From Owenia fusiformis (lineage: Eukaryota; Annelida; Polychaeta; Sabellida; Oweniidae), in NCBI GenBank assembly GCA_903813345.2, contig CAIIXF020000007.1, forward strand, positions 13,126,714 through 13,190,713: a stretch of DNA of 64,000 bases, given 5' to 3'. Positions 1-64,000 of the stretch are shown in pieces; within the stretch, counting starts at the first letter, position 1, and each line of letters begins with the position of its first letter. The notes below the pieces were generated by a model. That model saw only the letters and a list, made by a program, of their open reading frames with translations. It searched no databases and was not told where the DNA came from. A program made the position numbers and the translations under genes.

Positions 1-2299
1 TAAATGGTATATAACCAGAGAAAAGTTTGTACCAATTGATTGAAGGAAGATATCAATTAATATCACAGTGACATCATACCATTCAAGATTCACAATTGAG
101 TTTCTTAGTGAAAGTCAGGCTAAATTGAATTCTTTTGTGAAAACAAAATTAAATATTAAATTTAATTAAATCAACATAAACTTCATATCTATCATATTGA
201 CTGCATCATATGATGAATACACTTCTAATATAATTTGAATATATCTAGGTCTGAGTTGCCTAGGGTCTGAGTTAACTACGGACCGAGTTGACAAGATACT
301 ATGGATATACCCAATATCTGTTCCATTCTGTGAATAAAACCCAATGTTGACGCAATAAAGGAGAGTTCCTTAATAAGGATGCTTCTTGGCAATTCACCCA
401 AAATACATGGAAATAAAACTTAAAAAATATTTTTGTTTCTCCAGACATTGGTGCAGTTAAAAAATCCTATTATATCTGTTTAAAATAGTTAATTCCTATA
501 TGTAATATTGACTTGTAGCTTTTATTGTGATACATAATTGATATGGGCTACTCTGCTGAATGAACTTAAAGTGAAATGTACTCACAAATGAAAGCAGCAC
601 CAAATACTGAAACATTTTATGTTCAAGTAGAATTGATTAAATATAAATAGAGCAAACAAATGCTTTTTTATATCTATTGCTTAAGATAAACATTGGCTCA
701 CAACATTTTCAGATCGATAACTCTTATTAAACACTTAGATTGGCAGTTCTAGGGAGCAGTTCCTAAATCTGTTTTTTATGTTGAAGGTACTTAGTTTAAG
801 CAATCAACCCCTTTAAAGTTTGATAAGTTAAAAAATACATATAGAAAGCAATTTGACATGTTGAAATTATGATTGCCTAAAATCACTTGTCAAACTATAT
901 ATGTTTCTTTTACACATTTTTCTTGTGTTATCCTAATATAGGAAACTCCATATAATTGAACTTTTTAATTCTCCCCTTACCAGATCCAAATAAATCAGGC
1001 AGAGTGGTTGACAATAGACATTCAGAGAGATTTGTAAGTGTTATGAATCGGTCACATTTGCGTGAAACCTCTGCTAATCTAACGACAAGTAGCAACCTTT
1101 AAATTTATTGGAAAAGTACATGGACATTTAGTTTTTCAGTATCAGTTATTGATTAAATCACTTAATACTAAAGGATGTAAAACATTGGAGAAATGGTCAA
1201 TGGATAAACAGGAAACACTTACTAAAAGTAAATGAAGATGTTGTGTTGTTTTAAGTCAAATGATATAATGGAAAGCTCTTAGTAGAGAGTATTCAGAGTA
1301 AACTGAGTATACTTCTTATAAGCATTTTACTTAATAGAGAACTTATTAAGCTGGGTCACTCTACCTTAATATAAGTACTTATTGAGCTGGGTCACTCTAC
1401 CTTAATATAAGTACTTATTAAGCTGGGTCACTCTACCTTAAAATAAGTACAAGTGTTGGTTTTTGTTCTCTCTTAATTACACTTATATAAAAAGTCTCAA
1501 ATGCATAATTGATCTAATGATACATGACTTGTGACATTTTGGAGCCATTTGTCAGTAAAGTAATTTACTGAACTTTAAACTGGATTATAATTTGGTAATC
1601 TTTGATAACCTATAAACTGTATGATTTTTGTTCATTCTGTTGAAATCGTGGGAGGTCATGCTTGACAGCATCAAAGCAGATCTTACTGATTTTTCGAGGA
1701 GAAAGCCATTTACGCTCTCGAATATGAAGCAATATATTCCATAATAACAGGATTTGTGTTGACATTCATCAAGTTTCTATATTTCATCATGATGTCTGCA
1801 AAATTGTTTCGATCTCACTGTTCACCTTGATTCAACTCATTAGGTTCTAGTTCCAATGGAATTGTAAATAGGAAAGTTCATTTTCATGAACATTGAAGTA
1901 ATTCTTGCATAGAGTACGAATTCTATGGCAATATATGCTCATTAATTATTCTTTAGTTAAGATAAGTCGGGGATTAGTGATTTAAACTATTCATGCATGC
2001 AATGCCTCATAGTACCTGTACAAGAAATTCACTTTGGTCTCGTAATGCATTCTTATGCAGTGCAATAGCTTCTTCATGCACAAAACGACTGCATATGAAA
2101 GTCTGACTGTGTCTGAAACCCTGAACCCCAATACTCTTGTAATCTGTTTCCCCGCACGCAACTTGTGTTGTGTTAGTCAGAAAGAGAATATCGGTCATTA
2201 ACACAGGGTCTTCTTGCCAGGCAAGAAAAATAACTCACAACTTGAACATATACCGTAAAAATGATCATTATTTAAATGTTTGTTATTTTGTCTTTACAG
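1..2299. other. Upstream non-coding region
   Basis: I see no convincing coding exon on either strand. The sequence is AT-rich and holds one short tandem repeat near 1338-1451. A 65-codon minus-strand open frame at 2007-2204 has no recognisable motif and is probably chance. The promoter of the EML-like gene should lie here or further upstream, but I cannot point to a core promoter element. Confidence 0.5.
1338..1451. repeat. 37-bp minisatellite, three copies
   Basis: Three near-identical head-to-tail copies of a unit containing AGCTGGGTCACTCTACCTTA followed by an ATATAAGTACTTATT-like stretch. No coding content is apparent. Confidence 0.85.
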
Positions 2300-2493
2300 A
2301 TAACAGAGATTGATGAGTGAAAAGTGCAGGATTAAAACAAATAATATGGAATACTTATGACTGGATTATAGTGAATTGATATACAATAATAGTACTCTGT
2401 AGGGTCTCACCCCTATATGGTATTTAAACAATATTACAAAACATGAAGTTGGTGTAGGATATGCCACAGCCATAGTTATAAGAAACTATCACA
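2300..2493 (+). other. Candidate 5' untranslated part of EML exon 1
   Basis: A good acceptor (TTTTGTCTTTACAG, ending at 2299) precedes this stretch, and the first ATG of the EML-like gene follows at 2494. The reading frame of that ATG is closed by TAA at 2479-2481, so this part would be untranslated. Whether the exon really starts at 2300 or at a transcription start site cannot be decided from sequence alone. Confidence 0.3.
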
Positions 2494-5400
2494 ATGCCTC
2501 CAAGTTCAAAATTCAAGAATCTTGCAAAGACAAATACACTTCTTGAGGTAAAGTAAATGTCAGAATTTTCTGTATTGTGTTTTGTTATGACTGTTTTTTA
2601 TGTATTGTGTGGGGAAGTATGTTGTTATGTGAGTTTTACAGGGTTTGAGTTGACTTAGGGTTGAGTTTGACTAGGGTTGATTTTAACAGGGGTTGAGTTG
2701 ACTTAGGGTTGAGTTTTACTAGGGTTGGGTTTTACAGGGGTTGAGTTGACTTAGGGTTGAGTTTTACTACGGTTGGGTTTTACAGGGGTTGAGTTGACTT
2801 GGGGTTGAGTTTTACTACGGTTGGGTTTTACAGGGGTTGAGTTGACTTGGGGTTGAGTTTTACTAGAGTTGGGATTTACAGGGGTTGAGTTGACTTGGGG
2901 TTGAGTTTTACTAGGGTTGACTTCAAAGTGGCCACCATTTTTTATAAAAAAAACTTATATACCACAGGTTTGGTTCAGATTTTTTATGCTGATGCCTAGG
3001 GACACAGAAGCTCTGGTTGAAAGGAATTTTCAAAGTGGGCACCTGTTTTTCAAAATGGTGGCCATTTTTCCGTAAAAAATATAATACTTTAAACCAGTGG
3101 ATGGATTTGGTTCAAATTTTATATGCTGACACCTAGAGACAAAGGAGTTCTGCTCAATAATACATTTTCAAGATGGTTATCAAATTTCAAAGTGGCCACC
3201 ATTTTTTATAAAAAACTTAATCTTTGATTAACTTATAACACAGATTTGGTTCAGATTTTTTATGCTGATGCCTAGGAACACAGAAGCTCTGGTTGAAACG
3301 GATTTTCAAGATGGTTCTTAATTTTTCATAAATAACATCTTTGATAACTAAAACACCAATAGACAGATTTTGTTAAAAAATATTTTACTTATGCCTAGGG
3401 ACACAGGAGCTCTTGTCAAGAAGGAATTTTCAAGATGGCAGCTGCATGGCCAACATTCTTCTAGATAGAATGTTATCTTTGATAACTCAAACCATTGGAC
3501 AGATTTGGCTTACATTTTATATACCAATGCCTAGAGACAAATGAGCCCTACTTATGCAAGAAGACATTTCCAAGATGACTTCCAAATTTCAAAAAATAAA
3601 ATTTCAAGATGAAAGCTGAAAAATAGCTTCATACAAAAAAAATTATCTTTGATAACTCAAATACCAGTGAATGGATTTGGTTCAAATTCTATCCTGATAC
3701 CTTGGTACAATAGAGCTCTGTTCAAGAAATTCTTTTCAAGATGGCCATTTTTTATCCAAACATGTTTCATTCAGTGAAATATGCTTCTCCATGGAGTTGC
3801 TGTTTTCTAGTTCAAAAATGAGAGCGGTGTGAAATATCAGTTTTCATCCATATTACTATTTTTTCTGTAACCATCATTGTTTATTGTTTTGAACATATTA
3901 TCGCATTATATTTTAATGATATGCGCATAAATACAATTTTTCAGAAAACCAAGAAGGCTGGCAAAAAAGCAAAGACTGTAAGCTTAGGATCCTCCATACA
4001 ATCAGGTAAATTGTTGAGTTGATATTTGATAATTCAGTAAATCTTTTTCAACACTGTTAAAGATATCAGAATGACATCTATAAATGATTTCAATTTTTAT
4101 GCAATATTGGAAGGAACAAATTACACTTTTTACACGATAATGAAGGTTAGCTCTGTCTAGGAAATGTTAATTTCTATTTTGTCTGTGATACAAATGAATG
4201 AATATCTTTTATCTGAAACACTAAATTTAAGGGTGTCTTTGACAAAGGCCATCCTATCATGTTATCACTTTGATGACACTTATTGAAACGAATTGTTCAA
4301 AAAAGGTTAAGGTTAAACTGTTTCAAATTCTTATTTTACAAATTCTGAACAAATTTTAAACTCAACTGAATGCAGAACCCATTTGCTGCAGTCCTGAGTG
4401 AACTACCATAACATGTGTGATTTGTTTTTTGAACCAATCCACTCTTAACTTCTGACATCTGTTCTCTCTCCCAGTCCTAAGATGTGCAACAAGATTCTAT
4501 GATCTCCTAAAATGGCCATAGCAATTGAAGATAAAAATAGATATAGGACAACAAAAATTTAAAAATCTTTTTTCATTTCATTCAGGAGGGTTTGAAGGGT
4601 TGAATGATGAAGATGTCAATGACAGTTTTGCACCTAACCCAGAGACAGAGCTACAGAACCAATTAAAGTCATGTCTCACAGAGTGCAGTCGGCAGCGTCT
4701 CCGTGCCTTCCAGATGAGCTTACGACGATTCGAGAATAGTGAGAGCAGAATCTCCACCAAGGATCTGAATCAAGTATTTCAGGTGTGTCTCTTTCTATAC
4801 ATAAAATCTTTAAATATTTTTAGGTTTAGTCTATATGAATATTAAAGGGCCACTGTCTGTTAGTCGACTGTTTATGTCACCACCACAAATAGTGACATAT
4901 TTATAGTCTCCGTTTTCGTGGACTTCATCAGCATATCATTAACTTTGAATGGCCTTGTAATGTAGTTTATGTTCAGGTTGGCAGCCATATTGAAAACATA
5001 AACCCATCACAAAAGTTATGTTTTAGTGAGCAGCCCACTATTACTCAACACCAACAACATTAACAGAGAAGCTACTTCACATTCTCTTCATTATACAGTT
5101 TCAATATCTTTGTTGTAGAGTAGTGTGCTGACTGTTAACTATTCAATAAAATGGGATGAGAACCATGCTAAAACTCGATAACAATATGAAAAAAAATATG
5201 ACAATGTTTACCAGATTTGCAAAAGTAAAGTACACACACATTGTTGCATTTACCCCTCACAAGAGGGAATAAGTTTTGCCATATGTTCCAGATAATGATT
5301 TTTCCAAGAAACTGAAAACCAAAATAAATTTTTAGAATTGCAGATCTCAAGACTTAAGCTTTATCTGCAATGTACCTGAGTTTAAAAGTCAATGGAAGAA

Positions 5401-8400
5401 TGAGTTTTTCAAAAACCTTAAGTGGACTGATATTCTGTTTAATGGAGTGCTCTTTTAAACTTTTTAACTTGATCCTTTTAACATAGAGAAGTATGTTTAA
5501 TAGGAGTCTCAGCTATATGACCTGTATAAAATTCCATTAACAGTATTAAAACTCAGCAATCCATGTGAAAGGGTTCACCAGACTTCTATATAAATTACTG
5601 AACTATGAAGAAGTAAAAATGTTAAATATACCAGTATTTACATCCTGGTTGTATCTTTTCCATTTTGATTGGTTCAAATGTTGTTGAATGACCTTGCTAA
5701 TGTTAACTCTCATCTATGCACTGCATATTACACTTTATCCACAAAAACTCTGACTATCATTGATTGTATAATAATAAGAAAGAGTGACAAAAAACATCTA
5801 CAAGAATCAAGCTCATTATATTCAACTGTTAAAACACACATTCATACAATCTAACAACTGGATTTAAATAAGAACACATCATTAAGTTGGATATCAAACA
5901 ATATCATTGGAAACGATCGTATACTTCACTACATGGTGAACTGCATGAGCAGTGGGGACATTCTGCCAATATTAAATCAGTAGTGAAGCAGGCATCGAAC
6001 CATTATTATATGAATCTGAAGCATGAACATATAAGACTAAAAGAACTAAGACCGTACATTGTGCATCATAACACTAATTTAAAAACAATAATTGAGTTTA
6101 TACAGAAAGTTCAGTTTTAAAATGGGTTATAATTTGTTTCCAAAGGGTTGGGCCATTAAAATTTTAATGTTATTGGCCTATATATGTTTTTTTGTAGACA
6201 CAGCTGCTTACTTTTATGTTACTGTATGGATTATTATCAAGAATAGTTTACCCTCAAATTTTCCAAGTACTTGCAGTGGTTCTTGGACTGCGTGTTTTAT
6301 CCCAATTATCCAATTGAGGCTGCTTATTTTTTTTGTCCCACTGTGCTTACCTGTGATATGTCAGAAATCAACGAAACATTGTGCATTGCTTTTGTTTAGC
6401 CTGTTAACCATTCTTTGGGCTTTATATATTGTGACTGTGTCCTACTTTTTCATGACATGTACTAATGTCATATTCAAAGTCAATAGTCCTTTGTACAAAT
6501 TCTTGTTCATTGTATTAATTACAAACATAATTCATGTATTAATATCTGCATATATATTGTATAGATTGAATCATTCAAGTAGTTCAGAGACAAATCCCAA
6601 CAGAGATCAATTTCAATTACCCTACAAAAGTTCTCGATGTTATGGTTGCATGTATGTCACATACATTGTTGCCTACATTGGGACGGTCATGGTGACAGTG
6701 TTGTGCCTTATTATTGTACTTGGAGATTATCCTTCAGCAGTTATGGAGAACTTGGACAAACTTGAACTGTACTTTGTAAAGAAAGGAGCCTTAAATAACC
6801 CTTACACCGATGGGACTGTTATGGGAGCAGATTGGTCTAATAGGACTTATATTATCCACAGGAATGACATGTTGCATATATCTGGTTTGGATGTTGTAAA
6901 ATCATCAGATGGTTTCATTAAGTGGACTTGTCGTAACGTGACAATGTATAATATTCCGAAAGAATTCAACAAACTTTGTGATGACTGCAATGATGAAGTA
7001 AACTTTTTATATGAATTGATAGTTGCAGATAAAGCGGACTTTTACAAGAAACCTACAGTACATTACAATATCAAAATTAGGAATACAAATATTGAAAGTG
7101 AAACTGGACCAAACCTTGAATGGAGATACCTGAATATGTCGGATACAAACTATGATATAAATGTCCTTTTGCAAAACAAAGACCCTGCCCTGGATATAAA
7201 CACTGCAGTATATGTCGTTTTTTACAGGCCACCAACGGACCAGATCAAATTAATAGAACGTTACCCTACATGTTCTGGGAGTTAAGAAGGATTCATATAA
7301 AGGCTGTCCTTTTTTGTTGTTTTATTTTTGTGACTCATTTTTTGATTGAAAAATACTGATGTTTTGTGAAAGTTCCAGTAATCAAGGTGACGGTTCTTAT
7401 TAATACATTTACAGATTGGCCCACAAAATGTAAGCCTATATGTCATATTTAAAGTGACACTGTCTGTAGTTCTAGTTAATATATTGGTTGTCCCAAAAAA
7501 ATGAGCCACCTTTGACAAGTATTATCTCGGCAACTGATAAACTAAATTCACTGAAAATTTGTACAAAGTATCCTAAGAGTATTATGAGCAAGTTGTAAAA
7601 ATATAAAAAAGATCAAGTAAATATTCTGTGAGTACTAAGAAATTCAATATAATTCTGATATGAGACCTCTATACTGTTTGTACCAGCTATCATTTTCGCA
7701 CGCTCGGTCTTCGCTGCGTTCGTTGGGAGCCGAGTGATAAATCTGATAAATTCATCCCTAATATCCAAAATCCAATTCATTCTCAAATTCATTGGAGGTG
7801 ATATTGTTAGAATAAAAACGGAGAGGTATTTTTGCTTGCAAATGTATTAATAAGTGACTTTTACATTGATATTGGTTATTTTCTCTTTAATTCAAAAATA
7901 CACACATAATTTATGACCAATCTCTTACATATTCACGGCACTAGCAGAAAATGCCCTAAAGTGCCTCAGGTAAACTTTTCAAAGAATTTGGCTCATCTAT
8001 TGCTGAGAAATTACTTGTCAAATTGCTTCTCATTTCTTGGTAGAAACGCTATAAAGTTCTCATTGCGTTGCTCCGGTATTGGCTATTTTGACATGCTCTC
8101 TTGAATTTCTAAGTTCTCACATACCATTTCCTTGATCTTTTTCATATTTTTATACCTTACTACCGATATTCTTGGGCTCTTTGTACAAATTTTCAGTGAA
8201 GTTGGTTCATCAGTTGCGGAGATAATACTTGTCAAAAAGTGGCTCATTTTTTTAGGATATTTGATATTCTAGTTATTTTTAGCAAAACATTAATCAGATA
8301 TACACAAAATAATAAAATGTTCAATTGTGTAGGAACAATTTATTATTTAGTGAATAAGATAACCTACCCAATGAACCTCTTTAGTGAAATAATAAGATAT

Positions 8401-11400
8401 GTAAATAAATAAATATTTTGAGTTAACATGTTGCATTGAAGCTTACATTGTGAGAAAAAGACAAATTGATTGAGTTTTGCAATATTTGGATTTACTCTTT
8501 AAATCTATTTCGAGCAACTGAAAATTGTTCCTATAATTATGACATCATAGACTAAAACCCAATGGTTTTAATGGTTTTAGTCTATGATGTCATGATTATA
8601 GGAACAATTTTTAGTTGCTTGAAAAAGATTTAAAGAATAAATCAGAATATTGCAAAACAAAATCAATTTGTTATTTTAACATAAAAACAACTTCTGTGAG
8701 AAAAAGAGATGATTCAAATGTTTTGATTTTTAGAATGAAGAATGTTTTTATCATATGGTATGCCAAAAAGTCAGTATTTTTTTATTTCAATATAATTTTT
8801 AAGAAAATCAACAGATTTCAATAAAGTTTTTGCAGGAGATGCAGGAATCACTTTTTCAGGTAAAGGTAAACAGACAGTTTTCAGGAAGATATTCGAAGCA
8901 ACAATTTTACATGGATAATTGGATATTAGTCATGTCTCAAATTATAGTACCAGATTGACAGACTATTCAATCTGTCAAAATTAAATATGAAATATGTTAT
9001 TCAGTATGTTCCTAAATTATTTTCAGACATAAAATAAATATTGTTAGTATCATTAGACAAATAAATAAGAAAAACTGTAAAAGGTGATTTTGGAAAATAT
9101 GCCTGTACAGTGAAAGCTATTCCGAGATCTTATTTGTGAAGACAGTTAGCAGAATTTTTCCTTTCGTGGTTCGCTCTTTAATCACGAAGGTATGAAAATA
9201 TGTACTTAAAAAGCCCTCAAAAAGGACAAAAGGAGGACGGAAAGTATCGCAACAGATTTCGGACAATCATATGTTGGATTTTGGCTATTTTCTGAAGATT
9301 TAAACAGGTGCATATGTTAGGCCAATGCATTACCTTCAGGAAAAGCACTCATAGAGATGATAAAATAATTTCGACATTTGGTAACTTGTAAAAGGTGTAG
9401 TTTTACCAAGTTTTAACTTGTTTTACCAAGTTTTAACTTGTCATTCTGAAGATGCAAACTACCCGGCCACATGTTTTTTCTGAAATGCTGTCCTGATTTT
9501 CAACCCCTTCCACCAAAGTCGCATGAAATTGTTTTTTCCAATACACAGCCAATATAATTCGGCACCGTTTCGGCATCAAAAAAATTTGGCACCGTTCCGG
9601 CACCGAAACCTTTCGACACTAAAATTTGTTACCAGACTAGTCAGTCCATCTGGTGCCGAAACAGCATTGAAATTTGGCACCAAAACGGCGTCGAAAATCA
9701 GATTGCATTTTGGGGGTGTATGGCAACTTGTCAACTGATCCTGTGACCTTATATTCAGGAATATTTTCTCCCTTTTCAATCATCGTTTTCACCAGGCTGA
9801 GAATCAATACAATGAAAAATATATCTGTTATATTAAGATTAATAAGAGATCAATCGTTTCTCCCATACAGTAATATAAATGATTATATTGATTGAAAAAT
9901 ATGTGTGAAAATCCTCATGTTAAACCAATGGGGGAACACAAGGAAGTATGAATTTCAGCCTACCAGTACCATTTCTTGATGTTAAACCAGTATGTCTTCT
10001 CAATTTACTCACAATGCTTCGATTTTTATCAAAAATGTAAACTACAATAGCTAATACACCATGCATAACATGTGTCTGAGTGACTATATAAGATGTCAAT
10101 CTGGAACTATTATTTGAGGCATGATCAATGTATGTAATTGTTGCTTTTATCCTAGTAACTATATTTTCAATAAGACCACCAGTGTCTGTTTATATTTCTT
10201 AATCAGAAACTGGTGAACATTTATTTATCACACCAGAATAGCCTGACAACGGTAAAGTCAGATACCGTTGTCACAAATGGCGGACATATCCGTCTCTTCA
10301 ACTCTTCAAACACTTAGTCCTCGTTTCATGGGACTTTATCGTCGCTAATTCTGTGCATGTATCAAGCTCTTGTGATGATGTCTTATATATGCCGTTGTCT
10401 GAAATTATCCCAAATTCAGATTCCGTTGTCATTGACAACATCGAAGACGCTATATTTTGTCGACCCAATTTGGTGGAAATTAGGATTTCATATGATACAT
10501 CATCACAAGAGCTTAATACATGCACAAAATTGGCGATGATAAAGTCCCGTGAAACGAGGACCAAGTGATTGAAGAGTTGAAGCGAAGGTTATGTCCGCCA
10601 TTTGTGACAATGGTATCTGACTTTACCGTTGTCAGGCTATTCCGGTGTGTTTATCCAATTTCAGAGACAATTGCAGAATTGATTCCTTCTCAAGCAAAAA
10701 TATTCTAAAAAAATATGAACAATTGAAAAAGTCGCAAGTTAATAAAATATATGGATGTTTTTGGCCCACCCTGTATAATGTGTATAATTTATATGAATAA
10801 GATAAAATTGAACAGATAGATGTAAATACTTAATAAAATGTTATACTTAACTATATATACTATATATATATATATATACTATAAGAATAACCAAGACACA
10901 GAGTGAAAAAATATTGCACTTTTGAAGAATGCATAAGTTGTAATATTCTGCAATTTTGTAAAAATAATTTGATTCAGATTTTAAAATCAAATTATCAGGA
11001 TATTTTAGAACTTCTGAGATTGATATCACAATAAGATGCAATATTTAAATGTTCACCAACCTTTTTATCAGTGATATTGTGCACCCTGTATCTTATTCAA
11101 AGGCTTCTAACTGATGAGTTTGTGTGATTTTATAAAGTAGGTTATACCATTACATTACATTGTATACTGTACACCTGTATATACATATATAGTTTAGAAA
11201 TCAACATACAGAGTGACAAACTGGGCCCTAAATAATACAAAGTAATTTCACAAATACAAAATGATATTTAAACTATTATGATAAGTGTATTTTGATGAGT
11301 TTTAAAATGAGAATGCCCATTGAATATCTGGGTGGGTGTAAGACACTTAAGAAATAGTTTTAGTGTTATTTTGTTATACATGGTATGAAGATCATTCAAA

Positions 11401-14400
11401 TGGAAAAGTATTATTGATATCATTTTTATTTTAGAAGTCATTTGATATTATTTGGCGTCCAATTTTTGGGTCACCCTGTACATGTAACTCATGTGCATGG
11501 AATATTAACAAGTTATTCAGGAAAATAGATTTAACACTATTATTTAAAATGGCTACTTGTGTTACTTGAAAAAAATGAAGAGCAAAGGTGATCTCCCCAA
11601 ACATTTTTCAATAAGATGGCACGCACATTTGAGGATTACTCAATTTTTACAATGCCCAGTTTTTCTAATATTGAGGATATCACTATAACATTTTTCAAAC
11701 TTACTCAACAATGACCAAGTCAAGCAAAATTGCAATGGCAAAATGTCACAACTACACAAAAACCAGATGTTAGTAGTAATTAACCTAAGGAAATATGTTG
11801 AAAAAGTTTTGAGACAAAATGTTTGTTTGAAATGGCTTTTTTGTAATCTACCTAGTATACCTAGAAACTTATTGATGTTAATTTTCATACCAAGACACAT
11901 TTCCTGTGTTCAGATCAGTCTGCCAAGTGGTTCTTCTGAAAATGGCATACCTGTTAAAAATCAGGGTTATTTAAAAACATCAGGGTGAAAATCATTTTTT
12001 TATAAAATAAATGAAAAATTAGGGTTTCTAAAAAATCATGGTGGAGATCAGGATTTTTTGGAAAGTTCTATAACAAATAAGGGTTTCTAAAAAAAATCAG
12101 AAGAAACCCTGGATTACAAAGACTTAACTGACAATTCCCAAAATTGGGAGAAAATTAGGTATGATTGAAAAAAAGGGCGAAAATCAGGGTTCGTTTTTGA
12201 AAAATCAGGATTTCAAAAAGGTAAGGAGAAAAATCAGGGTTACAAAGCTAGATCAACAATTCCAAATTTTGGGATATAATCTTGAGAGCAAAATTAACCC
12301 GGAGAAAAATTAGGGTTCACAAAAGAATCAGAAAAGAGGGGTTTGACAAAAAATCAGGGAAAGTACAAAAAAGGTTCAAGAAATGTGCTGTCTGACTTTT
12401 AATATGGCTTGTTCCAATTTTTTTCCAAGAATCTGAAAAACAATCCCTCAATCAGTTTGCATGGAAATGTGTAGACCTGATGATATTGAAATGTTCACCT
12501 GCCAGCACCAAATAAACTATTAAGCTATCATTTATTATTTAATAATCAATGTCTGTGACATTAAAGTTTGTGAAAAGTTTAATGTTAACTAAACACCAGT
12601 AACGGATAGGTGTAGCAAATCTCATGAGACATTCTAATGAGGGTCAGACAACTCTGCTGGTAATCATTTCTAAAAATGGCCACCATAGATGTACATGTAT
12701 CCCAAAATACAGGTTTGCCATTCTTACTTATATTTACATGTAAAGTATCAACAACACCATTCTATTACCCTTTGAGTTAAAACACAAATTGTAAATTGAT
12801 ACATTAAAATGGCCATTATTTTTCAAAATGGCTGACTTTTTGAGCAAACTAAAACAAAGTAAAAAATGAAATGATGCATTAATAAATGGCAACCATTTTT
12901 CAAATAGCGTTTTTTCAGCAAGTTGTCAAAAGAAAATGTGCCACAATTTAAAGTATTTACTTGTACATATAAAATATGAACAAAACTGCTAGCCAAAATG
13001 TCATAAGACAGTGTGTCTCTCCTTGTTCACATAATCCACTACTTTAAGAGTTACAACAAAGATTGTAAAAGGCATGTAAGGACCATCCAATTTTAAAGAT
13101 GACCAGCATATTTGTTTAAAACAGATTTCGATAATTTGAAAACATTAATATTACAGTTTAGATGTTGTAACCAAAAGATACAGTAACATTGACGATACAT
13201 TGACGATAACAGAGTTTTCAAGCACAACTTGTACTCACATAGCACATAGGGCACTGGCGGATCCAGAAGCTAACAAAGGGGGGGGGGGGCAAATTTTGAG
13301 TCTGGAATAGATTTTCTGTGCTTGCACGGAAAAAATTTTGAAAATGTGTGGCCCATTCAAAAAGCCAATTTATTGAGGCCCTACAAAGACCCCAAAAAAT
13401 TTCTTGGGCCACAAAAGGGAGGATCCACCAGTGTAGGGCATATCATATTAAATATAAACAATATTGGACCAACAGTATTTGAGTGATTGCCTCGACAGAG
13501 GGATGGGAGGACAGACATATAGACAGACAGAGGAACAGACAACTTGCCTCACCCATGTGAGCAACAAATAGGCATTGTGCTCAATAGTACAAAATATTTC
13601 TATATTTGTTCTATACCCTTGGTGAGTCCGTTGTTAGTATTAGTCAGTTTCACTTCAGCTTTTGCATTCTGAATGAATAACTCCATTGTTTAATGTCATT
13701 CCAGGAGCATCAGATAAAGCTTTCACCAAGGGCCTTTCAGATGTTACAAGATCTCTATGAGGACCATCTGGGCATTGACTATGAACGCATGTTTAAATGC
13801 ATGGTGGTCGCACAGACAAAAACAGGTAGCAACTCCTATGTAATGATCAACCAATGAAATGTTGCTTGCAACAATGTAAGTATGATACATAAACAAAACC
13901 ATGGAAACAATCGTCCATTAGACAAGTAAAAATATGGTTATATCTACTCACTTTGAGGAAATATAAAAAAAATCTTTTCCTATTAATGCAACCAAAATAA
14001 CCATGGACTTCTGGTGATAAAAAGAATGTTCCTAAGAAGACAGCAGTGCCGCTACCTATTGACATTACTTCTCTTCACAGTAATATGAAGTACACTACTG
14101 CCATCTTTAAATCAACCCAAGACCTTTGAAAATAGTCAAACTGATTTCCAGCTCTATGAGTGTGCTATCCTCACCTGGTTTGTTTATTTCGTGAAAGTAA
14201 ATTTTTTTCGACCAGACTTTTAAATTATAACTTATTTACAGGTCGTGATAGTGTACTAGCCAACAATAATGAAAATGACATCTCCGCCTCCAAGAATCAT
14301 CACACATTAAGCACAGACCAAAGGGACGCTGATCTTGTCTCTAGATTGAAGGCTCAGTTAGGCAGCAATGAAGCTTTTGACATGCAGGAGTTGAGAAATG

Positions 14401-17400
14401 CACTGCAAGTCCAGGATAGAACCAAAGCAGGGAAACTGCCCATGGCTGAGGTAGGTGTAAATATTTAAAGATTTTTATGGCATTTTGAAAGGGTGCTATT
14501 TGCAGTCACATTTTGATGAGGCTTGTCTGCATCTGCTTTGGTAGTTGGACCGGTTCTTTACATCAAGCTTATTTTGTATAAGCTAGCTGGAAAGTATTGA
14601 CTTTTTCAAATTATCCTTAAAGGATGAACCTCATTGATTGCCTCCTGTATTGACCAAGGGATGGTTGTGTTTAGGTATTGACATTGTTGAGAGCTAGGAC
14701 AATTTCCAAATAAAAAGCATAATCAGACAAAATGCTGTTAATTATTAACATCATTCAAGCAAAGGGTTCATCTCCTTATCATATTGATTGGTGTAGAATT
14801 TATTAGAATTGTCACAAATGAATGATTGGGATAAATATTCATGAAACTCATAATCTTTGAAATTATTATGATAAGTATGAAAAAGTATAAACTGCAGTGT
14901 CACAAAATGTAATCACTCCATTGATTTGTGTAACAATCACAGACAATTCAATGACAAAAACTGACAAAGTTTTCATTGTTAAAAGGTAGTTTCCGTATCC
15001 ATCTCAGTGGACCATCTCAGGTATTTTGTGAGTGTACGCCACAAGTGAGTAAAGTGAACGAGCTTTGAGGGGGGCTTGGCTTCTCCCCCAAGAAAATTTG
15101 AAAATGATATTGCATTTTGGGGCGTTTCAAAACAGGGCAATTCAATATAAAAAAATTAACTTTTCTCTAAATTTTGAGAGAACGCCATCGGGCGGGCGGG
15201 CGGGACATAAACCAAATCTTGTCATCAAATTTCCAGGATAACTGCTTACCTGTTCAACTTGAAATTTTTACAGATGCAAGAGCAGACTAGTACCACGATC
15301 TGATTAGGTTAAGGGCATGCTGGGTAAACTACGTGGTGGCCATTTTGAATTTTTCAACAAATCTTGTCATCAAAATTCCAGGAAAACCACTTATCCGTTC
15401 AACTTGAAATTTTTACAGATGCAAGAGCAGACTATTGCCAAGATCTGATTAGGTTTTGGGTATGCTGGCTGAATTACATGGTGGCCATTTTGAATTTTTC
15501 AATTTGGCGGCCATTTTGAATTTTTCAACTTGCTCCAAATTGACTAAAAATTTTTTAAAAAACATCTACAAGTTCTCAGAAGTTCAAATCTGACCTTAGA
15601 TTTCAGATTTGACCTTTCATTCACCTTCAGTGACCTTGAAAAGGTCAAAAAAGTTGATTTTCTAAATTGATATTTTGGATTTAAATTTAGGTCAGCTTAA
15701 TTACAAAACACCTACTGAGGTCTGAAAAAGTGAAATTTTCAAGGTCGAAGGTCAAGGTCATTAAACTAGGTCACAAATGATGTTATCCAAGTTTCTCAAA
15801 GTTTGAGACTACAAATCAATTCTTGTCATCAAAATTCCAAGAAACCCGCAAACCTGTTCAACTTGAACTTTTTACACATGCAATAGCAGACTAGTGCCAA
15901 GATCTGATTAGGTTAAGGGCATGCTGGGTAAACTACGTGGCGGCCATTTTGAATTTTTCAACAAATCTTGTCATCAAAATTCCAGGAAAACCACTTATCC
16001 GTTCAACTTGAAATTTTTACAGATGCAAGAGCAGACTATTGCCAAGATCTGTTTAGGTTTTGGGTATGCTGGCTGAATTACATGGTGGCCATTTTGAATT
16101 TTTCAATTTGGCGGCCATTTTGAATTTTTCAACTTGCTCCAAATTGACCAAATTTTTTTTTAAAAACATCTACAAGTTCTCAGAAGTTCAAATCTGACCT
16201 TAGATTTCAGATTTGACCTTTCATTCACCTTCAGTGACCTTGAAAAGGTCAAAAAAGTTGATTTTCTAAATTGATATTTTGGATTTAAATTTAGGTCAGC
16301 TTAATTACAAAACACCTACTGAGGTCTGAAAAAGTGAAATTTTCAAGGTCGAAGGTCAAGGTCATTAAACTAGGTCACAAATGATGTTATCCAAGTTTCT
16401 CAAAGTTTGAGACTACAAATCAATTCTTGTCATCAGAATTCCAAGAAACCCGCTAACCTGTTCAACTTGAACTTTTTACACATGCAGAAGCAGACTAGTG
16501 CCAAGATCTGATTAGGTTAAGGGCATGCTGGGTAAACTACGTGGCGGCCATTTTGAATTTTTCAACAAATCTTGTCATCAAAATTCCAGGAAAACCACTT
16601 ATCCGTTCAACTTATAATTTTTACAGATGCAAGAGCAGACTATTGCCAAGATCTGATTAGGTTTTGGGTATGCTGGCTGAATTACATGGTGGCCATTTTG
16701 AATTTTTCAATTTGGCGGCCATTTTGAATTTTTCAACTTGCTCCAAATTGACCAATTTTTTTTTTCAAAAACATCTACAAGTTCTCAGAATTTCAAATCT
16801 GACCTTAGATTTCAGATTTGACCTTTCATTCACCTTCAGTGACCTTGAAAAGGTCAAAAAAGTTGATTTTCTAAATTGATATTTTGGATTTAAATTTAGG
16901 TCAGCTTAATTACAAAACACCTACTGAGGTCTGAAAAAGTGAAATTTTCAAGGTCGAAGGTCATCAAATTAGGTCACAAACAATGTTATCTAAATTTTCC
17001 CAAAGTTCAAGACTACAAATAAATTCTTGTCATCAAAATTGCAGGAAAACCGCTAACCTTGTCAACTTGAAATGTTTACAGATGCAAGAGCAGACTAGTA
17101 CCAAGGTCTGATTAGGTTTTTGCCATGCTGGGTAAATTGCATGGTGGCCAGTTTGCTCTTCAAAGTGCGATATTTATCACTGTGTGTCTTGTTTGGAAAA
17201 TCTTGTCATCGCCATTTCAGAAAAACCACTCATCGAATTTTCCCCAAATGCGCACATGATAGAGGATATCAAGTTCTAGAGCCGATTAACTTTTGAGTGG
17301 CCATCTTTTTTTCTGGCAGCCATTTTGAAGGTTTTCAATAAATCTTGTCATCCCCATTTCAAGAAAACCACTTGTCGGATTGTCTCCAAATTCGCACACA

Positions 17401-20400
17401 TGATAGATGATATCAAGTTTTAGAGCTGATTAACTTTTGGGCAGCCATCTTTTCTTCTGGCGGCCATTTTGAAGATTTTTTGATGGTGTGATCTCGTTCA
17501 CATCATGTGCCTTGTTTATCCTATGACCTATGTGATGCTCAGTTTTGAATATGGGTTATATACCCTTGAATATGGGTTATATCCCCTAGGAATTATGATA
17601 TCTTACCTTGGACCCTCCAGGCCCTCAGTAAGATATCTATATTTCCCCCAGGATATACCCAATATGCATAATTAATAATATCCCATAATTTTAACCCAAA
17701 TGTTTATATGGCAAACATATGCAAAATCAAATGTTGTTAATTAAATCAGTATAGTTTAACAAGAATTGGATGTAAATAAAATATTACATTAGACCTAACA
17801 GTACAAATAGATTTGTACATGGACTTTCAACTAGAATTGATAGCCCATGATTTGTATCACAATGCATACATCTGATAATATCTCTGAAAACGATACGTCC
17901 AAATATAATAGAATGACGTCAAACAATCTAATTTGTCATGCAGTACCCTTGGGTAGTTCCATTATAGCTATAATCATAGAATATTTTTTGAGTGCATTCA
18001 CACCCCTGAGGGTCAGGTACAAGAAAGTGTAATACATAAAATAAATATATATGATTTAACACTAGACTACTATACATGTATACTACATATAATATATACT
18101 ACCTGTAGGGTTCAGGTTGGCTAGGAACCATGACAAACTACCTGTTAAAAGAGGTTAATACAAAGAAAAATAGATTTTGTTATTTGTGTGGTAAGGAGTA
18201 GGAGATGAATTTTATTTTATTTTGCAATGAAAACCTATGATTAATATCTGGAGCAAATGTCTGACTAACTTCATTATCAAAAAGATTCATTTTTAATTTT
18301 AAGTACTAATGGTACACTTTATAGACTTAAGATTGCTATTACCTGAAGTCATATCCGTGTGTTAGCTTCCAATATCTATCTATACACTTAGTTAATATTT
18401 ATGGAAGTTTGATAGAATTGTTAAACTTAAAGCTATCTTACAAGAAATTCCTTGAAATTATAATAACATGAAAATTGTATTTCATTACAAATATTTTAGA
18501 GTTGTATTTTATCATTATTTTACAAGCCCCAGCCTTGTCAAATAGCAAAGGCACATACAGTTAGACTTAAAGTGGAACACTTCCACAAGTGGAACACTAT
18601 TTGGGAAACAATTCACTTGTACAACTCTATGTGTATTCCAAGTATTAATGTGTATTCCAAGTATTAATGTGTATTCCAAGTATTAATGTGTATTCCAAGT
18701 ATTAATGTGTATTCCAAGTATTAATGTGTATTCCAAGTATTAATGTGTATTCCAAGTATTAATGTGTATTCCAAGTATTAATGTGTATTCCAAGTATTAA
18801 TGTGTATAAATTACTGTTTCTTGTTTCACTAGATGCTGCGTATATGCCATGATGTTCTGCTGCCAGTGTATGGTGCTGTTTTGAATGGACTGTTGAAAAG
18901 GTGTGACGATGAAAGAAATGGAATGGTAAGGTAAGTACACTGACATGGCTTGCTCTATTGACTTTTTGGTGCTGTTTTGAATGGACTGTTGAAAAGGTGT
19001 GATGATGAAAAAAATGGAATTGTAAGGTAAGTACACTGACATGGCTTGCTCAGTCCTTTTACTGTACTCTTTGGTAAAATGATTACTAAGGTATTATTGC
19101 ATGTTAGACACTGTTGTTTATTGTTGAACTAATATGGCTTGCTCTATTCACTAAATTGAAAAATACACCATGAAAACATTTTATCACAAGAATTACTCCT
19201 CAGTTATCTTTGTAATTTTCTTGTTGCTACTGTATCCGAAAAATGGCTGACACACTAGATTATAATTTCAATATTTTAATGTCTGCAGTTGGCCAGGGGT
19301 GATGATGTTCTTGGACAAAGCACAGGGAAATGCTCGACCCACCAAAACAAAGTCTGGATTATCCACATCTGGTAGTTTGAATGATTCAGTTTTCTCAAGT
19401 AAAGACATAAGCATAGACACGATAAAGGAATCCGATAAGGAATCTGAAAACTCTTCTGAGCAAATGAATCGTGCACCTGGTCAGAAAGAGGTCAAAGGTC
19501 AAAGAGCTACAACTGCTAAAACTCGACCCCAGACGTCAAAGAAGACTGCCAATAAACCTCCATCTGCAGTGTCTAGAAAAGGTACAATTATTTTTTTATG
19601 GTATAAAAGTTTTTTTATTAAGTTATTGTCCCAATGAATGAAGGTTGGTAGGGATATAGTAAAGCCCCCTGTCCATCAATCTGTTCGTCTGTCCAGCCGT
19701 CTGTCCGGAAGATAACTCAAATACCAGTGGACGGAATTTCTTCAAACTTGGTGGAAAGATGTAATTATTGGTGGCCGCAAAAAATTGCAGTAATTTTTCA
19801 CTAAAAACTCCTATATGGTCACCCAAATGCTTAAATTGGTGGAAATTCTGATATATTTCTAATGTTTGTCTTTTAAAATAAATAACTGGCAATTTAATCA
19901 AGGGTAGAGTAAATGATAAATATTGCATTGTGATATATACAGATTTATGAATATAGCATTTGTTGGGATTTGAAACTCTGTGGAGTTGCCAATTTTTCTA
20001 GTTGTGTCATTTGGCCCTCTCTGTACATTCAGAAAAGCTTGACAGAACACCATGAGAAAAAGAAAGGATACAGTTTGGAAAGATTGTCACACATTGACCC
20101 ATAGAATAGCATATATACATGTATTACATACCTAGTGAAGTATTTGTCAAATGGGAAAGTCAGCAGGCTATATCCACCAATATTGCCCGATTTACCTGAT
20201 AAAGCCCGCTTACCTTGTTTTGCCAGGGGAATAAAGGAATATGCCTTCATTCTTGCCCAAATATAGAGCCTCCCAAGAACTCAGGCATATTTCATGTCAT
20301 AGTGACATAACCTCTAAGTATTACATACCTAGCGAAGAATTTTTATGGAAGTCAATGGGAAAGTTAGCAGGCTATATCCACAGATATTTCCCGATTACTC

Positions 20401-23400
20401 TGATATAGCCCCCTTACCTCATTTTGATGTTATAGATTCTTTAATAACCATGACAGTATCATAACGTCATGTTTCATTTCGATCAAATTCTACTCGCACA
20501 CAGATGTGTGACATCATTGATACAAAGTAGCCATGGGAATAAAGGTATGTAATACATCAGTTATGTCACTATGGCGTGAAATATGCCTTCGATCTTGCCC
20601 ACGTATAGATCCTCCCAAGGTTGGCCTATATTGGCAGAACTCAGGCATATTTCATGTCATAGTGACAAATGTATTATGACAATAAATTGATCCATTTTGA
20701 CTAATTGACCTAAAATCTTTAGGACCCAACCTGTGTATGGATCTGTCAATGCATTCCTAATCTCTTTAATATACTTTATTTGATTGTAGAGACTGGCAAG
20801 CCCCCAGCAAGTCCTAGAACTGCAGAATCTGCCAAGCCAGGGGCAAGTCCCAGATCCAAACATTCCCCAACTCCAGAGAGGGACATGTCATCTCAACAGA
20901 TGAATACATCGGCCATTAAGGAGAGCAAGCCTGATCTACAAGTATGTGTGTGTGTTGATTGCTTGTTTATTTGTTTGTTTGTTCTTGTTTGTTTGGTACC
21001 AGAATTACTAGTCACATCTCCCATTTTCATCTCCCAATTTTTACCAGGATTATCAAGCTTTGGAACCTTAGTCTATGAGGAGTCATCCAGATGTTTGAAA
21101 TGTTTAAAATATTTTAAATGGTAGAAATCATCACCATGAAATCTCAGAAGGTAGAAATATATCAAAGTTAAGAGAATTTTTCATTTTTGCCAGCTTTTGA
21201 CATTTTACTACATACATATGTAAAATTAGACGACAGAGATCATATCTACATATTTTAAAACAATTTTTGTGTAAATTGGAGGAAAATTGTTGAAATAAGA
21301 GCAATTTTAGCGAAAAAGTTTGTGACAGATTTGTGATTTGTCCCATGAGAAATGTGCAGGCCCGGAGCCAGGATTTGCCAAAGGGGAGTTCAGTTTTTTA
21401 AAATTTCAGGGGGGTTCATTTTTGACAGCCAAAATCAATTGTAAAGTGCTCAGAATGGTGAAAAACTGCATGATTTTGAAAGAAATCCCAAACCATCTGG
21501 CTCTGGCCCTGTATGTGTATCTCCATTGGTCTCTGCAGTCCCTCAAGATCCATAACCTCAAGATCCATTATTAATAGATTATTAAAAATAACTTTATTGA
21601 TATTTCAGAAATCTGCTGTTCAAATAAATATAGCCAAACCTCAAGAAAAAACTACAAAAGATAACTTGAAAGGTAAGTTTACAACAACTGTTAATAACCA
21701 ATTGACCAGTGTCTCTCCCATTTATTTATATGTGCTTATCAGTGACTCTGTTAGATTTGTATGATCATTCTGAACAATCACACACAAACATAAACATTTG
21801 ATAAAAGCAAGATCTTCCTACTTCTCTACTGTTAGTGTTGAGAATGTAGACTTATATACTGTATGTTGAAGAAATTATACTCTCAAATGATGGCTCTGTG
21901 CTATTATAGTACTTGATAAGCGTTTGATTTGTTACTTACAAAACATATTTTGTGATAATGCCCATGCAGCAAGACTGTGAAAATGCATTGATTGGTTGTT
22001 TGGTATTTTCATATTTAACATTAAAACTGATCACATAACCTAAAAAATTCTACAAAATGAAAGTTTACTGGGATATATTTGTAGACCTTTGAGGCAAGCC
22101 TACTCCCTGTCCTGAAAACCACTTTATTGATATTTGATATTGAATGAAATGTTTGTTCATATTTTCCCATTTTAGCTACTGAGCCAGCCAGCACTCCTAA
22201 GCCTGCAACCCTAGAGACAGGTAGGTTTGCATTCTTGGTGTTTAGTCATTTTCATTTGCCTGATGTAACTCAGTAATGTGCATATTCGGTCTGTTCATTC
22301 TCCTCAAGAGAGGGGGGGGGCAATATTGCTTTTGGATGCCAGGAGAGCAGGGTGTATGTTGGAAGATATACCTTGATGACTGTGTCACTAAGACTTCTGT
22401 GCCACGAATGTGGGGTTCAACCACCTCTGTGATGCAGTGAGGGGTATAGTCACCTTGTTTTATGGTCTACATTACCTTATTATATGTTTATAGAGTCTTT
22501 ACTGTATTCATATATCACCTGTTACATTCAATTCATTTTCTCGTAGAATCAAAGTCACAACCCAAGCCTTCAACTACCACAAAGCCAAATGTTAACCCAA
22601 CTCAAGTGAATACTTCTGAGAAGGAACCACAAATGAAACCCTCACTGACTGTTGTAAGTGAAGCACAACCACCTGTTAATCCTTCACAACCCAGTACCAC
22701 TGAAACAAAACCTGGCATTAACCCTTCACAACCCAGTGCCAATGAAGTAAAGCCTGGTATTAACCCTTCACTAGCCAGTACCACTGAAACAAAACCTGGT
22801 GTTAACCCTTCACAACCCAGTACCACTGATACAAAACCTGGTGTTAACCCTTCCCTGGCTGTACTGAATGAAACTCATGAAGAAGCATCATTAGAAGGTA
22901 AGACATTTGCTAGATTGAGAGTGTTTATTTACAGTAAAACTTGTCTTATATGAATGCCACTTGAACCTGCCAACAAGTGTTCAGAGTGGCAGGTGTTCAC
23001 ATATTGAGATTTATTAACAATGCTATGGAAAATGGAACTGAAAAAGTGTTCAGTATGAGATGTGTTCAGATTAGAGAGATGTTTTTAAATACAGGTTTTA
23101 CGGTATGTAATATTATGACAACATTTTATCACAGGTTTTACTGTATACGTAATTATGACAACATTTTATTACTCTCTCAATCTCCAGTAGTGGTTTTACT
23201 TTCATCAAACATTGTAAATCTTTTTAGAGAATTATTATCAAAAGATCTTATAATATCAAGCCAACAAATGAAAGGAAAAAGGAAACAGTTTCAATTGAAC
23301 GAGATATAATCATACAAGGTTAAAAGGATAGTTATTTCAACTCAAATATGAGATTAAAATCCTGGACCTAAATTTTTCTAACCTTTTTCTTTTTCTTTCT

Positions 23401-26400
23401 AGCCTTTAATCGTAATAATGCCAAACCTATATGGATAGTTAAATAATACATTAGTATGTCTACATTCACTTCCCATCTCCCAGCTCTCCCCATGCATGCC
23501 TTGGTACTATACCCACACTGTCACAATCATACCATAACACACATCATCTTGTATGCATCTTCCAGAACATTCTGAAGCCATTGAGATGGTTTCCCTGGCC
23601 AACAATGCCCCTAAGGCCAAAGGTAATTATGATACAAGTTATATTAATGTGATGCAAGATATATTCATGTTTCAGTACTATGTTTATGAAATATGACTAT
23701 TAATAACACTATTCAGTTGCAGTATTTTGCAAGTATAGGTAGTTATAGATGTCACTTATAGTATTCTGTTATTAGTTATTACTTACGCACAATAGACATT
23801 TCCGATAAATCGTGCCCTCTTTTGATCCATCAGGGAAACTTAACTTATTGGCTAGATTGATGATGTCATTGGTTGTAGGTAGCAAACTGCCCATTCAAAA
23901 ATGGTATTAACTTTTTGCTAATTTTATAAAGTACAACCTATGACATCATCAATCTAGCCAATAAGTTATAGTTTCCCTGATGGATCAAAAGAGGGCACGA
24001 TTTATCGGAAACGTCTATTGTACAGTACATGTATATTCTGTAGAATAGAAGCACAAACAATTAATTGAAATTTCTGTGATTTTATGCTTATGATTTTTGA
24101 TTTTATTGATTGTTGATTTTGTTGATTGTTGATTTTATTGATTGTTGATTGTGTTTTAATGTTTCAGAAGTGGAAACTCGCCCCAAGTCTAGTGGCAAGA
24201 AGGGATTGTTTGGATCAATGAAGGGCTTACTAGGTTAGATATTGTACCAATATACGTATATTGTATATATTGTACAGTACGAGGGGTGATCCAAAAGTCT
24301 TGGACGCCCTGCTCTAATTTTGTTGGTTTTTGATAAAATTACGTTCAACTTTCCAATAATAAAGACCAACAACCTAACTACTTTGTGTGTTAATTTCATG
24401 GAGAAATTATTTATTTGATATAGTTTTCTAGGTAGTTTTTAAGATAGGGACCCTGCCACCCGGAACGGTATTCGCACATGACAACTTTCAGCCTTAAATG
24501 TTACCGCCATTTCACTTGTTTCGCAAGTCTTGACCACTATCTTTCTTTGAATTTTGAATGTTAAACCATGTTAGTTTACTTTCTTTGTTATCAGGCAATC
24601 AATTAAGTGTGCTTTAATTATCATGTCATATATGACAATGGTTGTATATGTTTAATTCTAAGAAAATGACATCAGTCAAGGAACCCTCATTCTGGTATCA
24701 CTTTTGCTCAAAGATGACTGCTGAAATGGAAAACATGAAAGAAATCAAAGTGGAACAAAGTATACTACGATATATTCTCACTATTATTGACCTTGAGCAG
24801 CTACCATATGCACAATACAGTCTTATGGCTCTGTGTGATTGTCCTCCTTTTCTCAAAGTTGAAAGAAGAAAGGTTGAAAGAAAATGTTTTTTGCTCATTG
24901 GATGAGGTTTAGAGTGGCACTCCAGCAGCATTTGTATCACATAAGCAATGGCGGTTTCATAAATGTCTTCCATTCATTGGTAAAGCGGTATGAAAAATGT
25001 GTTCAAATTCGTGGAAAATTCGTTGAAAAGTAGGTCTTGATATGTGAAGATGATGATGGCAGATGACACTCAGATTGAAAATCAGAAATTTCTCATATCA
25101 TGACTGGTGTTAGGTTCTGCACCTGCACCTAAAGTATTTGCCACATTATAACAGTTGTGACGTGATTTGCTATATTCAAATACCGTTCCGGGTGGCAGGG
25201 ACCCGCTATTAAAAACTATCTAGAAAAGTAGCTAAAATATATTATTTTCTGTTAAAACTTATACACAAAGATGTTAAGATGTTGATCTTTATTATCTGAA
25301 AGTTTCATGTAATTATATTAGAAAATAGCAAAGTTAGAGCAGGGCGTCCAAGACTTTTGGATCACCCCTCGTATATATATTTTACTAATATATGTATGTG
25401 TGACTTTTCAAACACTATACACTCTAATGCACATACTTGCTATTGGTCAGTCTCTTCTACTGGATGGAGGTGTATGCTGTATTGCTTTGTTATTAAAATA
25501 ATACTGAATTTATGAGTGAATAAGGAGTGGCGTCCATATGCCAACAAAGTTGATTTTATTAGGGGAGGGTGAATGTTGAATTTTTGAAAATTTTTAGTGA
25601 AATGAAAGGCCAATCAATATTTTTGGTGAATTTTGTTATATGAAAGGGGGAGGGGTCAAGCTGTGCTTAACTTTGTTTTTCCACAAATTGTTGATAATTG
25701 GACACCATTCCTGACTTATCTTTTTTATGCTCATTAGTATTAATAGTTGAAACATAACATTCATATTAATCATGACTGCTTTTGGTAGCTGGGGCATCTC
25801 AAATGTCTTTAAGTTAACAGACATAATTTAGAATAAACTATAACAAGGGTTGAATACTGAGTTTGTATATTCAGTTTAGTGCAGATTCTAGAAATATGGC
25901 CAAATGAGGTTGGGTCAAAATACCAGTGTCATTTCCTGGAAATATTAGTTTAAAGAAAGCCCAAATCTTCAAACATTGAATCAACATCATATCCCACTCA
26001 GTATGCTTTTTCTATAATGTATACAATAAAACCACATTCCCTCTTATGAAATTCAGATTTCATAACAATGACACATTGATATTGACCTTTCCAAGAGAGG
26101 AAATATCCCAGAACTCAAAACATGAACCTTCCTTCATGCTTACATAAAGTTAGGTTCATCTTTGAATCCTGGATTATTCCCTCCTCTACATGTCAATGGA
26201 TGCAAGGTCACCTGATCTCAAGGTCATATTATTTCTTATTACTGTGCACGGAACTGTGATATTAACCCACCAACCATTGACTGGGGTTTTCTAGTAGCGT
26301 TATATTGTACTTATAACCCCCTGAAAACCCCCCAGCCAATGTCTCTAACATTAGATTCTTCATAGGTGGGAAGAAGAAGGAGAGAGAGGAACAGAAAGTG

Positions 26401-29400
26401 CCACTCATCCAAGTTGATCCCAACTCTTCTACTCCTGAGACATCTTCTATTGGTAAATAATCTCATGCTTTTTGGCCCGCAGTGAGTCAGAGTTGTGGGG
26501 AGTTGTTCTCTGTGTGCAAAGCTTGTACTGCTGTCACAGAATATCACCCAAGTGGGAAAGGTTCTAAACCTCCCCCCTCACTTTATAAAAATTGTAACTT
26601 TTATAATTCCATTGAACGAAGTTCGAAGGGATATAGGGAACGCCTCCCTCCTTCCGGCAGTCCGTCTGTCCGTCCGGGCAATAACTCAATTACTTTTGGT
26701 CCGATTTTGTTCATATTTTGTACACATATACCCTAAGGGGGTAGAAGTTCTGCTTGAAAGCTGATTTTCAAAATGGCCGCTCATTTAAAAATGGCGGCCA
26801 TTTCAGTGCCGATTTTACAGTAATTTAGGTGCAATATGTAAAACTGTAATACCTATATGTTTTAAATGTAAAAAAATTATACAGGACATTAGTAAAGCTA
26901 GAAAAGTAGATATTTAAGAAGCACATTGCAGCCATCTTGAAAAATTGCGGCCCTTACTCGTTACACTGTCTAATGACACTTTTGGTAGAAGGCGTCCATT
27001 TTTCAACATGGCCACCATTTTAACGTATTTTACTATAACTCGAAAAGTAGTGGAGCCATTTTGTTCATATTTGGTATGTGAATACTATAAGCATGACACA
27101 CTGTCCTATGACACTTTTGGTAGAAGGCGGCCATTTTGAAAAATGGCCACCATTTTAACGTATTTTACTATAACTCGAAAAGTAGTGGAGCGATTTTGTT
27201 CATATTTGGTATGTGAATACTATAAGCATGGCACACTGTCTAATGACACTTTTGATAGAAGGTGGCCATTTTTAAAAATGGCTGCCATTTTTGCTATATA
27301 CATGTACTTGGTTTGTAAATATGCCAGCCATGGCTGATACGATGGGATTTGCTACGCTTTGGCGTTGCTGTTGTCTAGTTTTCAAATCAGGGCATCATGA
27401 CTATAATTTGATATTCCTTTTACAATTAGTTTGACCCTCTTTGGGAAAAAGTTTGAAATGAACACCTGTTGCACTTTAGAATTAACATTTGTGCTGTGTC
27501 ATCATGGGGTTATGTCACTGGAATTTCTATTGCTTCTATCTAATACATAATAATTTCCACCATAATGATTCTAATTCTGAAATAACATCAGAGGCATTGT
27601 GAAAGGTCACATTTGCTTTATAATGAGGTAACACACTGTGATCAGTGCGCCCAAGCTTGATATTAATGCCTCTGGGTAAATAACAGTAAATTATATTATG
27701 TTCAATTTAGGCTGGAATAAGAAATAACTACAGATAGTCTCAGTCTGGCATCTCTGTCTACACCTCTTTAATGGACTCCTTGATAGATTGAAATACTATA
27801 ATACAATGAGTGATCAAATTAAATTATTATTTAACATTTAAAACATGTATGGCTATTAGTTGGCATTATACAGTTGTATGTGACCTTTTTACTTATCTAG
27901 ACATCCATTTTGATTCTTATATGTAGTATGTGAGAATTGACCTTTAAAAGTGACCTTCAATGGATGGTTTGATTCTTATGTAGTATTTGAGAATTGACCT
28001 TCAAAATTAACCTTCAATGGATGCTTTGATTCTTATGTAGTATTTGAGAATTGACCTTCAAAATTAACCTTCAATGGATGCTTTGATTCTTATGTAGTAT
28101 TTGAGAATTGACCTTCAAAATTGACCTTCAATGGATGTTTTTTCACACATCAGAAACATTTACTTGTACATACAATTTTTTCTCATGTATATTATGATGT
28201 TTTATTCCAATAGAGTATACAATTATTGCATCATATTCAATACAATAGGTACCCCAGACCGAATCCAGTCTCCTGCAGCAGAAGTTAAAGCAAATGTCAT
28301 TGAGACAACAATACGTGGAGAAAAGATGAAGTTCTGGGCGCCAGATGATTATGTTGATAACAAATCTATCACTGATCCCCCTGGAGATGGGCTAAAGCTT
28401 GAGTGGGTGTAAGTGAGCCATTATTATCTCTTCATTCTCTAATGCAAATCATATTATGGATTATCAGTTATATCATGACCAAGTCAGTCATATTATGGAT
28501 TATATCAGTTATATCATGACCAAGTCAGTCATATTATGGATTATCAGTTATGTCATGACCAAGTCAGTCATGTTATGGACAAAACACTTGTATCATAAAC
28601 AATTCAGTTTAATCATTTACAAATAACAAATTCATTGCATATAAATGTCATTAGATTGCCTTGAATTGTTACTCTGCATTGGTTCTAATCTGAATTATAA
28701 TATATCCATTACGAAGAAATATTTATCTGAACAATTTACACAGCCATAATGGTGCTATCAAACAGATGAAACATTGTCCTGACATTACTAATCTTGCTGC
28801 ACCAGAATTATCAATAGTCCCACCTAATGTAGTGACATCATCAACACTCTCTGGCAATGTTGTGACACCATTGTCACTCCTCCATATAGCATCAATATTT
28901 TGTCCTAGTGTAGGTCCATTATCAACATTCCCTCCCATTGTAATGTGATCATCGACATTATGTCCCATTGTTGTGACATTATCGGCATGACTTTCCACTG
29001 AAGTGACATTTCGGACAGTTTGTCCAGTTGAAGTGGCTTCATGAACATCCATTCCCATTAGACTGACATTTTGAACATCCCCTCCCATTGTATTCACATC
29101 ATGAACATTTCCTCCCTTTGTATTGACATCGTGAACATTTCCTCCCATTGCAGTGACATTGTGAACATTTTCTCCCATTGTAGTGACATCATGAACATTT
29201 CCTCCCATTGTATTCACATCATGAACATTTTCTCCCATTGTATTCACATCATGAACTTTTCCTCCCATTGTATTGACATCATGAATATTTCCTCCCATTG
29301 CAGTGACATTGTGAACATTCCCTCCCATTGTAGTAACATCATGAACATTCCCTCCCATTGTAGTGACATCATGAACATTTCCTCCCATTGTATTCACATC

Positions 29401-32400
29401 GTGAACATTTCCTCCCATTGTATTCACATCATGAACATTTCCTCCCATTGTATTCACATCTTGAACATTTCCTCCCATTGTAGTGACATCATGAACATTT
29501 CCTCCCATTGTATTCACATCATGAACATTTCCTCCCATTGTATTGACATCGTGAACATTTCCCCCAATTGTATTGACATCGTGAACATTTCCTCCCACTG
29601 TAGTGACATCATGAACATTCCCTCCCATTGTAGTGACATCATGAACATTTCCTCCCATTGTATTCACATCATGAACATTTCCTCTCATTGTAGTGACATC
29701 ATCAACATTAACTCCTATTGTTGTGAAATCATGAACATTCCCTCCCATTGTATTGACATCGTGAACATTCCCTCCCATTGTAGTGAAATCATGAACAATC
29801 CCTCCCATTGTATTGACATCGTGAACATTTCCTCCCACTGTAGTGACATCATGAATGTAACCTCCCTTGGTTCTTACATCATCAACATTAGCTCCCATTT
29901 TTGTTATATCATGAAAAATCCCTCCCATTGTAGTGACATCATGAACATTACCTCCCAATGTTGTGACATCATCAACACTCTCTTCCAATGTTGTGATTTC
30001 ATCTGTACTTTTTCCCAGTGTAGTGACATTTTCATGTTTCTCTCCTATTGTAGTGACATTGTCCAAACTCATTCTTTCACATGGAATGACATTGTAATGA
30101 AGACGACACATACATTGGAACTCCATGTCCTCATATTCTTCAGCATTGTCATTTTCATGTGGGCTTTGTGTGATTGCATCACTGTTGTCATCGTTGTTGT
30201 GAATTGTCAGGGTTGCAGTATCGTTATTTAGTTTGTTCATTGTGGTAGTCCTATCCTCATCTCCATCAGATGGCCCATTTGCAGTTTCATTGACAGTTCT
30301 ACATGGTTTATCAGAAAAGATCATTATCTCAATGTTGTCTAACAATATGTTTGATCCAACTCCTTCACCATGTTTTGCTCTGATCTCAATGAATTCGACA
30401 GCTGGGAATGGGTTGTAGGAGAATTTATCATGTATCCACTTGTTATGGTGTTTTGCACCAACTGTATTTCTAAATGCCTCCCTTCCATCTTTTAATATAC
30501 CATATGCATTTATTGATGCATTGCTTGATCCATAGATGAGAGAGTCAAGTTCAACTCTTCCATCCAACTCACAATCCATATCTCCAAATGGAAGAGTGGC
30601 ACTTCTCAGAATGATTTCTTCTTCTTCATCTGCTTTAGGATGAATGAAAAAACCAGTGTGTTGGTATGTTGTGTACTCAATAGGGACATCTTCGCTTTTC
30701 ATTTGACATATCAGTGCCTCTTTACTCAGTCCTGTATGTGGAGACAGCTCGCTTGAACTCCTCCTCCATTTTGATCTTTCATTTGTAAAGTCACAAAAGT
30801 CATTGCTAAACTCGCAGCCCGCAATCACAATATGGAGTTTTACTTCTGTAGTGTGTGTCTTGGTTTTGTTTTGTTCATTATAATCAGAGTCACATTTGTA
30901 ATAGCCTGTATCTTCCATTTTGACATTTCGAATTAATAAACCCGATTTTTCAAATTTGTATCTTTGATCTGGCTTCAACTCTGTTTCAACTGTTCGTCCT
31001 AAACTATACCTTCTGACTATACATTTGACATGATTCACTGGTAGTTTAGAGTTCCATTCTTCAATGTAGGGTATAAATACATCTTTGTTTAGATTTCCTT
31101 TTATGTCCGTGGTCCAAGAAGTTATTTGAGTCACAAATATAGAAACTAAAACAATTCCTCGAAGAGTATAAAAAAGCATCATTTCTTCAATGCTTTTTAC
31201 TTTAATGTTGTTTTTGATGTGATATTTTCGAATTATAGTGGAGTTTTATTCATCAGAGCATTCTGCGCATGATATCTCCCTTTAATTGCCATATATTTTA
31301 CACAGTTTTGCTATATGATTCAGGCAATTGTTTGACTTCTCTGACATTGCATTTGACATTGAGTTTCAATTATTCAGACCCATAAGAAGTAATCATTCCA
31401 GTATAGCTTTGCTTCATATCATTTTAATTAGACAAAAACACATATAACATTTGTAATAAAAGAGTTTTTGAAGTAATATATTCCTTTGATGTATTGGAAT
31501 AAAAGCCCCATCAGGAAATCAATATCATAGTATTGCCAAAAGGCATTTATTAAATTAGACAGGTGGTTGACACTTATCCTCAAAATTCTCAATTAAGGGG
31601 GATGCATCTCAAGGGAGACAGATCTCCTCAATGGAGATACATTTTAAGGGAGATGGGTCTCCTCAAGGGAGATGCATTTCAAGGAAGACAGGTCTTCTCA
31701 AGGGAGATCCAGCTCAAAGGAGACAGGTCTTCTCAAGGGAAATACATCTGAAAGGAGACAGGTCTTCTCAATGGAAATACATCTCAAGGGAGACAGGTCT
31801 TTTGAAGGGAGACAACTCTCCTAAAGGGAGATATACTCAAGGGAGACAGGTTTTCTCAAGAGAGATGCATTTAAAGGGAGACAGATATCCTTGAGGGAAT
31901 TCTCAATGGAGATACAGTACATCTCAAGGATGACATGTCTTCTTCCTCTCAGGGGATTGGCCAACCAAAAATTATGAAATTGATGAGGATAATCAATTTT
32001 GCTGAATATCAAAATTACCATTCATCACTTGAGAAATATACAATGACCATTATATCTAAATACTATGGCTGATTTACTCGAAATTGATACATTATGCCAA
32101 GCTCTGTGTGAATCTCTTTTCTGTTATTTAGGTATGGTTACCGGGGGAATGATTGCCGTAGCAACATCCATGTACTGGCCAATGATGAGATAGCTTATTT
32201 CATTGGTAGTGTAGCTGTACTCTACAATCGCACTCTACACTCACAGAGACATTACAGAGAACACACTGAAGAAATCAAATGGTACTTTATTGTTTTTACT
32301 CCATTTTAAAGTAATTTATTATTATGAAATAGTATTCGGACTTATTTTGAAAAATAATCTCAAAATCTCAAATAAGTTTATTTGACTGATGTCACATTAA

Positions 32401-35400
32401 AACCTAATAAAGAGCTTTTATTAAATGATTTACGAATATGTTTGGGATACCAAAGTAACAGGGTATCCACAGTCAGGCAAAAGTCAGAAAGAATAAAGTT
32501 TTGTCCCTGGTAGAGGAATTGCAGAATCTCCTCAAAAATCTCAAAATTGTCAGGGAATTTCAGAATTTTGAAAAAGGTCAGTAAACAACCAGGGAATGTT
32601 TAGTGAGTGAATTTTTGAGCAGTTAAAAATGTTTGTTCGTGGCAATTGTGAATAACCACTGGATTCTCAGTAGCAGGTAGATTCTCAGCTACCTATGGCA
32701 GAAGATTAAATGAACTATTTTTGCATTTTCATTTATTGCTAGGTCTAATGCAAAGTTGCAAGAAAATGAGTCTATTTGAATGTTTATCGTTTATATACAA
32801 TAGACACCAGTGTGCAATTTATTAACAAAAAACAAAACAATTGTTTTTGAAAATTTCCAAAATAAAAAGTAAGAAATCCAGTAAATTCAAATTAGTTACT
32901 TAAATCAGCCATATTTTATTATATGCACAAATGCATACACTATGTACAATGAAACTTTAAGAGAGCATATGGCTATAGATAACAACTTCTCAAACAAACT
33001 GTCAAATAGAAATTAAATGTAAAAGTTACAAGGGGCATTGTCGTGTATATTGTGTATGTATTGTCTCTTTTACCATGCAGTTTTGATTGCTTTATTAATT
33101 GGTTTTACTGTTGATACTTTTATCTTGCGTAAAGTTTTCAGAAACAGTCCTACAAGTAATTCACATATTTCTACCACGCCTACCATACTCCCCCCTAGAC
33201 ACAGTCCAAGTGTTCCCCCAAGGTCACTGAACAGATCAGACCCTGTGTAGTCAGGGGTCATTGTTGTAGTTGACACCAAAGTGGACTCAAACTTAACATT
33301 CACCCTTAGAAAGTTCTTTGATACCAATTCCTCTGCTAAAATAGTCTCCAGGGCTTTATTACAGTCAACTTTTTTTCCATTTTCATCCATCACTGCCCCC
33401 ATTAGGAGGGAGTAATATTTGGGCAGGTCAGAACTGTCCTCTGGACATGCAGTGCCTGTTAGCCTCTCTAGGAATGAGTACTGGTAGGAGCTTGGAAGAA
33501 ACACCCCCTGTGATATTGTTGGCTTATAAGTGATCTGGTCACAAGGTGGAGGGCAGTTACATTCTGCCTTAGAGCTGGCATTGAACTGTTCTTGATTTTT
33601 CAACAAACACACCCATTCCAATATACCGGTGGCATATGCATAAAAGGTTAGCGCACTAATGTTAGCAAAATTCCCACACATTTCTTCAGGAGGAGATTCT
33701 GCAGGTGTTCCCGCATATGATATTGACCCACAACCACATGTCTCCTTCAAGAAGTCCTGGACACAATTAGAGAAACATGTCTCTTGGCTGTATGTGTCAT
33801 TATGGTGATGTTCAATCTCAGTTGATGGCACACATGCTTGGTTAGGATAAGGATCATCTAGCCATTTTATATTCTCAACATTCACGCCAATATCTGTTGT
33901 CATGCCAACAGCTGCTGTGATTCCTCCAGCAGCAACATCAATTGGAGTACCAGGAGGGTGGATGAATACTTTCACTCCAGCTCCATAATCTGATGGTTTT
34001 CCAGCTTCACTATATGCATTCCTCTTATATTTGCCTCCACCTTTCATTACATCTGAATGAACTTCATCTTCGGTGAATAAAACAAGAGAAAGACCCATGG
34101 TCTCTACAGCAATATCAACTGAGTCATTAGCCTTAAAGCTGTAGCAATTCTGGTACATCACAGACTCAAGCAATTTAAAGTCCTTGTAGGTGCATCCACG
34201 ATTCTTGTACCGACATGAAACAATGAAATCTTTTGCCTGGTGACCACTTTGCTGCAGTTCACTGTAATATATATTTGTGTACGCAAACTGACGAGTTGTT
34301 CCAACAGAAGATGATGAAAATGCCGCATCATCTTGAGAGAAAGGCATCTTTTGTATGTTCTCAAAAAAAGTACTTGTGGTTGTGGAACTGTTTCCGCGTA
34401 TTCTATCCATATTGCGCTGTGAGTATGTATTTATCGGACAGATGGTGATTGTCGGGAACTCAATCTGTGATTTCTCAATTGTTTGGATTTGCTTCACTGG
34501 TTTGGATATGAATAATGTTACTTGGTGTTTCCCAAAGAAGACAAAACAAACAGTGAAGTTCAGAACAGCTATCAACCAAAATAATCCATGGAATGTATTT
34601 TTACTGGCACGTATGTTCTTTATACCATGTAAGACACAGTTATCAACCCAATCATACAAATATTCTTTTAGTGAAATTGTACCATTCTTTGATTCGACTG
34701 GAAACTTCTGTTTAATTATTATACTGTCATTTGTTAAATCATCATTGAATTTTCCATCCTTGCTATTTTCTTCTTTTAGTTTTTCATTATTAGTATGATT
34801 TGTGTTTAATTGCCACATTTTCTCTTCTCTTGATTAACGACTGATTCATATCCAAGTTTAATCTGTTTTGTACATTTGAATGCAATCCTCTGGTTTTATA
34901 TGTGATGGCAATTACACAAATTGACAATCAATAGTCATTAATGGCCCATTAAATAGTTATAAAACCAAGAATTATTCACATGTCTTAAAATGTGATTTCT
35001 GAACAGCCAAAATCCCTGAATAGCACTGTAAATGAGCTGTCAGGTGTCATAATAATTACAGTAGTAGTAAGTAGTAAAATAGTTTATTTGTCATCATAAT
35101 TACCCAAGCATTAACTGGTTGAAAGTGGCAGCAAACACTAATTGATCCAGTGGCACAAAAAGGGAATATTGAAGAACTTAAATAAGCTAAGTACTTTATT
35201 GCAGAAACAAACCAGAAGAAATCAAGAAGCATATAACTGAAAAATATAATGAATTAGTGGAACATAACATCAGATGGGACAAAGCAAAACTTATATGCCA
35301 ATAGTAATCTCCTGACACTCATCTAAATAAGAGAATTAAGTAGTTCACCTTCCATTGAAGTAAACTGAAATTTACTCAAGACACCAGGTTACACTTGCAG

Positions 35401-38400
35401 GTGTTCATTTTTCAAAGTGTTTTCATCATGTAGGTCATTGACAACAAATTTCTGACTGAGAAAAAGTGTTCACATTGAGAGGTATTCATTTGTAGAGGTG
35501 TTTGGATATACAGCTTGTATTGTATTGTATTGTATTGTAAAGAAAATATATTATTAAGAAAGTTACTGTAAATTAATTTCTAGTCTCGGTTGTATTATGA
35601 ATCTATTATGTGTTAGAGGTTTAAAATCTTGTAATGATTATACCACCAGAATGTAAAGCGATTCTAATTTGATGTTATTAAACTCGCTTGATGATGCCAC
35701 CAGAAAAAAATCAATGGAAATGGTCTAAATAAGTCATGTCTGTAATTGATGGTGATTTTTATTTGAGGAGTGTACCGCAATGTCAATACTATTTCAAAGG
35801 TTAACAGGCTATCACAGAAAGTTACACATGGCATATTGGTTAGAAGAGACAATTTATACATCTTCAAACCATTACATTAATGTATTATACTTAATATAAG
35901 TGTATTTTATTGATATCTATTAAGTGTTTAAGACTCATTATATGTCCTTATTGATATCTTGTTCAAGTGTTTAATAGCCAACATGCTGGGCTTATGAAAT
36001 AAGGAAAGCACATGTCCTGCCGCATGCAGAACTCCCATGTGACATTATTTACATCATTTAGTAATAGATTGTAATCATACAGGTAGGTTTGAGAAAATGG
36101 TAGATATCACATTTATCCAATTGTCTAATTTTATCTTAAACATTACCTTTTTGATTGATTTTTTCATAAACTTTTCACTGTCTGGTATACCTGATGATGA
36201 TGTTATCAAAATATATACAAAGCTACTTGGTTTGGACTGAACAGAATCTTCATATGCTTCTCTCATAATGAACCAATGGTGTATCATTAACTGTTGAATT
36301 GACAAAGATTTGAGTTGATGAACAAGAATGGCTGAATGGTCTTGTCATGTGAACTACCATTATTATGATTATAACTAAGGTTTTAGTGAAGTTATGCAAA
36401 GATTTTGAAACAGTGCCACTGATTTTGGAGAACAATTGATCTATAGTTATATTTTGTGGGAATTATTGCTTAGGTTTCAACATCATTCATTTAAAAACTT
36501 ATTGTAGCGACAATGGATAGCAAGTTGCTACCACAGCCCTTCTACCACCTAATGTAAATACCTCATATTCATTTAAAACTTAATGTCGCGACAATGGATA
36601 GCAAGTTACTACCGCAGCCCTTCTACCTTCTACCACCTAATATGAATAGCTCATATTCATTTAAAAACTTCTTGTAGCAACAATGGATAGCATGCAAGTT
36701 AGTAACAATGAATAGCAAGTTACTACCGCAGCCCTTCTACCACCTAATATAAATAGCTCATATTCATTTAAAAACTTCTTGTAGCAACAATGGATAGCAT
36801 GCAAGTTAGTAACAATGAATAGCAAGTTTCTACCGCAGCCCTTCTACCACCTAATATAAATAGCTCATATTTACTTAAAAACTTATTGTAGCAACAATGA
36901 ATAGCATGCAAGTTAGTAACAATGAATAGCAAGTTACTACCGCAGCCCTTCTACCACCTAATATAAATAGCTCATATCATTTAAAAACTTATTGTAGCGA
37001 CAATGGATAGCTAGTTACTACCCCAGCTCTTCTACTACCTAATATAAATAGCTCATATTTACTTAAAAACTTATTGTAGCAACAATGGATAGCAAGTTAC
37101 TACCGCAACCCTTCTACCACCTAATATAAATAGCTCATATTCATTTAAAACTTATTGAAGCGACAATGGATAGCTAGTTACTACCGCAACCCTTCTACCA
37201 CCTAATATAAATAGCTCATATTCATTTAAAACTTATTGTAGCAACAATGGATAGCAAGTTACTACCGCAACCCTTCTACCACCTAATATAAATAGCTCAT
37301 ATTCATTTAAAACTTATTGAAGCGACAATGGATAGCAAGTTACTACCGCAACCCTTCTACCACCTAATATAAATAGCTCATATTCATTTAAAAACTTATT
37401 GTAGCGACAATGGATAGCAAGTTACTACCGCAACCCTTCTACCACCTAATGTAAATAGCTCATATTCATTTAAAACTTATTGTAGCGACAATAGATAGCA
37501 AGTTACTACCGCAGTCCTTCTACCACCTAATATAAATAGCTCATATTTACTTAAAAACTTATTGTAGCGACAATAGATAGCAAGTTACTACCGCAACCCT
37601 TCTACCACCTAATGTAAATAGCTCATATTCATTTAAAACTTATTGTAGCGACAATAGATAGCAAGTTACTACCGCAGTCCTTCTACCACCTAATATAAAT
37701 AGCTCATATTTACTTAAAAACTTATTGTAGCGACAATGGATAGCAAGTTACTACCGCAACCCTTCTACCACCTAATGTAAATAGCTCATATTCATTTAAA
37801 ACTTATTGTAGCGACAATGGATAGCAAGTTACTACCGCAACCCTTCTACCACTTAATGTAAATAGCTCATATTTACTTAAAAACTTATTGTAGCGACAAT
37901 GGATAGCAAGTTACTACCGCAACCCTTCTACCACCTAATGTAAATAGCTCATATTCATTTAAAACTTATTGTAGCGACAATGGATAGCAAGTTACTACCG
38001 CAACCCTTCTACCACTTAATGTAAATAGCTCATATTCATTTAAAAACTTATTGTAGCCACAATGGATAGCAAGTTACTACCATAGTCCTTCTACCACCTA
38101 ATATAAATAGCTCATACTTTTGTGGCTGGGTTGGTAATGCATAATACTTTGGATCTAAGGGTCTTTAAGGTTCGATTCCCCCATGGGGCATTGAATATAG
38201 CAGACATTCTTTCATGCCTGTATCCAGCTTGTTATACATTACATTATGAATTATGAACTTATGAACAAAATGGCTGTCTTTTATACTGAAACCACCTCTT
38301 CGCCCAAGTACACTTCATTGATTGTATTTGAATTATTTTGTATTAATAGCATTGCAGTACACCCCAATGGGATGACCCTAGCTACAGGCCAAGATGCCAC

Positions 38401-41400
38401 TAACAAGAAGACAGCAGCAGATGTAAGTACCTGGAGAAAGCCATAAGTTCATAGACAACTATCGTAACAATATATGATAAGCCTAACTAATATAGTCTCA
38501 GACCAGAGAGGAGTCATCTTGGTCATTCAGACCTATTATGCCATTATGGTCCCTTAAGCCATCAAGGGCAATTTAGACCACAATGAACTATTCTAGGCTA
38601 TATCACTGGTTCTTAAAGGGTGACGCATATCGTTTAGCAAATCGAACGCTCGTTTCTGGTGTTGCTCACCGTTTAGTATAAAAGGCCCGATCCCGGAATA
38701 ATACTCAAGGGTTCACAGCCTCGAGGTCGTTGTGTCAACACCTCTAACTGTTATATAGCATAAGTATATTATAGATCGTCACACATTTATAAAACGGTGA
38801 TTTTTATTTTGACAAATCAATTCCACATTTATGGGTGAAGTTTCAGGATCTTCTATTTGTGTATAATAAGGAAAAATTGACATCTAAATTTCCCCATAAC
38901 GTAGTAGCACACAGTTTGGTATATGAAATATCCTACAAATGAAACAAAGCAGTTCTAATACAAGGATTTATATTCGCTGTTGTACATATTCTTTGAACGC
39001 AATCACTCTATGGATAATGTTTTCAAAATCATTATAAACGGATTACTTTATCTCAAAGACAATTTCAATAAACTGGATTTTACAGAACTCCCCTTATTTC
39101 TTAAAAATGGACTGATCCAGTTGATTCGCCTGGAGCCGCCATATTGTTCTTATACGGGATGCTTATCGGAACCCTTTAAAGGCATCAAGGGCAATTTAGA
39201 CCACAATGAACTATTCTAGGCTATATCACTGGTTCTTAAAGGCTTCAAGGGCAATTTAGACCACAATGAACTATTCTAGTCTATATCACTGGTTCTTAAA
39301 GGCATCAAGGGCAATTTAGACCACAATAAACTATTCTAGGCTATATCACTGGTTCTTAAAGGCATCAAGGGCAATTTAGACTACAATGAACTATTCTAGG
39401 CTATATCACTGGTTCTAAAGGCATCAAGGGCAATTTAGACCACAATGAACTATTCTAGGCTATATCACTGGTTCTTAAAGGCATCAAGGGCAATTTAGAC
39501 CACAATGAACTATTCTAGGCTATATCACTGGTTCTTAATAAGGCCATCAAGGGCAATTTAGACCACAATGAACTATGTTAGGCTATATCGCTGGTTCTTA
39601 AGGCCATCAAGGGCAATTTAGACCACAATGAACTATTTTAGGCTATATCACTGGTTCTTAAGGCCATCAAGAGCCCATTGAGCCATACAAAAACATTTGA
39701 ATCATGATGAACGTCAGGTCTTTCATCATACTTAGCATGAATACCTTGAGTATTATGTTTTACGAGAAACATCTTCTTATGTTAATGTTATTTGCAGGCC
39801 CATGTAAGGATATGGAGGGCTGACTCGTTGCAGACCCTACATGTACTTGGAATGGGAGTATTCACTAAATCAGTTGCAGCGGTTGCTTTCTCAAAGACTA
39901 AAGTAAGAAACTATTTCTCATTGTTTTCATAATTGTTTTATATCAAAGTAATGAGTATTTTTAATTGCATATAAGTCATTGTGATACTTATCAAACAGAT
40001 GTTTTGGCTCACTCCCAAGGTGTAATGTCATAATTTTGATAAAAACTGATTTCTTATGAATTATTATGAATAGTTACATAAAGCTAGAAGTTTGTGTATG
40101 TTATCATTATAAATATTTTTCTTTGGGCTAGGGTATTATGAATGAAATATATTGCATGTCAAAGAGCATTTACCAGTGGCTTCAACAAAATGTTGTTATT
40201 TAAGCCATCCATTGGAAGTGCTTTCATGGAAACAGCTCAGTCATCTCAGACTAAGGTGCAACCTAAATTACCCCTCCCATCAATGTTGAATAACCTTTTC
40301 TCCCTAAGCATAATCTATTCCCTAAAGCATCACTATTTCTAAGGCATAACCTATTCTCACAAAGCATAACATATTCCCTACGGCATAATCTATTCTTCCG
40401 AGACATAATCTAATCTTTCACCTATTCTCCAGAGGCATTACCCATTCTCTCACCTATTCTCCTGAGGTATAATTTATTCTCCTGAGCCATTACCTATTCT
40501 CCTGAGGCATAACCTATTGTCCAGAGACATAATCTATTCTTTCACCTATTCTCCTGAGGCATAACCTATTTTCTCACCTATTTTCCTAAGGTATGATTTA
40601 TTCTCCCGAGGCTTAACCTTTACTCTCACCTATTCTCTTGAGCCATAATCTGTTCTCCCAAGACATAATTTATTCTTTCAACTATTCTCCAGAGGCATAA
40701 TTTATTCTCCTGAGGCATTTCCTATTCTCCTGAGGCATAACCTATTCTCCTGAGGCATAATTTATTCTCTCACCTATCCCCCTGAGGCATAATCTATTCT
40801 CTAACCTATTCTCCCAAGGCATAATCTATTCTCTCACCTATTCTCCCGAGGCATAATCTATTCTACAGAGGCATAATCTATTCTCTCACCTATTCTCCCA
40901 AGGTATAACCTATTCTCACCTATTTTCCTAAGGTATAATTCATTCTCCTGAAGCATAACCTATTCTCCTGAGGCATAACCTATTCTCTCACCTATTCTCC
41001 CAAGGCATAATCTACATGTATTCTCTCACCTACATGTATTCTCTTGAGGCATAACCTATTCATCTTGATGTATAAGATATTCATACTTCCTTTGACACAC
41101 ATTGCTCACATTCCCTCATATCCAGTCATTCGCCTTATCCGTATTAGGAAGTTCATAGAATGATATTGTCAGAGTTAGCAGCCTTACTTCACCTATTATT
41201 TATAAACCTATGTATGAATCACTTTAAAAGTACTTCACTTTTCATATACAAACCTTCATTTTGTAGAAATTTCTTAATAAGATAAAATAATCAGTAATCC
41301 ATCAGTAAACTTGTTAATCAGCTGAAAGTAATCATGATAGCACTCAATGATTCATTTAAGAAACAACAAATGATTTATAACTTCTGATCAGATACATGTA

Positions 41401-44400
41401 CATCTATTTCTTTTTTATTTACTATTCATTCATAGAATTAAAAATGATTTTTCTGTAGTGTCCAACTTCTTTTAGGAGCGTTTGGTTGTTCTAGATGACC
41501 ACAAGGAGCACCTCCTGTCAGTATGGGACGTCACAACAGGCAAAGAGGTAGCCAGGACTATGGTAGGTTTTCACATTTCATCAACTGCACAATATATGTA
41601 ATGACAATGTTTATAGTATGATGATATGACAATTAGCTATATAATTCTTACAATCCAAAAACTGGAGCCATTTACAATTAAATGCATTTCTATTCTTACA
41701 TAGGTGAACAATGATGTCATGTGTGACATTGGATTCAGCTCGAATGATCCTAATATTCTTGTAACAATTGGTCGGGAACACCAAACTTGGTGGAAGATTT
41801 ACACCAATCGAGTGAAAGATCTTGAAAATGCATTACAGAAGAATCAAAAAGAGGCTGCCCAGCCTCAGTCTGGAATTGAAATGCACGCTAAGCCAGAGTA
41901 TGGGGTATGTACTTATTTCATTCATCTTATTAAAATTCTTTCTTCTAATTGATATTCATTTCTATTCTCTTTTTTCAGGGAGAACTCAGATATGGATTTC
42001 ATTGTTAGTCATCAAATTCTTTTCATTTAGCGCTAGCATGTGTACCATATATCTGATAATTGATCATTAGTTCCTTATTTGGACTTAGTTTAATTCATGT
42101 TCAAGTGCCTACTTGAAAAAGATTAAAATGGTGTTAAAGTCCCCGTCTAAAGTTTAAAAATATTTTTTTATCATTCATTTACTATTTGTCAGGACTTAAA
42201 AAGTGATTTTAGAGATTTTTGAACAAAAAAATTTTTTTGAAAAAAAAGTTGTGAGCATTTCATTTCTCAAATATTCAAATTTCCCGCCATTTTTCAAAAA
42301 AAGTTGAAATTTCTTAATCATCAAATATTTCTTAATGCATTTTAAAAAAGATTATCTTTTTAACACCAATGCAAAGATTGAACAAAGGACACACTATTTC
42401 AATGATAAAATGCCATAATTAATGGGCCACTTCAATGTTTTAGCTTATCAAAAATATTTTGAAACATTAGTGATGTCACTAAGGTACCAAAAACTTTCTG
42501 AAAAAACTTTTTTCGATGTCAATCTTTTCTAAATATGCTAGACTTTCATAAAAAACCAATGTTGATTGTCTAACCAGGTTAAAAGGAAGAATAAATTATG
42601 TTTTAGATATCATTGTACCATTGGTTTCTATGAGAACTAAAATTTTGAAATCCATTTTTCTCAGAACCATTTTCATGCACTGATAAGTTCATTTCTCGCT
42701 TATTTATGAACCGATTTTCTTAATTTTTTCGGCAAAAAACATGGGAGGATGAATGCTATGCATTGGTATGAATTGTGGCTAATTAGAAGATATGAGTGAC
42801 CTCTAAAAGTTGGTTTTAAATAAATTCACAAATTTTGGAACAAAAAGTCTATCAAAAACCACTTTTTGAAATTAAAAAAAAAAGTTTCACATATCACACT
42901 TTGATAACATTGGGTAAGACTACAATATAAGCCAAAGTGGTTTAAACTTTATATGGGGCCTTTAATAGTTTTTTTCCTTAATTTTCTAGACCTTCTTCAA
43001 GGCAAGGTTTGTGATTTGTATGCTGCATACTGAGAAGGGAGATCTGATAACGGGTGACTCTAATGGCACCATATATGTATGGGGTGGCGGGAACAATTCC
43101 ATCACAAACTATGTCAAACATGCACATGATGTAAGTACTGTTACGATATTAATGTAAGATATGTTTTTGACTTTTCTTAGGTAATAATACCTAGTAATAC
43201 ATCAGAAATCTAAGTATGGTAAATGTATCTCTTATAGGGCCCTGTGTTCTCTCTGTTGGCTTACAAGAACTACCTTCTATCTGGGGGGAGAGATGGAATG
43301 GTGGTCTCCTGGGTGTGGAATTTAATATATTCTACATGTATATATGTCTCTTATAGGGCCCTGTGTTCTCTCTGTTGGCTTACAAGAACTACCTTCTATC
43401 TGGGGGAGAGATGGGTAGGTGGTCTCCTTGGTCTGGAATTTAATATATTCTACATGTATATATGTCTCTTATAGGGCCCTGTGTTCTCTCTGTTGGCTTA
43501 CAAGAACTACCTTCTATCTGGGGGGAGAGATGGGTAGGTGGTCTCCTTGGTCTGGAATTTAATATATTCTACATGTATATATGTCTCTTATAGGGCCCTG
43601 TGTTCTCTCTGTTGGCTTACAAGAACTACCTTCTATCTGGGGGGAGAGATGGAATGGTGGTCTCCTTGGTCTGGAATTTAATATATTCTACATGTATATA
43701 TGTCTCTTATAGGGCCCTGTGTTCTATCTGTTGGCTTACAAGAACTACCTTCTATCTGGGGGGAGAGATGGGTAGGTGGTCTCCTTGGTCTGGAATTTAA
43801 TATATTCTACATGTATATATGTCTCTTATAGGGCCCTGTGTTCTCTCTGTTGGCTTACAAGAACTACCTTCTATCTGGGGGGAGAGATGGAATGGTGGTC
43901 TCCTGGGTGTGGAATTTAATATATTCTACATGTATATATGTCTCTTATAGGGCCCTGTGTTCTCTCTGTTGGCTTACAAGAACTACCTTCTATCTGGGGG
44001 AGAGATGGGTAGGTGGTCTCCTTGGTCTGGAATTTAATATATTCTACATGTATATATGTCTCTTATAGGGCCCTGTGTTCTCTCTGTTGGCTTACAAGAA
44101 CTACCTTCTATCTGGGGGGAGAGATGGGTAGGTGGTCTCCTTGGTCTGGAATTTAATATATTCTACATGTATATATGTCTCTTATAGGGCCCTGTGTTCT
44201 CTCTGTTGGCTTACAAGAACTACCTTCTATCTGGGGGAGAGATGGGTAGGTGGTCTCCTTGGTCTGGAATTTAATATATTCTACATGTATATATGTCTCT
44301 TATAGGGCCCTGTGTTCTCTCTGTTGGCTTACAAGAACTACCTTCTATCTGGGGGGAGAGATGGGTAGGTGGTCTCCTTGGTCTGGAATTTAATATATTC

Positions 44401-47400
44401 TACATGTATATATGTCTCTTATAGGGCCCTGTGTTCTCTCTGTTGGCTTACAAGAACTACCTTCTATCTGGGGGAGAGATGGAATGGTGGTCTCCTTGGT
44501 CTGGAATTTAATATATTCTACATGTATATATGTCTCTTATAGGGCCCTGTGTTCTCTCTGTTGGCTTACAAGAACTACCTTCTATCTGGGGGGAGAGATG
44601 GAATGGTGGTCTCCTTGGTCTGGAATTTAATATATTCTACATGTATATATGTCTCTTATAGGGCCCTGTGTTCTCTCTGTTGGCTTACAAGAACTACCTT
44701 CTATCTGGGGGGAGAGATGGAATGGTGGTCTCCTTGGTCTGGAATTTAATATATTCTACATGTATATATATATGTCTTTTATAGGGTCCTGTGTTCGCTC
44801 TGTTGGCCTACAAGAACTACCTTCTATCTGGGGGGAGAGATGGAATGGAGGTCTCCTTGGTCTGGAATTTAATATATTCTACATGTATATATGTCTCTTA
44901 TAGGGCCCTGTGTTCTCTCTGTTGGCTTACAAGAACTACCTTCTATCTGGGGGGAGAGATGGGTAGGTGGTCTCCTTGGTCTGGAATTTAATATATTCTA
45001 CATGTATATATGTCTCTTATAGGGCCCTGTGTTCTCTCTGTTGGCTTACAAGAACTACCTTCTATCTGGGGGGAGAGATGGAATGGTGGTCTCCTTGGTC
45101 TGGAATTTAATATATTCTACATGTATATATGTCTCTTATAGGGCCCTGTGTTCTCTCTGTTGGCTTACAAGAACTACCTTCTATCTGGGGGGAGAGATGG
45201 AATGGTGGTCTCCTTGGTCTGGAATTTAATATATTCTACATGTATATATATATGTCTTTTATAGGGTCCTGTGTTCGCTCTGTTGGCCTACAAGAACTAC
45301 CTTCTATCTGGGGGGAGAGATGGAATGGAGGTCTCCTTGGTCTGGAATTTAATATATTCTACATGTATATATGTCTCTTATAGGGCCCTGTGTTCTCTCT
45401 GTTGGCTTACAAGAACTACCTTCTATCTGGGGGGGGAGAGATGGAATGGAGGTCTCCTTGGTCTGGAGTTTAATATATTCTACATGTATATATGTCTCTT
45501 ATAGGGTCCTGTGTTCGCTCTGTTGGCTTACAAGAACTACCTTCTATCTGGGGGGAGAGATGGAATGGTGGTCTCCTTGGTCTGGAGTTTAATATATTCT
45601 ACATGTATATATGTCTCTTATAGGGTCCTGTGTTCGCTCTGTTGGCCTACAAGAACTACCTTCTATCTGGGGGGAGAGATGGAATGGTGGTCTCCTTGGT
45701 CTGGAGTTTAATATATTCTACATGTATATATATATGTCTTTTATAGGGCCCTGTGTTCTCTCTGTTGGCTTACAAGAACTACCTTCTATCTGGGGGGAGA
45801 GATGGAATGGAGGTCTCCTTGGTCTGGAATTTAATATATTCTACATGTATATATGTCTCTTATAGGGCCCTGTGTTCTCTCTGTTGGCTTACAAGAACTA
45901 CCTTCTATCTGGGGGGGAGAGATGGAATGGAGGTCTCCTTGGTCTGGAATTTAATATATTCTACATGTATATATGTCTCTTATAGGGCCCTGTGTTCTCT
46001 CTGTTGGCTTACAAGAACTACCTTCTATCTGGGGGGAGAGATGGGTAGGTGGTCTCCTGGGTGTGGAATTTAATATATTCTACATGTATATATGTCTCTT
46101 ATAGGGCCCTGTGTTCTCTCTGTTGGCCTACAAGAACTACCTTCTATCTGGGGGGAGAGATGGAATGGTGGTCTCCTTGGTCTGGAATTTAATATATTCT
46201 ACATGTATATATGTCTCTTATAGGGGCCTGTGTTCTCTCTGTTGGCTTACAAGAACTACCTTCTATCTGGGGGGGAGAGATGGAATGGAGGTCTCCTTGG
46301 TCTGGAATTTAATATATTCTACATGTATATATGTCTCTTATAGGGCCCTGTGTTCTCTCTGTTGGCTTACAAGAACTACCTTCTATCTGGGGGGGAGAGA
46401 TGGAATGGAGGTCTCCTTGGTCTGGAATTTAATATATTCTACATGTATATATGTCTCTTATAGGGCCCTGTGTTCTCTCTGTTGGCTTACAAGAACTACC
46501 TTCTATCTGGGGGGAGAGATGGAATGGTGGTCTCCTTGGTCTGGAATTTAATATATTCTACATGTATATATGTCTCTTATAGGGCCCTGTGTTCTCTCTG
46601 TTGGCTTACAAGAACTACCTTCTATCTGGGGGGAGAGATGGAATGGTGGTCTCCTTGGTCTGGAATTTAATATATTCTACATGTATATATGTCTCTTATA
46701 GGGCCCTGTGTTCTCTCTGTTGGCTTACAAGAACTACCTTCTATCTGGGGGAGAGATGGGTAGGTGGTCTCCTGGGTGTGGAATTTAATATATTCTACAT
46801 GTATATATGTCTCTTATAGGGCCCTGTGTTCTATCTGTTGGCTTACAAGAACTACCTTCTATCTGGGGGGGGAGAGATGGAATGGAGGTCTCCTTGGTCT
46901 GGAATTTAATATATTCTACATGTATATATGTCTCTTATAGGGCCCTGTGTTCTCTCTGTTGGCTTACAAGAACTACCTTCTATCTGGGGGAGAGATGGGT
47001 AGGTGGTCTCCTGGGTGTGGAATTTAATATATTCTACATGTATATATGTCTCTTATAGGGCCCTGTGTTCTCTCTGTTGGCTTACAAGAACTACCTTCTA
47101 TCTGGGGGAGAGATGGGTAGGTGGTCTCCTGGGTGTGGAATTTAATATATTCTACATGTATATATGTCTCTTATAGGGCCCTGTGTTCTCTCTGTTGGCT
47201 TACAAGAACTACCTTCTATCTGGGGGGAGAGATGGAATGGTGGTCTCCTTGGTCTGGAATTTAATATATTCTACATGTATATATGTCTCTTATAGGGCCC
47301 TGTGTTCTCTCTGTTGGCTTACAAGAACTACCTTCTATCTGGGGGAGAGATGGGTAGGTGGTCTCCTGGGTGTGGAATTTAATATATTCTACATGTATAT

Positions 47401-50400
47401 ATGTCTCTTATAGGGCCCTGTGTTCTCTCTGTTGGCTTACAAGAACTACCTTCTATCTGGGGGGGGAGAGATGGGTAGGTGGTCTCCTTGGTCTGGAATT
47501 TAATATATTCTACATGTATATATGTCTCTTATAGGGCCCTGTGTTCTCTCTGTTGGCTTACAAGAACTACCTTCTATCTGGGGGGGGAGAGATGGGTAGG
47601 TGGTCTCCTTGGTCTGGAATTTAATATATTCTACATGTATATATGTCTCTTATAGGGCCCTGTGTTCTCTCTGTTGGCTTACAAGAACTACCTTCTATCT
47701 GGGGGGAGAGATGGGTAGGTGGTCTCCTGGGTGTGGAATTTAATATATTCTACATGTATATATGTCTCTTATAGGGCCCTGTGTTCTCTCTGTTGGCTTA
47801 CAAGAACTACCTTCTATCTGGGGGGGGAGAGATGGGTAGGTGGTCTCCTTGGTCTGGAATTTAATATATTCTACATGTATATATGTCTCTTATAGGGCCC
47901 TGTGTTCTCTCTGTTGGCTTACAAGAACTACCTTCTATCTGGGGGGGGAGAGATGGGTAGGTGGTCTCCTTGGTCTGGAATTTAATATATTCTACATGTA
48001 TATATGTCTCTTATAGGGCCCTGTGTTCTCTCTGTTGGCTTACAAGAACTACCTTCTATCTGGGGGGAGAGATGGAATGGTGGTCTCCTGGGTATGGAAC
48101 AAGAACATGGATGAAGCGGGAAATATAAAGGTTTGACATTACGGTTTATATTACATGTTAGCTATAAGCCATAGTTGTACATGGATATTGTTATTTTAGT
48201 GAATTGTTCTTCCATTTCTCACGTTCTTTGCATGATTATCACTTGAAACATTGAATTATTAACAGTGAAATGATTTTGATTTACAAATTTTCGTTTTATT
48301 GCTTCTTCAGGTAAACTCAAAAAAACTTGTTTACCTGAAGAAGTTTTATACATTGAATTATTAATATAAGAAAAAATATGATTTCTCTGAAAACATTCTG
48401 ATCTACTTCAGTGTTAAATGGAATGTCTCAGATTAAATGGAATGTCTCAGAATTCAAACAAAATTCTGATTGAAGTGTATACTTACAAACAGCTTGCACC
48501 TTTACCCACAAATAAAGTACTCAAAATCCACTTTCTTGTTCCCAACATCACATTAAATCACACAGTAGATTGTAAAGATATTATGATGCACCATCACATA
48601 GCTGTCCTCATGTTTCACTTTCCCAATGTTTCCCTTTCCTTTAGGTGAAGGAATTACCGCAGCCAAAGCATCAAACTCTTGAGGTAGGTACATGTGCAAC
48701 CAGTATTCACAATTTTGTCATCAGTTAAGGAGCCAATCAAATTATATACTGAATTGATTTTAAGAATGTCATCTTCTCCAACCCAACCTTCATTAAGTCT
48801 TGTTCTGAAATACATGTCACCATGGCAACCTAAAACAACGTTATTCATAACTCACTACATTTTGCTCTCAGAATAGTTGTTTCATCTAAGAAACGCATTG
48901 TGCATGAATATTTACAGAGTTTTTATACATTAATGTATACTTTATTCAGAAAAGGCCATTCAAAGTTTAATATGTACATGTATGTTTAACCACGCCTTCC
49001 TCCTATGATTAAGGCAAATTTTCATAAAAGGAATAAACATTTGAAGTGCCCATATATGGACTTCTAATGAATTGAAATGATATTATTTCATGCATAGATT
49101 CCTAAGCTGGAGGGAGGTGTAAGGATGCTTGTGATTCACAATGACATCCTTCTGATTGGAACAACTACGAACTCTATCTTAGTAACTAAGATAGCTGCAA
49201 AGGGATGTCCCTTGACTGGGGTGGAGCTGCAGAAGATCCCTTTAACACAGGTAAAGTACCAGCTTTGTTACTTTTGCGTCAATTTACGATACACTTCATT
49301 TAATTCATATTGAGTCAGTTTGTGCAAATATTCTTTTGGAAAGTTCTTTCATAAGTATGGCAATGTCTCTTGAATATAGTTCATGTTTAGACCAAACATA
49401 GACTGTGTTTTGACCAAATATAGACTTTGTTTTGACCAAATATAGACCATGTATAAACCATAATAAACCATGTTTAGACCAAATATAGACCATGTATAAA
49501 TCAAATATAGACCATGCATAAACCAAATGGACTGTATTTGGACCAATTATAGATCCTTTCAACATCATTTATTTATGTCTAAACCATTTTTCATATTTCA
49601 ACAGGCTAGACGTCTTAACAATAGAAAGTTGGATTTAACTCAATCTTCCTTGTATTTAGGGTCACTTTGATGATGTCCGCGGGTTGTCAATGGTTCAGTT
49701 AGCTGGTAGAGAGAATGACATCATCACAGTCGGCTATGATGGAATTATCTGCTGTTTGAACACAGTCACAAGAGAGGCTGTTTGGAAACACATGGTTAAG
49801 GTACTATATTATTGCGCATTGTTTATTGAAAATAAGCAACTCTTCATGGATCTGTAAATATTTTTATAAATTTACTTTATTGTTTTTCATATTTTGTCAA
49901 AATCATTCCAAATTGCGACACTAATCAAAGATTGGAAAACAAATGATGAATGGAACTATATTTTTCAGGGCCTTCACTTCCTGTGTGCAGACCTCTCTAT
50001 TACTGGTGAAATCCTTGTTGCTGGAACAAATAATGGGGAGCTTGTAATCTTTGATATCCAACATGGCGACAATTTTTCAATTTCTGAACAAGCGCAAATA
50101 AAAATCACAAAAGATAAACTTACTTCAGTCAAGCTCTCTGCTGATGGGAATAAAATAGCGATCGGTACAAAATCATTGATAGTTATCATGAAATGGACAG
50201 AGGTTGAGGAAAGTCAATGGGCCTGGCAGGAAATGGGTCAATGTCAAGGTCATTCTAGATCAGTGACTGGACTAGATTGGAATATAGATGGCACCCTACT
50301 ACAAAGCAGCTCTGATAAACCTGAGTTTTGCATTTGTAAGTGTCTTATGCTTATATATGCAGTCTGTGTAAGTTTGGATATTTCAAATTTCCTGCTCTAG

Positions 50401-52426
50401 CCATTGAAATTCGACATAATTGGTTAATGGAAACAAAGAATGAAATTTTGTGCTATTTCAAATTTGCAGCACTGGTCATTAGAATTGGACATTATGATAA
50501 TATCGGAGAATTTTAAACAGTATCTCAGTAAATAGAGTAAGCTTTTTCTTTAAACTTACTTGTTGCATTTGTAAGAATATATTAATAGCTTAACTTTCTA
50601 ACCTTTTAGGAGGTCCTTGGATGTTGCCTTTGTAGAGGTCAGCCCATTGTGTAGTTGTAACAAATATTCTTTAATATAGATTTCAGATGTGCCATCTATT
50701 TAATGTCAGTTATTTTATTGAATTGTATCATTTCATTACTTTTAATTCTATTATATTATTCCAGGGAACATAGAGACTTGCCATTTATTAAACCCAGAGG
50801 AACAAAAGAATCAAAGATGGCTGACACACACATCAAAACTCGGCTTTCCAGTCACAGGTAACACTGACAGATAAGGTTTTCAAATGTTGCCTTTTATGCT
50901 TATGCTTTTTCATATCAACATTAATGCCATTTAGGGGGGTCTAACTTGAATACTATCCTAATACTAAAATTGATTATATCATACTTTCTAGACCTCTTAG
51001 TTTTTTGCTCGAAAGATCATCTCCTCATCCTTTCTTATTCTTTTAAAAACAATCTATTTATGTCAAAACTGCAAATGCTCCAACATCTCCATTCATCTCC
51101 CTCTCTATAATCCTAAAGACCCTCTCTCCTTTGCTGACATAAACATCTTCTATTTAAGGTGTATGGCACTGTAAGCAAGGAACCGAGGCAGATATCTCTT
51201 CTAAAGGCCCTCTCTCCTTTGCTGACATAAACATCTTCTATTTTAGGTGTATGGCACTGTAAGCAAGGAAAGGAGGCAGATATCTCTTCTAAAGACCCTC
51301 TCTCCTTTGCTGACATAAACATCTTCTATTTTAGGTGTATGGCACTGTAAGCAAGGAAAGGAGGCAGATATCTCTTCTAAAGACCCTCTCTCCTTTGCTG
51401 ACATAAACATCTTCTATTTTAGGTGTATGGCACTGTAAGCAAGGAAAGGAGGCAGATATCTCTTCTAAAGGCCCTCTCTCCTTTGCTGACATAAACATCT
51501 TCTATTTTAGGTGTATGGCACTGTAAGCAAGGAAAGGAGGCAGATATCTCTTCTAAAGACCCTCTCTCCTTTGCTGACATAAACATCTTCTATTTTAGGT
51601 GTATGGCACTGTAAGCAAGGAAAGGAGGCAGATATCTCTTCTAAAGGCCCTCTCTCCTTTGCTGACATAAACATCTTCTATTTTAGGTGTATGGCACTGT
51701 AAGCAAGGAAAGGAGGCAGATATCTCTTCTAAAGACCCTCTCTCCTTTGCTGACATAAACATCTTCTATTTTAGGTGTATGGCACTGTAAGCAAGGAAAG
51801 GAGGCAGATATCTCTTCTAAAGACCCTCTCTCCTTTGCTGACATAAACATCTTCTATTTAAGGTGTATGGCACTGTAAGCAAGGAAAGGAGGCAGATATC
51901 TCTTCAGTGGAGATCAACCCAACTAAGACATTGGTTGCTATGGGGAACAGCCAGGGTTATATCAGTCTCTTTAAATACCCATGCTGCAAAGAGGGGGTAA
52001 GTTCTAATATTTTTTGATTGAAATTTTAACAGAATATGGTCAGATATATGTTCCTTATGTTGTGAAAGTTTCATGAAAAAAAAGAAAGGTTATTGCAAAA
52101 TTAGCAATACTTATTGAATGCCCTGCATTTACCAGTCATTCTCACCTCGGGGGATTAGTCATTTGCCAAGGCTCAAACATCTGTGGTCTTTTAGAAAATA
52201 AGTATTGGCCAACCCATGATTTCATAGTCCCCAAACCTTGATCATCAATAATGTATTTTGGAATTAAATGTTGATAAAGTGTTCATTTCTTTTATTTCAG
52301 AGTTACAGCCACACCTACAGAGGATCAAACTGCCCCTTGCCCAATATAGGATTCACCACCAGTGGGCGCCACCTTATCACCTTAGGGGGTAGAGACGCTT
52401 GCCTCATGCAGTGGAAGATTATCTAA
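2494..52426 (+). CDS. EML-like microtubule-associated protein with EF-hand-like N-terminus (29 coding exons)
   Basis: Exons: 2494-2547, 3945-4005, 4586-4782, 13705-13825, 14242-14450, 18833-18930, 19289-19581, 20790-20941, 21609-21672, 22176-22220, 22547-22897, 23566-23622, 24168-24233, 26366-26452, 28249-28408, 32132-32281, 38350-38422, 39798-39902, 41476-41562, 41704-41904, 42990-43130, 48017-48130, 48645-48683, 49098-49250, 49660-49800, 49969-50335, 50765-50857, 51863-51996, 52301-52426. All introns are GT-AG, phases match throughout, and the sum is 3939 nt (1312 aa). The ATG is favoured because TAA lies in frame at 2479. Domains: degenerate EF-hands (about 60-265), low-complexity linker (about 265-620), HELP (about 635-722), WD40/TAPE-type propellers (about 700-1312). 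EML proteins bind tubulin through HELP and the propeller and stabilise or regulate microtubules. The usual N-terminal trimerising coiled coil is not evident; EF-hand-like helices occupy its place. Family assignment is strong; exact paralogue and first exon are uncertain. Three other genes lie inside its introns. Confidence 0.9.
2640..2932. repeat. ~47-bp minisatellite in EML intron 1
   Basis: About six head-to-tail copies of a G/T-rich unit built from GGGGTTGAGTTGACTTAGGG and GAGTTTTACTAGGGTTGGGT. The TTAGGG strings are embedded in the longer unit and are not telomeric. Confidence 0.85.
2926..3770. repeat. Degenerate tandem of a ~175-bp dispersed repeat
   Basis: About five diverged copies, each with CAAAGTGGCCACCATTTTT, a TTTGATAACTCAAACC-like stretch, GGATTTGGTTCAAATTT and TGATGCCTAGGGACA. 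The same phrases recur in introns at 12.7, 19.7 and 26.7 kb, so this is a dispersed family that has also spread in tandem. Confidence 0.7.
4586..19581 (+). CDS. EML gene exons 3-7: degenerate EF-hand-like module
   Basis: Residues about 39-344 of the assembled protein. Helix-loop-helix patterns can be seen around FENSESRISTKDLNQVFQ, LGIDYERMFKCMVVAQ, QDRTKAGKLPMAEMLR and RCDDERNGMVSWPGVMMFL. The fourth is the clearest: acidic or Asn side chains at loop positions 1, 3 and 5, Gly at 6 and a hydrophobic at 8, but Gly where the twelfth-position Glu should be. The others lack several calcium ligands, so calcium binding is doubtful. Exon 7 continues into a Ser/Lys/Thr-rich tail. The arrangement resembles EF-hand proteins such as the C1orf87 type, but that comparison is from memory and needs a profile search. 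The exons are joined to the EML exons only by phase compatibility and a single open frame, so a separate upstream gene is not formally excluded. Confidence 0.7.
4783..6121. other. EML intron 3, 5' part
   Basis: AT-rich intronic sequence. Short open frames, such as one at 5887-6120 just upstream of the membrane-protein gene, have no recognisable motif; the region may hold that gene's promoter and 5' leader. Confidence 0.35.
6122..7285 (+). CDS. Five-pass membrane protein of unknown function, intronless
   Basis: 387 residues from the ATG at 6122; the frame stays open a little further upstream, but only with a TTG codon. I do not recognise the family. Five hydrophobic segments fall at about residues 13-41, 60-82, 86-112, 124-148 and 178-204 (for instance IKILMLLAYICFFV and TVMVTVLCLIIVLG). 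A roughly 180-residue C-terminal domain follows, with NRT, NVT and NMS sequons and four cysteines including a CDDC motif (CTRN-like spacing not seen), so it is probably extracellular or lumenal. It lies in intron 3 of the EML-like gene in the same orientation, uninterrupted by introns. Length, single open frame and hydrophobicity pattern support a real gene; function is not inferred. A retrocopy is possible, but no poly(A) tract or target duplication is obvious. Confidence 0.75.
   Translation: MGYNLFPKGWAIKILMLLAYICFFVDTAAYFYVTVWIIIKNSLPSNFPSTCSGSWTACFIPIIQLRLLIFFVPLCLPVICQKSTKHCALLLFSLLTILWALYIVTVSYFFMTCTNVIFKVNSPLYKFLFIVLITNIIHVLISAYILYRLNHSSSSETNPNRDQFQLPYKSSRCYGCMYVTYIVAYIGTVMVTVLCLIIVLGDYPSAVMENLDKLELYFVKKGALNNPYTDGTVMGADWSNRTYIIHRNDMLHISGLDVVKSSDGFIKWTCRNVTMYNIPKEFNKLCDDCNDEVNFLYELIVADKADFYKKPTVHYNIKIRNTNIESETGPNLEWRYLNMSDTNYDINVLLQNKDPALDINTAVYVVFYRPPTDQIKLIERYPTCSGS
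7286..7482. other. 3' flank of the membrane-protein gene
   Basis: No canonical AATAAA was seen close to the stop codon. The flank runs directly into an inverted-repeat element. Confidence 0.3.
7483..8260. mobile_element. Non-autonomous DNA transposon with ~100-bp inverted ends
   Basis: The left end (7490-7590) and the reverse complement of the right end (8160-8255) share CAAAAAAATGAGCCAC/CTAAAAAAATGAGCCAC, then GACAAGTATTATCTC and CACTGAAAATTTGTACAAAG. The terminal phrase GTCCCAAAAAAATGAGCC resembles Tc1/mariner-like ends. No transposase-like frame was found inside. It sits in EML intron 3, close behind the membrane-protein gene. Confidence 0.7.
8460..8672. mobile_element. Foldback MITE, ~213 bp
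   Basis: Nearly the whole element is an inverted repeat: about 100 bp per arm, around a spacer of roughly a dozen bases near CAATGGTTTTAAT. Arm phrases are CAAATTGATT, TTTTGCAATATT, GGAACAATTTT and TAGTCTATGATGTCAT. It would fold into a single long hairpin. No coding potential. Confidence 0.8.
8673..10228. other. EML intron 3, middle
   Basis: No gene seen. A small GC-richer patch at 9540-9710 repeats GGCACCG / GGTGCCGAAAC phrases on both strands (imperfect inverted repeats), and TTTTACCAAGTTTTAACTTG is duplicated near 9400-9440. Confidence 0.4.
10229..10650. mobile_element. MITE with ~160-bp terminal inverted repeats
   Basis: The two ends match in inverted orientation through AATAGCCTGACAACGGTAAA, GTCACAAATGGCGGACATA, TCCTCGTTTCA, GGGACTTTATC and AAGCTCTTGTGATGATGT, leaving a centre of roughly 100 bp. 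The overlapping open frames of 60-88 codons on both strands are a by-product of the palindrome. No transposase. Confidence 0.8.
10651..13251. other. EML intron 3, 3' part
   Basis: Contains a (TA)n run near 10852-10880, a degenerate family of AAATCAGGGTT phrases at 11955-12370, and AAAATGGC/GCCATTTTT phrases at 12670-12910. No exon seen. Confidence 0.4.
11955..12370. repeat. Degenerate AAATCAGGGTT repeat
   Basis: A dozen or more irregularly spaced copies of AAAAATCAGGGTTT with variants (AATCAGGAT, ATTAGGGTT). A similar phrase cluster (TCAGGGAATTTCAGAA) appears near 32460-32600. Confidence 0.55.
13252..13433. mobile_element. Short TIR element, 182 bp, TAGGG target duplication
   Basis: Ends CACTGGCGGATCC and, inverted, CACTGGTGGATCC, flanked on both sides by TAGGG (13247-13251 and 13434-13438). 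It contains an 11-G run. Small size and absence of coding content make it a MITE. hAT or CACTA-like affiliation cannot be decided here. Confidence 0.7.
14451..15009. other. EML intron 5, 5' part
   Basis: AT-rich intronic sequence; nothing recognised. Confidence 0.35.
15010..15205. mobile_element. Relic related to the 60557-60852 TIR element
   Basis: Shares GAGTGTACGCCAC, GAGCTTTGAGGGGGG, CCCCCAAGAAAAT, TTGCATTTTGGGGCGTTT and ACTTTTCTCTAAA in the same order as the element at 60557-60852, but lacks clean terminal repeats. A diverged, truncated copy. Confidence 0.65.
15218..17130. repeat. 604-bp tandem repeat, about three copies
   Basis: Equivalent points (ACAAATCTTGTCATCAAAAT) at 15357, 15961 and 16565 give a constant 604-bp period. 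Each unit contains TTGGCGGCCATTTTGAATTT, a block of AGGTCAAGGTCA-like half-sites and CTTGTCATCAAAATTCCAGG. Copies are very similar, with a partial copy at either side. No coding content. Confidence 0.9.
17131..17490. repeat. Two diverged ~170-bp copies after the 604-bp array
   Basis: Both contain TCTTGTCATC, AGAAAACCACT, GCACA..TGATAGA.GATATCAAGTT and GCAGCCAT(C/T)TT. They look like older relatives of a portion of the 604-bp unit. Confidence 0.6.
17491..18630. other. EML intron 5, 3' part
   Basis: AT-rich; no exon or element recognised apart from a short GAATATGGGTTATAT duplication near 17548-17582. Confidence 0.35.
18631..18806. repeat. 19-bp minisatellite next to exon 6 acceptor
   Basis: About nine perfect copies of TGTGTATTCCAAGTATTAA ending only 26 bp before exon 6. 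Perfect copies indicate recent expansion or ongoing turnover. Confidence 0.9.
18833..18930 (+). CDS. EML gene exon 6 (EF-hand helix and loop)
   Basis: Acceptor TTGTTTCACTAG, donor AAG|GTAAGTAC. It encodes MLRICHDVLLPVYG through RCDDERNGMV; the EF-hand-like loop is split by the intron and finished by exon 7 (SWPGV). The donor is ambiguous because GTAAGGTAAGT offers two GTs; only the second keeps the frame with exon 7. A minisatellite abuts the acceptor side, and the 3' part of the exon with its donor is duplicated once downstream. Confidence 0.8.
18871..19051 (+). repeat. 96-bp duplication of exon 6 3' end and its donor
   Basis: 18871-18955 recurs at 18967-19051 with few differences. The second copy carries exon codons from GAVLNGLLKRC to the end, an intact AAG|GTAAGTAC donor and 20 nt of intron, but has no acceptor, so it cannot be a complete exon by itself. 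A third scrap (ATGGCTTGCTCTATT) occurs near 19134. Confidence 0.85.
19582..20283. other. EML intron 7, 5' part with bivalve-type repeat text
   Basis: No exon. Near 19670-19760 lies CTGTCC-rich text followed by GATAACTCAAATACCAGTGG, a dispersed repeat also found in introns at 3.6 and 26.7 kb. Confidence 0.4.
20284..20588. mobile_element. MITE-like element with ~45-bp inverted ends
   Basis: The stretch from GGCATATTTCATGTCATAGT to GTATTACATACC returns in inverted form at 20544-20588. Direct copies of its left end (20644-20667) and of a GCAGGCTATATCCAC segment (20162 and 20367) lie around it, so it may be part of a larger rearranged repeat. Confidence 0.55.
20790..26452 (+). CDS. EML gene exons 8-14: low-complexity linker
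   Basis: Seven mostly short exons (45-351 nt), nearly all phase 1-1, so each could be skipped without shifting frame. They encode a Pro/Ser/Thr/Lys/Glu-rich, presumably disordered stretch. Exon 8 has PASPRTAESAKPGASPRSK-like repeats with SP/TP sites. Exon 11 (22547-22897) carries about five imperfect copies of a NPSQPSTTETKPG unit. Exon 13 ends in a basic KKGLFGSMKGLL segment and exon 14 begins GGKKKEREEQK. Basic Ser/Pro-rich linkers before HELP are usual in EML1-4. The uniform phase suggests alternative splicing of linker exons, which is inference. Confidence 0.8.
20942..21608. other. EML intron 8
   Basis: Intronic sequence starting with a (TTTG)n-like stretch. No further exon or element recognised. 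Confidence 0.35.
21673..22546. other. EML introns 9-10 (flanking exon 10)
   Basis: AT-rich intronic sequence around the 45-nt exon 10. A 9-G run lies near 22312. Nothing else recognised. Confidence 0.35.
22898..23565. other. EML intron 11
   Basis: AT-rich intronic sequence with a short imperfect duplication of TATGACAACATTTTAT near 23112-23170. No exon or element recognised. Confidence 0.35.
23789..24021. mobile_element. MITE, 233 bp with ~80-bp inverted ends
   Basis: Ends ACAATAGAC.TTTCCGATAAA match in inverted orientation through CGTGCCCTCTTTTGATCCAT, CAGGGAAACT and GGCTAGATTGATGATGTCAT. A unique centre of about 60 bp remains. No coding content; lies in EML intron 12. Confidence 0.8.
24280..25371. 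mobile_element. Deleted mariner-like transposon, 1092 bp, TA target
   Basis: Perfect terminal repeat of about 38 bp starting CGAGGGGTGATCCAAAAGTC, flanked by TA at 24278-24279 and 25372-25373. Inverted homology continues inward: TAGTTTTTAA, GGGACCC and CACCCGGAACGGTATT of the left end return inverted near 25180-25230, so the ends are long, about 190 bp. Internally, an 87-codon frame (24642-24905) and a short stretch resembling SLVKRYEKCVQIRGKFVEK look like N- and C-terminal scraps of a Tc1/mariner-type transposase; the DDD/DDE catalytic core is absent. Non-autonomous. Confidence 0.8.
25374..26365. other. EML intron 13, 3' part
   Basis: No exon or element recognised; a short G-rich tract lies near 25640. 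Confidence 0.35.
26600..27340. repeat. Dispersed repeat with tandem ~200-bp subunit
   Basis: Starts with GGCAGTCCGTCTGTCCGTCC and GGGCAATAACTCAATTACTT, then about three copies of a unit with GACACTTTTGGTAGAAGGCG, ATGGCCACCATTTTAACG and ACTCGAAAAGTAGTGGAGC. Open frames inside are repeat artefacts. Confidence 0.7.
27341..27900. other. EML intron 14, middle
   Basis: Nothing recognised. Confidence 0.3.
27901..28140. repeat. ~57-bp minisatellite before exon 15
   Basis: Four copies of a unit with TTTGATTCTTATGTAGTATT, TGAGAATTGACCTTCAAAAT and CCTTCAATGGATG. The first is the most diverged. Confidence 0.85.
28249..32281 (+). CDS. EML gene exons 15-16: HELP domain
   Basis: Exon 15 (28249-28408) encodes IRGEKMKFWAPDDY and PPGDGLKLEWV; exon 16 (32132-32281) encodes YGYRGNDCRSNIHVL, DEIAYFIGSVAVLYN and QRHYREHTEEIKC. 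These match the HELP (hydrophobic EML-like protein) signature LEWVYGYRGxDCRxN followed by a strand pair and QRHYxxHxxxIKC, which leads into the first WD40 blade. HELP is part of the tubulin-binding surface in EMLs. The 3.7 kb intron between the exons houses the antisense Ig-MAM gene. Confidence 0.95.
28440..28600. repeat. ~40-bp minisatellite after exon 15
   Basis: About four copies of CATATTATGGATTATCAGTT plus ATATCATGACCAAGTCAGT, in EML intron 15 between exon 15 and the antisense Ig-MAM gene. Confidence 0.8.
28723..31182 (-). CDS. Secreted/anchored Ig-MAM protein with decapeptide repeats, intronless
   Basis: 819 residues. An N-terminal signal peptide (about 1-23, FYTLRGIVLVSIFVTQ) is followed by an Ig-like domain (about 30-118; Cys54 and Cys97 with KMEDTGYYKC) and a MAM domain (about 123-294, starting CEFSNDFCDF and ending MIFSDKPC). 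Then comes a Thr/Asn/Asp-rich part with about 40 copies of a 10-residue unit, consensus GGNVHDVNTM (about 380-790), and a short hydrophobic C-terminus (CFICLIAPLWLCKLF) that could be a GPI-anchoring signal. Ig and MAM domains mediate adhesion at the cell surface or in the matrix. The unit is 30 bp, so length can change without frameshift. Sequons are frequent. It lies antisense in EML intron 15 without introns of its own. Two ATGs stand in tandem at the start; either may be used. Confidence 0.85.
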   Translation of the reverse strand: MMLFYTLRGIVLVSIFVTQITSWTTDIKGNLNKDVFIPYIEEWNSKLPVNHVKCIVRRYSLGRTVETELKPDQRYKFEKSGLLIRNVKMEDTGYYKCDSDYNEQNKTKTHTTEVKLHIVIAGCEFSNDFCDFTNERSKWRRSSSELSPHTGLSKEALICQMKSEDVPIEYTTYQHTGFFIHPKADEEEEIILRSATLPFGDMDCELDGRVELDSLIYGSSNASINAYGILKDGREAFRNTVGAKHHNKWIHDKFSYNPFPAVEFIEIRAKHGEGVGSNILLDNIEIMIFSDKPCRTVNETANGPSDGDEDRTTTMNKLNNDTATLTIHNNDDNSDAITQSPHENDNAEEYEDMEFQCMCRLHYNVIPCERMSLDNVTTIGEKHENVTTLGKSTDEITTLEESVDDVTTLGGNVHDVTTMGGIFHDITKMGANVDDVRTKGGYIHDVTTVGGNVHDVNTMGGIVHDFTTMGGNVHDVNTMGGNVHDFTTIGVNVDDVTTMRGNVHDVNTMGGNVHDVTTMGGNVHDVTTVGGNVHDVNTIGGNVHDVNTMGGNVHDVNTMGGNVHDVTTMGGNVQDVNTMGGNVHDVNTMGGNVHDVNTMGGNVHDVTTMGGNVHDVTTMGGNVHNVTAMGGNIHDVNTMGGKVHDVNTMGENVHDVNTMGGNVHDVTTMGENVHNVTAMGGNVHDVNTKGGNVHDVNTMGGDVQNVSLMGMDVHEATSTGQTVRNVTSVESHADNVTTMGHNVDDHITMGGNVDNGPTLGQNIDAIWRSDNGVTTLPESVDDVTTLGGTIDNSGAARLVMSGQCFICLIAPLWLCKLFR
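29060..30010 (-). repeat. 30-bp coding minisatellite in the Ig-MAM gene
   Basis: About 32 well-conserved copies, with diverged ones at both edges, of a 30-bp unit (on the + strand: CATTTCCTCCCATTGT plus a (A/T)(G/T)TGACATCATGAA-like part). Variation alternates between GTGAC (Val-Thr) and TTCAC or TTGAC (Val-Asn) forms, giving interspersed VTTM and VNTM decapeptides. Confidence 0.95.
31183..31560. other. Putative promoter side of the Ig-MAM gene
   Basis: Intergenic or intronic stretch upstream of the minus-strand ATG; no specific element recognised. Confidence 0.3.
31590..31935. repeat. Purine-rich degenerate minisatellite
   Basis: A dozen or so irregular copies of CTCAAGGGAGACAGGTCTTC / CAAGGGAGATGCATTT. 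It lies close to exon 16 of the EML gene (32132). Open frames within are artefacts. Confidence 0.8.
33070..34818 (-). CDS. DEG/ENaC-family sodium channel subunit, intronless
   Basis: 582 residues, full-length for the family (about 500-700). The cytosolic N-terminus holds the gating motif His-Gly at 64-65 (LHGIKNI). TM1 is about 77-96 (LFWLIAVLNFTVCFVFF), followed by FPTITICPIN at 121-130, the usual post-TM1 signature. A large cysteine-rich extracellular domain contains CVQDFLKETCGC and CNCPPPCDQITY-type motifs. The pre-TM2/TM2 segment is SDLGGTLGLCLGGSMVGVVE, with Gly-Gly-Ser at 542-544 in the place of the G/S-x-S selectivity filter. The tail is short and basic. Subunits trimerise in the plasma membrane as amiloride-sensitive, acid- or peptide-gated or mechanosensitive Na+ channels; which gate applies here cannot be read from sequence. 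It lies antisense in EML intron 16. TTTATT at 32915-32920 (AATAAA on its strand) is a candidate poly(A) signal about 150 bp past the stop. Confidence 0.95.
   Translation of the reverse strand: MWQLNTNHTNNEKLKEENSKDGKFNDDLTNDSIIIKQKFPVESKNGTISLKEYLYDWVDNCVLHGIKNIRASKNTFHGLFWLIAVLNFTVCFVFFGKHQVTLFISKPVKQIQTIEKSQIEFPTITICPINTYSQRNMDRIRGNSSTTTSTFFENIQKMPFSQDDAAFSSSSVGTTRQFAYTNIYYSELQQSGHQAKDFIVSCRYKNRGCTYKDFKLLESVMYQNCYSFKANDSVDIAVETMGLSLVLFTEDEVHSDVMKGGGKYKRNAYSEAGKPSDYGAGVKVFIHPPGTPIDVAAGGITAAVGMTTDIGVNVENIKWLDDPYPNQACVPSTEIEHHHNDTYSQETCFSNCVQDFLKETCGCGSISYAGTPAESPPEEMCGNFANISALTFYAYATGILEWVCLLKNQEQFNASSKAECNCPPPCDQITYKPTISQGVFLPSSYQYSFLERLTGTACPEDSSDLPKYYSLLMGAVMDENGKKVDCNKALETILAEELVSKNFLRVNVKFESTLVSTTTMTPDYTGSDLFSDLGGTLGLCLGGSMVGVVEICELLVGLFLKTLRKIKVSTVKPINKAIKTAW
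34819..36485. other. EML intron 16, middle
   Basis: Upstream region of the DEG/ENaC gene. A coding-like exon remnant is noted separately at 35205-35304, and a TTGTA pentamer run lies near 35516-35538. Otherwise nothing recognised. Confidence 0.35.
35205..35304 (+). other. Coding-like terminal exon or pseudogene scrap
   Basis: After a reasonable acceptor (TACTTTATTGCAG), one frame reads NKPEEIKKHITEKYNELVEH, then NIRWDKAKLICQ and TAG. Composition is far more protein-like than the surroundings, and the frame is closed immediately upstream of the AG (TAA at 35188-35190), as expected of an exon. Phase would fit EML exon 15 (making a truncated product) but not exon 16. I do not recognise the peptide; a retroposed fragment is equally possible. 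Confidence 0.25.
36490..38112. repeat. ~80-bp satellite-like array, about 19 copies
   Basis: Unit phrases are ATTGTAGCGACAATGGATAG, CAAGTTACTACCGCA, CCCTTCTACCACCTAAT and TAAATAGCTCATATTCATTT. Early copies carry an extra GCATGCAAGTTAGTAACAA segment, giving ~105-bp units. The array ends about 240 bp before EML exon 17. Confidence 0.95.
38120..38190 (+). repeat. tRNA-like (SINE-head-like) sequence
   Basis: An A-box-like stretch (TGGCTGGGTTGGTAATGC) and a good B box (GGTTCGATTCC) stand at tRNA-like spacing, followed by CCCCATGGGGCA. The 5' side does not form a clean acceptor stem and the anticodon arm is poor, so a functional tRNA is unlikely; a tRNA-derived SINE fragment fits better. Confidence 0.35.
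38350..43130 (+). CDS. EML gene exons 17-21: first WD40 propeller blades
   Basis: Five exons, phase 0 from exon 18 on. They encode IAVHPNGMTLATGQ, AHVRIWRADSLQTLHVLG, SVWDVTTGKEVARTM, VMCDIGFSSNDPNILVTIG and LITGDSNGTIYVWGGG, i.e. successive blade patterns with the VRIW / VWD / YVW endings usual for WD40 repeats. Exon 20 contains a charged helix-like insertion (NRVKDLENALQKNQKEAAQ) between blades. The intron after exon 21 is filled by the 119-bp array. Confidence 0.9.
38556..39680. repeat. 60-bp minisatellite split by a transposon
   Basis: About nine copies of GGCATCAAGGGCAATTTAGA plus CCACAATGAACTATTCTAGG and CTATATCACTGGTTCTTAAA. The first copy (38556-38616) is separated from the rest (from 39180) by the insertion described next, so the array existed before the insertion. 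Confidence 0.9.
38617..39175. mobile_element. TTAA-targeting non-autonomous transposon, 559 bp
   Basis: Flanked by TTAA at 38613-38616 and 39176-39179; termini AGGGTGACGCATATCG and, inverted, AGGGTTCCGATAAGC. Insertion inside a 60-bp minisatellite unit makes the boundaries unambiguous. TTAA duplication is typical of piggyBac and Kolobok superfamilies; no transposase is encoded. Confidence 0.75.
39903..40300. other. EML intron 18, 5' part
   Basis: AT-rich intronic sequence; no exon or element recognised. Confidence 0.3.
40300..41065. repeat. ~20-bp degenerate minisatellite
   Basis: Thirty or more imperfect copies of CCTATTCTCCTGAGGCATAA with deletions (CTCACCTATTCTCC). C/T-rich on the + strand, in EML intron 18 between exons 18 and 19. 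Confidence 0.9.
42138..42961. mobile_element. TTAA-flanked TIR element, 824 bp
   Basis: TTAA at 42134-42137 and 42962-42965; termini AGTCCCCGTCTAAAGTTTAA and, inverted, AGGCCCCATATAAAGTTTAA. The interior is A/T-rich with no transposase-like frame. It fills most of EML intron 20. Confidence 0.7.
43238..48016 (+). repeat. 119-bp array of acceptor plus partial EML exon 22, 40 copies
   Basis: Forty tandem units precede the intact exon 22, giving 41 acceptor sites (TCTCTTATAG or TCTTTTATAG), spaced 118-123 bp apart. Each unit has about 77 nt of exon (GGCCCTGTG to TGGGT.TGGAA) and about 41 nt of intron (TTTAATATATTCTACATGTA to TTATAG). Two classes alternate: GATGGAATGGTGG, as in the real exon, and GATGGGTAGGTGG, which introduces a potential G|GTAGGT donor. 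A G-run varies from 5 to 8. Only the last unit continues to the full exon. All the overlapping 66-146-codon frames here come from this array. Confidence 0.97.
48017..48130 (+). CDS. EML gene exon 22 (the intact exon behind 40 partial copies)
   Basis: 114 nt, phase 0-0, 38 residues, beginning GPVFSLLAYKNYLLSGGRDG and ending KNMDEAGNIK. It is the last of 41 copies of the acceptor-plus-exon unit and the only one that runs through to a proper donor (AAG|GTTTGACA) and the full exon sequence. The GGRDG motif and following VVSWVW are a WD40 blade. Confidence 0.9.
48302..48343. other. Perfect 15-bp inverted repeat in EML intron 22
   Basis: CTTCTTCAGGTAAAC and its exact reverse complement are separated by 12 nt. 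The left arm contains CAG|GTAAAC, an acceptor-donor-like juxtaposition. A stem-loop in RNA is expected; function unknown. Confidence 0.7.
48645..52426 (+). CDS. EML gene exons 23-29: second WD40 propeller and C-terminus
   Basis: Seven exons from a 13-codon exon 23 (VKELPQPKHQTLE) to the terminal exon ending TLGGRDACLMQWKII and TAA at 52424-52426. Blade hallmarks are GHFDDVRGLSM, IITVGYDGIICCLN, EILVAGTNNGELVIFD, GHSRSVTGLDWNIDGT, SSVEINPTKTLVAMGN and the closing GGRDACLMQWKI, which corresponds to the usual EML last blade. Exon 28 (51863-51996) is the intact member of the 88-bp array and has a weak TTTAAG acceptor. Confidence 0.9.
49385..49560. repeat. Degenerate minisatellite in EML intron 24
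   Basis: Irregular copies of GACCAAATATAGACCATGTA / ATAAACCA. Open frames on the minus strand here are artefacts. Confidence 0.8.
50336..50764. other. EML intron 26
   Basis: AT-rich intronic sequence; nothing recognised. Confidence 0.3.
51110..51862 (+). repeat. 88-bp array of acceptor plus partial EML exon 28, 9 acceptors
   Basis: AG|G acceptors at 51158, 51246, 51334, 51422, 51510, 51598, 51686, 51774 and 51862: an invariant 88-bp period. Each unit contains about 44 nt of exon 28 (GTGTATGGCACTGTAAGCAA to CAGATATCTCTTC) and about 44 nt of intron ending CTTCTATTTTAG. The first and the last, genuine, acceptors read TTTAAG; the seven internal ones read TTTTAG, a better match. A copy-specific AAAGACC/AAAGGCC difference varies among units. 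Confidence 0.97.
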
Positions 52427-54064
52427 TTTGTTGGACCTGTTCTTGTAATGATGACTATAACTAATATACACATATTGCAGTTAATAACAATGCAACAGAC
52501 ATGGACCATTACAGAGTTCAGAAATAACACTGTTATTAGGATTATAATTTCAAATCCGTCCATTCAGATAAATCCAGATATTGAAGTTTGGGCTTGACTA
52601 AAACAAATTGACAGCTGGTCAACATATTGTTCTCCATTATAGATATTATATTTACTGTCCTTGTGAACTTCCTCAACATTAACATTGCATACAAGTTATC
52701 TCATTTTAATATTTTAGAATTATTTGCATTTTAATTTATGGCTTTACTTGTGCATTGATTTATTTTCTATTTAATAATTAATTATGTAGGCATGGCGAGT
52801 TCATATTATTAAATCATTACTAGAATAACTCATCATTTACTTCTTCATCTTAGACTATTTAAAGACAATGTGTAATATTTGTTCAATACAGTTCTTGAAT
52901 TGTTTGATACAGTATGTGAAATACAGAGGCTCTGAGAAGGACAGAGATGACTGAATAAAATAATTAGTCTTATTGGAGAGGGCAGATGTAGCTCTCCTCC
53001 AGAGGGAAGTCTTAAACAGAAGGCTTGATTGACATTGCTCTAAAGTTTATTCAATATAGAGTGTAGAGATACAACCCTCTCATTTTGGAATAACATTCTC
53101 AATTTTGATGGAATCTCTCTGAACTTTTATTTATAGATATTTGATATTAGCATCATCATCGCAATACCTGCCAACATTTTGTCTTGAACTTTCCAAATAA
53201 AAGATAAGGTCTGACTCATTACCAGTAACAGTTAATCCAAAAAGCGGGTCTATAATTGATAATGTAATAACAATCCAGAAATGACATAAATAATGGCAAG
53301 GAAACAAGACCCATCCAAAATATTGTATATTTCTCTAAATTACATAATAGACTAGTTTCATTTATTTAGCATTCTGTCTACATCAAAAACAGATTCCTTT
53401 ATATTTATTAAATAATTGATAAATTATTCCAAAATCAGTGAGGGTCACATTTTTGTATCAGTCTTAATCAGAATCTTTGATTTGTTATAAATTCTGTAAA
53501 TAGCCTTCTGAGAATATTTCAGTTTATATAATATACTTAGTATATACATGTATCTAACCAACAAAAGGTCAGGTGTTTGTATTACTAGTATTTATTTTAA
53601 TAATTGTCAAATACAAATTCACTTTGTTATATTTTCTTCATTTCTTATACAGTCTACAATTTATTACATGTCATGTAACTCCATGATGTAATGTCAATGG
53701 ACAATGTTCTCTTTTGGCATTTGCAAACAATAAAGTAAACCAAAACATGATATAGCTGTGTGTTGCTCATAATTCAGGTTTAAAGTCAAGCAATCTGTAA
53801 CTTAAAATAAAAATTGAAGAATGACACTGATCATTGCCATGAGCTGAGTACGATGCTATGCTGGAAATTCGTGGATATGTGCATTCACCATTACAAGAGA
53901 TCACTAAATGGAATTACTGCAACTCTAATAGTTCACTTTCCCAGTTCATTAATCTCAACCATTAAGCTGACTGAAAGCTGCAAGGTTGCCTTTTGGATAT
54001 TGGCAATACTTGTTTCTTTTCATGACGATTCTATTATGGCATATTAATTTGGTTCCTAAGTGTG
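52427..54064 (+). other. EML 3' flank with candidate poly(A) signals
   Basis: No coding exon seen. AATAAA hexamers on the + strand at 52954-52959, 53196-53201 and 53729-53734 are candidate polyadenylation signals for the EML-like gene. The minus-strand gene's stop codon lies at 54065, so the two genes converge tail to tail with about 1.6 kb between stop codons. Confidence 0.4.
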
Positions 54065-55710
54065 TCAGAGTCCTAGAAGTTCTTTCTCAGCATCCTTTTC
54101 TTCCTGAAACAAAACAATTCAAAATATTCTGACATTATCAATTAATGGATTATAACTAGCATACGAGCTACTACAAAAGTGTTATCAACTCTCTATATCC
54201 TGATATCTGCTGTGTCATTGATCTACAAGTAAGAGAGGATAACTTTGCCACAGAAGAATGTTGCACTCTATTACAATACACTTCAGGCTCTATTAAAATA
54301 CACTTCAGAAGTTTAGTACATTTGTAATCCAACTTATGCAGCTTCAGAAAACAAGCGATGCTCCACATAGACTAATATTATGAGGACGGAATGGGGTACT
54401 TAGACAATTACCTGAGATATTTTTTGTTTTTTCCTTGAATATACCTCATCCTCATCATCCAACATCTCTTGCTGCTTTCTTTTAAATCTATAAAAACAAA
54501 CAACATGTTGGTAATGTTAATATTATATAGTGAAAGGTAAACCTTCAAAATAATAATCAATTTACTGATCCCACCTTGAATGGCACATGTAATCATACCA
54601 ATGATTGAACAGTACATGTAGTCACACCAATGATTGAATGGTATATGTTACCACACAAATGATTGAACGGTACATGTAATCACACCAATGATTGAATGGT
54701 ACATGTAATCACAACAATAATTGAACAGTACATGTAATCACACCAATGATTGAACAGTACATGTAATCACACCCATGATTGAACAGTACATGTAATCACA
54801 CCCATGATTGAACAGAACATGGAATCACACCAATGACTGAACAGAACATGTAATCACACCAATGACTGAACAGTATATGTAGTCACACTAACGATTGAAC
54901 AGTACATGTAATCACACCCATGATTGAACAGAACATGGAATCATACCAATGATTGAACAGAACATGTAATCACACCAATGACTGAACAGTATATGTAGTC
55001 ACACTAACGATTGAACAGTACATGTAATCACACCAATGATTGAACAGAACATGTTATCACACCAATGATTGAACAGAACATGTAATCACACCAATGATTG
55101 AACAGTACATGTAATCACACCAATGATTGAACAGAGCATGTAATTACACTAATGACTGAACAGTATATGTAGTCACACCAAAGATTGAATGGTACATGTA
55201 ATCACACCAATGACTGAACAGTACATGTAATCACACTGATGATTGAACAATACATGTAACCACACCAATGATTGAACGGTACATGTAATCACAGCAATGA
55301 TAGAACAGTATATGTAGTCACATCAATGACAGAACAGTACATGTAATCACACCAATGATTGAATGATACATGTAATCACACCAATGATTGAACAGTCCAT
55401 GTAATCACACCAATGATCAACTTAGGAAGATGCTAGAAGTTGAATCATTTAAACTGCAATTGCTGCGATCACATGAACAATATCATTGTACATGTATAGT
55501 GAAGAAGTGGTAACAATTTGAATAATTGTGGACATGACCAAGTCCTTGAAGTAAAGGGAAGGGAAATGTAGTCAGACAGTAGTCTTAAACATACTTACAC
55601 TTCACTATCTGGATTATTCTCCTGGTTTCTGCATTTCTCTAATTTTTGACCAATTTTCTTGCCTTCCTTTTTATCAAGTGGGGGAATGTGTTTAACCATG
55701 TATCTTATAG
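54065..55710 (-). CDS. C-terminal three exons of an unrecognised minus-strand gene (5' part not found)
   Basis: Exons in transcription order: 55599-55710, 54445-54487 (alternative 3' extension to 54412), 54065-54103 with TGA. Good GT-AG sites and matching phases give IRYMVKHIPPLDKKEGKKIG, QKLEKCRNQENNPDSEV, FKRKQQEMLDDEDE and EEKDAEKELLGL-stop. This is a charged, lysine- and acid-rich C-terminal tail, perhaps helical. I do not recognise the protein. The middle exon has two usable donors (GAG|GTATAT and CAG|GTAATT), both in frame, differing by 11 codons. The upstream part must lie beyond the 70-bp array or outside the window. The first 10 nt of the 55599-55710 exon are included in the 2.4 kb duplication. 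Confidence 0.6.
54560..55420. repeat. 30-bp minisatellite, about 28 copies
   Basis: Unit: ATGATTGAACAGTACATGTA then ATCACACCA. Copies vary at a few positions (GAACGG, GAACAGAACATG). It fills the intron between the first and second of the minus-strand gene's exons seen here. Confidence 0.95.
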
Positions 55711-58122
55711 CTGAAAACAAACACAGAGCAGTTTAGTTTATTTAACATTCAGTTAACAAAGGCATTTTATGAGTGATCATAACCTGTGAAGATGTACATG
55801 GTTTATAACTGAATAAAAAATGTCAGTTGAAATAAATGATTATCAAAAGCTTCAGTGAACGGATGGATGACACTTTTGATATAACTTCACAAAGACATTT
55901 CTAGTTATCAACTTTAATGTTGCCTATGTTTTGTAATCTCAATAAAAAACGGAAGATTCCAGGTAACAAAGAGGATACATGTCTAGCATACTTTGCCACA
56001 AGATGAGTAACAGCAAAAACATTGCCTTTTCTGAGGAACATATTATGGTAATACTTTTTAAAAGTTTATTTATTAATTGTTGTTTTCTTTACAATATTTG
56101 GAGATGTTAAAAATAAACCAGATGCGTAAGTTTAAGCTACACTTAATTGTAACACATGATTTTCTAATGCTATTTCTATTGCATAAGGCGCAGTTCTGTT
56201 TACAGGTGAGAGATCCACCTATTACATGATTTTCTAATGCTATTTCTCTTGTATAAGGCGCAGTTCTGTTTACAGGTAAGAGATCTACCTATTACATGAT
56301 TTTTAATGCTATTTCTATTGTATAAGGCACAGTTTTGTTTACTGGTAAGAGATCTACATATTACATGATTTTTAATGCTATTTCTATTGTATAAGGCGCA
56401 GTACTGTTTACAGGTAAGAGATCTACCTATTACATGATTTTCTAATGCTATTTCTATTTTATAAGGCGCAGTTCTGTTTACAGGTGAGAGATCTACCTAT
56501 TACATGATTTTCTAATGCTATTTCTATTGTATAAGGCGCAGTTCTGTTTACAGGTGAGGGATCTACCTATTACATGATTTTCTAATGCTATTTCTATTGT
56601 ATAAGGCGCAGTTCTGTTTACAGGTAAGAGATCTACATATTACATGATTTTCTAATGCTATTTCTATTTTATAAGGCGCAGTTCTGTTTACAGGTGAGAG
56701 ATCTACCTATTACATGATTTTCTAATGCTATTTCTATTGTATAAGGCGCAGTTCTGTTAACAGGTGAGGGATCTACCTATTACATGATTTTCTAATGCTA
56801 TTTCTATTGTATAAGGCGCAGTTCTGTTTACAGGTAAGAGATCTACCTATTACATGATTTTCTAATGCTATTTCTATTGTATAAGGCACAGTTCTGTTTA
56901 CAGGTAAGAGATCTACCTATTACATGATTTTCTAATGCTATTTCTATTGTATAAGGTGCAGTTCTGTTTACAGGTGAGAGATCTACCTATTACATGATTT
57001 TCTAATGCTATTTCTATTGTATAAGGCGCAGTTCTGTTAACAGGTGAGAGATCTACCTATTACATGATTTTCTAATGCTATTTCTATTGTATGAGGCGCA
57101 GTTCTGTTAACAGGTGAGGGATCTACCTATTACATGATTTTCTGATGCTATTTCTATTGTATAAGGCGCAGTTCTGTTTACAGGTGAGAGATCCACCTAT
57201 TACATGATTTTCTAATGCTATTTCTATTGTATAAGGCGCAGTTCTGTTTACAGGTGAGGGATCTACCTATTACATGATTTTCTAATGCTATTTTCTATTG
57301 TATAAGGCGCAGTTCTGTTTACAGGTAAGAGATCTACCTATTACATGATTTTCTAATGCTATTTCTATTGTATAAGGCACAGTTCTGTTTACAGGTAAGA
57401 GATCTACCTATTACATGATTTTCTAATGCTATTTCTATTGTATAAGGTGCAGTTCTGTTTACAGGTGAGAGATCTACCTATTACATGATTTTCTAATGCT
57501 ATTTCTATTGTATAAGGCGCAGTTCTGTTAACAGGTGAGAGATCTACCTATTACATGATTTTCTAATGCTATTTCTATTGTATGAGGCGCAGTTCTGTTA
57601 ACAGGTGAGGGATCTACCTATTACATGATTTTCTGATGCTATTTCTATTGTATAAGGCGCAGTTCTGTTTACAGGTGAGAGATCCACCTATTACATGATT
57701 TTCTAATGCTATTTCTATTGTATAAGGCGCAGTTCTGTTTACAGGTGAGGGATCTACCTATTACATGATTTTCTAATGCTATTTTCTATTGTATAAGGCG
57801 CAGTTCTGTTTACAGGTAAGAGATCTACCTATTACATGATTTTCTAATGCTATTTCTATTGTATAAGGCGCAGTTCTGTTTACAGGTGAGAGATCTACCT
57901 ATATTACATGATTTTCTAATGCTTTTTCTATTGTATAAGGCGCAGTTCTGTTTACAGGTAAGAAATCTACCTATTACATGATTTTCTAATGCTATTTCTA
58001 TTGTATAAGGTGCAGTTCTGTTTACAGGTGAGGGATCTACCTATTACATGATTTTCTAATGCTATTTCTATTGTATAAGGCGCAGTTCTGTTTACAGGTA
58101 AGATATCTACATATTACATCAG
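55701..58122. repeat. 2.4 kb tandem duplication, copy A
   Basis: Sequence from TATCTTATAGCTGAAAACAA to TATCTACATATTACATCAG recurs at a constant offset of 2437 bp at both ends (58138-60559); no mismatch was seen in the parts compared. It spans 10 nt of the minus-strand exon, about 450 bp of unique intron and about 28 units of the 70-bp array. Confidence 0.9.
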
Positions 58123-58137
58123 ACCTTTGAAGGGTTT

Positions 58138-60559
58138 TATCTTATAGCTGAAAACAAACACAGAGCAGTTTAGTTTATTTAACATTCAGTTAACAAAGGC
58201 ATTTTATGAGTGATCATAACCTGTGAAGATGTACATGGTTTATAACTGAATAAAAAATGTCAGTTGAAATAAATGATTATCAAAAGCTTCAGTGAACGGA
58301 TGGATGACACTTTTGATATAACTTCACAAAGACATTTCTAGTTATCAACTTTAATGTTGCCTATGTTTTGTAATCTCAATAAAAAACGGAAGATTCCAGG
58401 TAACAAAGAGGATACATGTCTAGCATACTTTGCCACAAGATGAGTAACAGCAAAAACATTGCCTTTTCTGAGGAACATATTATGGTAATACTTTTTAAAA
58501 GTTTATTTATTAATTGTTGTTTTCTTTACAATATTTGGAGATGTTAAAAATAAACCAGATGCGTAAGTTTAAGCTACACTTAATTGTAACACATGATTTT
58601 CTAATGCTATTTCTATTGCATAAGGCGCAGTTCTGTTTACAGGTGAGAGATCCACCTATTACATGATTTTCTAATGCTATTTCTCTTGTATAAGGCGCAG
58701 TTCTGTTTACAGGTAAGAGATCTACCTATTACATGATTTTTAATGCTATTTCTATTGTATAAGGCACAGTTTTGTTTACTGGTAAGAGATCTACATATTA
58801 CATGATTTTTAATGCTATTTCTATTGTATAAGGCGCAGTACTGTTTACAGGTAAGAGATCTACCTATTACATGATTTTCTAATGCTATTTCTATTTTATA
58901 AGGCGCAGTTCTGTTTACAGGTGAGAGATCTACCTATTACATGATTTTCTAATGCTATTTCTATTGTATAAGGCGCAGTTCTGTTTACAGGTGAGGGATC
59001 TACCTATTACATGATTTTCTAATGCTATTTCTATTGTATAAGGCGCAGTTCTGTTTACAGGTAAGAGATCTACATATTACATGATTTTCTAATGCTATTT
59101 CTATTTTATAAGGCGCAGTTCTGTTTACAGGTGAGAGATCTACCTATTACATGATTTTCTAATGCTATTTCTATTGTATAAGGCGCAGTTCTGTTAACAG
59201 GTGAGGGATCTACCTATTACATGATTTTCTAATGCTATTTCTATTGTATAAGGCGCAGTTCTGTTTACAGGTAAGAGATCTACCTATTACATGATTTTCT
59301 AATGCTATTTCTATTGTATAAGGCACAGTTCTGTTTACAGGTAAGAGATCTACCTATTACATGATTTTCTAATGCTATTTCTATTGTATAAGGTGCAGTT
59401 CTGTTTACAGGTGAGAGATCTACCTATTACATGATTTTCTAATGCTATTTCTATTGTATAAGGCGCAGTTCTGTTAACAGGTGAGAGATCTACCTATTAC
59501 ATGATTTTCTAATGCTATTTCTATTGTATGAGGCGCAGTTCTGTTAACAGGTGAGGGATCTACCTATTACATGATTTTCTGATGCTATTTCTATTGTATA
59601 AGGCGCAGTTCTGTTTACAGGTGAGAGATCCACCTATTACATGATTTTCTAATGCTATTTCTATTGTATAAGGCGCAGTTCTGTTTACAGGTGAGGGATC
59701 TACCTATTACATGATTTTCTAATGCTATTTTCTATTGTATAAGGCGCAGTTCTGTTTACAGGTAAGAGATCTACCTATTACATGATTTTCTAATGCTATT
59801 TCTATTGTATAAGGCACAGTTCTGTTTACAGGTAAGAGATCTACCTATTACATGATTTTCTAATGCTATTTCTATTGTATAAGGTGCAGTTCTGTTTACA
59901 GGTGAGAGATCTACCTATTACATGATTTTCTAATGCTATTTCTATTGTATAAGGCGCAGTTCTGTTAACAGGTGAGAGATCTACCTATTACATGATTTTC
60001 TAATGCTATTTCTATTGTATGAGGCGCAGTTCTGTTAACAGGTGAGGGATCTACCTATTACATGATTTTCTGATGCTATTTCTATTGTATAAGGCGCAGT
60101 TCTGTTTACAGGTGAGAGATCCACCTATTACATGATTTTCTAATGCTATTTCTATTGTATAAGGCGCAGTTCTGTTTACAGGTGAGGGATCTACCTATTA
60201 CATGATTTTCTAATGCTATTTTCTATTGTATAAGGCGCAGTTCTGTTTACAGGTAAGAGATCTACCTATTACATGATTTTCTAATGCTATTTCTATTGTA
60301 TAAGGCGCAGTTCTGTTTACAGGTGAGAGATCTACCTATATTACATGATTTTCTAATGCTTTTTCTATTGTATAAGGCGCAGTTCTGTTTACAGGTAAGA
60401 AATCTACCTATTACATGATTTTCTAATGCTATTTCTATTGTATAAGGTGCAGTTCTGTTTACAGGTGAGGGATCTACCTATTACATGATTTTCTAATGCT
60501 ATTTCTATTGTATAAGGCGCAGTTCTGTTTACAGGTAAGATATCTACATATTACATCAG
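58138..60559. repeat. 2.4 kb tandem duplication, copy B
   Basis: Second copy, separated from copy A by 15 nt (58123-58137) of unexplained filler. Its right end coincides with the first three bases (CAG) of the TIR element starting at 60557. Confidence 0.9.
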
Positions 60560-60852
60560 TGGCGTAGCGTGGGTATTTTATGAGTGTACGCCACGAGTGA
60601 GCGAAGCGAACGAGCTTTGAGGGGGGGTTCTTTCCCCCAAGAAAATCTGAAAAAATTAGATTGCATTTGAAGCGTTCTGGGGCGTTTTAAAATCCGAAAT
60701 TCCGATTACGAAAAAATAATATGGATTAATAAAATGTTAGGCCATTACTTCAGAATATTAAACGTGGGTCATGTCAATATCAAAAATTTACTTTTCTCTA
60801 AACTTTGAGAGTACGCTATAGCGTTTTATGCGTATATGACGCTACGCCACTG
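60557..60852. mobile_element. TIR element, 296 bp, inserted in the 70-bp array
   Basis: Termini CAGTGGCGTAGCGT and exact inverse ACGCTACGCCACTG, flanked by ACAT on both sides (60553-60556 and 60853-60856). It interrupts a repeat unit, so its boundaries are certain. Same family as the relic at 15010-15205. No coding content. Confidence 0.85.
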
Positions 60853-61114
60853 ACATGATCTTCTACTGCTATTTCTATTGTATAAGGCGCAGTTCTGTTT
60901 ACAGGTGAGAGATCTACCTATTACATGATTTTCTAATGCTATTTCTATTGTATAAGGCGCAGTTCTGTTTACAGGTAAGAGATCTACCTATTATATGATT
61001 TTCTAATGCTATTTCTATTGTATAAGGCGCAGTTCTGTTTACAGGTAAGAGATCTACCTATTACATGATTTTCTAATGCAATTTCTATTGTATAAGGCAC
61101 AGTTCTGTTTACAG

Positions 61115-61241
61115 GTGAGGGATCTACCTATTACATGGATAAGGAAAGTGTTAACTTGGTTGCGGTGCTATGACATTGATAATGATGGGTATGCAGGCTA
61201 TGATGACTTCATGAAAATAGCGGACAGATTAATAAAATATG
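61115..61241 (+). CDS. Orphan EF-hand exon
   Basis: Acceptor TTCTGTTTACAG, donor G|GTAAAAAT. It encodes VRDLPITWIRKVLTWLRCY and then DIDNDGYAGYDDFMKIADRL. The loop has Asp at positions 1, 3 and 5, Gly at 6 and Asp instead of Glu at 12, so calcium (or Mg) binding is plausible; flanking helices are amphipathic. Phase 0 in, phase 1 out. I found no neighbouring exon on this strand, so it belongs to a gene continuing beyond the window or to a fragment. It is not obviously a copy of the EML gene's EF-hand exons, though related in type. Confidence 0.6.
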
Positions 61242-61423
61242 GTAAAAATTGTATCTTGCAAAACAGAAACTACACAGGCAACAAATGGAAGAATACAAAC
61301 ACAAAATATTCATTTCTTGGAAACAGAAATTTTATAGAAAATAGAGGAGTATTCATCTAGCTTTGAAATCTCATTAAAGTCTCGTTTTAATGAGATTTTA
61401 GGAGATCTGCATTTTTAACCATT

Positions 61424-61426
<3 letters not shown>

Positions 61427-61454
<28 letters not shown>

Positions 61455-61455
61455 G
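61427..61455. repeat. (ATC)n microsatellite marking the LINE 3' end
   Basis: Nine or so trinucleotides; on the minus strand (ATG)n directly follows the LINE 3' untranslated sequence, as in CR1/L2-group elements that end in short tandem repeats. Confidence 0.7.
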
Positions 61456-61667
61456 TTTAGGAGGGTAAGGTTAGTCCTGTGTTGTCCTCCCTTCTGGTTT
61501 TATTATTTACATGGATTCTTATGGGCAGTTTTCAATTTCTTTGGTATTTTATTTCCCAAAGACGGTTTTGTATTTAATTAAATGTGACGGTTGCACTAAA
61601 ATTATGTTGAACATGGGCAAAAAACTAGTGTAGTGTGAACTGGTCATCCTGGGTCTCTTGTGATCTT

Positions 61668-64000
61668 CTACATGTCTGGGTAGTAGTAGGTATCGACCTT
61701 TACCTTGAAATCATCTAATGTTAAGGCTGTAACTACATTCTCTGGGAGGTTGTTCCAGTCGTCTATGGTACGCTGACTGAAGAACCCTCGTCTCAGGGCA
61801 AGGTTACATCTGGGTTTGTAGAATTTCTGGCTGTGGCCTCTTGTGTTGGTGTGACTTGGGGTAAAGAAGTGGGATGGCTCTATCTTGTCTATCTCATTCA
61901 TGATTTTATATACTTGAATTAAGTCTCCTCTTTTCCTCCTGTATGTCATCGGAAATAGGTGAAGCTGCTTTAGTCGTTCTTCGTAGGGTAGGTCGGTCAT
62001 GCCGGTGATGAGTTTGGTGGCTCTCCTTTGTATTTTCTCAATCTTATTAATGTCCAATTGATATCTGGGATTCCAGGCTACGGTGCAGTATTCCAGGTGG
62101 GGGCGGACTAGGGTTGTGTATAGGGGGAGGAAAATATCTGCATCTTTGTTTGAGAATGTTCTTTTGATTGCACCCAAAATCTTATTTGCTTTGTTTACAC
62201 AGTTGGAGACATGGTCATGGAACTTTAAATCCTGGTCAATGGTCACGCCAAGGTCACGTTCTTTGGTGACATCTTCCAGTGGTTGGTTATCTAGTGTGTA
62301 TTTGTGGTTGTTGTTATTGTTCCCCAGATGAAGAACTTTACATTTGCTGGAGTTGAATTTGAGCAGCCATTTTTCGGACCACTTGACAAGTTCGTTAATG
62401 TCTTCTTGTAGTTTAGTGATGTCGTCTTGTCTGGGAATGGCATTGTACAGCTTCGTGTCATCAGCGAAGATTTTCAAAGTGCTTTTAACTTTCTCGGGAA
62501 GATCGTTTATGTAGATTATGAAGGCCAGTGGTCCGAGGCTCGAGCCTTGAGGGATACCACTGGTGACTTCAGTCCAGCTTGAGAGGCTACCATTGACTTT
62601 GACTCTCTGTCTTCGTTTAGTCAGGAATGCAGTCAGCCACTTTAGAAGGTTCCCCTTGAAGCCATAGCTGTTTAGTTTTTCAAGTAGTCTGCAGTGCGGT
62701 ACGCTGTCAAACGCCCGGGAAAAGTCAAAATATATTACGTCTATTGGGTTGCCAGTATCGAGTAGACTTGTCCAATCCTCAAGTACTGTAAGCAACTGGG
62801 TGCTACATGAACGCCCGGGTACAAACCCGTGTTGGGCATCTGTTAATAAGCCCAGTGTCACCATGTGGTTTACCATTGCATCCCTAATTATGGATTCCAT
62901 GGTCTTACACAGGATACAAGTTAGCGATATTGGACGGTAGTTGCTGGGAGCTGTTCTTTTACCCTTTTTGTGGATGGGTGTTATCTCGCCGTCTTTCCAG
63001 ATTGATGGTAATGTTCCTGAATCTAGGGATTTGGTAAAAAGCAGACTGAGAGGGAGGGCTAGTTCATGTGAACATTCCAGTAGAAATCTTGCGGGAATAT
63101 TGTCGGGGCCGGGGGATTTGCAGGCTTTGAGCTTTTTGAGTTTATGTAGGACTAGTTCCTCTGTAAATTCTATAGTTTCCAAGGTTTGGGTTGATCTGGG
63201 AGTTATTCTGGGGATGTTTGTGTCGTCTTCTACAGTAAACATGGTGGCGAAGTATTGACTTAGGATGTTTGCCATTTCCGTATTCTCATCTGTTGTACTA
63301 CCATCTGGCTTGTCTAGTGAGCTGATCTTGGGGCGCGTCCTGAGTTTAGAGTTGACGTATGCCCAGAAGGCCTTAGGATTAGTCTTTATTTGTTTGGCTA
63401 TATCTTTCTCAAATTCTTTACATAGCTGTCTGCATAGTCTTCTGGTTTCATTGCTTGTTTTCTTCGCTTTCAGGTAGTCTTGATACGTCTTGGTTTCTCT
63501 GTAGTGTTTCCAGGCCTTGGCTTTTCTTCGCAGTTGCCTTAATCCTCTTAGTGTCATCCATTTTTTCCTTTTCTTTTTGTTGGTTTTGAAAGGAATATTT
63601 GCTTCAATGTTGTCCATGATGGTTCTATGGAGTATGTTCCAGGCTGTCTCTGTAGTTTTCCCACTGAGTTCTTGTTTCCAGTTTATGTTTTTAAGGTTGT
63701 TCCTGATTGTATCATAGTCTCCTTTGTTGAAGTTTCTGGGTGTTGGGGAATCAAGCGGGGGTATGGGCTTCTGGTCTAACATGGTAAGATTGAACTTGAG
63801 TGTAAGATGGTCGCTGAGTCCTAGTGGTGTGTCGTAGCTTATGTCACTTATGGTATGTTCTTCTTTCGTGATAATCAGGTCAATTAGAGTGTCTCGTTGT
63901 CCATGGCGTTTCCGTGTGGGTTCTGTAATGTGCTGGTATAAGAATAAGTTCTGGAGACAGTTTACGTATCTTGTACTAATATGGTCTTCACATGCAGATG
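61668..64000 (-). CDS. LINE ORF2: endonuclease C-terminus plus reverse transcriptase
   Basis: The frame is open from the window edge to TAG at 61668-61670 (about 777 codons, partial). The first about 70 residues include TLIDLIITKEE and LGLSDHLTLKF, the terminal SDH motif of an apurinic-type endonuclease. The reverse transcriptase follows, with SPGPDNIPARFL, NYRPISLTCILCK, QHGFVPGRSC, YFDFSRAFDSVPH, SGIPQGSSLGPLAF and the catalytic FADDTKLY, then the thumb region (LHLGNNN, LGVTID) and a C-terminal domain (LPLYTTLVRPHLEYC, RRATKL) usual in CR1/Jockey-type elements. No stop or frameshift is seen, so it may be young. The ATG at 63782 is internal to the frame and not the true start. Confidence 0.9.
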   Translation of the reverse strand, partial: SACEDHISTRYVNCLQNLFLYQHITEPTRKRHGQRDTLIDLIITKEEHTISDISYDTPLGLSDHLTLKFNLTMLDQKPIPPLDSPTPRNFNKGDYDTIRNNLKNINWKQELSGKTTETAWNILHRTIMDNIEANIPFKTNKKKRKKWMTLRGLRQLRRKAKAWKHYRETKTYQDYLKAKKTSNETRRLCRQLCKEFEKDIAKQIKTNPKAFWAYVNSKLRTRPKISSLDKPDGSTTDENTEMANILSQYFATMFTVEDDTNIPRITPRSTQTLETIEFTEELVLHKLKKLKACKSPGPDNIPARFLLECSHELALPLSLLFTKSLDSGTLPSIWKDGEITPIHKKGKRTAPSNYRPISLTCILCKTMESIIRDAMVNHMVTLGLLTDAQHGFVPGRSCSTQLLTVLEDWTSLLDTGNPIDVIYFDFSRAFDSVPHCRLLEKLNSYGFKGNLLKWLTAFLTKRRQRVKVNGSLSSWTEVTSGIPQGSSLGPLAFIIYINDLPEKVKSTLKIFADDTKLYNAIPRQDDITKLQEDINELVKWSEKWLLKFNSSKCKVLHLGNNNNNHKYTLDNQPLEDVTKERDLGVTIDQDLKFHDHVSNCVNKANKILGAIKRTFSNKDADIFLPLYTTLVRPHLEYCTVAWNPRYQLDINKIEKIQRRATKLITGMTDLPYEERLKQLHLFPMTYRRKRGDLIQVYKIMNEIDKIEPSHFFTPSHTNTRGHSQKFYKPRCNLALRRGFFSQRTIDDWNNLPENVVTALTLDDFKVKVDTYYYPDM

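Follow-up and report, generated by a model that had tools for sequence, protein, structure and literature searches.

Mirage minisatellites across exon edges in the annelid Owenia fusiformis occur several times more often than chance in sampled genes

Why should three unrelated tandem arrays, lying on the same strand of a single 64,000-nucleotide stretch of Owenia fusiformis DNA (the window), all be built from the junction of an intron with the exon that follows it? The arrays were located with Tandem Repeats Finder (TRF), and arrays 1 and 2 were read letter by letter, whereas array 3 was read in this way at both ends only, together with 60 copies matched by an anchor. In all three, the unit consists of an intron tail, its AG and an exon head, and the final copy reads continuously into an intact exon. 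TRF and sequence reading thus confirm the original prediction that units of 119, 88 and 70 bp span a 3′ splice site. Its counts of exonic nucleotides per unit (77, 44 and 23) stand for array 3 at 23, but become 83 for array 1 and 43 for array 2 when the count is made by eye and stopped where the decoy departs from the exon.

Array 1 (43228–48099, forward strand; TRF and copy list) holds 41 copies of a 119-bp unit, namely 40 decoys and the functional copy at 48007. Each unit reads tctcttatag followed by the 83-nt exon head, the AG is kept in 41/41 copies, and the terminal copy runs into the functional EML exon GPVFSLLAYKNYLLSGGRDGMVVSWVWNKNMDEAGNIK (48017–48130, forward strand), which is placed by a splice chain in one open frame and by EML homology. 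Array 2 (51113–51905, forward strand; TRF and copy list) holds nine copies of an 88-bp unit made of an intron tail, AG and 43 exonic nt, with TTTAAG as the acceptor in the first and last copies and TTTTAG in the seven inner ones; its last copy opens the functional EML exon at 51863–51996 (forward strand), again placed by the splice chain in one open frame. When the terminal array copies are used, 11 EML exons form one 531-codon open frame, whose residues 3–531 align with EML1 (PDB 4ci8, E 1.9e-60) and whose peptide matches the Pfam beta-propeller families PF23409 and PF23414. The frame works with the exon-joined copy, and we infer that this is the copy used in RNA; judging from the open reading frame, splicing is probably normal and the arrays are probably removed without harm. 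The decoys of array 1 are unconstrained: a poly-G run that is 6 long in the terminal copy is 5, 7 or 8 long, and so frame-breaking, in 17/40 decoys, and diversity is 0.0405 in the exonic part, whereas the two intronic parts have 0.0055 and 0.0142. An exonic diversity above the intronic one is not by itself predicted by neutrality. Two further observations run against a passive reading of the decoys, in that 7/8 decoy acceptors of array 2 outscore the functional acceptor, and 18/40 decoys of array 1 contain a donor-like GATGG/GTAGGT 58–61 nt past the acceptor.

Array 3 (56154–61137, forward strand) has a 70-bp unit in about 70 copies by TRF, of which 60 were anchor-matched, and reads ...tttacag/GTRAGRGATCTACC..., with an exonic part of 23 nt. 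Its last copy opens a putative EF-hand exon, VRDLPITWIRKVLTWLRCYDIDNDGYAGYDDFMKIADRLIKYG (61115–61241, forward strand; edges by eye), on weaker evidence than that for the EML exons, as the Pfam EF-hand match (E 0.005) is below the cut-off and the best PDB match has E 0.001. If the candidate at 56003–56047 (forward strand; ATG, open frame and gtaata donor, without homology support) is the first exon of this gene, array 3 would occupy its first intron. The acceptor AG is kept in 58/60 matched copies, and nearly all copies read CAG/GTRAG, with acceptor and donor at one point; 59 decoys among the 60 matched copies score 5.3–7.3 as donors there. Since the functional exon itself begins GTGAGG, this motif derives from the exon. 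Recursive splice sites are zero-length exons of the form AG/GT, and the copies of array 3 resemble them in having an acceptor followed directly by a donor consensus; they differ in that the motif is common to the exon start, and the sequence makes them only candidates for such use. The array is interrupted at 60557–60852 (strand not assigned) by an insert with inverted ends CAGTGGCGTAGCG...CGCTACGCCACTG and ACAT at both flanks, which is probably a MITE.

Acceptors are not the only splice sites duplicated in the window. At 18871–19051 (forward strand; TRF and sequence), a 96-bp unit present 1.9 times comprises 60 nt of exon end, the donor and 36 nt of intron; this is a fourth junction array, missed by the original prediction, and it brings the window to three acceptor arrays and one donor array. 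The exon concerned, with its 3′ end copied again downstream (18833–18930, forward strand; donor gtaagtac, acceptor ...cactag) joins the next exon, at 19289, with the frame kept across the junction, and the peptide of this region is without a Pfam match. Three other window arrays, at 36485–38116 (81 bp), 39176–39671 (60 bp) and 40290–41014, were rejected as junction arrays because the nearest exons start further downstream, at ~38350 and ~39798 (both by eye) and at 41476, respectively.

This pattern is already in print for amphioxus, where such arrays are called “mirages” (PMC3087553). Mirage minisatellites are known there from the globin genes BflGb6 and BflGb9 (PMC3087553) and from Adh3 (Canestro, Roser and Albalat 2002, as cited in PMC3087553); among the matches listed for open-licence full text, PMC3087553 is the only one whose available passages describe them. 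As set out in those passages, the amphioxus unit lies over an exon–intron boundary, at both 5′ and 3′ boundaries, AG or GT recurs in many repeats, one copy is joined to the authentic exon, and repeats are homogenised within a cluster. The Owenia arrays share this description: their units cross exon–intron boundaries in the window and in the genome samples, the AG/GT signals recur in the repeats with one copy joined to an intact exon, and both 5′ and 3′ exon boundaries are affected, with three acceptors and one donor in the window. They differ in belonging to an annelid rather than a cephalochordate, and in reaching ~70 copies over 5 kb, as against 6 and 3 units in the two haplotypes of BflGb6 (PMC3087553). 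Moreover, unlike in the available passages of the amphioxus report, the frequency of the Owenia arrays and their excess over chance are measured in genome samples, while the arrays are known from one assembly. Mirages had been reported from a few amphioxus genes; in the sampled genes of the annelid they are several times commoner than chance. The same passages add that RT-PCR suggested regular splicing of the globin mirages, and propose that new introns may arise from mirages (PMC3087553). A related idea is the Rogers model, in which tandem duplication of a genomic AGGT site gives rise to an intron (as cited in PMC3087553), and for which the potato RdRp gene has been presented as a case of intron gain by tandem duplication (PMC4974935). 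The Owenia arrays resemble it in that tandem duplication over a splice-site motif yields extra splice sites; they differ in lying inside a pre-existing intron, with no new intron in the cases read. In the EML exon chain of the window, each array sits within one intron beside an intact exon, and no new intron bounded by duplicated AGGT was found there. Amphioxus, with its known mirages, was also considered as the source of the DNA and rejected. The GFP family PF01353 had no match, in a search equally silent in the controls and so of little weight for absence. A bantam-like hairpin scored 53.2 bits against a cut-off of 61, and when its locus was scanned the related mir-81 model led its clan at 49.5 bits, likewise under its own cut-off. 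Forkhead matches fall on the nine published Owenia fusiformis chromosomes, provided that contig numbers follow size, whereas COX1 and molluscan haemocyanin searches were empty and settled nothing.

Whether such placement exceeds chance was examined in three sets of genome samples, together 46 stretches (264 kb) with myosin, kinesin and chaperonin genes from elsewhere in the genome; they carry 39 arrays, and 510 boundaries were marked in them. Junction-spanning arrays number 18/39 against 4.66 expected, an approximately fourfold excess that none of 20,000 random shifts reached (maximum 13). The same architecture recurs in all three unrelated gene families and at both kinds of splice site: 6/18 arrays span a junction in the myosin set (2.05 expected), 10/19 in the kinesin set (2.23 expected) and 2/2 in the chaperonin set (0.37 expected). 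Without the two richest loci, 11/31 arrays span a junction against 2.91 expected (1/20,000 shifts), while in the myosin set alone, where all six junction arrays fall in 3/17 stretches, 152/20,000 shifts reach the observed count. The main test leaves out the myosin exon cluster L019, with which the count is 18/40 against 4.98 expected; it treats L003 (34 bp, 4 exonic nt) as non-spanning, whereas a simpler test treats it as spanning. L040 and L023 were read as well, but their units are shorter than 30 bp, and for L010 2490, L030, L035, L037 1472 and L051 a basic unit found by eye replaced a TRF multiple. Of the 21 non-spanning myosin and kinesin arrays, those near an exon match (L003, L007, L011 3112, L014, L037 1–458, three at L038 and two at L042) were read and counted as non-spanning, and the other 11 were classed by position only, so that a missed exon could conceal further junction arrays. 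The chaperonin match rows alone contain no evenly spaced cluster, yet the sequences themselves hold two arrays, which means that row lists overlook arrays with short exonic parts.

These samples bear directly on the alternative of chance, on which straddling is only to be expected where minisatellites and exons lie as thickly as they do in these 264 kb. Our provisional view after the myosin set, when a first rough estimate gave 4–5 expected against 6–7 observed, was indeed that placement was by chance, and the placement tests overturned it. Apart from the main count of 18 against 4.66, the simpler test at 1.6-fold boundary density still gives p 0.010–0.042 for myosin and 0.0002–0.0009 for kinesin over four unit-length ranges, so that we now regard chance as very improbable, and the original claim of non-chance placement is supported. 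The accompanying suggestion that mutation begins at 3′ splice sites, by R-loop or lariat-linked repair, would account for the excess at junctions, for the three acceptors of the window and for the modest lead of acceptors over donors in the samples (11 against 7). It is not supported, however, since donors are affected as well (one array in the window, 7/18 in the samples), and the exonic share of the unit lies between 0.12 and 0.90 across 21 arrays (p 0.17 in a KS comparison with a uniform spread), alike in acceptor and donor arrays (p 0.92). The splice site is thus scattered within the unit and the breakpoints are not tied to the acceptor or branch point, which leaves such a process very unlikely.

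A different kind of alternative assigns the decoys a function, whether in delaying or diversifying splicing, as poison exons, or, for array 3, as recursive splicing steps. The retained AG and donor scores of array 3 and the donor-like motif in array 1 speak for it; however, the genes and units are unrelated, the exonic parts of array 1 decoys are not conserved, and the array 3 motif is inherited from its exon start. The notion that decoys are useful has gained no support, given that the functional acceptor of array 2 scores below 7/8 decoys and 17/40 array 1 decoys are frame-broken, and we consider it unlikely. The companion notion, that they are tolerated, fares better, as the decoy sites do look tolerated. 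Long arrays are difficult to assemble, but an assembly artefact is hardly credible when recurring variants distinguish the copies, array 3 has a unique insert, and junction arrays of ~2 to 17 copies occur in 12/46 stretches. Equally hard to credit is the insertion of a dispersed mobile or introner-like sequence at splice sites: the introns are full of repeats by TRF, but the units read consist of the host exon's own edge, and a 28-mer from the 119-bp unit, the only unit searched, has 33 exact copies in the 498-Mb genome, all at the array 1 locus. For this unit, related copies at unrelated loci, the mark of an introner-like element, were not found.

We therefore favor, with good though not full confidence, the reading of these arrays as mirage minisatellites, that is, ordinary tandem duplications across an exon edge that survive with one exon copy intact. 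The founding duplication would happen to straddle an exon edge, and expansion and homogenisation would follow as in any minisatellite, by unequal exchange or slippage. The copy joined to the remaining exon is only the last in acceptor-type arrays and only the first in donor-type arrays, and exon definition should choose it because no other copy adjoins the rest of the exon; the remainder of the array would lie inside the intron and be spliced out with it. Selection would mostly purge arrays wholly within exons but spare straddling ones, since these always leave one exon and its splice site intact and place the decoys in the intron.

The approximately fourfold excess suggests, in addition, that arrays are founded or kept more readily in exonic than in intronic DNA, the straddling ones being the visible survivors. 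This exon-prone step is indirect, and two comparisons speak against it: the GC content of the unit hardly differs between junction arrays (0.373) and the others (0.366), and the non-spanning arrays open to examination, 13 in number, show no clear tendency to lie nearer to exons than random positions do (mean percentile 0.44, p 0.22 by KS), although 4/13 have an exon match no more than 24 nt away. A bolder form, that exonic or transcribed exon-edge DNA in Owenia is several-fold more array-prone than intronic DNA, with selection masking this within exons and leaving it visible at junctions, is in our view possible but doubtful. If true, it would imply thousands of junction arrays genome-wide (extrapolated from 18/510 boundaries) and a standing stock of extra splice-site copies from which new introns and isoforms could come, with an origin independent of amphioxus.

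With about one junction array per 28 sampled exon boundaries (18/510), well over chance, annelid mirages turn a curiosity into a measurable process, in which duplications within exons, over junctions and in introns can now be compared. Junction arrays are a place to seek introns born from them, and those of Owenia make a good system for the origin of such duplications and for possible intron creation. How does the spliceosome pass over dozens of intact decoys, which in array 2 score higher than the real site? For annotation, repeated exon edges may inflate exon and domain counts. Finally, two arrays of the window lie wholly inside long open frames, and their units, of 42 and 30 bp, are both divisible by 3, as a frame filter on exonic arrays predicts.

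Three arrays of one architecture lie on the plus strand of the window, each with a unit made of an intron tail with its AG and the start of the following exon, which confirms the central observation of the original prediction. Array 1 (43228-48099; 119-bp unit), delimited with TRF and a listing of its copies, holds 41 copies spaced 118-123 bp apart; the AG is kept in 41/41 of them, and the final copy, at 48007, continues into the intact exon. Array 2 (51113-51905) consists of nine copies of 88 bp, and array 3 (56154-61137) of about 70 copies of 70 bp, with a 296-bp insert with inverted ends at 60557-60852. The exonic share per unit, counted by eye, is 83, 43 and 23 nt for arrays 1, 2 and 3, against 77, 44 and 23 nt in the original prediction. 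Among the decoys of array 1 (the copies other than the functional one, which is joined to the intact exon), 17/40 have an altered poly-G length that breaks the frame, and the terminal copy retains six G. Diversity in this array amounts to 0.0405 over the exonic part, against 0.0055 and 0.0142 over the two intronic parts; the exon parts of its decoys are free to change. A fourth case, a 96-bp duplication at 18871-19051 that the original prediction does not mention, has a unit made up of the last 60 nt of an exon, the donor site and the first 36 nt of the intron, and together with the three acceptor arrays it means that both kinds of splice site are affected within the window. The exon whose end is repeated (18833-18930) joins the next exon (19289) in frame, and the peptide of this region matches no Pfam family.

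When the terminal copies of arrays 1 and 2 are used, eleven exons from 41476 to 52426 form a single open frame of 531 codons. Its product has matches to both EML beta-propeller families (PF23414, E 5e-57; PF23409, E 1.3e-46) and aligns over residues 3-531 with EML1 (4ci8, E 1.9e-60). A single-exon ORF of the amiloride-sensitive sodium channel family (33070-34833, minus strand; PF00858, E 3.5e-70) lies on the opposite strand to this EML-type gene, apparently within one of its introns. Behind array 3, the exon at 61115-61241 looks like an EF-hand on weak matches, and the minus strand from about 61500 to 64000 resembles, on inspection by eye, a non-LTR retrotransposon reverse transcriptase. A minisatellite with a 30-bp unit (28917-29977) sits in a long minus-strand frame with weak Ig and MAM matches below the cut-off, and another with a 42-bp unit (22676-22853) in a long plus-strand Pro-rich frame. 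These are the window's two arrays wholly within long open frames, both units are divisible by three, and the surrounding frames are putatively coding.

The original prediction also held that chance would not place such units across splice sites, and proposed a genome-wide check of enrichment. The check was run as a sample by gene family in place of a genome-wide scan, with stretches picked through exon matches: 18 myosin stretches (17 in the main test), 26 kinesin and, as the last set, 3 chaperonin stretches, about 0.06% of one assembly of 498 Mb in 525 contigs. TRF served to call arrays, and exons were placed by homology and reading frame. Any array close to an exon match was inspected by eye and the others were assigned from position, with one reader judging membership. 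In the placement test, which counts arrays with units of 30-300 bp, each array was one founder unit, and the founders of a stretch were shifted jointly around that stretch. A splice junction is spanned by 18/39 arrays, where the shifts expect 4.66 (sd 1.90); none of 20,000 shifts attains 18, and their maximum is 13. Taken together, the three gene families support non-random placement, with an excess of junction arrays, those whose unit spans an acceptor or donor. By set, 6/18 myosin arrays span a junction against 2.05 expected (152/20,000 shifts attain 6), 10/19 kinesin arrays against 2.23 (0/20,000 attain 10) and 2/2 chaperonin arrays against 0.37 (700/20,000 attain 2). The junction arrays come from 12/46 stretches: L010 (four), L012, L016, L024 (two), L029, L030, L033, L035, L037 (three), L044, L050 and L051. 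L010 and L037 contribute 7/18; without both, 11/31 arrays span a junction against 2.91 expected (1/20,000 shifts). A simpler test, with boundary density multiplied by 1.6 and the array of stretch L003 taken as spanning, gives p 0.010-0.042 for myosin and 0.0002-0.0009 for kinesin over four unit-length ranges.

The mechanism originally suggested, a process starting at 3' splice sites, does not fit these data. A start at the acceptor or branch point predicts breakpoints at fixed places; instead, the exonic share of the unit ranges from 0.12 to 0.90 over 21 measured arrays (those of the window and of the myosin and kinesin sets, counting L003; KS test against a uniform spread, p 0.17) and is alike at acceptors and donors (p 0.92). 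Donors are affected too: of the sampled junction arrays, 11 span an acceptor and 7 a donor, with no clear acceptor bias, whether counted without the chaperonin set (9 vs 7, binomial p 0.80) or as myosin, kinesin and window together (12 vs 8, p 0.50). Compared with the 21 other arrays of the myosin and kinesin sets, the 16 junction arrays have longer units (80 vs 39 bp, p 0.006), which is expected in part since a long unit straddles a junction more readily, and their copies are more alike (median match 96 vs 87%, p 0.006). The two groups show no clear difference in copy number (p 0.25), and unit GC does not separate them (0.373 vs 0.366; exons 0.41, the rest 0.333). The 13 non-spanning arrays situated where their stretch is annotated are, in general, no closer to exons than random, though 4/13 have an exon match within 2-24 nt. 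The simplest account, we infer, is that exonic DNA founds or retains arrays more often than intronic DNA, that arrays inside exons would be purged except where the unit is divisible by three (as it is in the window's two arrays within long open frames), and that straddling arrays would survive because the intact exon remains.

Tolerance of the decoys may follow from exon definition. At acceptor-type arrays the remainder of the exon, with its donor, follows the final copy only, and at donor-type arrays the exon's acceptor precedes the first copy only; exon definition would then select the last or the first copy, respectively. Site strength cannot govern the choice, since on generic scoring tables the functional acceptor of array 2 has a score of 1.1 and seven of its eight decoys score 3.4. 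Decoy use would usually break the frame, because unit length is indivisible by three in 17/21 measured arrays. In array 1, 18/40 decoys (43228-48006) carry a donor-like GATGG|GTAGGT 58-61 nt downstream of the acceptor and could serve as pseudo-exons. In array 3, 58/60 matched copies read CAG|GTRAG, placing acceptor and donor consensus at a single point, and these copies resemble recursive splice sites.

The Owenia arrays share the architecture of the mirage minisatellites of the amphioxus Adh3 and globin genes, which, as reported (PMC3087553), repeat both 5' and 3' boundaries and are proposed to have a role in intron gain, with RT-PCR pointing to regular splicing. No other description of mirages was found among the matches listed from the open-licence literature, judged by title and abstract opening, which does not prove their absence. 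The kind is therefore already known; what is new is the annelid host, the array size, the frequency and the measured excess.

Further arrays were seen elsewhere in the genome. An exon end of a kinesin gene is matched 18 times at a spacing of 158-159 bp in G000:C2:23266359-23269174 (minus), partly in stretches L046 and L047; this is probably a further junction array of donor type, lying outside the sample that was counted. In stretch L038, a 43-bp array at 1605-2308 contains ...tttacag|GCCATT... with no exon found downstream, which may reflect a former junction array or coincidence. Arrays at L037 1-458, which starts exactly at a GTAAGG donor, L038 7312-7416 and L038 7626-7741 adjoin or lie near an exon and contain no exonic sequence. 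In a muscle-type myosin heavy chain gene (L019, G000:C9:37985800-37994700, minus), one N-terminal motor exon (Pfam positions about 28-85) has 14 diverged matches, one of them partial, at irregular spacing, and a crude scan calls both splice sites for 8/14; this cluster looks like a large alternative-exon set rather than a minisatellite. A Forkhead search of the genome gives 38 matches, which fall on nine of its twelve large contigs (C1, C3, C4, C5, C6, C8, C9, C10 and C11) and spare C2, C7 and C12, with tandem sets on C8 and C10. Provided that the contigs are numbered by size, this agrees with the published Owenia fusiformis genome (PMC9539403), in which chromosomes 1, 2, 3, 5, 6, 7, 8, 11 and 12 carry Fox genes, 4, 9 and 10 lack them, and foxQ2 is tandemly duplicated on 5 and 7. 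Finally, locus L001 (G000:C9:32750654-32750734) holds a full-length bantam-like hairpin under the Rfam cut-off, and on scanning this locus the related mir-81 model, likewise under the cut-off, is the top of its clan.
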